From assembly GCA_022925895.1 (NCBI GenBank), contig JAKSYS010000238.1:16995-80994 (forward strand): DNA of 64,000 bases. The letters are read 5' to 3'. A program made the translations under genes and the position numbers. This DNA comes from Fragilaria crotonensis. Taxonomy: Eukaryota > Bacillariophyta > Fragilariophyceae > Fragilariales > Fragilariaceae. Below, piece by piece: positions 1 to 64,000 of the stretch. Each line of letters starts with the position of its first letter. The first letter of the stretch is position 1. A model generated the notes under the pieces. It was not told the DNA's origin, ran no database searches, and saw only the letters and a program-made list of their open reading frames with translations.

Positions 1-128
1 CATCTTTGTCATCAACATCATCTTCATCATCAACATCATCTTCGTTGTCAACATCATCTTCGTCGTCAACATCCTCTTCATCATCAACATTGTCTTCATC
101 GTCAACCTCTTCCTCCTCGTAGTCACTT
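1..128 (-). repeat. Acidic trinucleotide-rich repeat, probable C-terminal tail of the adjacent transposase
   Basis: Read on the minus strand, this stretch is a run of GAT/GAC/GAA codons with regularly spaced GTT. It gives a degenerate Asp-Asp-Glu-Asp-Asp-Val pattern with a period of about 15-18 bases. It lies directly downstream of the minus-strand transposase remnant, so I infer it is the acidic C-terminal tail of that protein or a microsatellite grown from it. The sequence continues past the window edge, so its full length is unknown. Confidence 0.6.
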
Positions 129-186
129 TCTAACGAAGGTGAATCTCGCGATTCATGACACTTGTTGATCATCGAGTCCCATGACG

Positions 187-3100
187 TTACCCATTCGTCT
201 TTCCTCCGGAAAAGGAAAGGTAATACTCCTCCGCTCCGACATCGCGAATGCCTATGGTTGGTGCGACAAGGTTGTTGACGTTAACCATGAACAATGTTGG
301 CTTTGATTTCGCATCCTTGCGATTTAGTTTGTAACGACCTATCATTGTGTTGGAGAATTCCCTCACTTCCTCGTCGATTGCATCAAAGGAGTGTATGAGA
401 GCGTACACTCCTGCTTCTTTTATTGATGGCTGTCCCGATTCTTGAAGGGCAATCCGTGCACCTCAGGGCAAGTGACGAAGGTCAACAAAGGTGTGGATAA
501 ATGCCGGTAGTGGATATTGGAAGCCGTGCCACTCAACCATTGCATGGTCATTCCAAGGTTTGCCATCGTATATGCTTGGATGTGCACGATACTTATGCCC
601 ATTGACGCAAATGAACTCTGTGAAGCATGGAAGCTTCCCATCGGTCAAAAAGGGCAGCAAACAATGTTGCCCAAGGAAATGCATTGCACTGCGAGACAAG
701 GAGTCGCCACCAGGATTGTCTGTGGGATACGTCCGATTCCAGCGGAAGCTAGGGCTTGGATCCCCAACCCTCCGTGAGATTGTGAATTGTCGGCCAGACA
801 TTGTTGGAAGTGCATCGTCTTCACCGGACTTTCCAGCAGCAGTCGCAAAGAACTACCGCCCTTGTGAATGATATCCTGCTGCATGTCTTGCCATGCGGAG
901 GCAATAGCAAGGTTTTCGATGTACCTGTGTGCCGCCTGCCTTGTGAATGTCTTCGCACGTTTTGGGTGTTCCTTGCCGTGATCTTTGATAGAGGTATGTG
1001 TGCTGATTCGGCATAGGCACTATTAACGTTCTCAGGAACCCCATGATCGAGGATGTCTTCGCTGAGGTGTAGGACCAAGTGGGTCTTGATAGTGTTATTG
1101 CCCATTCCACTCGCTCTCGGTGAGACACTTGCCATTTGACGCATCAGCCACTGCACTGCACAATGTGATTTTGTGACTTGCGCTTTTGAAATGGTGGATT
1201 GCTTCATCCATTGGTGCCACTGGAGGAGGGATGATACAACGAGTATCCAATCCGCAAGATGTGCCTCGTTGCTCAGCCTTTGTAGTTCTGGGTCCTTAAC
1301 TTTCAACTTCTTTGGGTCCTTGACTTTCGACTTGTTCTTCGACTTCTTTGCACCGTTTTTGGGTGGCAGGGGCGGTGTGAATATTTGTCTGAATCTGGTT
1401 GTGTGCATTGCAAACAACTTCACCAACAGGCATCCTGTTATCTCGTGCCCCATCAAATTGGTGCCGGAAGAAAATCCTTTTGGGAAGTTCATTCTTGGGA
1501 GATCGCGGTCGCTGTGTCGTGACAATCGCCCACCAATGGAAGCACACAGTCGATCATAATATTTCAGGGACAAGGAGTCGCGACCGCCTGCTTGAGCTGC
1601 GAACGCTTCGAGACAGTATTTAAACCAGCCCAAGGAAATGAGGTGCAACATCTCACCAGGACACGCCCCAAATATTCCCCTCTTATTATGGAGACCAAAA
1701 CGAACCTTGTCAAAGCCGTTGACCAGATAGTTCTGCGACATTGCTTTCAGCCCTTCCAAATCACCCGATCTGACCAGCTTGTTGATAGCAGCTGGATTCC
1801 TGTGGCGATACTTCGCCTTTGAGTATCCAGATTCAAGGGTGGGACATTCGCACACGCGACAAAGTTGCTTAACGGAGCTGAAGCGAGCTGTATAATGCCC
1901 ACATAGACGATCATGGCCCTCAGTATCGCCAATTATGAATGGGATGTAAGGATGCAGTACAATGGGATAAACCTTCCCATCGTAATGTAACATCCAATTG
2001 AATCCCTTGCGTTGCAAGTCAAGGAAGCCGGATTCTTCGAGGATGAACTTGATCTGCATGTGCATCTCGTTAAGGATGTAAGTGGACCAGCTCACATTGG
2101 GAATAGACTTCAGTGCAACTTGACCAATAACAGTGCCGTCAGGAACATCGGCAGCCATGGTGGGAGCAAACCCAGACTTTCTACCTTTTTTTGCTTGTCG
2201 GCTTGTGTGCTGGAAATTGGCATATATAGCCAAGGATTCGCATTGCGCTATGCTGCGATCGAACACCATGCTTGAGAAGGCCATGAGATATAGTCATGGG
2301 TTCCATCTGCATCCGACCATATGTGTCTACTTGTGTCTTGTCCATTGCTACGACTGTTGGTAAAATCATGTCGACACCCTTTTTCTTGACAAGTTCTTTG
2401 TACGTCCTGCGGTAACAACGACCTGTATTGATGTCTCCAATGTCACCAGACTTTGAGGGTTCAACAAAAGGATCCTTATGTTCATGAAACAAATAGTTTT
2501 CGTCGCGATTCAGAAGAGGGCACGAGAGGAGAGATGCGAAGACTTGAGAGGCATCAAAATACACCATGGATACGATCCTCTTTGAATAAGGCAGATAGAG
2601 CTGCTTCTCCTTTGGTATTAATCCCTTCATGTTGTACCTGCAATACAACTTTTGTACAACCTTCTCGGGATGGTTGGCAGTCCACCTGGAATATATGTCC
2701 ATTACTGTTGGCTTGAGCTGACCAATTAAGAATACGAGTAAATGCATTGAGAGGTGCATTTAGCTCCTTGAAGGTGTAGCAATTCAATATGGACCTTTTC
2801 CTCTCGAGAGAATCGGTCGAGGCCAAGTGGATTTGAACGCAACTCAAGCAGTTCCTCATACAGTTTCAGCACACATCGATCGGGTGCCCCTTCTCCGTCA
2901 ACGTGAGGATCTTCTCCTCATTGTTCCAAGGAAGTGCATCATCTAATGATGGGAATCCATCCTCGCGATCATCTTCAATCTTACCATCCTCGAAACAACG
3001 CTCTTTGCTAGTCCTGGCTATACCTGATGATGCGTCCACTTTTGACGATTGCACGTTCGTCTTTCGAGTCAATGCTGGACCATTTGCCGGCTTCCTTGTC

Positions 3101-3366
3101 GAAGAAAGATTCCCAGAAAGTGGATGAGTCACAGATGACAAATCATTTGATGAAAGCCGTCCGCTTCTCCTTAGTGGTGAGGATTGTGTTGCCGCATCAT
3201 TGTTACGAAGAACACTACCAGAAATGAACTCGTGGCATGTTGTGTAGAGCTGCTCGCAAATGGGACTCTGAGCAATGTGAGTTGAAAGCCTCTTGAACAA
3301 TCGATGACAACCAGCACATCGCGAAGAAGAGGTAATACCACTAGTTGAGCCTGATGCCATTTTCAA
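187..3366 (-). pseudogene. Plavaka/CACTA-like DNA transposase, frameshifted remnant
   Basis: A class II transposase runs from 3366 down to about 187 in at least five frames. The N-terminal part (3366-2866) has a Cys/His cluster, CAGCH...H...C, resembling a zinc finger. The middle (2759-2181) has the family-typical stretch DKTQVDTYGRMQMEP followed by a KHGVRS block. The core (2284-821) has GDTEGHDRLCGHY, then a CxxC cluster, then FGACPGEMLHL, which I take as the Asp and Glu of the catalytic core. Frame changes occur near 2860, 2750, 2190, about 900 and about 780, so no intact product is possible. The assignment to Plavaka/CACTA-like rests on motif memory and not on a search. Confidence 0.7.
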
Positions 3367-3889
3367 GAAACAATTTTAGAAACAAGCTGTGAGATTTTGC
3401 ATGTGCACAAAAATGCTGTAAAATGAAACAAATGCCTTGAAGATATAAAATAAGAATTGCGACGAGTAAAGAAACCACTTGGCAGGAATTCACAATTCTA
3501 TTTCAATAGCCTCGAGGAAAATGGTAAGAAAACGAAAGATGTTTTCGAAGATGCGGGAAAATGTTGAGGCTTTGAATCGACAATTGAGTAATCGAAATCA
3601 AACAATTTTATGAAAGAACTCAATGTTGTTAAGAAATCATCCACTGTTGTTTTGATCATCATAATTGTGATAAACTGAACAAAATTTTCTTCTATTTGTT
3701 ATAATTACAACACGAATGCTATGCATCCAATAGATGTTCGTTAAGACAAACATTAAAGTGTCAGAGACTTACAAAAGACGCCGTATTAATGTATGAAACC
3801 GCCATAAAATAATACGTATTAAACAAATATTGTGAATATGCAACAAATTTCCCAATAAAAAATGACAACCTAAACAAAACGTACCTTCT
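3367..3889. other. AT-rich intergenic stretch
   Basis: AT-rich sequence between the start of the minus-strand transposase and the first recognisable LINE-1 coding sequence. No coding potential or structured repeat is evident. The 5' junction of LINE-1 must lie in or just after it, but I could not locate it because no target-site duplication matching the 3' flank at 16956 is present. Confidence 0.5.
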
Positions 3890-3897
3890 GATGTAAG

Positions 3898-5150
3898 ATG
3901 CGCACACGTCACCCCGAAGCTTTCGAAAGATTTATCAAAGCACAAACTCAGATGATCGCTACAAACTATGTAATCATCTTGAATCATATGATATCGGTCC
4001 AGACGCAATGCATTACTTGTCTGATCGAATTTCGGCCATTCCAGGAATCTTGTCTCTATTGCCATGCGCATCAGTCAACGAAGATGGCAGATACAAAGTC
4101 CTCGTTCATCAAAAGAACTATCACAAAGTCCGAGACCATCTCAAGGATGTCATTCCCAAATGGTACGACGAGTTTGTTGAACCAGACGCCAAAGCCCCAG
4201 AGCATAGATACCCCGGACCTCCAGAAGTTTCACCCATCGAATCAGACGGCGACTCGCAAGGCGATCAATCATACTTAACCATTAGCATCAACACAGCAAT
4301 GTCCATCGGATCCAATTTGTCAACCGACAGCCCACCAATCTTCGTTTATCCAAAACAACAACAAAGCTCGACGGATAACTCGACATTCGGAGGCCAAGCC
4401 ATGTCATCACTCAACGGAAGATCTTGGGCAGAAACTGCACGCGGCTCTCGAGCACATTCATCAACTGATTTCAAGTCATCGGAAGAATCGGACATTCAGA
4501 GGACGTTGAAGAAGGATTTAGAAATCAGCCGCGAAGAGGTGGCGCAACTCAAAGAGACTGGCAAAAATTGAAGAAATCAGAACTCAAGAACAAGCACGCA
4601 TTGAGGAGAAGGTTAAGGAACAAGTGGAAAGAGAACGTGAAGCAATTGACGAGAAGGTTAAACAACAAGTGGCACTAGCTCTACAAGAGCAATTCTCGAC
4701 TTTCACACAACAAATGACCACTATGTTTGCTCAAATGATGTCCACACAACACCACGACCAAAGCCTAGGAAAGAGATCGGCTACCCAGATTCAAGATGCA
4801 ACAACCGAGGAGAAGACGCTCATGAGACATTTCGAGGTGACGACTCCATCAAACGACGAGACAACAAAAAACACCAACAAAAACCCCAACAAAAGAACTG
4901 ACCGAAAGTAGCGGAATGTGGAATACACCTGACTACCTCGAGGAGATTGCTTCGCAATCTGAGTGGTCGACAAGAAGTCCACCACCTACAAAAGAAAAGT
5001 TTACGAACGAGTCGGCCCTAAAGGAACAGGAGACAAAAATCAGATGTCGGAGTCAGAAGACGACGACATTAACAAGCAAGGCTCTAGAATTGAGAGCACC
5101 AACAAGTCCTTGGCCCATATCATGGAACTCGAGGCACATACTAGGACAAA
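3898..5150 (+). pseudogene. LINE-1 ORF1 remnant
   Basis: Fragments in different frames cover the C-terminal half of a LINE ORF1: 3898-4020, 4008-4571 and 4624-4911. The second fragment has a segment (YKVLVHQKNYHKVRDHL) that seems to correspond to the KAYLLVPPQHEHAANHAL region of LINE-3 ORF1. After that comes a Ser/Thr/Pro-rich linker, then a charged, probably coiled-coil stretch rich in Glu/Lys/Gln (about 4480-4740). The N-terminal half is absent and frames change near 4010, 4570 and 4911. ORF1 proteins of LINEs bind element RNA in the ribonucleoprotein; that role is inferred from position only. Confidence 0.6.
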
Positions 5151-8100
5151 ATGATTGAAAATCAGGAAGACGTAAGAGAAACACAACTTCTCGGAAGACA
5201 GAGCACACCAACGGAAACAACAAGGCGACACACGAACACAGAACAATTAACAATCGCACAAACGGAGTGGAGGAGAATTTTTACGCAGCGAACAGAAAAC
5301 AGTACGGAGACTCAGAGAACACACCGGGAAATACACATATCTAGAGCAAATCAAAGAACGAATAAATACTGGGGAGACGAGTTAAAATCAAAGGAGGCAG
5401 GCACGTTGCGAGTTTACTCAGGGAATGTTAACGGTTTCACACTCGATCGACGCGGAGGACAATTCGATCATTATTGCGCAGCAATGAGAGAAGTTCAAGC
5501 GGACATTATATGCGGACAAGAACACAATTTGGACACTGTTCAGTCGACTGTTCGAAGTATCTTATACGACACAACAAAACAGCATTGGAAGAGATCAAGA
5601 ATAAATTTTTCCAATACACCGGTAGCATTCAAAAATCAATACAAACCGGGCGGAACGTTTATGATGACAGTAGGAGATATAACAGGACGCGTAAGAACAG
5701 TATACCAGGACGGATGGGGACGATGGGTTTGCCACAAACTCCAAGGACGGACAGGACGAATAATTACAATTATCTCGGCATACCAAGTAGTAACAGATTT
5801 CCCAGGCAAAGGATTGATAACAGCCGCATCGCAACAACAAAGTCTTCTCATTCAAGCACAAGACAACATCACCGCCCCGAGGGTGGCTTTCCGCAGAGAT
5901 TTGGGAAATTATCTAAAGCAATGCCGCGAAGGAAACGAGGAAATCTTTCTACTCGGAGATTTTAACGAGTGCATAGGTTCAGATCCTGACGCAATGCAAA
6001 AAATATTGGATGACAATGAACTCACGAATGTAATGAGCAATAAACACTCAGGTCCGCTACCTGCGACATACTCAAGAGGACACAAATGTCTCGATTACGC
6101 ATTCGCAACTCCGGGCATAATACAGTCTGTGGTCAATGCTGGTTACGAAGCGTTCAACGCAAAATTTCCAACAGATCATCGGGCTTATTACGTCGACTTC
6201 GCAATTGACCAATTGTTTGGAGTTCAAATTCAACCGTTGGCAAAGTTTGAACCCCGAGTTCTAAAATCCAACAACCTGCAACAAGTAACCGCTTACATCA
6301 AAGCTAAACACAAATTTCTGGAAGATCACAACGTCTTCGAGCGTATACAACAACTTGACCGACCCGGCAATCGCCATGTTTTTGCAGAACGGATTGACAA
6401 AGATGTAACTGCCGCAAGCATCGCAGCAGAAAAAGTTATTCCACGGTTCGATGCACCACACTGGTCAGCAGAATTGGCCAAGGCGAGAAAAAAAGTACAA
6501 GTATTGCAAAAGTGGATATCTTCGAAACGTACTGGAATACTGAATACAGAAACAATCAACCAAGAATGGGGAAACATCACTTCGGTCGACGAGCTACCGC
6601 AGACAATACATGAGTGTTCAGTTATGTTAAGAGAGGCAAAAAGAGAAGTCAAAGCGATTGTTCAAGAGAGTTATCAGAGACGCGACCGTGAGAGACGAAA
6701 ACGAATCGAAATGTTAGAGCTTCAACACTGAAAGCCGATGCAACGGAAGCGAAACGCCTTAGATGTTTGCAAAAAGGAGAAGCTATCAGAAACCTATTCG
6801 AAAAGCTTAAACGCCTCCGACTCACCAAGGAAAAGACAGGTGTCACACGCCTCGAGATACCAGCTAGCACAGAAGATGATCCAAATCAGTGCACAGATTG
6901 GCGACAAATCGATGTGCCAACAGAGATTGTGCATCATCTACGAGAACGTAACAGACGTCACTTCGGACAAGCGCATGGCACACCATTCACTGTCCCACCG
7001 CTCAGTGACGACCTAGGATTCACGGGACAAAGCAGCTCAACTGAAGCAATTCTTCGAGGCGAATACTCGCGCGACGAGTTGGACGATAACGTGGGGATTC
7101 TTTTGCAACATCTCAAACAAACGGAAGCAGTAGCATCAGCACATACGTGCCCGAAGATCGATGAGGAAGAATTCAAAGCAAAATTACGCATCTGGAGGAA
7201 ACGACGACGACATCCCCATCAGGCCTTCACCTCGGACACTATAAAACACTGATAGCGAAACACGCTTACTCGTTTATACCAGAGGAGGAGGATGATAACC
7301 ACAAACGACAACGCGAGGAATGGATCAAATGCAAGCAGAATTGGTAGACGTTCATCTGAAACTTATCAATTATGCGTTACTACGCGGATATTCTTTCACT
7401 CGATGGCATCAAGTTGCAAATACAATTATTTTCAAAGAACCGGGAAATATCCGAATCCATCGCACACGAGTAATCCATTTATACGAGGCTGATTACAACC
7501 TCGCCATGGGTCTGAAATGGCGATCAGCACTCTACGGAGCAGAGAAGAAAGAATGCTGAACGACGGTCAGTATGGATCACGCCCCAATCGAAACGCGTTC
7601 GATCCGGTATTTATAGAAGAGCTACAAATGGAAATTTCGCGGCTAACAAGGAAAACACTGATTCAGACCAATTACGACGCGACTGCGTGCTACGATAGGA
7701 TAGTACCAAATCTCGCAATGGTGACAAGCAGAACATTCGGAGTTCCAGCAACGGTCACATCGGTAAACGCAAATACGTTGCAACAAGCCCAATACCGGAT
7801 ACGAACAGATTTGGGACTTGCAGAAGAGAGCTACAGTCATTGTCATTCTAATCCCATTTACGGAACCGGGCAAGGAAGCGGAAATTCACCAGTTATCTGG
7901 TGTTTCTTATCGAGTATCCTGTACGATTGTTATGATGCCAAAGCTTTCAAAGCAGAATATTATTCACCGGATACATCCGAACACGCAAATTTAGGAATGG
8001 TGGGATTCGTCGACGATTCCAATGGACAAACGAATCAGTTTTTAGCTGAAGAAACCGAACAGTCACGACAAGCTATGTTACATCAGATGCAAGCAAATGC

Positions 8101-10015
8101 ACAACTTTGGTCCGATCTACTGAGCTCCACGGGGGGTGCATTGGAATTGAGCAAATGTTCTTATCATGTAATGGCATGGCAATTCACAGGACAAGGTTCT
8201 CCAGTTCTCATTACAGAACCGATAAAATACGCAGGAGTCACGGTCACAGATTCTATCCACGGCGAAGAACAACGACTCAAGTACTTATCGCCGTACGCAT
8301 CTCATAAAACACTCGGACATTACAAAGAGCCAGCTGGGACACAAAAGGAGCAATACAGACAGCTGAAGAGAAAGAGCGACGAATCAGTGGAATTCATGCG
8401 TACATGCACGCTCACAAGAGAAGAAGCGTGGACTTACTACTACGCTTGCTATCTGCCAAGCATCGGATATCCGTTAGCGAACTCACATTTTACCGAAGCC
8501 CAACTTACGAACATCCAGAGGAAAGCCATGGCAATCATCTTTGCAAAATGCGGATACAATCGGAATACAAAGAGAGAAATCTTATTCGGGCCGATCGAGT
8601 TAGGCGGAGCAAATTTTCGTCGTCTGTATGACCAACAAGGAATAGGGCAAATACACCTTTTCCTCTACCATTGGAGACTTCGGACACAAGCAGGACAACT
8701 TCTGCGATGCGCGGTGGCGTGGGCCCAATACTGCGCAGGAATATCGACTCCTATCTTAGAAGACGTCCATACAAAGTTGACGCATCTTGAATCTCGGTGG
8801 TTGTTATCCCTTCGGAAATATTTGTCACACATCGACGCAAGAATCCAGGTCGACAGTACAGGGCTAGCACCAATGGAACGAGCACGACTCATACATAATG
8901 GATCACGTTATCGCTTCGAAGCAATTCACGGAGGCAGAGATTCGCAAGCTGAACTATTGCCGGTTGTATCTCGGCGCGCTGACAATTGCGGATTTGGCAA
9001 CATCGGCAGGCGACCGTCTCGATAATGCCAAATTGCAGGAACAACTTCTCTCATGAGTATTAAGACTAAGTGGTTGACGGCACATCAAGAAAGACCGGAA
9101 AAAGCTGAGTGGCGGTTATGGTTAAGAGCAAATAAATTATGGAGTCATGAAAATGGCATCCTCCTCCAGCCTTTAGGGCGCTGGAAACTTCCCCATTCGA
9201 AGTCGCTTGGAACATTTCTCATACGCAACTTCTGACAAGTTATACGTGCGAACGCAAGCTGGAGAATACCACAGATACCGTAAAGGTCGATCGCAGATTT
9301 TTGAGTTAGGGAGGAGAACGATCAAGTTACAGGACATTCCTGCCAACGCGGTTCCGGTAGAAATCGAGGCGAGCGGCAACGCGCACTGGCGTTTAGTTCA
9401 TCGGACGGCCATTATACAACGCCAGCAGCAACCAATTGCAACATTCAAGGATTATATTCACACTCTGGAAGCGTGGGAAATCGATCTGTTAGAACACACA
9501 GAACTTTTGGTGGACCCGTATACTATATGCCTCGAACTACAAGAATCCTTTGCTGCAGGAGCGATGGGTCAGAAAAGTTCGGCACAGACGGAGCATTCGG
9601 ATGGACATTGAGCAACACTAACGGGAAAGAGCGGCAAGGAATGGGTCCATCGCGAGGAAGTGTAATGGATTCGTACCGGGCTGAGTGCAGTGGAATGTTG
9701 TCGATACTGAGGTTCCTTATCAGGCTTGCAGAGTTTACAGCGATGGACGGTCCATGGACAGGGACGATTGCGACAGATAGTCAGAGTATGCTCGACACGC
9801 TCTTTGGTCGAGATAAAAACAGCGGTCCAGCAGCTGCTACTCCGACCACTCTCCCACACAGATATCACACCGCAAATCCGATGATTCCAGAATGGGACCT
9901 CTTGAAAGAGATTAGAGAATCACTTCTCCAATTACCAATGGTCAAGTTAATGTACGTGAAAGGCCAACAAGATCGCGAACGCCATTATAGCCGACTCGAT
10001 TTGTATGCTCAACTC
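5151..10015 (+). pseudogene. LINE-1 ORF2, 5' part: endonuclease, reverse transcriptase, first half of RNase H
   Basis: The ORF2 protein nicks target DNA and copies element RNA by target-primed reverse transcription. Endonuclease motifs are in the first open stretch (5151-6731): GNVNGF, QEHNLD, LLGDFNEC, DYAFATP and TDHRAYY. The frame shifts near 6700, 7220 and 7330. The reverse transcriptase follows (about 7200-8150) with YDATACYDRI (motif A), GTGQGSGNSP (motif B) and VGFVDDSN (motif C). RNase H begins near 9567 with SDGS, YRAECSG and ATDSQS. The expected KGHQD reads KGQQD at about 9956-9973, from one T-to-A change relative to LINE-2. The frame is cut at 10015 by Copia-1. Confidence 0.85.
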
Positions 10016-10343
10016 TGTTGAATAATGTTATCGACGGAATGACCGGACATAGTGAGAGGACAAACGGAGACGAAACGAATACCGGATGGAGAACCGTTGA
10101 GTCTAAACAAGATATTAAAGAGAAACGGAAGCGGTCACGGCTGAGTGCCGGCAAGACTGAGAACGTATCACGTGTGAACGAAAAGGTCAATTGTAAACGG
10201 ACCACCTTGGGAAACGAATGATAGTCTCATTCTAATTTAATTTTCCGATTTACAAGCGATTTAATCTCCCAGTGTCTACTACAGTACTGTACCGTTGTCT
10301 GATTGGCACGTAGGTACTGTGTGTTGATATTGTGGTTTCAACA
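10016..10343 (+). repeat. Copia-1 5' LTR
   Basis: 328 bp, matching 15425-15752 except for one substitution. It contains an open reading frame of about 67 codons (10018-10221) that in the 3' LTR forms the C-terminal tail of the pol ORF. It also contains TTCTAATTTAATTTT (10230-10244), which is complementary to the sequence at the 3' boundary of this LTR. Confidence 0.95.
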
Positions 10344-10357
10344 AAATTAAATTAGAA
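10343..10357 (+). other. Copia-1 primer-binding region, self-complementary
   Basis: The bases at the 5' LTR/internal boundary, AAAATTAAATTAGAA, are the exact reverse complement of 10230-10244 inside the LTR. A typical tRNA 3'-end primer site (starting TGG) is absent, as is the GGTTATGAGCCC site of Copia-2 and Copia-3. If transcription starts near 10230, the RNA 5' end could fold back on this site. That is inference. Confidence 0.55.
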
Positions 10358-10373
10358 AACTCAAGTCCTAATC

Positions 10374-11500
10374 ATGGCAGAGGCCAAGGAAAGGACCGAG
10401 CGAAACAGTGATGCAGGACAGAAGGACAAGGAAGAAGGTGAAGCCAAAAAGAGAGGCTACAACTTCAACAAGGGTCATCGTGTCGCGTCGAAGAAATTTG
10501 AAGGAAAATGCGACGAGCTGAACGGAGCTATTTTTGATTGTTCTGAATCTAAAATGGCAGATACGTTCGTCAGAACCAAGAAGGAGTTATCCGCTTATTG
10601 CGGTAGGACTTTCAAGCATGGTGGCGACATTCGTCTCGCTATCGACACTCTTGAGGCGCCAACGTTCTTCCTACCAGACGACTTACCTCCAACAGCAACT
10701 GCTGGTCAGACGAAATTGTGGGAGACGCAGTCACAATGGTCGGAAAACAGATGGCGGGCTTCAACGAAAACATCAAGAAGCTATACGCCCTTGTATGGGG
10801 CAATGCACCGACATGATGCAGCAGAAGCTGGAATCGAGCGCTGGCTGGGACGAGATCTGGCGAAGCGGCGATGGCCTGAAACTGCTCATACTTATCAAGA
10901 ACATTGCGTATGCCTTCCAAAGCCAGAATTATCCAGGAAGGGCCATCCACGAAGCAAAGAAACGATATTTCAACCTGATGCAAAACGGAAGCACTACTCT
11001 GAAGGAGCATCTCACCGTTTTCAACAATCTCGTTGATGTGCTCGAACATACTGGCGGCAACATCGATGACGACGTCGGGATGGAACGGTATGTTCTAAAC
11101 GGAAGAGACAAGGCCGCGATGACCCTGCCGAGCTCGGTGCTATGAAGGCCGAAGTCAGGGACAGGATCCTGGGAGTTGCGTTTATGTTGACGTGCGATCG
11201 TGCCCGTTTCGGCAAGTACATCGAAGGGATCAACAACGATTACAATGAGGGTAACGCCCGCTATCCCAACAGCAGGGCCGATGCATTTCATCGCCTCTCC
11301 AACTACCAGAACAATCCTCGACTCGGACAGCGCGAGGTGGGAGGCGAAGGAAATTGCCTTCGTGAACGCCGACAGCGAGAAAGCTGACAAAAGGCCAAAC
11401 CCAGAAGCAAGGAGCACATAACGTGTCACCGCTGCAAAAGAAAGGACACTACGCAAACGAGTGCGACGGTGAACGTGTGGCGGAGGGTGATGAAAAAGCC
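10374..11500 (+). pseudogene. Copia-1 gag, frameshifted
   Basis: The capsid-like gag starts at the ATG at 10374 with a charged N-terminus (MAEAKERTERNSDAGQKDKE). It continues in frame to about 10720, then shifts; the following capsid-like part (about 10770-11090) includes SSAGWDEIWRSGDGLKLL. A further shift near 11120 leads to MKAEVRDRILGVAFML. A CCHC zinc knuckle, CHRC...GHYANEC, is split by a frameshift near 11430. Gag packages element RNA into virus-like particles. With at least three frame changes this copy cannot make a full Gag. Confidence 0.75.
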
Positions 11501-11508
11501 AGCAGCTG

Positions 11509-13090
11509 AAGCAGCCAAGAAACAGTCGGGTACGACGCTACTCACAAGTGGCATCTACGACATTGACTTCCTTGACGACCAAGATGAGGTTGCCAACTAT
11601 GCCTTCAAACGTCGGCGCGGTTGGACCTGACCACGGGGTTGTCATGCAAATCGAGCACGACGGTAAGCTTCCGCGAAACTGGATCCTTCTTGATAACCAG
11701 TCTACAGTGGATGTTTTCTGCAACAAGAATCTGTTGTCGAATATTCGCGAGCATTCAAACTCGATGGACATTCACTGCAACGCTGGCATCGCCAGTACTA
11801 AGTTGATCGGCGAGCTCCGTGGATACGGAACCGTGTGGTACAACCCTGCAGGCATTGCGAACATTCTGTCTCTCGCGAAGGCGAAGAACGTGGATACCGC
11901 GTGACATTCGATACCGAGGAAGGAAATGCTTTCCACCTAACCAAACATGACGGGACGGTGCGTGTTTTCAAGCAGTCCCCGAAGGCTATACTACATCGAT
12001 ACCAAGGAACAGGACCATGAAGACACAGCAGGACACTATGGCGTGAACCTGATCAATACGGTAGAGGATAACCGTATTAAGTACCCGAACGCGATTACTC
12101 GAAGGCGGTACTGGCTCGAAAGGTACAAAAATCATCGGAAGACCAAGCACTAAGACATTCCTGGGCATCGTGGACAAGAACCTGTTCCAAAATTGCCCTG
12201 TCAAGCGTGAGGACATCATTGCAGCGGAGCGGATATTTGGCCCAGAGGTCGGATCGCTCATGGGCAAGACAATCCGAAAGACGCCAAAAGCAGTCCAGGC
12301 TACGTACACCAATATACCAGCTACCATAATGTCTCGGTACCGGAAAGTGACTCTTGCCGGTGATATCATGTTCGTAAACAAGCTTCCATTTTTCGTTACA
12401 ATTTCGAGGAATATTCGGTTTTCGACATCTGAGTTCCTAACCAACCGAAAATCCGAGACGATTTTTAAGGCCATCACGCATGTGCACCAGACGTATGCAA
12501 AGCGTGGGTTCCACATTGAGGTGATACTGATGGACGGCGAGTTTGACAAGGACGGTCTCGTTGGTGACGTTGCGGAGTTAGGGATCACCATAAATTGTGT
12601 GGCCGCCGAAGAACATGTGCCCGAGATAGAGCGCCACATCAGGACCATCAAAGAAAGGTCCAGAAGTGTGGTCAGCACACTGCCGTTCAAGCAATTGCCC
12701 GCAAGAATCGTTATCGAGCTCATACACTACGTGGTGTTCTGGCTCAACAGTTTCCCTGCCCAGAGGGGCATTTCCGATGTGTTGAGCCCTCGAGCTATCG
12801 TGGTGGGGTCGACGATTGACTATGCCACTCATTGCAAAATCGAGTTTGGCGCTTACGTCCAGACCCATGAACCCCACGACAACTCTATGACACCGCGCAC
12901 GACAGGTGCCATTGCGCTCCGCCCGACAGGTAACGCACAAGGGGGACACTATTTCTACAGCCTTACAACTGGTAAGCGCCTGCACCGCACACAATGGACA
13001 GAACTCCCAATCCCTGCAGATGTCATTGATCGGGTGCACAGACTATCTCGGCGCGATCTCGAACTGACTCCCTTGAGTTTTCCGATCGGG
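11509..13090 (+). pseudogene. Copia-1 protease and integrase region
   Basis: A protease-like segment lies at about 11630-11900 with WILLDNQSTVDVF, where DNQS replaces the usual D-T/S-G of aspartic proteases, as I recall for CoDi elements. After two frame changes the integrase ORF is open from about 12170. Its core shows LAGDIMFVN, LMDGEFD and EIERHIRTIKER, giving the D, D and E of the catalytic triad. A C-terminal part with HYFYSLTTGKRLHR follows. The integrase frame leaves the downstream acidic linker frame near 13080. The integrase would insert the cDNA with a 5-bp duplication, which agrees with the AACTC found. Confidence 0.8.
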
Positions 13091-13095
13091 CAGGA

Positions 13096-13610
13096 GTGCT
13101 CATTCCCGATAATGACGACGATGGTGACGATGGCGACGATGCGAATGATGAAGACGACGATGGTGACGATTTCGATCCGAACGACGACCCAGATGATGAT
13201 GATGACGACTGGATCGACGGCCAGATCGCAGGAGTGGATGATGAGATCGTTGAGATTGTTGAAGAGAACATCCCACCAGATGTTGCCATAGAAGAGGATG
13301 CAAACGAAATCATAAATATGGACGACGAAGTCATCATCGACGACGAAGCGAACGAAGTGACGAGCAAACGCGAACGAGGTGACGAGAGACGACGGTGAAC
13401 GCTAACGACGAAGCAACGAGAGCAAACGCGAACGCTGACGACGAAGCAAACGAAGTGACGAGAGCAAACGCGAACGAGGTGACGAGAGGATGCCGAAAAC
13501 GACGAAGTGAACGCCGAAGATGACGCAAACGAAATGACGAGAGCAAACGCGAACGAGGTGACGAGATGCCCATAACGAAGCGAACGAGGGCGAAATCGCC
13601 CCGAGATTGC
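13096..13610 (+). repeat. Low-complexity acidic linker and ACGAGAGCAAACGCGAACG minisatellite inside Copia-1
   Basis: The segment 13096-13398 codes for a very acidic run (DNDDDGDDGDDANDEDDDGDD) ending in a stop. It is followed to about 13570 by imperfect repeats of a unit containing GACGAGAGCAAACGCGAACG, which are not multiples of three. It lies between integrase and reverse transcriptase, where a flexible linker is expected. The repeat has probably expanded and destroyed the continuous pol frame. Confidence 0.75.
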
Positions 13611-13617
13611 CCCACTT

Positions 13618-15630
13618 GTGCCAGCAGCACGAGCCGAAGCTGCGCGGCCTGCAATGCAAGTCGACGAACTCATGGACGAGCGATACGGAAGGAGGCTGGG
13701 AAAATATAATCTCCGGGCCCGAAAGCCGCGAGACTATGGCCACCTTCACGCTACGCTCGAGTCGATCGCCATGACACAGCACAGCGTACGAAAGGGACTC
13801 CGAATTTTTGGCGAAGCAGGCGTTGACGCCGTGCTCAAAGAACTAATGCAACTATACGACCGCGAGGTCATAAGGCCAAGGGGCAAAGACGAGATGACCG
13901 ACGAAGAACGCGAGGCGGCACTGCAATACCTAATGTTCCTGAAGCAGAAACGAGATGGCACGGTAAAAGGAAGAGGCTGTGCAGACGGCAGAAAACAGCG
14001 ATCATACACCACCAAGGAAGAGGCGAGTTCACCAACGGTCGCAACTGAGTCAGTCATGCTATCATGCACAATTGACGCCGAGGAAGAGAGAGATGTGGGG
14101 GTGGTCGACCTCCCAGCTGCGTTCATGCAGGTCGGGATGGAGGGCGAAAGAACAGTCCACATGAAACTGGAAGGGAAGATGGCTGAGCTGATGGTCCGGA
14201 TCGATCCCAAAATGTATCGAAAGTACATTCAGATGGAAAACGGACGGATGGTGCTCTATGTGGAGCTGGAGAAGGCATTATACGGCACACTTACGGGCGC
14301 ATTTCTGTTTTGGAAGAAGCTGAGCAAGCAGCTGGTTAAATGGGGATTTGTTCTGAATCCTTACGACAGTTGTGTTGCCAACAAAATGATCAATGGTAAG
14401 CAATGTACCATTTTGTGGCATGTGGACGATCTTAAGATCTCCCATGTCGACCCGAAAGTTGTTGACGACGTGATCGAGCTGCTTAAGTCCGAATTTGGAA
14501 AGGAAGCCCCGCTCACAATTTCGAGAGGAAAGGTACACGAATACCTTGGTATGACGATTGACTTCAGCGTTAAGGGCAAGGTTAAGTTTACGATGATCGA
14601 TTACATCGAGAATATGATAACGGAACTACCTGCCGACATGTCTGGAACGGTCAGGTCACCGGCATCATCGCATCTGTTTGATGTTAATGATGATGCGGAA
14701 AAGCTGAACACCGAGCTGTCCGATTTCTTCCATCACAATGTGGCTAAGCTTCTGTTTCTATGCAAGCGTGCCCGTCCAGATATACAGACAGCAGTCGCGT
14801 TCCTGTGCACTCGCGTGAAAGAGCCGGACGTGGACGATTACAAGAAGTTGGGCAGGACTATGATGTATCTGCGAGGCACCGCCAAGATGCCATTGACGTT
14901 GGAGGCTGACGGATGCAACGTCGTTAAATGGTGGGTTGACGCCTCGTTTGCGGTCCACCCTGACATGCGAAGCCACACAGGTGGCGTGATGACACTGGGC
15001 AAGGGGGCGATCTACGGCACTTCCACTCGACAAAAGATTAATACGAAAAGTTCGACTGAGGCCGAACTGGTTGGGGTGAACGACATTCTGCCACAAGCCC
15101 TATGGACCCGATACTTCTTGGAGGCCCAGGGATACGCAGTTAAAGAGTCCATTGTCTATCAAGACAATAAGAGTACGATCCTATTGGCTGAAAACGGGAA
15201 GTCGTCGAGTGGAAAGCGAACTCGACATATCAATATTCGCTACTTCTTTATCAAGGATCGGGTGGCCTCTGGAGAGGTCAAGATTGAGTATTGTCCTACC
15301 AACGAGATGGTTGGTGACTTCTTTACTAAACCCTTGCAAGGTATGCAATTTATAAAGTTCCGCGACGAGATCATGAACGTCAATCCTACGACCCACGATG
15401 TTGGATCACAGGATTGCAGGAGTGTGTTGAATAATGTTATCGACGGAATGACCGGACATAGTGAGAGGACAAACGGAGACGAAACGAATACCGGATGGAG
15501 AACCGTTGAGTCTAAACAAGATATTAAAGAGAAACGGAAGCGGTCACGGTTGAGTGCCGGCAAGACTGAGAACGTATCACGTGTGAACGAAAAGGTCAAT
15601 TGTAAACGGACCACCTTGGGAAACGAATGA
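13618..15630 (+). CDS. Copia-1 reverse transcriptase and RNase H (C-terminal pol)
   Basis: An open frame of about 670 codons, with no ATG at its 5' end, so it is the C-terminal part of pol. Reverse transcriptase motifs: CADGRKQR, VVDLPAAFMQ (motif A), ALYGTLTGAFLFWKKL and WHVDDLKISH (motif C, HVDD instead of YVDD). RNase H motifs: WWVDASFAVH, INTKSSTEAELVG, YQDNKST and the C-terminal RHINIRYFFIKD...GDFFTKPLQG block. The stop lies inside the 3' LTR, so the last 69 or so residues are LTR-encoded. This is the best preserved gene of Copia-1. Polymerase and RNase H convert the element RNA to cDNA. Confidence 0.92.
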   Translation: MPAARAEAARPAMQVDELMDERYGRRLGKYNLRARKPRDYGHLHATLESIAMTQHSVRKGLRIFGEAGVDAVLKELMQLYDREVIRPRGKDEMTDEEREAALQYLMFLKQKRDGTVKGRGCADGRKQRSYTTKEEASSPTVATESVMLSCTIDAEEERDVGVVDLPAAFMQVGMEGERTVHMKLEGKMAELMVRIDPKMYRKYIQMENGRMVLYVELEKALYGTLTGAFLFWKKLSKQLVKWGFVLNPYDSCVANKMINGKQCTILWHVDDLKISHVDPKVVDDVIELLKSEFGKEAPLTISRGKVHEYLGMTIDFSVKGKVKFTMIDYIENMITELPADMSGTVRSPASSHLFDVNDDAEKLNTELSDFFHHNVAKLLFLCKRARPDIQTAVAFLCTRVKEPDVDDYKKLGRTMMYLRGTAKMPLTLEADGCNVVKWWVDASFAVHPDMRSHTGGVMTLGKGAIYGTSTRQKINTKSSTEAELVGVNDILPQALWTRYFLEAQGYAVKESIVYQDNKSTILLAENGKSSSGKRTRHINIRYFFIKDRVASGEVKIEYCPTNEMVGDFFTKPLQGMQFIKFRDEIMNVNPTTHDVGSQDCRSVLNNVIDGMTGHSERTNGDETNTGWRTVESKQDIKEKRKRSRLSAGKTENVSRVNEKVNCKRTTLGNE

Positions 15631-15752
15631 TAGTCTCATTCTAATTTAATTTTCCGATTTACAAGCGATTTAATCTCCCAGTGTCTACTACAGTACTGTA
15701 CCGTTGTCTGATTGGCACGTAGGTACTGTGTGTTGATATTGTGGTTTCAACA
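15425..15752 (+). repeat. Copia-1 3' LTR
   Basis: 328 bp, identical to 10016-10343 except position 15550. It is preceded by GCAGGAGTG, a short purine-rich tract ending in the same GGAGTG or GGGAGTG found before the 3' LTRs of Copia-2 and Copia-3, and followed by the duplication AACTC. Confidence 0.95.
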
Positions 15753-15757
15753 AACTC

Positions 15758-16824
15758 AACGTGGACGCGGATGATATGGCACGAGAGTATCAGGAGAAAT
15801 ACGGTCAGGCTCGACCATATGCTTTGATGACTAAGCACACCGGAGCTTATCTAGTTTATCCAGAAGGAACGAGAACGGCGAAATATGGACCCGATATCCG
15901 TCGACGAGCAACAAGTGAACCATTGAAACAATACATCCAAACGAAGAACAATTTCGACGAAAGCACCATGCAGATGATCAACTGGAGTGCTCACGGTAAA
16001 TCAATGCGCAAACATATTAAACATCGACTTCAACTCACAAAAATGGTCCACGAGTGCCTGCCAACTCTAAGAATCTCAATCGCCAGGACAACGGGAGAAG
16101 ACTATGTCCTGGGTGTCAAAGGTCCACACGAGAAGACCGAGATCACATAATTCGATGCACAGCAGAAAGTCGAGAGCTCTGGAGAGCGAAATTTATGTCC
16201 TCGATCGAGGGTTTTCACACAAAAGTTGATACGTATCGACCGCTAAGACATTTATTGAGAGGCAATCGAGAATGGATGCTGACCGAAGACGATGATTTGG
16301 TCCTCAATGCAAACGAATTTCATCCCGACGTACGTACGGTGATCCAACAACAGAATGCTATAGGTTGGAGGCAGCTATTCAACGGGAGGTTCGGGACTGA
16401 ATGGAGTAGAGTGCAAGATGATTACTATGCAAGAGAGAGGAGTCAGCACGGGAAGAACGATAAACGTAGTGGCGAAAAGTGGCAAACGAAGATGATATCA
16501 CACATATGGAAAAAATGGATGCAATTGTGGAAAGTACGAAACGAAGAGCTACATGGATGCGATCAAGCCGCTCAAAATTTGGCAAAAAGAAAAGAGGTTG
16601 AACGGGAACTTCGCGCGGCTTATGATAACCGAAATCACTACGAGCCAAGGGTGCAGGAATTATTATGCCGAGATATACAGGATCAGCTGCAGCGGCCGAC
16701 TTGGGTCACACAGAATTGGCTGACGGTGAACGCACCGGTTTTTAAAGAAAGTATGAAGCGTGTTAAAAATACGGCCATCGCTGGCGTACGATCGATAAGG
16801 ACATACTTCGCGCCCCAACGGTAG
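15758..16824 (+). pseudogene. LINE-1 ORF2, 3' part: end of RNase H, CCHC knuckle, C-terminus
   Basis: This continues the ORF2 interrupted at 10015. It begins with NVDADDMAREY, the last RNase H segment. One frame change occurs near 16060. The zinc knuckle CPGCQRSTREDRDHIIRC lies at about 16096-16155, and the protein ends with WKVRNEELHG and RSIRTYFAPQR. The same closing block is seen in LINE-2 (MRSIRDYFGHG) and, less closely, in LINE-3 (TTYFAPKWG). The knuckle probably binds element RNA or target DNA. Confidence 0.85.
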
Positions 16825-16955
16825 GGATCATTGTGGAGTAATGAGAAAGGCTACTGGACGTGCTTCTCGAGCGAGGTATGTTCAGTCGTGTGGGTCGAAC
16901 TTTTATGCAAGAAAGAAGCGGCAGCACGTAAAATAGAGGTTTGGTTTTTTTTTTT
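16825..16955 (+). other. LINE-1 3' UTR with poly(T) tail
   Basis: 131 bp of untranslated sequence ending in 11 T. The stretch GCGGCAGCACGT-AAATAGA just before the tail is shared with the 3' end of LINE-2. The sense strand ends in T and not in A. Confidence 0.75.
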
Positions 16956-18725
16956 GTGATGTCCATTGCAAATACCTGGTAGCCTCGGATATGGGTTTCA
17001 TTGCCAGGAGTAATGATGATGATCTCAGGAAACGATGGTCTCAACATAAACTTGAAAATGCATTTGAACACATTGCCTTTGCTGACCCTGAGCGTGGAAT
17101 CTTTGGGGCCACTCCTGTGGAGACAATGCATGCATTTCGGAAAGGTGTCATCGAGAAAGTAACAAAACTTATATTGGACAGTCTTCCAGCATCCAAGAAG
17201 GCTGCCTTTGATGACCTTGCAATAGCATTTCACAAGTCTCATCGCCAAACCTACCGAAAGGAGTATCCATCAACAGATTTCAGCAATGGGGTAACAAATT
17301 TGACAAAGATAACTGCATCAGAACGCGTTGGCCTCGTTTTTGTTTGTCATCCTCTTCCAATATGAAGCAGGATGGCAAATGATCCAAACATGTCTTGAGA
17401 AAAGAACAACTAAGAAGGTTCCTGAGGTCCTTGAAGTACTTGAATCTCTCCTTTGTTTCGATGCTTGGCTAAACCAGAGTCATTACTGGGAGACTACAAA
17501 TCCAGCACATGTTGCAAATGAAATGAAGAAACATCAGGATTCCATTCGCAATTTCATGGATATGTGCAAACAGTCCATTCCCTTGAAAGTTGAGGGAAAG
17601 GAGGATGACAAGAAAAAGGGTAAGAAAAAGGAACCATCATAAGGAAGGAAGGACAGAAAAGCAATGCCGAGGATGCATGGAAGTTTCCGAAATTCCATGA
17701 GTTGTTACACATTGTGGATGATATGTCTCGGTTTGGCTCTCCAGTGAACTTTGTGCACAGCGTCCAGAATCACTTCTAATTCCTGCTGCAAAGCACCCTG
17801 GGAGACGGGCACAGAAGCGAATTGAGGGTTCTGCATATGAACTTCAGGCAGCCCAACGTTTAATGTACTCTTCATGATCGACACCACACACGCGCATATG
17901 GGAGCAACCAGATGGTGATGCTGATGTACCCACAGCCACCATGATGATGAAACAACAAGGAATGGAATCTTTCAGAGCACCGGACAAGCAACATTTGGCT
18001 GTGTTTATCGATTCAAATCGAGTAAACAAATTCAGTACAAAATTGAATGGGACACCAGAACTCACCGTGATTTACTTGCGCTTCCCCTGGAGTTGATTGA
18101 CACCATACACACGCGCATATGGGAGCAACCAGATGGTGATGCTGATGTACCCGACAGCCACCATGATGATGAAACAAGGAATGGAATCTTTCACAGCACC
18201 GGACAAGCAACATTTGGCTGTGTTTATCGATTCAAATCGAGTAAACAAATTCAGTACAAAATTGAATGGGACACAGAACTCACCGTGATTTACTTGCTCT
18301 TCCCTGAGTTGATTGAGTTTCTTTGATTCCTTTAAGAATCCGACTCAATAACCTTTGTTCTGAATACAAACGAGATGTCCACACTTTCGATGTCATCCCT
18401 GCTATCAGTCCGATGGTCCCATACATGACTGGATGATAATTGACTTTGGGAACATGGGAAGTTTCCTGTCGTTTGGCTCTTGTAGTTGTTGTTGACTCAC
18501 CTGAGGATCCGGACGAGATACCAACTGGTTGTTCAATCCACAACAGAAGAAATTAAAGAACACGAGTCAACCCTGTTGAGAGAGTGGAAGTGGTCTCCAA
18601 CATACCACCTTGTCTCTGGAAACACTGTCGTGGCCCCTGTTTTGTTATATCCATCTCACACAACAGTTCCACAGTTCTTGAGACAAAACCATATACAGAG
18701 TGGGCATCCAAATTCGCTTAGCTAG
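16956..18725 (+). pseudogene. Plavaka/CACTA-like transposase fragment, 5'-truncated
   Basis: Sequence right after the LINE-1 tail encodes, across several frames, the C-terminal two thirds of a DNA transposase. Segments in order: FADPERGIFGATPVETMHAF (about 17080-17135, core Glu), a Trp-rich helical part, a KDDKKKGKKKE basic tract (about 17600-17636), then WKFPKFHELLHIV and a PGRRAQK block (about 17680-17830). A Trp/Tyr-rich end includes LLREWKWSPTYHLVSGN (about 18575). The same blocks occur in the minus-strand transposase at 37506-49860 (KVSKFHEIKHIV, PGRRSQK). An internal duplication with a period of 221 bp disrupts it. It converges on the minus-strand gene ending at 18825, suggesting both belonged to one element. 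Confidence 0.65.
17881..18320 (+). repeat. Imperfect tandem duplication, period 221 bp
   Basis: Two consecutive copies of a segment starting at ACACGCGCATATGGGAGC (at 17888 and 18109) and running through GCAACATTTGGCTGTG to TTACTTGC. The copies differ by small indels that shift the frame. The duplication lies inside the transposase pseudogene. Confidence 0.85.
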
Positions 18726-18824
18726 CTTGTTGCATCAAAGTACCTAAAGGAAACATGTTGCCATCGTCTGTTCGAGCCCTCACAATCTTTGGACCATCAC
18801 CATCGGCTCGCTGCTTGTTTGAAT

Positions 18825-20675
18825 CTACCCAAAGAGTAAAACTTGCCTTCCTGTTGATGTCTGGGCCATCATAAAAAAGAGAGTTGCCTTCCGAAAGCTC
18901 ACAAACTCATTCTTCACAGTTGAGGTTGAGCAGCAATAATCCAAGGCCTCCTTGCAGAGAGGAATTGCAACCACTTCATTTGCATCATACACATACCCAC
19001 TGTGAATGGTAACTGCATGTGAACCATTTCCATCGGATTCATTGAGCACAGCCAATACCATTGTGTCCTTCATTTGATCTTGAAGAAGTTGCCAATCAAA
19101 CATGTGTGGTCTCTTCAGAACTTTTCGGGTGATCCATGTAGGCAGCTGAGTTTCAGCAAACTGTCCCACCTTTCGAATGGCATCAACAGTACCTCCTCTT
19201 AGGTGACTTTCACCAAAATGGTTAATGGATTTGGCAGCATTATCAAAGCCAATTGCATATAAAGCACTGGCCAATGACTTTGAAACACAAAGATCTTCAC
19301 CTTCGGATTGTACAAAGTGCACCTGGGGTGCTTCAGGAACCTGCAGCTTGGGATATTCATGCAAATGTGATTCTTTGAAATCGCCCACTGGTATGTCAAC
19401 AAATCCACACCTCATACGCTTGACCTCCTCCAAGAATCCTGTCTTAAATTGTTTCACAAAGTCTTCATCAGTTCGAATGGGCTGTGTTTCTCCATGAAAG
19501 ATGACCTCCCAGTAACCAGGGGCCTGTATCTGCTTCATATGTTTACCCCCTGGTGAGTCACTGTTGCTCCTTAAGGACCTTTTCGACTGAGGATCAAACA
19601 CCCATTGTGTCTGTGGGTGAACGTATTGCAGCTTATGTACCTTTTTAGTATGAATGAGGATGGTTTCCCCTTCAGGAACAGGTACAAATCCATCCGTGTT
19701 TCCAAGGTTAATGACATGTTGGATTACCCCTTTTGCATAATCCGCATCCTTGATCCAGTCTTTGGAAACAGCAATTTTTTCTTCCTTCATTTCCAACTTT
19801 CCTTCTTTTGTCTTAACATTGTAAACCAAAAGTGCAACAAAGGTATCTTCACGTGGGTTGTACTTGAGGCCATGCACCATGGCCTCAGTGCCAAATGTCC
19901 ATTCCAATTCAAATGCCCTTTTGAATTTCTTCCTTTCCTTCTTCATAAACTTTATTTCTTTTGTGTACTGCTCTCTGTAATCATCCTTCATCTTTTTCTT
20001 CTTACATCCATCAATTTTTCTTTGCATCTCGGCCCGCTTCTTTTCCACATTCATCAGGTGATCTTTGGTAGAGCTCCAACCCCAGTACAAAAATCTGTCC
20101 TCCACAAATTTGTTCATTGCCTCTTCATCCCTCAGAAGCACTGATCGATCTTTCTCATCTCCTTTCTTTCGCCACTTTTTTCTAAATTTCTCAACTTCAT
20201 TGTCTGATACCAATGTTTTGTACCTACTTTCTCCAAAAGGTAATTTCGGGCATTCATCAGGTACATGAATGTCTCCATAACCATACGTACGAGGAGGCCC
20301 ACCTTTCCATACCCTGCTTGCTCGGGGAAGCTTAGCAGGATCATTCCACCAGGCTTCGTTGAGATCAATATCTTCTTCCTGTTGTTCAGGTCCATCAGCA
20401 GATCCAGATGGTTTGAAATCGGCAACATCCTCCTCTGATGGCAAACTCCGTTCATTGGCATTTGGCGAAACATCCTCCCTGGAAGAAACATCCTCCAACG
20501 TAACACTGTCGTCCTGTGAGATCACACAGTCTTCCTCTGCGGCATTGGATGGTACTGGCACCAGGGCCACGTGAAAGTCTGAAGTTCCAACTTCAGACTT
20601 CCGTAACAGGGATCCATCAAATGATTTGAATTCTGACGTTTTGGCACTGTGACGTGTTGAAATTCTGCAATGCGA
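18825..20675 (-). CDS. Transposon-associated protein with cysteine-protease-like C-terminal domain, partial
   Basis: An open minus-strand frame of about 617 codons with no ATG near its start, so it is probably the 3' part of the gene beginning at 23040. The N-terminal part is acidic (SREDVSPNANERSLPSEEDV), and the middle is Lys-rich and helical (EKKRAEMQRKIDGCKKKKMK). The last third has EDLCVSKSLASALYAIG (Cys near 19287) and, about 90 residues later, GSHAVTIHSGYVYDANE (His near 19016). The Cys-then-His-then-Asp order and spacing resemble a papain-fold peptidase. I cannot name a family, and the protease reading is inference. The frame is intact over 581 codons, unlike most genes around it. Confidence 0.55.
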   Translation of the reverse strand, partial: SHCRISTRHSAKTSEFKSFDGSLLRKSEVGTSDFHVALVPVPSNAAEEDCVISQDDSVTLEDVSSREDVSPNANERSLPSEEDVADFKPSGSADGPEQQEEDIDLNEAWWNDPAKLPRASRVWKGGPPRTYGYGDIHVPDECPKLPFGESRYKTLVSDNEVEKFRKKWRKKGDEKDRSVLLRDEEAMNKFVEDRFLYWGWSSTKDHLMNVEKKRAEMQRKIDGCKKKKMKDDYREQYTKEIKFMKKERKKFKRAFELEWTFGTEAMVHGLKYNPREDTFVALLVYNVKTKEGKLEMKEEKIAVSKDWIKDADYAKGVIQHVINLGNTDGFVPVPEGETILIHTKKVHKLQYVHPQTQWVFDPQSKRSLRSNSDSPGGKHMKQIQAPGYWEVIFHGETQPIRTDEDFVKQFKTGFLEEVKRMRCGFVDIPVGDFKESHLHEYPKLQVPEAPQVHFVQSEGEDLCVSKSLASALYAIGFDNAAKSINHFGESHLRGGTVDAIRKVGQFAETQLPTWITRKVLKRPHMFDWQLLQDQMKDTMVLAVLNESDGNGSHAVTIHSGYVYDANEVVAIPLCKEALDYCCSTSTVKNEFVSFRKATLFFMMAQTSTGRQVLLFG

Positions 20676-20794
20676 TCAAACAGCAAAACCACTGTGCTTT
20701 CATCGCATGCAAGTAGGAAATGGAAGCCGAATCAACCCTTTTAAACAGTTTTGTGAATATTCCTGTGGAAAACAGCAAATGTGCTCCTTCGATT

Positions 20795-23040
20795 TCACAT
20801 CAGTTGACATCTGATTTCCATGCGATCGTCTAAACATTTCGTTGTACGCTGCAACTCCTCTTGAGTCCCAATGATATCTCGGAGAATTATTGCAATTGCA
20901 GCTATAATCCCAATCCCACAGCTATGGCCATCTTCTTGCAGGGGAAGAACATCATTATCCAACACCCTCAATGCAGGGAATGTATTGGTGCCCTTCATTT
21001 GCCCAAAAGGTTCGTCCGAACGGACTGAGCCACTTCATCTTGTTTGGAGTGCTGCTATCATTTGCACTGTTTTTCCTTTGCTCCTGGTAACTGAAGGCAA
21101 GGTTCAGGAACCAGACAACACCGACATTGTTTGGAATTTTTCTCGTGCCGGAGGGATGAAGACTGCAATAGCGAAAAAACATGTCCGGAGGCATGATACA
21201 TCATCCGTGGCAGCCACAACGCTCCAGCATTGAAAACAAATGTTGCCCCCAATGATCGTTGCTGAGATTCGTAGGAAACACAATCAACCTTTTCTGCAGA
21301 AGCCCTGGATAGAACAACAGGACTTCCTTCACAACACGATTCATTTGGTCATCATACTTCTGGTAAAGTTCTTCCTTAGAACTTCCATACCTTTTTTTCA
21401 CAAGGGCAAGACATTCTGCATGATCGGCTCCATTGGCTACCATCAAGTCGTTTTCGTACTTCTTTGCAGATAGATGACGTTGAAGACGTCCAAAGCAACC
21501 TTGAATTACCTGCATGTCGTCAAAAGACAGGATTGCAACTGATGTGTGATACCTGCCATCCCTCATGAGGAGTGAAGTCATCATTTGCAGCTCACGGGTG
21601 GCCATCCAAGTTTTCCCACCACTTTTGCTATGATCGAGCCTTTCCTGTGATCCCATTCTCCAAAACCACGCAACTGGTCAGGCAGAACCAGGTCACCAAA
21701 TGGTGGTGGAAGAAGGTTGTTCAAATAGTCCAGACCGGTAAATGCCTCTTCCAGATCTGCATTTGTCAGCAATGCTCCACTTGCAACATCATCTTGGAGA
21801 TCGATTGTTGATGAAGGGTATTGGCACCATACAAATGTTTTTCTGGTGTTGCTACCATCATTCCGTGCACTGACTGTCTCATTGTTGCTCTGCACAATCT
21901 CCAAAACATCACTGCTCACGAGGGAAGGGGAACCACCACTGATTTTGCGACTATATTGATCTTGCTTTCTTCCTCTGACTCAACAACAGCACGCGGGGAA
22001 CCATCATTTGTTGCACTGATCACATCACTGTTGCTTTCAACAACCTCGACAGCAGCACTGTTAGCAGCACTGTTCAAAAGGGAACCGGAAGAAAGTTTCA
22101 TCAGAGGGATAATGCAGTGCTCCTCAGACTCTGGTACAATCCATGCAAATCCACCTGTGGTCTCGTCCATTAAGGTGTCGGCAATTGTCTTGGGAAGAAA
22201 CTCAATGCCAGTTGTGTCTTGAGATTGATTTGACGGAACCCACAGGCTTGGTAGAATTCCTTTGGCTCGTCATGGGGACACTGCAAGTAGATGTCCACAC
22301 CATGTAGGCTCTCCTGACATTGTGACAGCTCACGGTGAGACAATAATAAAAAGTTGAATGCTTGATGAGCATTACTAACATCAGACGCCCAAACCCTTGC
22401 CGTCTCCAGGATGTAAGACCGGATGGCTTCCGTGATTCAGATTCTGCAATCAACAGCCAAAGCACCAACGACGCACCAACTTCATCTCCAATTCCACTTC
22501 GAAATGTAATGCATGCAATAACAACAGAGTCTTGGCACCCTATGACAGATTTCTTGAAGGGGTCATCTTCTTTCCAAGAGGACGCCCCACAATCATTATT
22601 GATGGATCAGAATTCACAGCACAATCGATAGAGCTCAAATCAGCTTCTGTAGAATTGAATGATGTGCTGTAGAATTGCCTTGCAGCTTCTGTCGCCCACT
22701 TAAACCTTGTCGCCTCAGCTTTGTTTGTTTGGACACGTGTGGGGTACAACGTAACTACCTTGAATTGCCAAATTTCATTGGAGTCCTCTCTTTGTTCTGA
22801 GTCATAATCTTGACAACGGGAGGTCTTGAAACCAAGAGCTGAACATGTGTAGTGGAAACTCTGAAACAGCACGAGCGGGTGATGATAAAAGACTCGAACT
22901 TGCGATCTGAATTGTTTATTGACCTTTGTTCCTGGAGGTGGTGTGAATTCATCCATACCATCACGGAACAGGTACGCCTTATCCATAGGGACTCCTCCTT
23001 GCTGACGAGAGACAGGGGACAGTGATGGAACCTCTGCCAT
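20795..23040 (-). pseudogene. GNAT-like plus Ulp1-like protein, frameshifted
   Basis: Starts at the ATG at 23040 (MAEVPSLSPVSRQ) and changes frame at least four times. A GNAT-like segment lies at about 22560-22210, with WRRQGFGRLMLVMLIK (acetyl-CoA-binding motif R-x-x-G-x-G) and, in the next frame, EFYQACGFR, a typical GNAT C-terminal turn. An acidic Ser-rich linker follows (about 22170-21916). A Ulp1/C48-like peptidase is then indicated by NLSNDHWG (His, about 21245) and LQEDGHSCGIG (Gln, Asp and Cys, about 20930). It is probably contiguous with the frame at 18825-20675. The transposon association is known for Ulp1-like proteases; the GNAT partner is what I see here. The substrate is unknown. 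Confidence 0.55.
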
Positions 23041-23429
23041 TTTGTTGGTTGAAATATGAATAATCCTCCAACTGGTGTGCGTGTATACAACTCTTGAGCA
23101 TGCGAACAGACAACTGACAAAGAACCAATACCGTAGATCAATCTGGTTTGATTCACTCAAATCAATGAGAATCTCGCAGATGACCGAATATTGGATTCTA
23201 GATGACAAATTGCCTTACAAACTCAATCGAAGCACGCACACAAGACGAAGTACTTATTCCTCAATTAACAACAAAATGAGAAGCACAACACTTGTCGACA
23301 AGGATCCTAATTATGAAAGGAGAAGAAGAGGAGGATGTGAGATTGAAAGCTGGAAAATACAATCATGTGCAATGACACAACGTCAACAAGAAAGACTGGA
23401 GTACAGTACCAGCACAATGTTGTACGGAA
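23041..23429. other. Upstream region of the GNAT/Ulp1-like gene
   Basis: No supported gene. It would hold the promoter of the minus-strand gene starting at 23040. I see no clear TATA element. Confidence 0.4.
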
Positions 23430-24160
23430 GCCTCCAAGGTACTGTCGTGGTGCGAACTCGTCCCAGTACTTGACAGTACCATGAGTACAGTACGTAGACA
23501 ATGGTACAGGCACAACAGGAGTACCTCAACAAATCAATCAGTTGCTCACAATGATGGAAAACGACGATTCAACACAACATTCTTGTGTTGATAGGACAAA
23601 ACAATCAAAACTCACGAACAAGAACGACAGTTAAGTGCCCTTGTTAGTGGAAAGGAAGAAGAAGCAAAGGGCAAGGGGACAAGCACAGAATGAAACATTC
23701 AATGCGGTGTTGGGCATGACACCAAGTTGTGACATCGACAACCGTACAGCAGGCACAAGGTAGTATTGTAATAAACCGTAGGCCCACCAAGGTACTGTCA
23801 TACTCCCAGTACTTGATAGCAACATGTGTACAGTACGTAGACAACAGTACATGCACAAGGTAGTGTTGTACCGTAGCCTCCAAGGTACTGTCGTATTCCC
23901 AGTACTTGGCAGTACCATAAGTACGGTACGTAGACCACGGTACAGGCGCGACGTAGTGTATTACCGTAGCTCCAAGGTACTGTCGACTCCCAGTACTTGG
24001 CAGCACCCTAAGTACGGTAGGTAGACGACTGTACAGGCGCGACGTAGTGTATCACCGTAACCTCCAAGGTACTGTCGTGCGAACTCGTCCCAGTACTTGA
24101 CTGCACCCTGAGCACCGTACGTAGACAACGGTACTGGCACAACGGGAGTACCTCAAAACT
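23430..24160. repeat. GTAC-rich minisatellite, units of about 95-110 bp
   Basis: At least five degenerate units built on CTCCAAGGTACTGTCGT, CCCAGTACTTGACAGTACC, and GTACGTAGACAACGGTAC are seen at about 23440, 23790, 23880, 23960 and 24060. The units are rich in GTAC and in short palindromes. A related GTAC-dense stretch continues at about 24590-24760. The position beyond the start of the transposon accessory gene fits a subterminal repeat block, which in CACTA-type elements binds transposase. That role is inference. Confidence 0.75.
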
Positions 24161-25079
24161 CATTCGACCATCACCATGATGGAAACATTCAATCAACACA
24201 ACAATCAACACGAAAAAAGCACATTTGCAGTCTTACCACTTAAGACGGCAATGTCTTGTGGGTGGGAAAGGACGAAGAAGGAGCGAAGATGCCAAATAAT
24301 GGAGCATCAATGTGGTGTCGGGCATGACACCAAGTGGTGGAGTGCTCAACGAACGAAGTGTGAGATGTGACACTTCCCGCAAAAAAAATCACGTACGATT
24401 CTACTAAAGATAATACTGTGGCTGAAAAAGAATTAATTCCTTGTAGAAATATACAGCATGCACTGGTATTGGTGCCAAAGAATTAATCAGTACATACTAT
24501 CGCCTACAATTCTACGGTTTGTTGTTGAAAACACAAGATCACGTAGTACGTAGCATAGTGTCATAGGAGTACTCGCATGCTATAGTAATGAAAGTACCGT
24601 ACACAGTACCACACTACCATACACACAGACCACGCCGTAGCTACCATACTGTACACCACCGCACCATACTAAACGTACTGTAGCAGGCACCGAACACCAT
24701 GCACCATGCACCAGACACGCCCATAGCTACTTGTACAACGTACAATGTACAGCGTACATCAGGGAGTGCAAATCTCTGATTTGTACATCTTAATTTACAA
24801 GACTTTGTAAATGTTTCTGTGATGTTTTACCGAATGTTTCTTATATTCATATTTCCAAGTTTCTACTTTTTTATTTACAATTCAAAATTAATATGTACAA
24901 AATGTAGAGAAATATTGGTTATGTCGTACTCAGTTTTATTCATAGTTGATTGAGAAATATTCACAACTTCTTCTTCGGTTTCAGCTTGCTGCTACGACCA
25001 ATTCTGGGGGGTTGCAATCTGTTTCAGTGCTGTACTGTGCGTTATTGTTTCTAAAGTTCTACTACCAGGTATCACGAAC
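24161..25079. other. Intergenic, AT-rich with GTAC-rich patch
   Basis: Includes a partial repeat of GGGCATGACACCAAGT (23712 and 24319), flanking the minisatellite. Then comes a GTAC-rich patch to about 24760 and a plain AT-rich stretch. No gene is supported. It lies downstream of the stop of gene X. Confidence 0.5.
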
Positions 25080-25179
25080 CTACACGGCTTCTTGAACTCT
25101 GTCGACATCATCTTCTTCAGGAGCTGGTGGTTGCAGTTGTTGATGCTGTGCATGGGCGATCAGGAGCTGCATATTGAAT
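25080..25179 (-). pseudogene. Gene X, 3' end (beyond Copia-2)
   Basis: The last 30 or so codons of gene X: MQLLIAHAQHQQLQPP, then an acidic EEDDVD tail and a TAG at 25080. Removing Copia-2 and one TGAAT copy joins this in frame to the part at 32404-32740 (…VYNEF then NMQLL). The acidic tail resembles the DLDDDDP end of the homologue X' at 50216-51880. Confidence 0.75.
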
Positions 25180-25582
25180 TGTGAGACCCTCCCTAGTACG
25201 GCGGCTCCACAAACAGTGACTCGCTTGGGAGTCGGGTTAGGACAAAGCCGTCGCAATGAAGAGGAACGAACGCAGAAGCAAGAAGGCACGACGCGTGGCG
25301 ATGTCGATATCGAACGTGTGATGGGTGATGTGTTGGCGTTCGTGTTGTGGCTAAGTATATCCTTCGGCCTCTTCACCCTTACGATCAAATGGACCGGCAA
25401 GAATGCGATTGAGGGAATAAAGGATTATATTAGAAGTTGTGTGCCGATGGAGTACATCGGCCTTAAGCTAAATTAGTCGGAGTTGCGCATTTGATAGCGC
25501 ATCAGCATCGACCGTAGATAGTCGACCGTGCGCAGTAGACAGTAGCACGGTGTCATGGAGATATATAGAATATGCACTGACA
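25180..25582 (-). repeat. Copia-2 3' LTR (element is on the minus strand)
   Basis: 403 bp, TGTGAGACCC...GCACTGACA on the plus strand, 402 of 403 positions matching 32001-32403 by eye. On the minus strand it is preceded by AATGGGAGTG, a polypurine tract. Parts such as ACAACTTCTAATATA, GCATTCTTGCCGGTC, GATCGTAAGGGTGAAGAGG and AGGGAGGGTCTCACA are shared with the Copia-3 LTR, so the two elements are related. Confidence 0.95.
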
Positions 25583-25645
25583 CACTCCCATTGTGAGCAT
25601 AGGTCGCAATGAGCAAACAGAAGTGCATCGGGAAGAGAAGAGAGA

Positions 25646-27805
25646 TTAGGGCGACATTGGTGCCCAGGGAGCGCCATAGTGACCCATGAGACGACGGACA
25701 TGACGATGGTGCAAGGTGGAGCCGAGTGACTTTGTCAAGGAGTCCGCAGAATTGACGACGCCAGGGATATGAGAGAGAACAATTTCTCCATTAGCCTTCC
25801 ATTCTTGCAGAGCGAAGTGCTGAATGTCGATATGGCGCGCACGTGGCGTTGGACGACTTGCGTTCACCATGAGGATGGCAGCGGCGTTATCTTCAAACAG
25901 GGTCGTCGGTTCGAGCTGTGGATAACCGAGTTCGAGAAGTATGGACCGCAAGTATTTCGCAATCTTGGCGGCGTGAACGGCAGCGAGGAATTCCGCCTCA
26001 GTGGAACTCGTGGAGACCGTCGATTGTATCTTGGATTTATACGCCAAGGGACCACCGCCGAGCATGAAAACGAGACCGGTGATTGAGCGACGTGTAGTCA
26101 GATCGGTAGCGTGCGCGGCATCCACGTATCCGGCGAGTTCGGTAGGCGACTGTGGTTGCGGGAAAACAGGGAGAGATGGATCGGATGGCAGAGGTTGGAA
26201 AACGCCGGGCGGAAGCGATGTAATGAGAGTGCGTCGCCAATAGAACAAACCCCAATTTTTCGTCATACGAAGATATCGCGCTACGCGTCGTAGGGCATCG
26301 TAGTGGACTTTAGCCGGATGATCGGAGAAACGAGCGAGCGTTGTGACTGCATATCCAATGTCCGGTCGAGCGACGACATATGCGTAAATTAACGCGCCCA
26401 GGACACTTCGGTAGGAAAACCCAGCAGCCGTTTCAAGGTCACGGGATTCGGCAGTGTCATCACGAGGCGCAGTGGCGTAATCATCAAACATTTGTTGTGT
26501 TGTTGATGCGGCAAGAGGTTCAATTGGCTTCTCGTCAGCCTCACGTGATCCGGAAGATGACCAACCATAGTGCGCGAGCAGTTTGTCGATGTAAGACTCG
26601 CATGTGATCTTGATATATCGATCACATTGTTCGACGTCGACGCCATTGAAAGAATCCAAAACACCTTCGTCACGAAGATCGATACCGTCCTCAGAGCAGA
26701 TGATGCGCACAAGGTCTCTGATCGCGTCGGGATTGACACAACCGATGGCCAAGTCATCGACTTGGCGACAGATGAGCATGCGATGGCCTTTGTAGACGCC
26801 TTGGTAGAGACTTCGCTCATGGGTTGTTGAAGTGAAGCCATGACGAGCGATGACGGAATTCACAAACTTCTCCCAAAGCGCGCCAGATTCCGGATGACCT
26901 TGAAGGGCATGTTGGACAGGGAGCACCATGTCACGAGAGATGGCAACCTCGTATCGAGCAAGATACCAATCGGCATACTGGTCGTCGATGACAACGAAAG
27001 TCGGTTGATTCGGTGGCGGTGAGTTCGCGTATGCGTTCGTTGCATCCACTTTTAAACTGACGAAGCCCTCGTGGGCACACAAGGCAAAGAAAAGACGCAT
27101 GCAAGGTTGTTCGATACAACTAGAGTAGGTGTTAGCCAACTTTAGTTGAGGTGCCGCACGAGGGGATCCGTCGCAACAGTTTCTCGCCTTGCGAGTGCCA
27201 TCACCTTTGATGGCGTAGTTCCAATGTTGACGAAGGACAATCGCATCTTTTGGTGCGGGGACAGGGGCACCATACATTTCCTGCTTTGCCATTGAGTCAA
27301 GCTGTTTGAATTCAGCAGCTTGCCACTCTTTCCAATTGGGAAGACGTCGGAGTTTACGTCGCGTGAAACTCCCAAGGCCTTGTTCTTCGGATGTTCCATG
27401 AGTCGTTGTGTTGAGCGATCGCAGCAGAAGCTGTACATGGTCATCATCGAGTTCGTCGGTATTGTCATGACGAGCGACATCATTGTCGATGGACTCTGCC
27501 GTCGAAGGTGAAGAGTTGATCGACGAGATGGTACGAAGCTGATCAACCGACAGATGAAGCGGCTGGTCGAGATGTCGATCGGTGACGGGGATGTATCGGT
27601 CGGGAGCGAACACGATCTTGAAGGACGGTGCGTCGGAAGCCACAGCGGCGTGGAGAGCATCCAGGATGGACGCCGCGGTGAACACGGCCACGTCGTTGAT
27701 TGAACGACGAAGGCGCCGATATACTTTCGACGAACATTTCGGATCCGAGAGGCAGTGGTGTTTGGTATTACTCCAGAGACAAAGCCTCGTTTCCGAATAT
27801 GACAT
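25646..27805 (-). CDS. Copia-2 reverse transcriptase and RNase H (C-terminal pol)
   Basis: An open frame of about 719 codons, the C-terminal part of pol. Motifs: HWNYAIKGDGTRKARNC, LKVDATNAYANSPPP (motif A), LQGHPESGALWEKFV, ICRQVDDLAIGC (motif C, QVDD instead of YVDD). RNase H shows AGYVDAAHATDLTTRRS, STSSTEAEFLAAV and FEDNAAAI, and the C-terminus has ARHIDIQHFALQEW and SADSLTKSLG. The first part, up to about 27700, is the shadow of the integrase frame; true coding in this frame begins near SINDVAVFTAAS. Family function: cDNA synthesis. Confidence 0.92.
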   Translation of the reverse strand: MSYSETRLCLWSNTKHHCLSDPKCSSKVYRRLRRSINDVAVFTAASILDALHAAVASDAPSFKIVFAPDRYIPVTDRHLDQPLHLSVDQLRTISSINSSPSTAESIDNDVARHDNTDELDDDHVQLLLRSLNTTTHGTSEEQGLGSFTRRKLRRLPNWKEWQAAEFKQLDSMAKQEMYGAPVPAPKDAIVLRQHWNYAIKGDGTRKARNCCDGSPRAAPQLKLANTYSSCIEQPCMRLFFALCAHEGFVSLKVDATNAYANSPPPNQPTFVVIDDQYADWYLARYEVAISRDMVLPVQHALQGHPESGALWEKFVNSVIARHGFTSTTHERSLYQGVYKGHRMLICRQVDDLAIGCVNPDAIRDLVRIICSEDGIDLRDEGVLDSFNGVDVEQCDRYIKITCESYIDKLLAHYGWSSSGSREADEKPIEPLAASTTQQMFDDYATAPRDDTAESRDLETAAGFSYRSVLGALIYAYVVARPDIGYAVTTLARFSDHPAKVHYDALRRVARYLRMTKNWGLFYWRRTLITSLPPGVFQPLPSDPSLPVFPQPQSPTELAGYVDAAHATDLTTRRSITGLVFMLGGGPLAYKSKIQSTVSTSSTEAEFLAAVHAAKIAKYLRSILLELGYPQLEPTTLFEDNAAAILMVNASRPTPRARHIDIQHFALQEWKANGEIVLSHIPGVVNSADSLTKSLGSTLHHRHVRRLMGHYGAPWAPMSP

Positions 27806-28820
27806 TCTTTGATCTCGAAGCCGAGGCTGGGATGCTCACAAGAAATGTGAGGGGACAGTTCATCGAGGCGGTCGAAAGGATCGTCGGAAACATCCAAGTT
27901 GAGGAGCGGGAGGTCTAAACGATCAGGTTCGATGACGCCATCGTCGGCCAGGTTCCGTAGAAGCTTTACGTTCGGAGGCGGCTCACTAAGATCGTTCATT
28001 CCTTCGTCGAAGCGCGCATGGGTGGCAGTCTTGACGGTTGAGCTGGCAAGGTCGAAGTAGTACATGACCTTCAGGGAGCGCGAGTAGCCAAGGAAGGTGC
28101 CGAGTCGAGAGTTGGGAACGACGCGACCGTAGCGAGCGGTTGTTGGGCGCACGTGCATACGACATCCGAATGTCCGAAGCTTTGCCAGGTTGGGGAGCGG
28201 AGCGCCACACATTTCGTATGGGCTCGACGGTCGGTCGCCATGGGGAACAAAGTTGTAGAGTCGGATGTAATGGTAGAATGCATATGGCCAGAAGTTTGGT
28301 TGTAGATTCGCGCCAGAAAGCATGGCACGAAGTGCATCGCCGATTGTCTGGTGTGGTCGTTCGCCAGGTCCATTTTGGTGTGACGAGTCGGGACCAGTAA
28401 GCTCAACTGCGTAGCCAAAGTTCGCAAAGGTACGGTGAATGTCGCGACATTTGCCGAGTTCGCCACCCCCCATCCATGCGAACATACTTGTCTGGACAAT
28501 TAGGAGCATTGCTGGCAAGCCAGCTATTGATCCAATCGACGGGAGGAGCCTTTGTTGGGAAGGCACGACCGAATATACGGCCACTGAAGTGGTCGGTCAG
28601 TAGGACATAGCACGTCTCACCGTTGAGGCCGACGAGAGTGTTGTGTCGGATTGAATCGCGGCTCTTTTGGACCATGAAACCAAAGTCGATTGACAGGCCT
28701 TGGTTGCAAGTTGTCGCCCGCATTGTGGTCCCTGTTCCTTTTGGAGTCTTCCGAAGCTTAGCGGCAAGGCAGATGGGACATTCTTCGAGCTCCGTCGGGA
28801 GCTTGAATTGTGGCATTCCT
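27700..28820 (-). pseudogene. Copia-2 integrase region
   Basis: A zinc-binding part starts near 28820 with LWHQRLGHINFRRL (in the frame ending at 28758) and CPICLAAKLRK (about 28770). The catalytic core has GLSIDFGFMVQ (first Asp), VRMDGGGELGKC (second Asp, across a frame change near 28480) and HQNGPGERPHQTIGD (Glu). The GKR-like block TARYGRVVPNSRLGTFLGYS follows. At about 27700 the coding frame shifts to the reverse transcriptase frame. The integrase inserts element cDNA; here the 5-bp duplication TGAAT fits. Confidence 0.85.
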
Positions 28821-31075
28821 TTTTACAAACCGGTGCATTTCTGATAAACGCCGGAAATTTATGTGTCCAAGGCGTTGATGCCACAGCATTCGCAAGGCCG
28901 AGCGGCTGAGGGATCGCACGACGTATGCTTCCTGGTGGTTCGGCGAGAATTCCGGGAGGTCTTCGTCGGTGTCCAAGATGTCAGGACGTTCGGTAATGAT
29001 GTCCTGGTAATCGATTGTACGGAATTCAAGACCTGCGGGAGCCATCCCATACCCATAGATGTAGGGCCTTGCGTTACCGTCAGGTGAAACGGGCAACAGG
29101 CCTAACGGTGGGTCCAGGGCAGGTGGAGAATGGCATGCGGTGCAAGTCATGCCGTCGGTCGGATCGAGGATCGTGGCGGCAGTGGCAGGTGCATGTTCCG
29201 TGCATAGTTTCCGAACGAGGACTTGATCCGAAGGGAGCGGAGCCAGATGGGCTTCGGGCGACGGAGCAATCAAGGCTTCGGTGAACGTCAAACCTCCTCG
29301 ACTTGCCGTCGGTTGCAAGATAATGTAGATGTCTTGCGAACTTCGGAGGCGATTCGGGAAGTGAATATGTCCGATGCTCTCGGTGAAGCTTGACATGTGG
29401 TATCCATCGGTGCCCAGCTGCTTCGAAATGGCTGCGTGCGAAATAATGATGCCTGGAATTGTGGGGAGTGTAGTACGTCCGAATGAACACGGACGATGGG
29501 GCCTCCGGCATTTCCACGATTATCCACTGGTACACACAAGAAACCGACGCCGACAGGTTGGTGCGCGTGATGACCGGCATCAAAGAGGCGGACGTTTGTG
29601 CGGCGGAGTGGACGATAAGCAAACAAAAGGTGGCGATCGTTGGCAGTGCAAGCCATGGATCCGTTGTCAGCATGTGCGAACGAGAGTTGGCGGGCACGAT
29701 CATATGTCTCGGCCAACCGACGAAGCAGGATGGGATCGGGAGCAACGTCGAGACGGACGGTGTCGGACGTGGGAAGGGCAGGAAGCACGTCGGCAACTGA
29801 AATGGAGATCGAATTGACGTTGGGGGCTTCGAAACAGGCTTCAAAGTCGACTTCGTCTTCAGCGGTGGCACGGAGCGAATTCTGTTGATATCCCACGAGA
29901 TCTTCTTTGTCGCCGTCGTCGTCGTCGTCGTTGGTGGCGGCGACGTCGATGTTGGCGGGTTCATCCTCCAAGATGCGATGCATTACTCGATTGTTGGCGC
30001 CAAGAGGTGGACGGTTGCGGGTGTTGGCAGAGTTCAGACGGCTGCGAAATTGTTTGTGTGAATTCGCAATCTGAGCCTTGAGCTGGGGATTGCGTTGTGC
30101 TAATCCTTCAGCGACGATATAATCCACAAAACGGTTGCAATCTTCCAGCTTGTGACCCGGGAGTTGGCAGCCAAGGCAAACGGAAGACGCATCTTGGTTT
30201 TGAGAGATAGCCCGAACCATGAGATTGATTTCATCGTCGAGGGTGGCGTCTGACGTCGACGACGAGAAATCCGGCGACGCGGTTTCGATCCTCCGGATGA
30301 TGGACGTCGGCGTTCTTCCTGACGGCGGATGCTGCGAGGATGGTGGGTCGCGGCCAATCTCGGAGGCATACTCGACGAAAGTCGTCGCGAGTTGCGCCAA
30401 CGAAAGTTTGAACGGAAGCGTGCCGTCGAGGCCGGTGCGCTTGTCGCGTTCGACTAAACGTCGGATCTCGGGACGCCATTCGGACGTCAAATTGCGGACA
30501 GATAGATCGAGGGCCTCCGATTCGGTGTACGTGCGAGTGGCTTGGCGCTCGCGTACCATGAAGTCTTGAAGCCGGCGGATGTACAAGCTGAATGTCTCCG
30601 TTCGTCGTTGGCGGGGAATTTCGCTTGCGGTCGAGAAGACTGAATGCAACAGGGGATGGTGGAGGCGAAATAGGGAGTAGATAGCATGGTATCCCGCCTG
30701 CGGTGGGCATCCTTCAACAGCGCCATGCTCTCGGGAGCCATTGGGGAATGTGGAGTCCTGGCTCAAAGCAGTGTAGATCAGACCGGACATGAAGGAATCT
30801 TTCTCTCGGACGGAAGCAGGGAGCCAAGTCCACCAAGCACCGTGGATTTCGTCTTCCTTTGCGGATTCATACGGCGGGCACCACACTCCCCATTGTAAGC
30901 ATGTGGAACAAAAGAGTTTGAACCAGTGCACGAACGAATCATTTTTGGATGAGTCGAATCTTGGGAAGCTAGCCTTACGAAAATCTTTGAACTTGACCTC
31001 GCCATACATGAATTGACTCATGTAATCTTCGTAGGATTCGGCGCCGAAGGTGACCTCTGCAGAGAAAGGATGCAT
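28821..31075 (-). pseudogene. Copia-2 gag and protease, with pre-integrase segment in a shifted frame
   Basis: Gag probably starts at the ATG at 31075 (MHPFSAEVTFGAESYEDYM); the frame is open upstream to a TTG at 31096 overlapping the stop of the previous ORF. The capsid part includes WFKLFCSTCLQWGVW and RQRRTETFSLYIRRLQ. A single CCHC knuckle, CLGCQLPGHKLEDC, lies near 30190-30150. The protease region has HADNGSMACTANDRHL near 29640, with DNGS as the likely active site. At about 29430 the frame shifts to a segment continuing to SALRMLWHQRLGHINF, the gag-pre-integrase part. Confidence 0.85.
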
Positions 31076-31092
31076 ACGTGTAGGTGTCCGAG

Positions 31093-31821
31093 TCAAATTA
31101 CCACCAGTTGTGCGTGGGCGAGCCGCCGAATTGAAGAGGGGGCGAGGTTCCGGGGGGGAGTGTGGAACCGTCCAGCAGTGATCGGAGGGCCGTGTCCGCT
31201 TGTTGGGCGAGTGTCCACCGGTTGTCCACGGAAAGTGGGAAGTGCAGCCGTGGAGTCGGCTATCTCAACGTCCTCGACGGGCGGTGCGATTTCCTCGTTC
31301 ATGCCGGGTGCGGTCTCGTTGATAGGGGCGTCCATCGGGGCAGACGTATCAACCACCGAAGGAGGGCCCTGGCGCGAGCGATGAGATCGACTCTCGTGAG
31401 TGCTCTGGGAAGATGCAGAGGATCCCGGCGGCTTTGGGATGTCGATATCCGGAAGTAGGAAGCGGATCATGATAGGGACGTGTACGATGTCGGACGGGCG
31501 AGAACGTTCCTTGAGACGTTGGACGATGAGGCGCTGGAGCGCCGGCTTTCGTAACGAGATGACGGAGTTGCGGCTGCGGGCGTGGTACATGCCAAATCCG
31601 GGGTCGGTCAGTGTAGGCAATAACTCTTCCGACAACCATGTGGTGTCTTCGAGTTGTTGGAGAACGCAGTTACGGATGGTGTCGTGATAGGTTTCCGTAA
31701 GTGACATTGTAGGCACATCGAAGATCTCTGTGAGTGGGATTTCTGCCATCGGGCAGTCCACAATATCGATGGTTATAACGAGACAGTCATTGTCGTATTG
31801 AACCTCCTCGGCGTCCACCAT
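31093..31821 (-). CDS. Copia-2 first ORF, domain shared with Copia-3
   Basis: A 242-codon ORF starting with ATG at 31821 (MVDAEEVQYDND). It has a folded-looking N-terminal part of about 130 residues and a Pro/Ser-rich C-terminal part. The core contains TIDIVDCPMAEIPLTEIFDV and SVISLRKPALQRLIVQRL. Copia-3 encodes a clear relative (VDVADSPIAELRLSEIYDV, DVISLRKPAMERLIRQTL). It stops at 31093, overlapping the gag frame by 4 bases. I do not recognise the domain. Being conserved in two elements with related LTRs, it is probably an element gene and not captured host sequence. Confidence 0.75.
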   Translation of the reverse strand: MVDAEEVQYDNDCLVITIDIVDCPMAEIPLTEIFDVPTMSLTETYHDTIRNCVLQQLEDTTWLSEELLPTLTDPGFGMYHARSRNSVISLRKPALQRLIVQRLKERSRPSDIVHVPIMIRFLLPDIDIPKPPGSSASSQSTHESRSHRSRQGPPSVVDTSAPMDAPINETAPGMNEEIAPPVEDVEIADSTAALPTFRGQPVDTRPTSGHGPPITAGRFHTPPRNLAPSSIRRLAHAQLVVI

Positions 31822-31986
31822 TTTGTTATCGGGTTTCAGAAATATGCGGTCCCGGATGTCTGGTCGGAGAGTATTTTTAACGCGGAGTGGCTACGTGGTT
31901 CCCGATATCATGTGAATCGTGTGACACCGAAGAACGCGAGAGAACTCGAAATCAGTCGGAGAGTGCGCAGAAAACAGTCGTAGAAT

Positions 31987-32000
31987 TTGGGCTCATAACC
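31987..32000 (-). other. Copia-2 primer-binding site, half-tRNA type
   Basis: On the minus strand, the 14 bases right after the 5' LTR read GGTTATGAGCCCAA. The complement, TTGGGCTCATAACC, fits the anticodon stem and loop of initiator tRNA-Met (GGG stem, CAT anticodon). Drosophila copia is known to prime from such a tRNA fragment. Confidence 0.85.
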
Positions 32001-32403
32001 TGTGAGACCCTCCCTAGTACGGCGGCTCCACAAACAGTGACTCGCTTGGGAGTCGGGTTAGGACAAAGCCGTCGCAATGAAGAGGAACGAACGCAGAAGC
32101 AAGAAGGCACGACGCGTGGCGATGTCGATATCGAACGTGTGATGGGTGATGTGTTGGCGTTCGTGTTGTGGCTAAGTATATCCTTCGGCCTCTTCACCCT
32201 TACGATCAAATGGACCGGCAAGAATGCGATTGAGGGAATAAAGGATTATATTAGAAGTTGTGTGCCGATGGAGTACATCGGCCTTAAGCTAAATTAGTCG
32301 GAGTTGCGCATTTGATAGCGCATCAGCATCGACCGTAGGTAGTCGACCGTGCGCAGTAGACAGTAGCACGGTGTCATGGAGATATATAGAATATGCACTG
32401 ACA
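32001..32403 (-). repeat. Copia-2 5' LTR (element is on the minus strand)
   Basis: 403 bp, matching 25180-25582 except position 32338. It is the promoter-bearing LTR of this minus-strand element. Confidence 0.95.
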
Positions 32404-34003
32404 TGAATTCATTATACACAATTGTCGGTGCTGCGTTGACAACTTCTGCCTCAATGTTTTCCCTTCCTGCATCTCGATTACGATCACCGTATGATTGTAT
32501 CATTTCCCGAGGGAACCACTGATCGAACTCTTCGCCCCTTTCCCTTCTGTCGTTATAGACCAATACAGCCAGGTTATTGAAACGCTCCATTCCTTCCCTT
32601 GACCAACTTTGCTTGGTGCCCCTTGTTTTGCCCGTGTACCGTGGGTTAATGACTTCAGGTGCAGGTTCGTCGGCGGGCGGTCCATTTCTGTTAACCATCC
32701 ATTCGTAATGCCATTGTTGCCAGTAATTTTCAAGACACAAGAGGAGGAATGCCTCATCTGTGACAGTGAACCACTCACTTAGATGTTTCTCGACCTATTC
32801 TCCTTGAATTTGGTGGCTCCAACCACAGTCTTCAGCAAGTCGTCCAATAAGTCCATGTAGATTTCACCCTCCAAAGCGCCATTTCTCAATGCTATGATTC
32901 GGTCCATGCTAAAGACTTCATTAAATCTGCCTTTCTTGGCAGTATAATATCTGTGTATCGAGGAGAAGAAGGCAGCACACACTCAGGGTTAGATGTTCAG
33001 AATTAAATGGTTGAAATGGACGCCGCAACCATCTTACCTTGGAATACTGTTTTTATCTTCTTATTGTGTTGTTCCTGTGCCTATATATCGACTCTTTCAC
33101 TGTTTTCCTTGCAGTCTCCCACCAGTTCTCAATATTACGATTGTCTACATCTAGCACCGCCGCCATGCATCGACAAATGGACATTTCGTTGTTGCTGAAA
33201 TCTAGGTCGCCATCAGTCACAAACTTTGTTTGGGGAACACATATTCCTTCACACTTTTGAATTGCAAACTTATCCGCACTTGCAACAGTGTTGCGTTGTC
33301 CTCCTTGTCCGCCTTGCCTCCTCCTTGTTGCTCCGCCACCTTGTATAGCAACTCCACCCCTCGAGCAAGAAGCGCCTCACCAACAAAATCTTGTCCAAGT
33401 TTGCAGGCATAACTGCTGCTGGTGCAGCATTTATGCCTACGCCTGCATAGGCACGGGCAGTAGCAACAGCTGCTGCTCCTGGTGCTGGAGCTTGCGCAGC
33501 AGTAGTAGTAGGAACACGCCGGGCACTGGCATGTGGAGCAGCACGGGAACGCTGGCCTCCTGCAGGGATATCAGGTGCTGATGGACCTGGTATCCCTGTA
33601 GCAGCACCCAAACTGGCACGAGCAGCTGCACCTCTTGTGTTTGGTGATGGTATGACTGTTGAAACCGCCGCCACTCTGGCAGCTGAACCTCTTGTATTTG
33701 GTGATGGTATGCTGTTGAAACCGATGCCGCCGCCACTCTGGCAGCTGCACCTCTTGTATTTGGTGATGGTATGACTGCTGTTGAAACCGATGCCGCCGCT
33801 TCAGTGCTCACAGGAGTTGTCCGACTGTTTCCAGGTGCTACTCTGCTGCGCGTTACTCTTGCTGCTGCTGTACGTGGTGACTCATCAGGATATGGTTGTG
33901 GTCTTGCCTGGTTCCGCCGAGTATTCACGTTCCCTTGTGCTGCACCTTGCGCATTACCCCTTAGTAATCTTGTGCTCTGACGCACTGGGGACGACGACAT
34001 CAT
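32404..34003 (-). pseudogene. Gene X, 5' and middle part; interrupted by Copia-2
   Basis: Starts with two consecutive ATGs at 34003/34000 (MMSSSPVRQSTRLLRGN). The N-terminal region is Ala/Ser/Thr-rich and disordered, with about three imperfect repeats of a unit containing VSTAVIPSPNTRGAAAR (33800-33620). Then comes SICRCMAAVLDVDNRN (about 33170-33110) and, in another frame, KGRFNEVFSMDRIIAL. The last block, KQSWSREGMERFNNLAVLVY (about 32605-32550), is shared with X' (GGWSREGTARFNELYNLV). Several frames are used, so either it is decayed or it has introns that I could not prove. The function is unknown. Confidence 0.6.
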
Positions 34004-35200
34004 GCACCGCAATGATATCAACACACAAATCCTCACCTCCTTACCTTCTGCAGCTATGCGACAGCGGTTGGTAACCGTAGCAGAATTCAGCAATGTCACA
34101 CTATATGGCACAACAAAGCTATGTTCTTTAATCCAGGTTTCAATGCATGCAACAACGCCTTCTTCTTACTAGAAGGCAAAAGAGTAAGAGTAATCAAACT
34201 GGTGTGGTGACTTCTAGTCGTGGTGGCGACCTTTTTGAATGGACTGATGCTGTGGTGGTGTTGTTGTACAATAATCTATGAATGAAAAAAGTTCGTTCGT
34301 TTCAAATATGTATGTATCTTATATACTTTAATATTTACGTAACATAAATTAAAACTTATATACAAATGCAGAATAAACTGTTCAACGCATATTTAGATAT
34401 ACATTGGTGAAATGGCGAAGGCTTTGGTTTGAATGATGCGTAGATAAACATACAATTTCTTAAGTAGCTACGTTCAAAATATATATGATCGTTGTGTACC
34501 GTTGTATTTTCATATTGTACTTTAAAAGACATGTTTATACCTTATACGCTACTAAACGCATATGTATGTACATGAATAGGCAGTCAAATATACGACAGCG
34601 AGTTTACCGGCAGGCTCTCGCATGTCTCTGCAAAGGACCTATATTTTTACTTAGAGGAATATGCGTTGCACAATGTTATACTCCTTAAAGTGTTCATATA
34701 TGTGTATAAATAAGCAATACGTCCAACCGTTTATCTTCTTACGGATAGCCTAGTATGCTTTGGACCTTCTTCGCCGCCGTACATTTGGTACTGAGGAACT
34801 ACGTAGCAGGTAAAACACTTTTGCTAAGTAATTTTGACCATGCGTCCCGTGATTTTCTCGTACGTAGTCGTAGTACATTTTGTACCACGGCTGTACTTCG
34901 CCGAAAATGTCGTTCAGTGTTTCAGCGAAATACACAAGTTTTGTTGATTTCAGGTCCTCCTCACTGCAACAACACATCACAACACCAATTACAAGCAAGA
35001 ACACTTCACAACAGTTGCTTTGTTGAAGTCTGCCATATAGCTGACGACAACAAAGCAAAGCACCCGCCATTTGAAGAAAACCACAAGCAACAGTTGCTTT
35101 GTTGAGGTCTGCCATATAGCTGACGACAACAAATCTATCTTTTGTTTCCACCTGATTATCATCGTTCTGTCCCTGCCATATAGCTTGGACATACTTTTGC
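34004..35200. other. Divergent intergenic region between gene X and gene B'
   Basis: About 1.2 kb, AT-rich between about 34280 and 34740. Near the B' side it holds a direct repeat of about 45 bp (CAACAGTTGCTTTGTTGA and following, at 35010 and 35089) and three CTGCCATA motifs. The minus-strand open frame across 34750-35373 has no convincing protein features and I do not call it. Confidence 0.6.
35030..35180 (+). promoter_or_regulatory. Three CTGCCATATAGC motifs upstream of gene B'
   Basis: CTGCCATA occurs at 35030-35037, 35109-35116 and 35173-35180, each followed by TAGC. The last copy ends 20 bases before the B' ATG. Gene B has the same octamer three times in the equivalent place. A binding site or promoter element is inferred from repetition and position. 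Confidence 0.5.
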
Positions 35201-37413
35201 ATGATCAGGAACTTCGACAACATTCGAATTTCAAGACGTGGGCGGACTTCAATTTGCAGATCCAGCGTGATGAACCTGGGAAATAACCCAAGAGTGTTGG
35301 GCGTGGATGAAGAGAATGACGGAGGTTTTGGCATGCCACGAGTTCGTACGGAGCGGAGTTTCTGCCATCTCACTCAATGGCATTGAGGGTTGCCGTGAAG
35401 TGCATCCCTTGGGGCGAGAGTTGATGGAGCATCGATTCCGAGAGGCAATGACAAAAGGAAGGGCAAGGGCTGGCGATGACGGTTGTTTGTGTGCAACTCC
35501 TGTTCGATGGTTTAAGGAGGGTTTCGGGCCTCAGTACAGGGTATGTCAGCTCAATTCAATGGATGAGATGTTTCCGAGCCCTGGGATGCGCGACGACCTT
35601 TCGGAATTCTTTCTGATGGACGTCATCCTCAACCGTAGAATTGTCACCCCACGGAATGACGATGACGTCGCTGAACCTGACCCGGACTCTGTTGTCATGG
35701 TGCGAGCGTATGGTGATGGCGATCTCGTGGATGACGTGGACTTCAAATATCGAACATTGGTCGCCTTCCTCCCCGGTGCTGGCATCTTTACTGTGCACGT
35801 GAGCGTCGTCGGTCGGAGGTGGGTTGCAACAACGCCCACATCCAGCTTGATGCAAGTTGGTTCCGATTTCAAGAGGATGCTCTGGTGGCTCCCTACAACG
35901 GTCGATTTTCGTTTGGCGTCGGTGGATATGTGCGACTTGCCCAAGAACGGAATTACCATGTCCCGATGGGCGAGTGTCGATTTGGAGGGTATCGACAAGT
36001 ATTGTTCCAAAGCTTCAGAGACGTCTTGTATGTTTGGCGAGTCAGTGCTCTGACTCCGAAGGTCCACGCATGGCGCCCGATGTCATTGGTGGCCACAACA
36101 TTGCTGCTTGGCCGAACGCAGATCGTGGCCAAGCTTTCAACGAACGACTGGCTTCTGCACTGTCTGCGAGACCTGGTGGAAGGCACTATGCTAGGTTGTT
36201 TGCACCAGCAGATTCCTGGTGACTGCCTTGTCATCGACGGCGTTTCTGCCTCATGTTGACATCATTGTTGACATCGCACCGATTGGAACGTACATGAATC
36301 GAAAGTCAGTTGTGATGGTGCGAAACCTCCTCTCCCAGAACTGGAGCAGATGTACTGGGGTGACGAGGGCTGGCCCTACTTTGTTGGAGAGCTGCCCCTG
36401 ATCACGATGCACAACTCAGTCATTAGGAGACACGTCCGCGCCGGCCATGCGAGGTCAGACCAGGGTGATGTTGGTGCCATGCATCCGATTGGAACGAGAG
36501 TCATGCTTGATGGCATGACCCTTGCGGAGTATGCTGTCGGGAAGAAAGTTTCGCAGCTATCGAGACGATTTGTACATGCACTTGCACGAATTGGAAGTGT
36601 TGTCTTCCTGATGTGCTGTCTGTGATTCAGGACACAGAGGGAGACGCCGGTGTAAGACCTGCTGCTGTCATGGCCGGTGATGTCAAGGGCAATCGTGTTG
36701 GAGGCTCCATCGACATGTCAGTTGATCTTGCGAATGCATCGCACTTCGACAGCAACGATGCATCCCAAGGGTTCAGTGTCTGGACAGAGGAGATGCCAGG
36801 TGTGGCGGACAACTGGTATTTTGTCATGCCCAACCTACATGGAGTTTCGGTTGACGGCAGGGCTTTCGAGGGTGTTGCCATCAAACTTCGTCACGGCACG
36901 GCCATCAGCTGGGATGGTCGTTTAATCCGGCATTGTACTTCGCTTTCACGACCTGACGGTGGGAACCAATGTTGTGGGTTCCGGAAAGGATCGCTCAATC
37001 ATCTGTATGGCACCTTCACCTGCGCAAAGGAACGCCTTGTAAATGCAGGGCGTAGGAGGGCGAAGATGATGCAAGAGATGGAGGAATTCGCATACACCGA
37101 TGAGGAGCGCTCACGAATCTTAGGCGATGAGAAGGAGCCTTCGGATGAGGACGAGATATTTGCACCGACAATCAAGGATGCTGATCCTGACGATGGCCCT
37201 GTTCCCAAGATGGATGCCCGACGACATGGTTGGGATGGTATTGGCGACGAGCGATGCTTGAGAAACGAGACGATGCATGCGAACGGACTTCAAACGTCAA
37301 CGTCAAGAAATCCAGCCTTGATGGAGAAATTGCAACAAGGAAGAAGCAGAAAACTGGGTTCTAACTTAGTCGTGCATGTTATATTCTACGTTTGCAGCTT
37401 CGTAGAAGTATGA
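35201..37413 (+). pseudogene. Gene B', homologue of gene B; frameshifted
   Basis: Start chosen at the ATG at 35201, because RNFDNIRISRRGRTSICRSSV aligns with the N-terminus of B (RDNDKLAHRERTSPCQTSV). Shared blocks follow: ATPVRWFKEGF, FFLMDVILNR, DFKYRTLVAFLP, RMAPDVIGGHNIAAWPN and VDIAPIGTYMNRKSVVMV, then NASHFDSNDASQGFSVWTE and NWYFVMPNLHG. Near the end is GTAISWDGRLIRHCTSLSRP. Frames change near 35380, 35840, 36050, 36200, 36350 and 36600. HFD (36742-36750) and His 36931-36933 are conserved in B as HYD and His, 62-63 residues apart, which resembles the HxD...H iron ligands of 2-oxoglutarate oxygenases. That reading is inference; the family is not one I can name. Confidence 0.6.
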
Positions 37414-37505
37414 CGGCCATTTGTCCCTGTCATTTACGACAAGGACATCTCCATTCAAGTCACTGCTGCAAAGAACGAGGCATAAGGCGACCAGTGCGGT
37501 TGCAC

Positions 37506-38322
37506 TCACAACATGGAAGTCTTTCTGAACGACCACTCGGTGAAGAGAAACGACTCGCGACCGGTTGGTTCGTAACAGCTTTGTACGATTAGGTCAAAAG
37601 AGAATCCGTTGTCAGTTTGTCTTGGAACACAAGCCACTACACGACATGGAAAGTCCTTTTTCACCCCTGTACTAAGTTCAAACTGGATAAGTGCCCAGTC
37701 GTACCATGGATATCCCTTGGCTCTGAAATTTGGATGGCAGCGAATGCATATCATCTTTTCCTTCGTGATGGAATCAGTCTTGTGGTATTCTGTGCAGCAC
37801 GCGATGCTGCCTTCCCCTCGTTCATCAAGGTCGGAGGAGCCATAGTACTGTATGATGAACATCGAAAGATTGTCCTCCAAATGCATGGGTCCTCTTGTTT
37901 GCGTGGTGAACTTGACGTCTCGTACCAAATGATCACCATTTTCGGGATCTCGAAACGACCTGATGCAATACATTGTTCCACGGCCTTCTTCTAATGCGGG
38001 ATTGTCACCGTCAGTGTTGATGCCAACATACGGAGGACGATAAGTGGGAGTGTCAATGCGTTTCTTGTCGACACTCCCAAGAACATTTCTTTCTTGGAAC
38101 AACCCATGCATGGTATCAATAACAATGGTGTCGGCAATTCTGCGCGCACACTGCTGGTCGATGGTGTTCATGTCCTTCTGTGAACGTCGGCCGGGACGTT
38201 TTGCATGCGCTTTGTGATGCTCCTCAGGACGGGACGCATTGTAGCCAGGGGGTGCACCAAACACACCGATAAAGCGGACGATGTGCTTGATCTCATGAAA
38301 TTTTGAAACCTTCCACCCATTG
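37506..38322 (-). pseudogene. Plavaka/CACTA-like transposase, 3' part (beyond Copia-3)
   Basis: C-terminal part of a DNA transposase: KVSKFHEIKHIVRFIGVFG, APPGYNASRPEEHHKAHAK, RPGRRSQK, then CARRIADTIVIDTMHGLF and the C-terminal YPWYDWALIQF and FLFTEWSF blocks. It ends at 37506. It is one gene with 48871-49860: deleting Copia-3 and one CCCTT copy gives an uninterrupted frame through YLPRLKGNGWKVSKFHE. The same blocks occur in the plus-strand fragment at 16956-18725. Confidence 0.75.
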
Positions 38323-38327
38323 CCCTT

Positions 38328-38831
38328 TGTCAGTGCATGCTTCTCCTATCGATGCAATTCAGTACTGTGGTACGTGTTACTGCATCTACATGCAACAGTA
38401 TACACATGCATGTACTGTGCTACTGGCCACGTGCATGGATACGTGCTTCTATCCATACAGCATTCTCTCGAGTTTACCTGGTACCCAATACTAGATAGTC
38501 TAATTGGAGCTCTTTCTTGTGCTCCACAACTTCTAATATAGACCCTTTTATAGCCTCAACTGCATTCTTGCCGGTCTCGACGATCGTAAGGGTGAAGAGG
38601 CAATAGGGCTATTGACAACAACGCTCACACTACTAAAAAGACGAACGGTAACATTGTACGACAGCTCATCATACTTCATTGAGTGTCCCTGATCGTTTCA
38701 TCGTGATTCACCCGTTCCAATTGGCGGTATTGATCTATCAACCGCCGCCGCATTCGTCGACGTTTGTGAGCCACACATTTCACCCCTCCTACCCCTGAGC
38801 GTGAGCGCTCGTAATTAGGGAGGGTCTCACA
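38328..38831 (+). repeat. Copia-3 5' LTR
   Basis: 504 bp, TGTCAGTGCATGC...GAGGGTCTCACA. It shares end sequences and internal blocks with the Copia-2 LTR. Confidence 0.95.
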
Positions 38832-38845
38832 GGTTATGAGCCCAA
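38832..38845 (+). other. Copia-3 primer-binding site, half-tRNA type
   Basis: GGTTATGAGCCCAA directly after the 5' LTR, identical to that of Copia-2 and complementary to the anticodon arm of an initiator tRNA-Met. Confidence 0.85.
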
Positions 38846-38902
38846 GTACGCCTCGTACTTTCTTTCGTGGCTGACAAGGTAACCCTATCGAAGATAGTAA
38901 CC

Positions 38903-40190
38903 ATGTCAGCACCTTGGGAGTTGAACCATCCGGATGACTTTGTCATTCTGACAGTGGACGTTGCGGATTCCCCGATAGCAGAACTACGGCTCTCGGAAAT
39001 CTACGATGTGGGAACTTCCACCATGAATGATGACTACCTCCTTGTTCTTCAGGACTATGTAGCTATACAGCTGAAAACTACGGTTGGACTTTGTGATCGG
39101 TCCAGAATCAGTTTGCTGAGTTCCCGTTTTATCATCCTACACTGCCGAACAAACGGGGATGTCATCTCTCTTCGGAAACCTGCTATGGAGCGTTTGATCC
39201 GACAGACTTTGCAGAGCAGACACGATACTCGCAGACCAGTTTCTGTCTCAATCCTCATCCAATTCAAGACCCCGGGTTTCAGGATTCCACGACGTTTGCA
39301 CGAGTCCCCACACATTCCGTCAAAGATCGGTGGAATTGCGAGCACCAGCAACGTCGGCTGCATCAATCATCCGACGCTCGACGCAAAAGGGTCATGTGCG
39401 TTGATTCCGGATTTGAACGTTGAACCTGTGGCTCCCCATGCCTCCTGTGTCAACAACAAGAAACATGTTGTCCCTGGAATGATTAAGATTGGCATGGAGC
39501 ACTCTGATTCTGGTTCCCCGATCAGCTTTCTGGATTCGAACAATGATGTTCCGCTCACAGTGACAACCGATATTGATGTGACCTGCTGTAATCTTGTCCC
39601 GGACAACGTTATCTTGCATAGTATCAAGTCGAACCGACCAGAGTACCAAACTCGTCGCAAATGTGACTCCGTTTCTGATGGCAATGCTTTCGATTCCAAC
39701 ATTTCGCCAGATGCTGTGTCCCGTGTCACTACCGAACTGTGCAACGATGTTGTTGGGACGGGGCTGGGTGGCGTTGGTACTCGTCTTCTTGCCATGAGCG
39801 TCATGAGTCCGTTTTCCACTGGCGTCGCTGCCATTCATCCGACACTCGTAACTTCACAATTGAATTTCTCCGACAAAAGAATTGATGTTCCGCCTGCCTC
39901 TGCGGGTGTATTGTGCAGACCTTTGATGTTGCAGCAGCGCAACAACGGTGCTGACTCCGAGGTTCCTGGCGCGGATCCTGAAGGTCACCAAAGCTTTGAT
40001 GCAATCAAACGCAGCTATGCTCTTTGGATATCGAATGCCATCATGATGCGTCAACTCTGCAGGTCCATGCTTATGATGTTCCGACCCATTGATCGTGGCC
40101 GACACCTGCGGCAAAGACCTCAACACTGTCAAGGATAGTCCGTATGCAGTGCACCGTTTGGTCTCAATTGCTCTTCTTCGAAGAGCATCA
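38903..40190 (+). CDS. Copia-3 first ORF, 5' part; split by LINE-2
   Basis: Probably starts at the ATG at 38903 (MSAPWELNHPDD). The N-terminal 130 residues match the first ORF of Copia-2 (VILTVDVADSPIAELRLSEI; GDVISLRKPAMERLIRQTL). The rest is Ser/Thr/Val-rich and looks disordered. The main frame stops at 40138, but an adjacent frame (PLIVADTCGKDLNTVKDSPY) stays open to the LINE-2 insertion at 40190. It resumes at 42552 with IATMTCATPLTMADRLSDH, ending at 42722. Function unknown; no zinc knuckle seen. Confidence 0.65.
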
Positions 40191-42395
40191 TATGGACGCA
40201 ATTGTCCACTCAGACCGATTCACACCGACAGAGATTCGAAAACTGAATTATTGTCGCCTGTATCTGCAGGTTGTCACACTATCGGACATAACGAAGCCGA
40301 ACGGACATGAACTCGACCCAAGCATGCTATTAGGGCGACCATCATTGATGAGCTCGCGCACACGATGGCATACCGTGCATCAAGATCGACCGTCAAACAA
40401 GGAATGGAAGTTGTGGCAGTCGGCCAACCGTCTTTGGAGTGATGAGAAAGGACGATTACTCAGAGCCTTGGGAGCGTGGACGCAGCCTCTTTCCAAACGA
40501 AGGTTTCAATCCTTCGCGTATATTCACAGCCGCTCCTTATTCATACTCACCGCAGACAACACTTATGCAGTACATCGTCATGTCGGTCATGATAGATTTC
40601 GTCCATCATCTTCGGTAACATCACGGACATATGCCCAACTGCCAGAACAAGCGCGATCTGCAGAAGTCAGCGCGGAGGAGGGTGGCTATTGGAAACTTCA
40701 TGGTACTCCATCACAGACTATTTGGAAGCCGGTCATCCCCACGTCGGCTACGGCCACGTTTGAACTGTTCGTTAGCACTCTTGAACCATGGGAGGCCGAA
40801 CTCCTGAATGATGTCACTCTCCACGTTGACCCATTTACACTTTGCCTGGAGTTAACGCCCGGTTTTCGAGCGGTCAGCGATGGTTCCGTGAAGTTAAAGC
40901 GACACGGGTCTTTCGGGTGGGTCATTAGTACTTTGCGAGGAGAGCGAATGGCCACAGGTATGGGTCCTGCCAGAGGACGATCACCAAAATCCTACAGAGC
41001 AGAAGCATACGGCATGCTTTCCTTCCTCAGATTCTTACTTCGGATCAAGGAATTCACTTACATGCATGAACCCTGGAGAGGCGTGCTGGCCACCGATAGT
41101 CAAGGAGTCCTTGACACGTTGCAAGAGGGTGATCGAGATCCTCAAGAACAAGAAGTTCCGATTGACTTGGATCGCGGAGAAGTTATTCTGGATTGCCTTC
41201 GACCAGATTGGGACATTCTTATCGAAATTCAAACGGCATTAAAACAATTGCCTCGCGTCACTCTTCAATACGTCAAAGGCCATCAAGATGACACGACCCC
41301 TTACCACTCCCTGGATCTCATGGGTCAGCTCAACGTGGACGCCGACACTCAGGCTGGTATATACAATCATGAATTCGGAGCATATCGAGGGAACGTGCTT
41401 ATGTCCCCTCAGGCACGAGCCCATTTACATCTTCCAGACGGGACCGTCACTAGTCGGTATTCTGAAGTGTTGCTGCACGAAGCCACCACCAAACCTTTAC
41501 TTGATTATATCCAACGCAGGCAAGGATGGGACGCATCAACCCTCCACTCCATTCACTGGGATGCACATGCATTGGCCATCAAGAAGACTACCGTTCCACA
41601 TACCCATTTGGTCAAGCTTCTTCATCGTATGTTACCCACCCATGCGCAGTCGAACAAGTTCGACGGCGGTTCCCGAACGTGCCCGTTATGCGGCTCGATT
41701 AATGAAGATTTCGCTCACATTCTTCGCTGCGAGCACCCCACTCGCGAACGATGGCGCAACGAGTTTTGTCAGCCATGCGTGACCTTCATATTCAAACCAA
41801 CACGTCTCCTCGGTTAAGCGACTTAATGTTAGCAGGTCTACGCCAGTGGTTTCTCTCTTCGGCAGTCGACGACCCGACGATAGCATCCGAGTCTTGTCAT
41901 CCGACTCTGCAATCTCTTCTACGCCACCAAAGTCACATCGGATGGGACCAGTTATTTATGGGGAGATTTTGCAACGAGTGGTGTGTGCACCAACAGCGAT
42001 ACCTCGCAAATCACCATTGCGCAACTGAAGACCTAAGCCGGATGGGTTTGACGTGGCAGGCTAGCATCATCCAGTTTTGTTGGCAACGTTGGTACACCCT
42101 TTGGAAAACACGTAACCAAGAAGTTCACGGTCATGACGAGAGGACGCGAGCAGAGGCGATAAGACGAGACGTTCGATACCAATTGGATAACATCTATCGA
42201 CATCGCAGTATGTACGAGACACAAGTTCAACGGTTACTGCATCGAGATGCAAGCGACCATGATCAGCAAGCACTCAGTGTCACTAAGAATTGGTTATCGG
42301 TGAACCGACCTATTTTCCAAGAGAGTTACAGGAGGGTCAAACAGCGAGCTTTACGAGGCATGCGTTCCATTCGGGATTACTTCGGTCATGGCTGA
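40191..42395 (+). pseudogene. LINE-2 ORF2 fragment: RNase H and CCHC knuckle
   Basis: In-frame from the truncation point: FTPTEIRKLNYCRLYLQ, then RNase H with VSDGSVKLKRHGSFGW, SYRAEAYGMLSF, LATDSQGVLD, YVKGHQDD and LNVDADTQA, so all catalytic residues are kept here. The knuckle CPLCGSINEDFAHILRC lies at about 41680-41735. A single frame change occurs near 41755. The C-terminus is WKTRNQEVHG and RGMRSIRDYFGHG, ending at 42395. It lacks endonuclease and reverse transcriptase and cannot act alone. Confidence 0.9.
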
Positions 42396-42533
42396 CGCAC
42401 GCACCCAGAATATTTGTGTTTGTACTGGTGGCTACTATACATCCCAGCGTAGTGCCCACCCGTGCGAGTCGTTTGCCTCCTGTCATGGGCTTTGCGGCAG
42501 CACGTTAAATAGATTTCGTATTTTTTTTTTTTT
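42396..42533 (+). other. LINE-2 3' UTR with poly(T) tail
   Basis: 138 bp ending in GCGGCAGCACGTTAAATAG, ATTTCGTA and 13 T. The segment before the tail matches the LINE-1 3' end. Confidence 0.8.
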
Positions 42534-42987
42534 CTTCTTCGAAGAGCATCAATAGCAACAATGACATGTGCCACACCTCTGACGATGGCCGACAGATTGA
42601 GTGACCACTCTTTGAAATCGACCCCACAATCAAGTGATCTGGAATCAGCGTACGAAGGTGATAATTGTGATCCATTGCTCGACGTCGTTTGCCCGCCCTC
42701 CAACGGCGCGGACCTGAGCTGATTCCCAGTCTCCGTTCTTGTGATGTATTGATCCATGCCTTGCTGGCTATGCGTATATCGTCACGACATGACCGATTAC
42801 GCATTTCGTATGATGCTGCTTATCAAAGCATGGAGCGAGCCACTTGACCCCAACAAATCAACAGATGGTCTTTTGGTGTGCTGCAATACGCGCCTATGTC
42901 TACCTGTCATAGGTTCGTTGTGATGTGGCGTTGGTATTGAAATTGCTGACGGTGCCATCGGAACTCTCGGTTTACTCTTGTTTAAGT

Positions 42988-44417
42988 CTAGTTCAGTATT
43001 CGCAAATACGTTCTGTCCGCCGACCGTACCTGCGTAAACCGAATAGGAAGTTGTCCCGTAATTTTGACCCCTGTCCCTTCGCCTACGTGAATTCCTAGTA
43101 CAGTTCCTACACAGTCTAAGAGTACACTTTACGCCATGAAAGGGAGGTTCCCCGAGCCTCCTCGTTTCGAGTCGCCCATGGTTACCGGTCTCCCTGACCG
43201 GAATCATGATGTCCCTGCAACAACGTATTCCTCAGAGCAACTGGGAGATGAGAAAATCAACATGATTGATAACACCTTTTTCTCCCAAAAATTACATTCC
43301 TACGTACGTACCTGGTATGTTTTCTACGTTGCCGACAATTCAATCAAACAGATCTCCGCGCTCCGCCCCATGACCCACTTCCCGATTACCGACTACTGTT
43401 TTACTGTTCTACCGCCTCCGATTATACCAACTACCACTCTACCGACTACTGTTCTACTGCCCATCGTTCTACCACCGACAAATGTTTTACCGTCTACTGA
43501 TCATCCGATCACCGTCCTACCGTCTACTGTTCTACCGACAGATTTACTATCGTCTACTGATCATCCGATGACCGTCCTACCGTCTACTGTTCTACCGACA
43601 GATTTTCTACCGTCTACTGATCACCCGATCACCGTCCTATCGTCTACTGTTCTACTGACAGATTTTCTACCGTCTACTGATCATCCGATCACTGTCCTAC
43701 CGTCTACTGTTCTACCGACAGATTTTCTACCGTCTACTGATCACCCGATCACCGTCCTACCGTCTACTGTTCTACCGACAGATGCTCTACCGTCTACCAA
43801 TCATCCGATCACCGTCCTACTGTCTACTGTTCTACCGACAGATGCTCTACCGTTTACTGACCATCCGATCACCGTCCTACCAACTACTGTTCTACCAACA
43901 GATGCTCCACTGCCTATTGATTATCCGATCACCGTCCTACCGTCTACTGTTCTACCAACAAATGCTCTACCGTCTACTGACCATCCGATCACCGTCCTAC
44001 AGTCTACTGTTCTACCAACAGATGCTCCACCGTCTATTGATTATCCGATCACCGTCCTACTGTCCACATTCCTACCAAAAGAAGTTCTACTGTCTCTTGA
44101 TCATCCGATCACCGTCTTATCACCTATTTTTCTACCGACAGATGTTCTACTGCTTGCTGTTTTACCGACAGATGTTCTACTGTCTACCATTCAATCAACT
44201 TCCGGTTTACTGCCTGCTATTTCCTGGTTCTTTCCCCACTACAGCCATCCACCCTACTCAAATCTCATGGCTCTGTACAAAGTTTATGTCTGCATGTTCT
44301 TGTAAGGTTAACTAAGTCCCCGCCTCCTGAAATACGGTAAGGCCGGGATGGGGTACATGCTCTGGTCTTGGAAAAGACTGGAGGCGATGAAAACCCAATA
44401 ATTAGGTTTATTTATTA
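42988..44417 (+). mobile_element. Short repeat-ORF element, copy 1 (non-autonomous LINE relative)
   Basis: 1430 bp, flanked by TTGTTTAAGT (42978-42987 and 44418-44427). The 5' end CTAGTTCAGTATTCG and GTTCTGTCCGCCGACCGTAC resemble the 5' end of LINE-3 (CTAGTACTTTAG, CTTCTGTCCGTCAACCGTTC). The 3' end, GCCGGGATGGGGTAC...AACCCAATAATTAG, resembles LINE-3 at 63808-63872. Between them is one ORF with 60-bp repeats and no endonuclease or reverse transcriptase. I infer mobilisation in trans by a LINE-3-type enzyme. Confidence 0.85.
43136..44305 (+). CDS. Repeat-ORF protein, copy 1 (389 aa, eleven 20-residue repeats)
   Basis: Starts with ATG at 43136 (MKGRFPEPPRFESPMVTG). A non-repeated N-terminal part of about 120 residues includes LHSYVRTWYVFYVADN. 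It is followed by eleven units of exactly 60 bp with the consensus DHPITVLPSTVLPTDFLPST, from about 43500 to 44150. The C-terminal part is ISWFFPHYSHPPYSNLMAL. No signal peptide or known domain is recognised. A second frame is also open across the repeats, which follows from a 60-bp period. The protein has no visible nucleic-acid-binding motif, so any role in retrotransposition is unknown. The copy at 44614 keeps the same frame, which argues for coding function at the time of insertion. Confidence 0.7.
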   Translation: MKGRFPEPPRFESPMVTGLPDRNHDVPATTYSSEQLGDEKINMIDNTFFSQKLHSYVRTWYVFYVADNSIKQISALRPMTHFPITDYCFTVLPPPIIPTTTLPTTVLLPIVLPPTNVLPSTDHPITVLPSTVLPTDLLSSTDHPMTVLPSTVLPTDFLPSTDHPITVLSSTVLLTDFLPSTDHPITVLPSTVLPTDFLPSTDHPITVLPSTVLPTDALPSTNHPITVLLSTVLPTDALPFTDHPITVLPTTVLPTDAPLPIDYPITVLPSTVLPTNALPSTDHPITVLQSTVLPTDAPPSIDYPITVLLSTFLPKEVLLSLDHPITVLSPIFLPTDVLLLAVLPTDVLLSTIQSTSGLLPAISWFFPHYSHPPYSNLMALYKVYVCMFL

Positions 44418-44456
44418 TTGTTTAAGTGTTTCCGATGTTACTGGTATGACTCCGAA

Positions 44457-46017
44457 CACAATTTTCTAGTTCAGTATTCGCAAATACGTTCTGTCCGCCG
44501 ACCGTACCTGCGTAAACCGAATAGGAAGTTGTCCCGTAATTTTGACCCCTGTCCCTTCGCCTACGTGAATTCCTAGTACAGTTCCTACACAGTCTAAGAG
44601 TACACTTTACGCCATGAAAGGGAGGTTCCCCGAGCCTCCTCGTTTCGATTCGCCCATGGTTACCGGTCTCCCTGACCGGAATCATGATGTCCCTGCAACA
44701 ACGTATTCCTCAGAGCAACTGGGAGATGAGAAAATCAACATGATTGATAACACCTTTTTCTCCCAAAAATTACATTCCTACGTACGTACCTGGTATGTTT
44801 TCTACGTTGCCGACAATTCAATCAAACAGATCTCCGCGCTCCGCCCCATGACCCACTTCCCGATTACCGACTACTGTTTTACTGTTCTACCGCCTCCGAT
44901 TATACCAACTACCACTCTACCGACTACTGTTCTACTGCCCACCGTTCTACCACCGACAAATGTTTTACCGTCTACTGCTCCCTCGAACACCGCCCTACCG
45001 TCTACTGTTCTACCGACAGATTTTCTACCGTCTACTGATCATCCGATCACCGTCCTACCGTCTATTGTTCTACCGACATATTTTCTACCGTCTACTGATC
45101 ATCCGATCACCGTCCTACCGTCTACTGTTCTACCGACAGATTTACTATCGTCTACTGATCATCCGATGACCGTCCTACCGTCTACTGTTCTACCGACAGA
45201 TTTTCTACCGTCTACTGATCACCCGATCACCGTCCTATCGTCTACTGTTCTACTGACAGATTTTCTACCGTCTACTGATCATCCGATCACTGTCCTACCG
45301 TCTACTGTTCTACCGACAGATTTTCTACTGTCTACTGATCACCCGATCACCGTCCTACCGTCTACTGTTCTACCGACAGATGCTCTACCGTCTACCAATC
45401 ATCCGATCACCGTCCTACTGTCTACTGTTCTACCGACAGATGCTCTACTGTTTACTGACCATCCGATCACCGTCCTACCGACTACTGTTCTACCAACAGA
45501 TGCTCCACTGCCTATTGATTATCCGATCACCGTCCTACCGTCTACTGTTCTACCAACAAATGCTCTACCGTCTACTGACCATCCGATCACCGTCCTACAG
45601 TCTACTGTTCTACCAACAGATGCTCCACCGTCTATTGATTATCCGATCACCGTCCTACTGTCCACATTCCTACCAAAAGAAGTTCTACTGTCTCTTGATC
45701 ATCCGATCACCGTCTTATCACCTATTTTTCTACCGACAGATGTTCTACTGCTTGCTGTTTTACCGACAGATGTTCTACTGTCTACCATTCAATCAACTTC
45801 CGGTTTACTGCCTGCTATTTCCTGGTTCTTTCCCCACTACAGCCATCCACCCTACTCAAATCTCATGGCTCTGTACAAAGTTTATGTCTGCATGTTCTTG
45901 TAAGGTTAACTAAGTCCCCGCCTCCTGAAATACGGTAAGGCCGGGATGGGGTACATGCTCTGGTCTTGGAAAAGACTGGAGGCGATGAAAACCCAATAAT
46001 TAGGTTTATTTATGTTA
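44457..46017 (+). mobile_element. Short repeat-ORF element, copy 2 (non-autonomous LINE relative)
   Basis: 1561 bp, flanked by TGGTATGACTCCGAA (44442-44456 and 46018-46032). It has 9 extra 5' bases (CACAATTTT) before CTAGTTCAG compared with copy 1. LINE-3 has ACACATTT at the same place, so this copy probably has the complete 5' end. It inserted 30 bp beyond copy 1, with its own duplication, so it is a separate event and not a tandem duplication. Confidence 0.85.
44614..45903 (+). CDS. Repeat-ORF protein, copy 2 (429 aa, thirteen 20-residue repeats)
   Basis: Same N- and C-terminal parts as copy 1, with scattered substitutions and two more 20-residue units, one of them degenerate (APSNTALPST). 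The length difference of 40 codons is exactly two repeats, so the array changes by whole units and the frame is preserved. The function is unknown. Confidence 0.7.
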   Translation: MKGRFPEPPRFDSPMVTGLPDRNHDVPATTYSSEQLGDEKINMIDNTFFSQKLHSYVRTWYVFYVADNSIKQISALRPMTHFPITDYCFTVLPPPIIPTTTLPTTVLLPTVLPPTNVLPSTAPSNTALPSTVLPTDFLPSTDHPITVLPSIVLPTYFLPSTDHPITVLPSTVLPTDLLSSTDHPMTVLPSTVLPTDFLPSTDHPITVLSSTVLLTDFLPSTDHPITVLPSTVLPTDFLLSTDHPITVLPSTVLPTDALPSTNHPITVLLSTVLPTDALLFTDHPITVLPTTVLPTDAPLPIDYPITVLPSTVLPTNALPSTDHPITVLQSTVLPTDAPPSIDYPITVLLSTFLPKEVLLSLDHPITVLSPIFLPTDVLLLAVLPTDVLLSTIQSTSGLLPAISWFFPHYSHPPYSNLMALYKVYVCMFL

Positions 46018-46032
46018 TGGTATGACTCCGAA

Positions 46033-48358
46033 AACCATGACTCCCTCAACTGATAACGAGAGGAATGGCATCAAAAATCCTTCGCTTAACAGCAAACCAT
46101 CATTCAACCTCCGGTTTCAGCGATAGGGATAATACTCGCGAGGAAGGTGTTATGAAAGATTGTTGCCTCAAGTGCTCAAGTGCCTCTTGAATCCTTGGAT
46201 GCCAATGGTATAATCACAAATAGACCCGTCATGAAGAACAGTGCCTACGTCTGCGCGGATGTCGCCCTAACAGGTCAATGCACCATCAAGGGGATGAATC
46301 GGACAACATACCTGTTTGACGTGTGTTACTATGGTGCCGTTGATGACGCTGACTCCGGAATGGCAATGACAGGAATTACCATCCTCTTATTGGAGTCACT
46401 CTTCAAGCTGGCAAGAAGAATACAAGCAACAACGGTGTGATCACTGCTGTACCAACGGGTAAAAGGTGGACACCCAACGCGCTTTTCCCTTTTTGCTGCA
46501 GATATGCACCGACTGTCGATGGCATTCCACTGACTGACTCCACCACAGTCAACACTTTCGTTACCTTTGGAGCCAGTAGCTTATGTTCCGGTCCCGACCA
46601 TGGCCCAGTATACCCAGGCAACGTTGCCGACTACCCTGCTGCATGTGATGACGACACAGCACGCAATTCCTGGGCCACATCACACAGAAGCTACTGCCAC
46701 ACTGTATTGGCAGTGCCCATGATCACATCCGTGGCACCCTGATGACGTGTCACCCGGTCAATTGTGGACGCCTTCTTTTGGACACTTCAATCTCAGCTCC
46801 GTCTTCGTCTTCCGCTCAAGTTGTTGCCAATAACCCCCTTTGCGGTTGGACAAGGGACACTCCTTTGGGCACCACTCTCCAGGCTGGCGCTTCACACCAT
46901 TCAGAAAGCCACTTGGCCTACCGCTACGAGCATTTCGTCAGTGTAATGCCCGCTCCTCTTGCTTCTACCGGGCTGCCCATTCTCCTGAGGTATCAACCAG
47001 ATGACCGTGGACGCCATTTCCTTCTAGCTGGACCCTCGGCGCGTGTTGCTGCCAATTATTGATGCCTTTTTCGCCCCGATCCCGATTTCTTGCCAAGGAT
47101 TTATGTTCTGATCCATGCACTCGGACTTCATCATTCCCTGCCCCCTACCAAAGATGCTTGCAATGGGGGAGTGTACATCCGTGCATGCAGTTTGCTATTT
47201 GAACACAACTTGTCCGAGCCAACGCAGAGCCCAGCGCCTGCTAATCTTGACTACCCCGGCTTTCCCACTCCGGACTCGCATGCAGTCTTCAATGAGCGGA
47301 TGGAGAAGTTAGAATTGCAAAGCTTGCGCCTGCTTTCGATGTGTTGTTGGTGTTGTCAGATGAAGAGAAACGCACCCTCCAAATCGGACATTCCAGCTCC
47401 AACAAGAGCAACAAAATCCGCGTGATCCTCGCAGGGATGTGGATAATTGCAGTAAAGGAGGCTTTCCCGGATGAAGCAACGGGATGGAAGCTTGGACCCA
47501 AATGCAATGTTCCTCTCCCAAATCTCCCGGTCTCAAGCAATCGAACGTGGCCGACACCTCCGCTTTCCTATGATGCGGAAGCACACAAGCCTCGCCGCAC
47601 GCCGACAGGGGCACAATCGCCTTCGCCTGATGATACTGTTGTTGAGGTTGCCTTCCCGAGCAATAATGACATGCACCTTTCTTGCAACACCGACATCTGC
47701 AGCAATATTCTCGTCCGTACCAAGGATTATAGCAGGAAGCAATCAATACTTGAAGGCCTCCACAGAAACAAGATTCCCAGCTGGTTGCTCCTCTTCATGC
47801 TGACGAGGCATCAGCCAATTGACGGTCGTTGACGCGCATTGCCCCCCAAAAGGTGTCACAAAAGGTTCTAGACAGCTACAATCCCTCGCTTCTTGACTTT
47901 GCCTTTCATCAGGAGCCTGATTCGAACCTTAAGATTTGTTTGAGAATGTCGCCTGCCTCTGTGTCAGATGCGGATTCCCAAGGATTTTACCAGCATGATC
48001 CTTTCCAGTTGACGGAGATTCACGCCGCGTTCACATTTCAACATGCTACAGCTGCAATTGTCGACCCCCCATTGCATCATGCATCAAAAGATTGCGGCCG
48101 TCGCTTGTGAAATGTACCTCCCGCACTCCTTTTGCACATTGTTGAATCTCACCACGAGGGTATTTCAGTGCATTCAGTGCTTGCGTATCCAGTACAGTAC
48201 ATTTCTTCTCGGACAGTACTATATATTTGAGTATACAAAGACAACCAACCACAGCACCGAGAGAGCAGCTACAAGTACTATTCTATCTTCCGATCGGATG
48301 TGGATGCACTCCTATTTGCTCATTGTTTGGCTCTACCGATGCATACAATGGGGGAGTG
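46033..48358 (+). other. Copia-3 internal region downstream of the short elements
   Basis: Overlapping open stretches of 60-165 codons in changing frames (for example 46180-46440, 46437-46742, 46742-47062, 47090-47425, 47341-47832). None shows a motif that I recognise, and no reverse transcriptase or integrase signature is present. An AATGGGGGAGTG polypurine tract lies at 48347-48358 just before the 3' LTR. A near-copy of tract plus LTR start (CAATGGGGGAGTGTACATCC) is at 47160-47179. Confidence 0.55.
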
Positions 48359-48865
48359 TGTCAGTGCATGCTTCTCCTATCGATGCAATTCAGTACTGTG
48401 GTACGTGTTACTGCATCTACATGCAACAGTATACACATGCATGTACTGTGCTACTGGCCACGTGCATGGATACGTGCTTCTATCCATACAGCATTCTCTC
48501 GAGTTTACCTGGTACCCAATACTAGATAGTCTAATTGGAGCTCTTTCTTGTGCTCCACCACAACTTCTAATATAGACCCTTTTATAGCCTCAACTGCATT
48601 CTTGCCGGTCTCGACGATCGTAAGGGTGAAGAGGCAATAGGGCTATTGACAACAACGCTCACACTACTAAAAAGACGAACGGTAACATTGTACGACAGCT
48701 CATCATACTTCATTGAGTGTCCCTGATCGTTTCATCGTGATTCACCCGTTCCAATTGGCGGTATTGATCTATCAACCGCCGCCGCATTCGTCGACGTTTG
48801 TGAGCCACACATTTCACCCCTCCTACCCCTGAGCGTGAGCGCTCGTAATTAGGGAGGGTCTCACA
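48359..48865 (+). repeat. Copia-3 3' LTR
   Basis: 507 bp, the same as 38328-38831 apart from a CCA indel. It ends GGGTCTCACA at 48865, before the CCCTT duplication. Confidence 0.95.
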
Positions 48866-48870
48866 CCCTT

Positions 48871-49860
48871 CAATCGCGGAAGATACTTCACGATGAGGCG
48901 CATAAGAGAAGCAATTGCAGCTTCAGCCTTGTCCGCCTCACCAGTTGTATCGTTGACATCCCAAAATGTGAACTGATCCAGCCAAGCCTCAAAACACAGA
49001 AGGCATTCGATTGTTCCCAAAACAGCCTCCATATCTGCGAAGTGTCTCTCGAGGAGATGCCATCCTTCAACTTGCATTGTAAGGGCCGCAAGCAGGAAGA
49101 GAGTGCCGGACTGTTCAGAACATTCGACCTGGGAGGTTTGTGATTCCACGTGAGAAGTCAGTCCGTGGGAAACTAGATCGTATAGTTTGACGACAGGTCT
49201 TGTCAAAGGAAAATGCCATTCCATCAAGCTTTGCAGTGATTCATTGCTAATCCCTTTCTTGAACGATTCGAGGCGGTACATGATGATACCATGTTGTATA
49301 GTATGCATGACATCAATGACAGCGCACATAAAGATACCATGTGCGTTTTGCCCCATCTGAATGCGGTTGAAGGCATTATCAACCTTGTAAATCGTGAGTT
49401 CTGAAGGTCGTCGTCGGAGCCGTTGCGACAGATATCATTGATCGTGTCGACATCAGAAAGTGCACTCAACATCTGGATTGTCAAGATCGTCAAAGAGACA
49501 GTCGCATGATCGATGATGGCGATTCATACTACTGTGATGCCCATTCATGCGGCCACAAAGTTGATCCCCTTGCTTGCCATCGTTGATGACGAAGAGCAGA
49601 GGACAGACGATATCAACGACAATCCACTTCCCACAAAGTTTCAAAGGAACCTTCTTCAGTCGACAATCTTTGCCGGCTTGCGCTTCGACCATGCCCCTCA
49701 TCATGGCATCCATCACTTTGTGAAAATTACGAGTCGTTCTACCTTTTCCTTCCTCGGAAGTGCTGTTTGCAAATTGATTCATGGCACCTGATCGTCCGCG
49801 GTTCAGGTCGGGGACGTAACCCAGGACACGCCATGCACCACCATCAGAAGGTGCGAAATG
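48871..49860 (-). pseudogene. Plavaka/CACTA-like transposase, 5' part, truncated at its N-terminus
   Basis: Coding begins abruptly near 49860 with GGAWRVLGYVPDLNRGRSG and continues NQFANSTSEEGKGRTTRNFH. Then come LLFVINDGKQGDQLCGRM (core Asp region, compare GDTEGHDRLCG at 187-3366), CDCLFDDLDNPDVECTF and, after a frame change near 49470-49380, NAHGIFMCAVIDVMHTIQHG. The position that is Glu in the other two transposases (GEMLH, VETMH) is Asp here (IDVMH). The frame continues past Copia-3 into 37506-38322. There is no zinc-finger N-terminus. Confidence 0.7.
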
Positions 49861-50215
49861 TTTAGTTATTTTTAGATGTTTACCCTAAACATAGAATGAC
49901 GACCGTTCCATCGTTTCTCACAATTTTTGTTTACTATTCAAAAAATTTGGTGAAATAAACATTAAAATATTTACAAATCAAATTGTTTATTCGATTGAAT
50001 AAGTAGCTAAACATCGAAGGTATACTCTCACTATATATGTTTTATTTACACCATTTGATCAAAGCAATAGGTTTGATGTGGTGATCAAAGAGGGTTAGAT
50101 GACACCATATACGACGATGTTAAATGTTCACTATTGACAAGCAATGTTGAATTACAGAAAGATTTACTTGAAATTTGGCGCTTTTGCTTACTACTAAGAA
50201 TCACAGTCGTCAATG
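49861..50215. other. AT-rich intergenic stretch
   Basis: Between the truncated transposase and gene X'. It includes an ATGTTTA...TAAACAT inverted repeat at 49857-49897. No gene is supported. Confidence 0.5.
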
Positions 50216-51880
50216 TTACAATTGCAGCACTTGAGGATCATCATCATCTAAGTCCCACGCTGCCTCAAGTGGTACGGCATCCTGTTCCATCACCATTGCT
50301 GCAGCACCACCTCCAGCCCCTTCATCCTGTGCCGCCCCTGAATCCATTTCTTTTCTACAAAATGCCAATAATTCCTTTTCCATTGGCTTTGCTTGTTGAC
50401 ACGACCTGTCCTCTTGAACTAGGTTGTACAGCTCATTGAAACGAGCTGTCCCTTCACGACTCCAACCTCCGTACTTACAGTGTCCGCTCTTCTTCCCAGT
50501 GTACTTTCCTCGCTGCCTTGTCTGCTTATTTTCTCCTTCACTAGCACCCTTTGGCGTCTTCCACTTCTCAATGTAATTGTCGAAGAGGAGCAATGCAAAC
50601 GCCTCGTCACTCTTCGTCACTAATTTTACGTGAGTTTCTTTGTCAGTTGCCTCTGATACCAATGCCAATTGTTTTTGCTTCCCCCAACCTTTCTTCCCGC
50701 ACACACACTCCAAAAAAGTACCAAAAAACCAGAAGAATGCCCTGCGCTCTCTTTCCGTTCTTGCCCGTCTTAGCTTGCAAAGTTCATCAATGGTGAAGAA
50801 CTGTTCCACGCATTTTTCTCGAAAGCTTGCAATGCTCTCTCTCACAATCTTCCCACCAGCTTGCTCACAGGAACTTCGCTTCGTATTCAATGCTTCATTG
50901 AACACACTCTCATACAACATTTGGAACTTTCCTCGCTGATGGAGCGGCACACCCTCATGATCCATAACCAATTTGATCGCCTTTTGGAACATGAGGTCGC
51001 TGTTGATGAACTTTATCCGACGGAAGACATAATCCTTGACATAAATCCGCACTCTATCAGCTACATGCTTCTGTCGATTTCGCATTGACTCTGTCCTTGA
51101 CATTCCTCGCACGCTGATTAATCCGTCAAGATGCAAAGCTGACATAGCAGCAGCATCAGTAGTACCAACTGTATGGCTTGTCGAGATGCTTGATGCTCGT
51201 CCTGAAATAGCATTACCAGTGGGATGGTTCTTGGGTTGTCTCGGTGCCACGACTGTATGGTCAGTAGCTCTCAAGCGTTCCCAATCGCCACGTTTCCGTT
51301 TGCCACCACCAAGAATACGATCAGCAAGCTGGCCGTGTTCATGGTCCCTAACAGCATCAGGCTCCTCGTCCTCTGCGGAGCTTGAATACCATGACTCCTC
51401 CACCAGCGTCTCTAGCACCTCTTCCTCCTCGTCCTCGTCCTCCTCAACCTCTTCCTCTCCCTCTTCGTCGTAGTCGTCATCATCCTCTTCGTCCTCGTCT
51501 TCCTCCGGTACTTCATCAGATACGTCATCCTCAACAAGTTGTACATCGTCAGCCTTAGGTTTTCCTGGTGGCCGCTTTTTCTTCATGTTCTTACCACTTG
51601 GTGTTTCCTCTGTTACGTCATCAGCAGTGCCCTTCCTTTTATGAATCCTTCCAACAACCAGCACACCACTATTTTCGTTCCTTTTTGACTTTTCCTTTCC
51701 AACAAGTTTGGTATCGTCAGCAAGAGAACTCTTTTCAACAGCACTTTTACTAACCTTTTCAACAAGTCCTTTTCGAATTAGTCCTCTGCTTTCCTTACGA
51801 GCCCTGTCCGGAGTTGATGCATACTTGCTTTTGCAACGGCGAGGCGATGTTCGCACCGGAGTTGCAGGTGGCTTGGTCAT
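50216..51880 (-). CDS. Gene X', intact homologue of gene X, unknown function (554 aa)
   Basis: Start chosen at the ATG at 51880 (MTKPPATPVRTSPRRCKSK), since the frame upstream has only a TTG. The first 100 residues are basic and nuclear-looking, residues 100-165 are strongly acidic (DEDEEDDDDYDEEGEEE), and the rest is helical. Conserved points with gene X: SKYGGWSREGTARFNELYNLV-like block near residue 475 (KQSWSREGMERFNNLAVLV in X) and an acidic C-terminus. A central region has FFWFFGTFLECVCGKKGWG. No catalytic motif is recognised. It is divergent from gene B, about 1 kb apart, as X is from B'. It may be an element-encoded DNA-binding protein, but that is a guess. Confidence 0.75.
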   Translation of the reverse strand: MTKPPATPVRTSPRRCKSKYASTPDRARKESRGLIRKGLVEKVSKSAVEKSSLADDTKLVGKEKSKRNENSGVLVVGRIHKRKGTADDVTEETPSGKNMKKKRPPGKPKADDVQLVEDDVSDEVPEEDEDEEDDDDYDEEGEEEVEEDEDEEEEVLETLVEESWYSSSAEDEEPDAVRDHEHGQLADRILGGGKRKRGDWERLRATDHTVVAPRQPKNHPTGNAISGRASSISTSHTVGTTDAAAMSALHLDGLISVRGMSRTESMRNRQKHVADRVRIYVKDYVFRRIKFINSDLMFQKAIKLVMDHEGVPLHQRGKFQMLYESVFNEALNTKRSSCEQAGGKIVRESIASFREKCVEQFFTIDELCKLRRARTERERRAFFWFFGTFLECVCGKKGWGKQKQLALVSEATDKETHVKLVTKSDEAFALLLFDNYIEKWKTPKGASEGENKQTRQRGKYTGKKSGHCKYGGWSREGTARFNELYNLVQEDRSCQQAKPMEKELLAFCRKEMDSGAAQDEGAGGGAAAMVMEQDAVPLEAAWDLDDDDPQVLQL

Positions 51881-52927
51881 GACAAAGCAGATCTGCAACA
51901 AAGTGTCTTCTTTTGCGATGTGTGCGAAATTGTATGAAACTTGTGTAAAAAGCTACGTTGATTTGTTATAGATATGGCATGATGGGAACTTATTCTTGTT
52001 GTAGCATGATTTTGAACTCAACATTTTATTACGAATTGTAGACATTCATTTTGTTACTTTTCGCCATAGTTGATTTAAACACGATTTATCAGTGTCTGTA
52101 CTTACCATTTTTGTGGACGTACTCATTTAATCAAACGTATATGATATGTTGACTGTTTACATTTGTAACGTAAAAATTCAAATGAAATCATTTTTTGCTG
52201 TGCATTAATCGTACAACTGTACGTATAAAATCCACACTGCTGTACATATACATGTATACTCCGACTATCATTTTATACTATCAAACGTAGTGCGCATACT
52301 TCCATGAAAGTGCATAAGAATAGGCAATACATGAGTTCGTACAATGCAGTTATACACGTGATGTATATTCTGCATTCAACCATGTACAAATTTTGTCTCA
52401 TAATTTTCTGTGTATATCCTAAGTAATAAATTGTGTATACATGATTAAATAAATGCAAGTTGCATCATGTATATAATAATTATGTCCGGATACGTGCTTT
52501 GTAACATTTCTATCGGTATATCCTAAGTAATCATTTTACACACATATTCTAATTTGAAGTCCCACTTGAGAAATCTTTTCTGGCATAGTGCCCGTGCTCA
52601 ATCAAGTATCTTTGTAGTACGGGTGCTTACGTACTTTCCACGTGCGACGCAGAACAAAGACTGCACTCCATGCTTCTTTGCAGTCCATGGTGAAAAACCA
52701 CACAAAACTCACGAAGCCCTGGTTTGAGCTTCTTGTTAGCTTTTGTCTGTTGTTGCTGCCGGATTGTCCTCGCTTGTGTCCCACACTAGTGCTGCTCCCT
52801 GCCATACAGTGGGTGAGCGTTACGAGTGGTGGTTTTGACGCTTGCGCTTGCGCTGCCATACAGTGGCGCAAGGTTGGGACTAGACCGTCTTGCCTGCTCC
52901 TGCCATACTGTGGGAGAGAGGGCAAAC
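51881..52927. other. Divergent intergenic region between gene X' and gene B
   Basis: About 1.05 kb, AT-rich to about 52560, then GC-richer with short repeats. It matches the X/B' region in layout. It holds the presumed promoters of both genes. The minus-strand open frame 52602-53231 overlaps the start of B and has no supporting feature. Confidence 0.6.
52799..52907 (+). promoter_or_regulatory. Three CTGCCATACAG-like motifs upstream of gene B
   Basis: CTGCCATA at 52799-52806, 52853-52860 and 52900-52907, the last 20 bases before the B ATG. The first two are followed by CAGTGG, the third by CTGTGG. They match the triple motif before B'. Confidence 0.5.
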
Positions 52928-55002
52928 ATGTCGCCAAATCGGCGTGATAACGACAAATTAGCTCACAGAGAGAGAACTTCTCCTTGCCAGACATCGGTTC
53001 TGAACTTGGGGAGCACGCCACGATTGTCAGCATCACACATATACGACAAGGAGAGGGATGAACTGACTGCACTTCCGGATCGGGACCCTCGAAAGTGGCT
53101 TCCGTCGCAGGTTCAGGCGATGACTCTGTTGTCGAGGGCTGTTGTACCCGAAGGACGGGATGATTTTGTTTGCCGATTCGGGGCGGCGGTGGAGGGCGGC
53201 AGGAAGGAAGATGATGTTGCGATTTGCGCAACGCCCATTCGATGGCTGGCTCAGGCGTATCAATGTGATGTGCCTTACAAGCTTCGGGAGGCGAGTGACA
53301 TGTTCCCGGGCTCTGGGATTGAGTCAGTTTCTTAATGAGTTTTATGTCATGGACGTGATTCTCAATCGTTCGTTGTCACCGGCTGACGAGGACGACGAGG
53401 TGTTGTTGACCTGATGTGGTCGTCATGTCGCGAGCGTACGAACCGGATGATCTTGATGATGTGAATGATTTTAAGTACAGGACGATGGCCGTGTTTCTTC
53501 CTCAGTGTGGCGTCTTCTATTGTGCGAGGGAGCGGCGCCGCGAGGATGTTGGGTTGGCAAGGACACTGATACCCCTTGACATGAGCTGGCTCAGACTCGA
53601 AAGGCGAGAGTGCTCTGATGGTTCTGTGTCGTACACCTTCGGAAGCGATGGGTATGTGAAACGGTTTCACGTACAGCACGCTTCTGAGAAGTGCTACGAG
53701 AGTCGTGAGGTGTCTGCCTGGAGGATTTCCACGCGGAGGCGGAGGGACGGAAGGAGTGACCGTTTCGTTTGGCGGGTTGCTCAGTGTCACGACAAGGATG
53801 GTCCTATGATGGCGCCTGATGTTTTCTCTGGTGAGGATGCCATTGCGTGGCCACACGAGTATCTGGCGGCGGAGTACAACCGTCGGCTTGCCTCGGCGGG
53901 TAGTGCGAAGAAACATGGTCGACACTACGCTGATGGTTGTCACCACTATCGGATACCCCACACGTGTTGGGTGATTGATCCAACTGTGATGCACTGTGTG
54001 GACATAATGGTTGATGTTGCTACGGTTGGTCGGTGCGTGGACCGCCAGTCTGTTGTGATGATTCGTCATGTTTTGCGTATGGATACTGATGACGGAGATC
54101 GTGACGGGAACTGAAGGTGGAAGGGCGACGTCGGACGCCCGTGTTAATTTGGAACTAAGCAAGGCGTTGAGTCGGATCATGGCCCACAGCGCGTTGGTCA
54201 GGCGGGTTGGGACGGGTAGTGCGAGGTCGAAAAGTCGTGACGTTGGGGCGATGCATGCCATCGGAACCAGGGTTGACTTCGACAACGTCACGACAATGCC
54301 GTACCATACGAATGCGTGTGTCTCCGACCAGTCCTGCGCGACATGGTTGTGGGATTGTGGAAAGTTGGCAATCACTGTTTCCCTCAGGTGTTGGCGGTCA
54401 TCAGGGACCTTGAGCGTGATTCTGGTCTCAAGCCGATACCCCCGATGGATGGTCTGGGGAACGGGGTCGTGGAGTTGGGTTCACGATTGACATGAGCGTG
54501 AACCTTGGGAATGCGTCACACTACGATGTTCACGGCGCTCTCAGGGTTTTAGCGTGTGGACTGAGGAGGTTTTGGGTTGGGAGCAACTGGTACTTTGTCA
54601 TGCCCAATTTACATGGAAAGCGACCTGACGGACGGGCTTTCCGTGGTGTTGCCGTCAAATTGAGCTATGGGACTGCCATCAGTTGGGATGGTCGTGTTAT
54701 CAGGCATGCTACTTCGCTGTCCAAACCCGATGGGATTGTCGGTGGGAGGGTTGGTGATGATGGTTACGTTCCCAGAAACAATCTGTTCGGAACCTTCACT
54801 GCTGCGAAGGAACGGGTGATCAAGGCTGGAAGAGCTCTCTGTGCCGCTTCGGCCGCTGAGAAAGCTGCGTCGGGGTCCGATGATCGTGGTGTTGACGACG
54901 TCGTTGCCGGCACGGGGGGGGACGCACCGAGGAGTGGGCGTAAGAGGAGGAAACGAAGACGCAAGAAGTCGAGGGTGACGGTTCTCCGGGACGGTGACAA
55001 CG
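52928..55002 (+). pseudogene. Gene B, candidate 2-oxoglutarate/Fe(II)-oxygenase-like protein; interrupted by LINE-3
   Basis: Starts at ATG 52928 (MSPNRRDNDKLAHRERTS). Blocks shared with B': ATPIRWLAQAY, FYVMDVILNR, DFKYRTMAVFLP, MMAPDVFSGEDAIAWPHEY, VDVATVGRCVDRQSVVMI, NASHYDVHGA, NWYFVMPNLHGKRPDG and GTAISWDGRVIRHATSLSKP. HYD (54519-54527) and His 54705-54707 would be the metal ligands if the oxygenase idea is right. A basic tract (RKRRKRRRKKSRV) near 54935 could be a nuclear signal. Frames change near 53330, 53410, 54110 and 54480-54580. LINE-3 interrupts it after the codons for LRDGDN; the frame resumes at 63909. Confidence 0.6.
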
Positions 55003-55095
55003 ACACATTTCTAGTACTTTAGTTTTCGAAACACCCTTCTGTCCGTCAACCGTTCCTAGTACCCTCTCTACGGAATCTTCTCGTGATTAGCCACC

Positions 55096-57591
55096 ATGAT
55101 GAGAGGATCCGCCGCTCTCCTTACCTCTGCTCCTGTTTCTCTTCCCTTGGACGACGATCCTGTCTTCGGTTTCTCCACCTCAAAGTGGATTGAACCTCCC
55201 GACTTTGATCCGAATCCACCGGAAACTCAGAGAGATCGATACAACCGTTTGCATAGCGAGACCGACTTTCGCAACAGTCATACTCCTACTGCCTGGTACA
55301 GATACTCTGTCCTCGGACACTACGCTGTTTCTGGAGAATTGTTCGAAATGATGTGGACTGAGTTTGAAACAGACCCCATCAGGTTGCACAGTGTCATCTG
55401 GTACAATTACATGTATCAGATTGAAAGAAAGAAGTTGATTCCGGACAAACTCCAGGCATGGGCCACCAAGATATCTCAACCTTTCCTCGCTGTCAAGGAC
55501 CCATCGGTTTTGACTATTGATACTCTGGAAACCACGTGGTACTCTATGGCAGCAATCAAAGGTTTTTCGATTACTCCATGGAAGAAAGTAGGACCTCAGA
55601 AAGCACGATCGCAGAATTCCAAGACAAGTAAATCGATGGATTTGCACAGCCTAGGTTTCACACGATCCTTTCGTAGGGCTTCGCTTCTCGCTCCTCCCCC
55701 GAAAACAATTCAGGAAGAACCAGAACCTACTCCCGTTGAAACCACTCCTGTTGTTGAAAGTATCAATGTCGAAACAAACGATCCTCCTCCGGAAACTGCG
55801 GCAACATTTGTCCAAGCCAAAGTATCCGATACAAACAACGATGGATTATCCACAGAATCACAGGATGGCAAAGTATCGGCAATCATTCCTAATCTAAATG
55901 TTCCAGTTAACGATGGTACTTACCGTATCACAATCCGCTGGAAGACAAAGATTGATCCAAACAGCACCTCACGACAGTCATCCTCTCTGTCAACATCAAT
56001 CTACTCTCTCTTAAATGAACTATTCAGTGATGACGACGGTCTTTTGTATCACTGGGGAACGGAAGGACTCGAGAAGTACAACTCGATTTCACACATGACA
56101 CCGCAGGAAGTCAGATCTTTCATCTGTCCATCGATCACTCTGATGCCTTCTCAATCAATGATGATAATTCCACTCCGCTTTGGATTCACGAGCAAAACAC
56201 CGTCCGCATGGAGGAATCTTGAAACTACAAAGGCAACTCTCGAAAAGTACAACGCAACAGTGTCATTCTCGAATTCTAAAAGCACAAGCGGGAAACTGGT
56301 GATTGCGGGCTACATACTTCTCAAAGCTCAATGACTACTCACCGTTTGATACCTGCAGTTTCTTCGAAGCACACTTCCAGATTCTACTCCTGGCTTTGAC
56401 ATACTCTTACACCGCCGTACTCCTTTGGATCAAGCAATCAACCATCTGGTCATTCAATGTGGTGAAAAGCATGTTCACCCTATCAGTCAAGTTCTTATTG
56501 CTCATCTGACTGGCGATAGATCACCGGTTTACATCCCACGTTTCGCTTTCGCCGACATGACCAAGGAACAAGTTGGAAAACTCTTTGAAACTCACGACAA
56601 GTATATCAAGTCTCTCAAAGGTATTCCCCTATTTCCCATGTTCGCAAACCTTGACACTCTTCGTACTGAGTACCAGGAAGACGGAAAAACAGTCGAACGC
56701 ACTCTTCGTGAATGGTCCAAGACAATCAAGTCGTTGGATGGAAAAACATACATTCAATGTGACGTAGTCAACGGTGGTCTCGACCAAAAAGCATATCTTT
56801 TGGTCCCACCACAACACGAACATGCAGCGAACCATGCTCTTGAAGTATATCGGAGGCAGGTATTTCCATTTACACAGCGAGAGGCTCGATTTCGTGAAGT
56901 CATCGGTCCACCGTCAGTCATACATGTGAACCCAAAATTGAAAGCAAACCTGTGTTTCTTGGAAAACTTATCTGTGTCACCCGAATATCAGGCCATCTCC
57001 ACGAAAGAAAAGGTTTCTGAGTCATCCAGTGTGTCCTCCGAAAAGCAGAATTCTGTAGAATCTGACGTCTCTATGGTGAGCCATGAGTCTGACGACAGCC
57101 AAGACGATGGAAAAGCAAAACTTCCACCAACGCCTCTCGAATCTCTCCGAAATCAGTACCGGAACAGATCTGTTGATAATGCAACCGTCTCTACATCGTC
57201 GAACAGTCTCTCCGGCAAGTCTCGTCAATCAATGCTTTCCACCTCAAGTGCAAGGTTTATCGAACTCGAGGCACGAATCACACGTCAACAGTCTGAATTT
57301 GATCGCAAGGAAAAGATATCCTCCGATAGATTATCCCAAATTGAGCGACAATTGCATCGTTTCGACGAGGTCGAGTCAAAAATCGACTCTCTAAAGAATG
57401 ACATCGATTCAAAACTGGATGAATCCCAACAGGTTCAGAGGGCTGACATTCAAAATATGAATGGTCAGATTCTGGTAGTAATGGAAAATCAAGAGGGATT
57501 TGGCGCCTCAATAAATATTTTGAGCGACAAAATAAGTCTCCTTATGGGTCTGATGGCAACGAATCACTCGACGATAAAGAGCAGTCAATGA
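55096..57591 (+). pseudogene. LINE-3 ORF1, one frame with two in-frame TGA codons
   Basis: ATG at 55096 (MMRGSAALLTSAPVSLPLD). The first 412 codons end at TGA 56332-56334. A second TGA lies at 56347-56349, and the same frame then stays open to 57591 (RSTLPDSTPGFDILLHRR and onward). The N-terminal part has Trp/Tyr-rich helices, followed by a Pro/Glu-rich linker and a strand-rich part (DGTYRITIRWKTK). The C-terminal part is coiled-coil-like (FIELEARITRQQSEF; QIERQLHRFDEVESKID). No CCHC knuckle was found. It probably forms the RNA-binding protein of the ribonucleoprotein. The first TGA is followed by CTA. Confidence 0.75.
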
Positions 57592-58047
57592 AAATTCGTC
57601 GCCCATCCCCAAACGTATCTCCTGGTGTGCCTACAAATGCAAACGTTCAAATCGCTGGAGGTGAGATAGTAGGAGAGACCCTCATTGCGTTGATGCCAAA
57701 TGAGCCCGGAAAAGCTAAATGACGACAAAGCATCCCACGAAGATGGAAGCGTCTCTCATAATTCTTCGGCATCGAAATCATCATCTTCAACAGAATCGGG
57801 CAAATTTCGATCACCAGATAAAAAGAAGCAACGACCAGGGATACAGACAATGGGACAAAATGAAGAATTGGACTTTGACGAGCATTCGGAGGACACGAAT
57901 ACCGAAGAAGCAGATCTAAACACCGCGATGGCATCAAGTGATGGACATGAGGACTCATCAACTAATCGATCCCTTGAGGATATTACCACCGACCTAGAGA
58001 GTCGATACAATACCCAAAACTCTCTTGGCGGAGGGTCTCCACTATGA
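57588..58047 (+). pseudogene. LINE-3 ORF1 tail or small linker ORF
   Basis: The ORF1 stop overlaps an ATG (ATGA at 57588-57591) that opens a 44-codon stretch (MKIRRPSPNVSPGVPTN) ending at 57722. An acidic, Ser-rich stretch in the ORF1 frame (NDDKASHEDGSVSHNSSASK, to 58047) follows and overlaps an ATG of the ORF2 frame, again as ATGA (58044-58047). I think these are the disordered C-terminus of ORF1 broken by small indels. Reinitiation at the overlaps is the alternative. Confidence 0.5.
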
Positions 58048-61000
58048 TTTCCCAGCGGCGATCAACCTCTTCCTTGCAGGAGACGCGAGTTTCCTGCAAA
58101 CCCCAGCGATCTTTCCACTCCATTGATGAGTCCGCTTCATCCCTTCCAATGTCTTCTATTCTTCTGCTACCATCCCACCGCCCTGGTCGTAAAAGGTGGG
58201 CATCCCCTCTCGACCCAAATCCAGACAAGTCATTCGGTGATACTATTCTTCAAAAACAAAACGGCTCCATCCGATTGTTTTTCAGAACGTAAAAGGATTG
58301 ACGTATTCGACAGCAGGGAAGATTATCGATATTATCTCTCATGCCTCAAATCATATGAGGTAGACATTGCTGGACTCGCGGAGACAAATACTTGTTGGAC
58401 ACACCCGCATATATGCTCTGACTTTCGTCACATTCTTCGTCGGCAATACAGTCAAAGTAAAGTCATATTTGGGTCGCCAACTAAGGATCTAGATCTGTGT
58501 CTTCCAACTGAGACCTTTCAATCTGGAGGCAATCTCACTCTCGCTACTGATCGTGTGGTGTCATGTGTCAATGGCGACATTGATCTCTCCGATATAACAG
58601 GTCTCGGTCGGTGGAGTGGCATATCTCTGATGGGCCGCGACAATACATATCTCTCGATTATAACAGCGTATAGGGTGTGTTCTGGATCAGCAAGAACAGC
58701 ACCTCTGGGAAGCGCATTTCTTCGCGAGTATGATTACTTTCGCTCCCAACATAAGCGTCACAACAACCCGCGCCAGGAATTCTTGAATGACATGGCAAAA
58801 CTAATTCATCGACTTCAGGATATGGGACATATGATAATACTCATGCTCGACGCGAATGCGACAGTCGACACAGATTCCAAATTGGCATCTTTTCTCCAGG
58901 AATGTAATCTTTTTGATCTCCATCACCAGAATCCTGCTCCTTCCACATACATTGGATCAGCATCGAGGCGAATTGATTTCATTTTTGGCTGCGAATCGGT
59001 GAAGCAGTCTATGTCTCGGTCAGGCACTCTCTCTTACTGGGAAGGTCCTCAGTCTGACCATCGTGGTCTATACGTTGACATACAGCTGACAACGATTTTT
59101 CAGAAGAATTCTCCTACGGCAATACCCTTCCATCACCGCTCTCTACATACTGGCAACCCTGAACACGTGTTACAATACCAGCAGTCAATGATGAAATATT
59201 ATTCACAACATAATATGGTGGACCGTATCGACCGATTATTTTCTACACACCACACCAAAAGTCGGGAAGAAGTTCGAGCTCTCTTGATAAAATGGGACAA
59301 TGACCAGGGACGAGCAATGGAGATTTCTGAATCCCTTCTTCGCATTTCCCACAAGAAGTATCGATGGTCTCCGGCTCTGCGAAACTCAGCAATACTGCGT
59401 CGGTACTGGAAGCTACGTCTTCGTGAGGCAAAAGACTCGTCGCTTGATTATACTGACTGCTTCTACAGATGGCAAGCAAAAGTTCAGACCCATGAGCCGT
59501 CCTTTGTACTGCCTCACCTGGGAACTCTACTTTCGGTTACAACAATACGCGAGTATCTAAATCGGGCGACAAGAGAGTTTAGACGATGCCAGAAAAATTC
59601 GGTACCGCTACGCATGAAGTGCTATCAGGAGCTGCTCGAAACATACGAGGATGATAGCAATCCAGCCACGTGTAAGGAATCAAAGCGGAAAGCAAAGATC
59701 GTCAAGCAGACGATAACGAGTGAAGTCTGCCGCGGAACGTTTCGGGAACTTCGTAAAGTGGTAAACCCCTCCGAGCGCGCTGGAATCACGAAGATTATGA
59801 TTCCACGAATAGTACCACACGAGCCTGAGGATGATTCACAAATATATGAACTTCTTCAACAAACTGACCCGGAAGACCTCTTATGGGAGACTGTGATCAA
59901 TAGGGATGATATTGAGCGTCATCTCTTGACCTACAATCGCAACTCATTTCGAGCAGCGTCAGAGTCCCCATGTGGACATGGAGTGATTCATGATGCACTT
60001 AGCTTCTCTAGTTTATCACAAGCCTCAAAGAGGCTTTTGAAAGGTGAAATTCCGGGCGAATGGAGTGACGATGACGAGGCGCTACAAGAATTCCTGGCAT
60101 CATTTGCAGTACCCGAACGCGTAGTTAATAGCCCACTGATAGCTGTCGAGATATCTGAAGATGACTTGCATAAGGGATTCAAACAGTGGCCGGAATCAAC
60201 ATCGACGTCACCATCTGGTCGACATCTTGGCCACTATAAGGCAATAATACAGCACCCTGTACTCTTGAAATGCATGGTCCAATTTATGAATATTGCTATT
60301 GCCCGAGGTATTGCAATACCACGCTGGAGTAAAGCTACCAACGTTCTCATCGAAAAAGATCAAGGACAACCTCGGATCAACCGCCTCAGGATAATTCACT
60401 TGTTTGAAGCCGACTTCAACTTCTTTCTCAAGTTGCAATGGGGACACCGTTTGGTTCGTAAGGCCTGCGAATTGGATATTCTACATCCCGGTCAGCACGG
60501 CTCGGTTCCTACTCGCACTGCAATCGACCCAGTCATGCTTACTGAGCTTACTACCGACTTGTGCCGGGTTCTCAAACATGATCTAGCACGTTTTGACAAT
60601 GACGCGTCAGCATGCTATGATCGAATTATAGTGGCCCTTGGGATGCTCGCAGCGAGAAGATGCGGTATGCCAGAGAATGCAATCCGGGTACATGCGGAGG
60701 CACTGGAACTCATGCAATACACAGTCAAAACAGTCTACGGTGTGTCAGAGGACAATTATCATGGCACATCATTCGAACCTCTTTTTGGCACTGGTCAAGG
60801 TAGCGGCGCGTCTCCGGCTGTCTGGCTTACCCTGGTAGTGGTACTGCTCAATACTCTGGATCGACTCGTACCTGACAGAATCAACTTTGTGCCACTCATT
60901 GGAGATAAAAAACACAAGCGTTTGGTGGATGCGTTTGTGGATGACACATCTCTTGGATTCACATCTGCTGGCCAACACAATTATGAGGAGATAATAGAAC

Positions 61001-63774
61001 GACTTCAAAAAGTGGCACAGACTTGGGAGCACCTTCTATATCTTTCCGGTGGTAAATTAAATCTGTCCAAATGCTCATGGTACGTGATGTATTGGCAATG
61101 GGAAAAAGGTCGCCCAAAGTTACGAGAAATCACTCCGACGGATCCGACGATTCGGCTTAAACAAGGATCAACATCATCAACTACAACCATAAGGAGAACA
61201 CGATTAGACGAATCGACGCGCATGCTGGGGGTCCATCTCAACCCGATGGGCGACTTTGGACACCACATCGAGGTTCTACGGAAGAAGGCGGATGGGTATG
61301 CAACACGAATTTCATCGTCCAAATTAACTGCACGGGATATCCGTATCTTTCATCGGTCTATCTATATTCCGGCAATGCGATATAGTCTTGCTCCGATTGC
61401 GGTCGACGAAGAGGTATTGGCAGGTGTTCAACACAGGATCATCAAGGTGATGTTACAAAAAATGCACGTCAACAGTAACTTACCAACATCCATCAGACAT
61501 GGTCCTCTGGAAATGGGCGGTCTCGGCATTTATGATCTACGAACGGAAGCGGGAATTGAAGCAATCAAATTCCTTCGCAACTCCATTTTTTCTGGCTCCG
61601 AACCTGGAAATCTTATCCGAATCAATCTACAATATTCCCAACTGGAATCAGGCGTCGGAACTCCTTTGCTCGAATATCCGTCCCTACATATTCCTTATCT
61701 CACTCCGACATGGGTTCTATCGGTTCGACAATTTCTATCGTGTCATGATATGTCTATCACATTAACCGAGTCCTACGTTCCAACCCTTCGATCGACATCA
61801 GATGCATTTATTATGCAACCGATGCACTTAGCAAGATACTCTGTCAGCCAACAACGCGACATCAATCTGGTCCGGCTCTATCTACAAGCGACGACACTCG
61901 CAGACTTAGCTCATCCCGAGAATCCATCCTCCATATCTCTCTCTGCTCTTGACGGCAAGCGTCAGGAACACTGGGTTAATAATCCCCTTTGGCCTCGACA
62001 AGACACTCCCAGCTCCTCTCAACGTCGGTTATGGAAGCGCTTCCTTCGCTCCTCGTATCTTCGATACGTACCTTACTGGAAGTCTCCTCCGCTACCTCGA
62101 TCGTTGCCATCCGAACCGGTCGGAGTTTCACGCCCGCCTCCTCTCGAGTCAATCCATGATTACGTTCGAACTTTGCCGACAACCCAACGTCGACTGTTGG
62201 CAGATCTTCACCAACAAGCATCTGATGTTCACGTCTGGCGTGCTTTTAGATCAAAAGCCCGGCTGTATATTGCCTCCGATGGTGGGCTGCATGGGAACAA
62301 AGGGACGCACGGTTGGGTTCTATCATCAAAGACGCAGGTTTTGTTTCATTGTTCTGGACCAGTAGACGGATTTGTCTCTACGGAGTCCTCTACAAGGAGC
62401 GAATTAGCTGGTTGTGCATCCTCCTTGTTATTAGTGGTAGCCATTTCCAAGTTGTGGGGGCTCCGACATCGAAGTTCATTTCGTTGGATAACAGACAGCA
62501 AGTCGGCAATATCTCGCGTACAAAAATATGCGTTAAGAGACCGCCACAATCGTACGATGCCTGATGATGCAGATCTTCTCTCACTAATATCAGCATCTAT
62601 TCGGGAACTTCGACGACCATTCCGGCTGGCGTGGGTGAAAGGGCATCAAGATTCTTTGAAGTCGTATGCAACGCTGCCACTAAAGGCCCGATTAAATATC
62701 GATGCGGATTTTTTGGCAACCAGGTATCGACTTCGAGGACGACTCAAATCATCATCTCGAGTGGATCATCAACCAGGACAAGGTGTTTCAATCCTCATAA
62801 ACGGCAAGCGATTGACTAGTAAGTATGACTCCTGCATTCGATATCATATTAACGGATATCATCTACGAAGATATATGCAGGACAAACACTCGTGGTCAGA
62901 CCACACTTGGGGTGAGGTTGATTTTTGTCTCTTTGGTCAGCACTTCCGACGCCTCCGACCCCATCACCAGGTTACACACATGAAACGAGTACACGGACAG
63001 TTGCCTATTGGGAAACGCAGATATGATCAGGCGCGGCTTCAGGATCCAGGCTTGAAATTGTGTCCATGTTGTAAAACAACCGACGAGACCTCGGAGCATT
63101 TACTCCGATGCGATGCAAATCCGGCCTTTCTCTCTAGCTTGCGGCAACTCCGACGAGATCTGATTACTGGCGATACACATCCGATTCGTTACTTGCTGGC
63201 GGACGGGATCGAGCATTGGACCAAATCATCTGGGGAGTTCTCACCTGTTCTGTCTCAATATCCATCTCATCTCAGAGGAAAAATTGAGGAGGCCTTGGAA
63301 TCCCAACACCGAATAGGATGGTATGAGGCCACATCGGGCTTGTTGAGCTGTCATTGGTCCTCCTTATCATGCTGTGCGATGCATGATTCCGGAAAAACGG
63401 AAGTGAACGTTGGAGTACAAAGGATGCGAACCTGCATTTCAGCTATCTACGATCACGTCACGAGGATTTGGACCGCTCGGAACGAAGTTCTTCACTCTGC
63501 AGACGATGATGACCAAATAAATATCCGGTCTACAGAAATTGCGGAAATCAAGGCGCTGTACCGACAACCTCACTTACTTCGAGTATGTGATCGTCACTAC
63601 TGCGAAAGGCCCATGGATAGTATCATTAATGGATCTTCTTCCATTCGTCGTCGATGGTTACGAAGAGTTCGGAACTCGATCACGGAGAATGAACAGGATG
63701 GCGGACGACAAGCTCTGATTACAACTTACTTTGCACCAAAATGGGGTAACGATGCGGCTACATGCATACGGTGA
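58044..63774 (+). CDS. LINE-3 ORF2: endonuclease, reverse transcriptase, RNase H, CCHC knuckle
   Basis: The large open frame from 58123 to 63774 (1883 codons) is nearly the whole protein. Its first 70 codons are out of frame with the true N-terminus: the start of the endonuclease (GSIRLFF at about 58260) lies in the 58044 frame, and one-base losses near 58287 and 58333 shift it. Residues from 58123: endonuclease LAETNT (about 85), MLDANAT (about 240), RRIDFIFG (about 281), SDHRGLY (about 310); reverse transcriptase FDNDASACYDRI (about 821), GTGQGSGASP (about 890), AFVDDTSLG (about 936); RNase H ASDGGLHG (about 1381), RSELAG, ITDSKS, VKGHQDS (about 1504); knuckle CPCCKTTDETSEHLLRC (about 1645). 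All catalytic residues are present. Confidence 0.92.
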
Positions 63775-63894
63775 AATTTACATATCTAGATAAAACTCGC
63801 GGGTAAAACCGCCGGGGTGGGGTACGCATTCTGGGCCTAACGGTTTGGACGCGGCGATAACCCAATAATTAGTTTACGTTTTGTTTTGTTTTGA
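63775..63894 (+). other. LINE-3 3' UTR and tail
   Basis: 120 bp. GCCGGGGTGGGGTACGCATT and GGCGATAACCCAATAATTAG match the 3' ends of the two short repeat-ORF elements, and are presumably the sequence read by the reverse transcriptase at the start of copying. The end is TTTACGTTTTGTTTTGTTTTG followed by A, where the pentamer repeats form the tail. Confidence 0.8.
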
Positions 63895-63908
63895 GGACGG
63901 TGACAACG

Positions 63909-64000
63909 TTAACGAAACCCTTGCAGGTCCGGTTGTCCGGATGGAAAGGAACTGTAGGCGTTATTGTCACCGAGGAATGGTTGTGACGAGAACGGAATGG
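63909..64000 (+). pseudogene. Gene B, continuation beyond LINE-3
   Basis: After the second copy of the duplication the frame of gene B continues open to the window edge: VNETLAGPVVRMERN and further. Without LINE-3 the codons read LRDGDN then VNETL with no stop. The element-derived ending seen at 55020 is therefore not the natural C-terminus. Confidence 0.6.

Follow-up and report, generated by a model that had tools for sequence, protein, structure and literature searches.

CACTA/En-Spm transposons, with TNPA and TNPD, combine a transposase with a second, possibly DNA-binding, protein. In the parts of Kojima 2025 (PMC12730594) that deal with PlavakaB, these are DNA transposons of Agaricomycetes with CATCA..TGATG termini and 2- or 3-bp target duplications (TSDs), whose transposases (CMCT clade) have D, D and E residues with C(2)C and H(3-4)H motifs between the second D and the E. 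The same source gives EnSpm elements CAC..GTG ends and a 3-bp TSD, describes Plavaka transposases as EnSpm-like, with C(2)C and H(3-4)H in both, and states that some fungal Plavaka elements carry TET/JBP genes. EnSpm-Plavaka elements are also described in a passage on the green alga Auxenochlorella (PMC12633428). Among the papers listed for Plavaka transposons, none was on a diatom, judged by title; papers containing both "diatom" and "Plavaka", as far as their available text goes, concerned a green alga (PMC12633428) and a mushroom (PMC9674265).

We analysed a stretch of 64,000 nucleotides of a diatom contig (the window), in which a first-pass annotation had described a divergent gene pair, X and B, occurring twice with the same layout. 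X (34003 to 25080, minus strand) lies opposite B' (35201 onward, plus strand) across a spacer of ~1.2 kb in an element here called E1, and X' (open frame at 50216-51952, minus strand) lies opposite B (start at 52928, plus strand) across ~1.05 kb in a second element, E2. The open frames bear out both the layout and the spacer lengths, and the pairs are homologous: the C-terminal part common to X and X' is 28-29% identical, and B and B' share 30-60% identity by segment in a tblastn search with B. We conclude, with a probability of roughly 0.85, that X and B are the accessory-gene pair of a three-gene, PlavakaB-type family of cut-and-paste transposons (CMCT clade), which has multiplied in this diatom. 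The elements and genes in the window are as follows.

1-3893: right part of element E3 (whole element C157:10856-20887, 10,032 bp)
821-2759, minus strand: E3 transposase, two overlapping frames; 2181-2759 matches PF18759
24757-49841: E1, in pieces 24757-25180, 32405-38327 and 48866-49841
25080-34003, minus strand: gene X of E1, in frames split by R1
25181-32404, minus strand: R1, nested Ty1/copia LTR retrotransposon; LTRs at about 25181-25582 and 32002-32404, TSD GAATT
35201-37413, plus strand: gene B' of E1, located by tblastn with B; frame broken in the window copy
37506-49841, minus strand: E1 transposase gene, in pieces 37506-38327 and 48866-49841, split by R2 and convergent with B'
38328-48865, plus strand: R2, nested LTR element; LTRs 38328-38831 and 48359-48865, TSD CCCTT
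49842-64000: E2, in pieces 49842-55002 and 63895-64000; right end off the contig
50216-51952, minus strand: gene X' of E2, 578-aa open frame
52928-54975, plus strand: gene B of E2; open over 687 aa in the C109 copy, broken in the window copy
55003-63894, plus strand: R3, LINE-like element within E2, 14-bp TSD (54989-55002 and 63895-63908)

E1 ends in CATCAGGGA..TTCCCTGATG, and the left end of the window copy reads CATCAGGGAG. It was found at 10 further genomic places with 97-99% identity over the spacer; all three pieces were matched by 8 of these 10 copies (95-99%), and the copies on C552 and C818 matched leftward parts of E1 only. The left end carried CATCAGGGAGTGCAAATCTC in 10/10 copies and the right end TTCCCTGATG in 8/8, while a 2-bp TSD was present in six of the seven copies in which both flanks could be read, and absent from the copy on C526 when looked for. 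In the copy on C170 the X region is uninterrupted, there in two frames, the transposase is a 733-aa open frame, and the sites of R1 and R2 are both empty. The LTRs of R1 (RVT_2 match, E 3.7e-15) are 99.75% identical and those of R2 99.4%. X, annotated as spanning 34003-25080, is not a continuous gene: the Ty1/copia element (~25181-32404) lies in its 3' part. E1 is further cut by R2 and by E2, whose left end, CATCAGAAGGTGCG, starts at 49842, within E1 after ..CACCAC. This insertion cuts off the 5' part of the E1 transposase gene, and the remainder of the E1 right end would fall past E2, off the contig. Thus, both pairs do reside in DNA transposons, but the second lies inside the first element and not beside it. 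E2 has one further copy, on C109, and its insertion R3 has frames of 412, 413 and 1883 aa. E3 is complete and ends at window position 3893; its X-B pair, the third, lies immediately outside the left edge of the window. It has TIRs CATCAGAAGGTGCG / CGTACCTTCTGATG with flanks TA/TA. The B frame is broken in all three elements on the contig.

The terminal repeats and target duplications of E1 and E3 bear directly on the earlier suggestion that the pair belongs to a mobile element, which is upheld by them, by the many near-identical copies and by divergent co-occurrence across the genome. Among 74 merged X loci, the nearest listed B match was divergent at 47 and tandem at 1, and 26 had no listed B within 10 kb, so X and B are not mostly apart. 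For 80 Plavaka matches, the nearest listed B was convergent in 28 cases and tandem in 3, with none listed within 10 kb in 49; for E1-type transposases (69 of 83 rows, merged into 48 loci), the listed B was convergent at 21, divergent at 2 and tandem at 1, with none at 24. At least 21 trios of X, B and Plavaka were counted from 74 of the 87 X rows, and B had 153 matches in the genome, fragments included. The module is one of three genes, X, B and a convergent Plavaka-type transposase, and not of two as first annotated. That X and B are host gene families merely located near transposons might be argued from the lack of a listed partner within 10 kb for 26 of the 74 X loci and for the majority of B loci. 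This reading was rejected on TIR, TSD and copy evidence and is very improbable: in E1 and E3 both genes are enclosed by TIRs and target duplications, and the gene order is constant across copies at many sites. The same kinds of evidence led us to reject the possibility that the two pairs represent one recent local duplication, because E1 (10 near-identical copies) and E2 (one, on C109) have copies elsewhere and because the two elements, although related, differ widely from each other.

We assign the elements to PlavakaB because their ends, target duplications and transposase agree with it. The E2 and E3 transposases matched the Pfam Plavaka profile PF18759 over its cut-off (E 1.5e-8 and 6.1e-8, respectively). 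The E1 transposase matched nothing in Pfam, even at E up to 10, and is linked to PF18759 only via its homology (34%, E 6.5e-95) to C131:216120-218159, a place that also has a PF18759 match. With an E limit of 0.001, this profile matched the genome 80 times, including four matches that fell under the cut-off; none of 14 control genomes had a match. CATCA..TGATG termini were present in 8/8 E1 copies with both ends read, at both ends of E3 and at the left end of E2, and the TSD had a PlavakaB length in 6/7 cases for E1 and 1/1 for E3. By eye, E3 (CRVC and HLVLH) and E2 (CRTC and HLVLH) have candidate C(2)C and H(3-4)H motifs; E1 has HEIKH, but its zinc motif is CxC and not C(2)C. The features that Plavaka and EnSpm transposases have in common according to that part of PMC12730594 would also suit elements of EnSpm/CACTA proper, an assignment that we regard as improbable given that the Pfam match is to Plavaka and that CATCA..TGATG with a 2-bp TSD fits PlavakaB as described there, as opposed to the CAC..GTG ends and 3-bp TSD of EnSpm. 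In the PlavakaB-type family, the transposase would cut out and insert the element at its CATCA..TGATG ends.

The triple motifs annotated before each B gene were recovered as three copies of CTGCCATATAGCT before B' (35030, 35109 and 35173) and three of CTGCCATAC before B (52799, 52853 and 52900), and these copies account for six of the eight [A/C]TGCCATA words on both strands of the whole window. They form tandem stem-loops on the B sense strand, with a similar six-base loop and arms that vary yet stay paired (covarying), and the last copy usually ends 2-5 nt before the B ATG. All six are rows of the covariance model.

35021-35052, plus strand: stem-loop 1 before B'
35100-35131, plus strand: stem-loop 2 before B'
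35164-35195, plus strand: stem-loop 3 before B'
52790-52821, plus strand: stem-loop 1 before B
52844-52875, plus strand: stem-loop 2 before B
52891-52922, plus strand: stem-loop 3 before B, ending 5 nt before the ATG

From 27 instances we dropped five from near-identical loci (C620, C110 twice, C317 and C393), which gave a 22-row alignment (A7); leaving out the two CATTGA copies of C674 (4 pairs each) gave the 20 longer rows of A8. In A7, 77.3% of cells were paired, versus 66.5 ± 2.1 after shuffling and at most 53.6% when slid; for A8 the values were 73.8%, 63.5 ± 2.0 and at most 51.9%. Two of five stem measures were reached by 14/500 and 8/500 shuffles. Because the search pattern had fixed the first two pairs, pairs 3-8 were also counted alone (92/132 versus 73.5 ± 3.4), a value reached in 0/20,000 shuffles. 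Genome-wide, the tandem motif pattern had 37 matches, of which 31 precede a listed B in the same orientation; the reversed control had none. Every match of the covariance model is a training row or nearly a copy of one, so this search is no independent test; the matches at L036:2229 and L036:2577 are shifted repeats of a training row. An Rfam search of 34000-35400 returned two sub-threshold microRNA matches. We give even odds to a role of the stem-loops in the B mRNA leader, where they would act as a translational switch or a protein-binding array. A DNA site, in the form of a dyad to which X or the transposase would bind, is a serious competitor of somewhat lower probability: the motif lies between divergent genes, and weaker E1 matches occur on the X side in X sense (34089-34120, E 0.027) and, antisense to the gene, within B' (36494-36525, E 0.067). 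Against such a site, the arms vary with free use of G-U pairs on the B-sense strand, the reverse strand scores far lower (37.2 versus 15.4 bits at L031:7215), and the motif pattern is absent elsewhere in E1 and E3, including their ends.

As to the accessory proteins, X combines a basic/acidic tail at its N terminus with a C-terminal part that is conserved. Searches of Pfam, NCBIfam and PDB sequences with X, taken as single proteins, and with B returned nothing usable, and our suggestion that X is a DNA-binding helper is tentative. For B, an HxD motif was present in 12/12 aligned rows and a distal H in 9/9 rows reaching that far (two rows being E1 copies), which is a pattern only; by eye, its G-x4-H spacing also occurs in phage TET/JBP proteins. 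B may be a dioxygenase, because the HxD..H pattern is invariant and because TET/JBP genes are carried by some fungal Plavaka elements, as the relevant part of PMC12730594 reports. It is slightly more probable that B is another enzyme or a structural protein, as profile, sequence and fold searches gave no oxygenase-family match. B did not match the Tet_JBP profile PF12851 or other 2OG families, and hhalign against ten phage TET/JBP proteins gave a probability of 0.1 (E 0.51) from shallow alignments with the HxD motifs unaligned, as they also were in a scripted profile comparison with 90 phage TET/JBP sequences. The Arg of R-x-S after the distal H, invariant in the ten phage members, was not seen by eye as a conserved residue at that place in B. 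AlphaFold models of B were unusable (pLDDT 32 and pTM 0.29 for the whole protein; 36 and 0.38 for the C-terminal part); of the 20 Foldseek matches to the C-terminal model (E up to 10), none had an E of 0.001 or lower. No B relatives were confirmed in viral contigs. An HxD..H-type oxygenase that acts on element DNA or chromatin against host silencing is a possible function of B, somewhat short of an even chance.

Altogether, the element is of a type already known, Plavaka of the CMCT clade, and not an uncharacterised one as first suggested; the diatom host, the two accessory genes and the putative structured leader are new. The analysis places PlavakaB-type transposons in a diatom, in keeping with which the genome has silicon-transporter matches, as a family with the B matches counted above. 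Since the host genome has C5-methyltransferase matches and yielded none to Tet_JBP (E up to 1), the family can be used to ask whether demethylating enzymes are carried by transposons outside fungi as well. The array of covarying hairpins is an unusual candidate control element for a transposon gene, and one that lends itself to direct testing. A more far-reaching view, which we consider unlikely, is that of a stramenopile Plavaka lineage in which B is a lineage-specific, strongly diverged dioxygenase acting on DNA and separate from the fungal TET/JBP captures, and in which its output is controlled by a tandem RNA hairpin array at the start codon, read by X or a host factor; together these would form a self-regulating anti-silencing cassette.

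Compared with known systems, B resembles the TET/JBP 2OG-Fe(II) dioxygenases (fungal transposon-borne enzymes and phage gp2) in its HxD..H order, its G-x4-H spacing (by eye) and its Plavaka-type carrier, but differs in having no profile match, no conserved R-x-S seen and a long N-terminal half of no known kind. With CACTA/En-Spm the diatom elements share a transposase plus a second, possibly DNA-binding, protein (putatively X), whereas their termini and TSD length are different. The Auxenochlorella EnSpm-Plavaka elements are likewise Plavaka-type transposons in an alga, but the passage on them (PMC12633428) does not mention accessory genes. As far as the relevant part of PMC12730594 goes, the likeness to PlavakaB of Agaricomycetes extends to the CATCA..TGATG termini, the 2-bp TSD, the Plavaka transposase and the presence of an accessory gene in some families; what sets the elements described here apart is that they reside in a diatom, carry X and B as two divergently arranged accessory genes, encode a B protein not recognisable as TET/JBP, and have tandem stem-loops before B.

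Both divergent gene pairs proposed in the first-pass annotation were recovered in the window, and sequence comparison showed X and X' to be homologous, and likewise B and B'. They belong to E1 and E2, which together with E3 form a set of related three-gene Plavaka-type DNA transposons (X, B and a transposase):

34003 down to 25080, minus strand: X of E1, interrupted by a copia insert (R1)
from 35201, plus strand: B' of E1
50216-51952, minus strand: X' of E2
from 52928, plus strand: B of E2
C157:10856-20887: E3, third and complete element, ending at window position 3893, flanks TA/TA

Across the genome, 74 X loci (neighbouring hits merged) had a divergent B within 10 kb in at least 47 cases, with gaps of 1.5-4.3 kb, and a tandem B in at least one; at most 26 had none. 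Conversely, 47 of the 138 B loci among the matches listed were divergent from an X and one was convergent, leaving at most 90 without a partner. The partnerless counts are upper bounds because B was taken from the matches listed and the E2-type X query missed E1-type X, which is absent from its listed matches; nor are the co-occurrences independent events, since copies share descent.

The suggestion that the X-B module is a mobile element was borne out by element ends, 2-bp duplications and near-identical copies elsewhere. The spacer at 34000-35300 matched 14 places in the 62-Mb genome, window included: ten others at 97-99% over nearly the full query length, and three partial matches (87%, 76%, and 100% over 172 bases). 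The flanks of these matches revealed a single element, E1, which in C170 is 8,837 bp long. Its left end, CATCAGGGAGTGCAAATCTC, was first noticed as the limits of BLAST matches, thereafter located by word search, and was present in 10/10 copies; the right end, TTCCCTGATG, was present in 8/8. Six of the seven copies with both flanks readable carried a 2-bp duplication (GT, AA, TA, TC, AG, TA), and the seventh, on C526, had none. The right flank of the C650 copy was ended by the contig end, and in the C552 and C818 copies the right end was not found within the flanks examined.

The window copy of E1 is interrupted three times: by R1, by the LTR element R2 and, at 49842, by E2, whose left end CATCAGAAGGTGCG is similar to that of E1. 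R1, a copia element within X, has 403-bp LTRs that are 99.75% identical, a 5-bp duplication (GAATT) and an RVT_2 match (E 3.7e-15); the X of the C170 copy lacks it. R2 has 99.4% identical LTRs and the duplication CCCTT, and its site is empty in C170. E2 is itself interrupted by the LINE-like R3, with a 14-bp duplication; a second E2 copy lies on C109 in two pieces (98% and 94%). With E1 cut by R1, R2 and E2, and E2 by R3, everything between 24757 and the contig end forms a single nest of insertions. Within R2 (38328-48865), a block carrying 60-bp tandem repeats and long repetitive frames is present twice (42987-44415 and 44465-46013; 89% identity), and a further frame, at 40093-41817, gave a weak RNase-H-like match (E 0.24). 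R3 (55003-63894) has a 1883-aa frame in which endonuclease, reverse transcriptase and RNase H were recognized by eye, with no Pfam match at E 0.01, and matches two further genome places at 98-99% across most of the 2 kb tested. Immediately left of E1 is a 93-bp tandem repeat array (23787-24138), and farther left lie mobile-element-like genes at 13618-15630 (RVT_2, E 2.2e-14) and 5151-6731 (Exo_endo_phos, E 1.2e-9).

The third gene of the elements is a large minus-strand gene convergent with B. It matched the Pfam Plavaka transposase above cut-off in E2 (C109 copy, 1.5e-8) and E3 (6.1e-8). The E1 protein, a 733-aa open frame in C170, had no Pfam match of its own; it was alignable to the E2 and E3 transposases and matched C131:216120-218159 (34%, E 6.5e-95), also the site of a Plavaka match. 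Visual inspection found D, D, E and H(3)H, as defined in PMC12730594, in the proteins of all three elements and, for E2 and E3, C(2)C as well. With B from the matches listed, 80 Plavaka matches included at least 28 with a convergent B, at least three tandem and at most 49 with none, and the 48 E1-type transposase loci (merged from 69 of 83 rows) comprised at least 21 convergent, two divergent, one tandem and at most 24 with none. Full trios, X and transposase on one strand flanking B on the other, numbered at least 21 (74 of 87 X rows used).

E1 (C170 copy) and E3 each contain exactly three occurrences of the triple motif C[CT]GCCA...AG, all of them directly before B and on its strand; the full set of three was kept in 8/8 E1 loci tested, including the window. 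The copies fit a stem-loop, and in other subfamilies, where the loop is CAGAAA or CAGGAA, the altered arms remain largely complementary. Paired cells made up 77.3% in 22 instances (66.5 ± 2.1 shuffled, at most 53.6% slid) and 73.8% in 20 longer ones (63.5 ± 2.0, at most 51.9%), the latter with both-side changes in 42 cells (19.8 ± 4.0 shuffled). For these 20, neither value was reached in 500 shuffles, and measures counting pairs and types were reached by 14/500 and 8/500; the shuffles leave relatedness uncontrolled, whereas the slides control it but are biased toward a structure derived from the same sequences. Leader folding beat shuffles in E2 (z -2.44) and E3 (z -3.17), with 2/200 equally good in each. 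The final stem-loop ends 2-5 nt upstream of the ATG in E1, E2, E3, C394, C674 and C331, and 21 nt upstream of it in C131. In the C674 element (L036:1954-2608, minus), B is preceded by five hairpin matches, including one at E 0.011; tandem duplication of the leader apparently produced them.

A covariance model built from 20 stem-loop rows gave 26 matches at E <0.01 in 12 of the 17 loci searched, every one before B and in sense. All were training rows, copies of these or shifted repeats of these, so the search is not an independent test; nothing else in the 17 loci scored that high. In the window the model gave 17 matches, the top six being the six training sites. The next best, 34089-34120 (minus; E 0.027), lies before X of E1 in the X sense, is also present in C170, and may be a fourth member of this stem-loop family; before X' there was no match at E <5. 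Another match (36494-36525, minus; E 0.067) falls within B'. The tandem pattern TGCCATAYAG..CTGCCATAYAG served as an independent check: it had 37 matches genome-wide, many of them copies of the same elements, compared with 0 for a reversed control. Thirty-one were upstream of a listed same-strand B match (30 within ~1 kb, one at 2.45 kb), two were E1 copies (window and C818) whose B' lies outside the rows used, and four (C230:121718, two on C490, and C594) were assigned to neither group.

B is an uninterrupted 687-aa frame in the C109 copy, is broken in all three elements of the window contig, and is most conserved in its C-terminal part, where the alignment has HxD in 12/12 rows and a distal H in 9/9 rows extending that far. 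The order HxD..P..G-x4-H is, by eye, like that of phage TET/JBP proteins, of which Nigel gp2 itself matched Tet_JBP at E 4.3e-6 (26.5 bits, under the curated 34.9). Since Pfam, PDB, hhalign, a script comparison and a fold search gave no support for homology, B is not classed as TET/JBP; it may nevertheless act in a TET/JBP-like manner. X, whose N-terminal tail is basic and acidic and whose C-terminal part is conserved, had no match; our guess is a DNA-binding helper.

No paper dealing with diatom Plavaka turned up in the literature searched. According to PMC12730594, PlavakaB of fungi has CATCA..TGATG ends and 2-3 bp TSDs (target duplications), and every TET-carrying Plavaka falls in PlavakaB. 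E1 and E3 share these ends and duplications. The host here is a diatom, as marked by silicon-transporter matches down to E 4.0e-193. Plavaka is also reported from a green alga (PMC12633428) and from an ichthyosporean. The X-B system is real, a transposon and of a known kind, and its host, gene set and leader structure are, as far as the literature searched shows, new.
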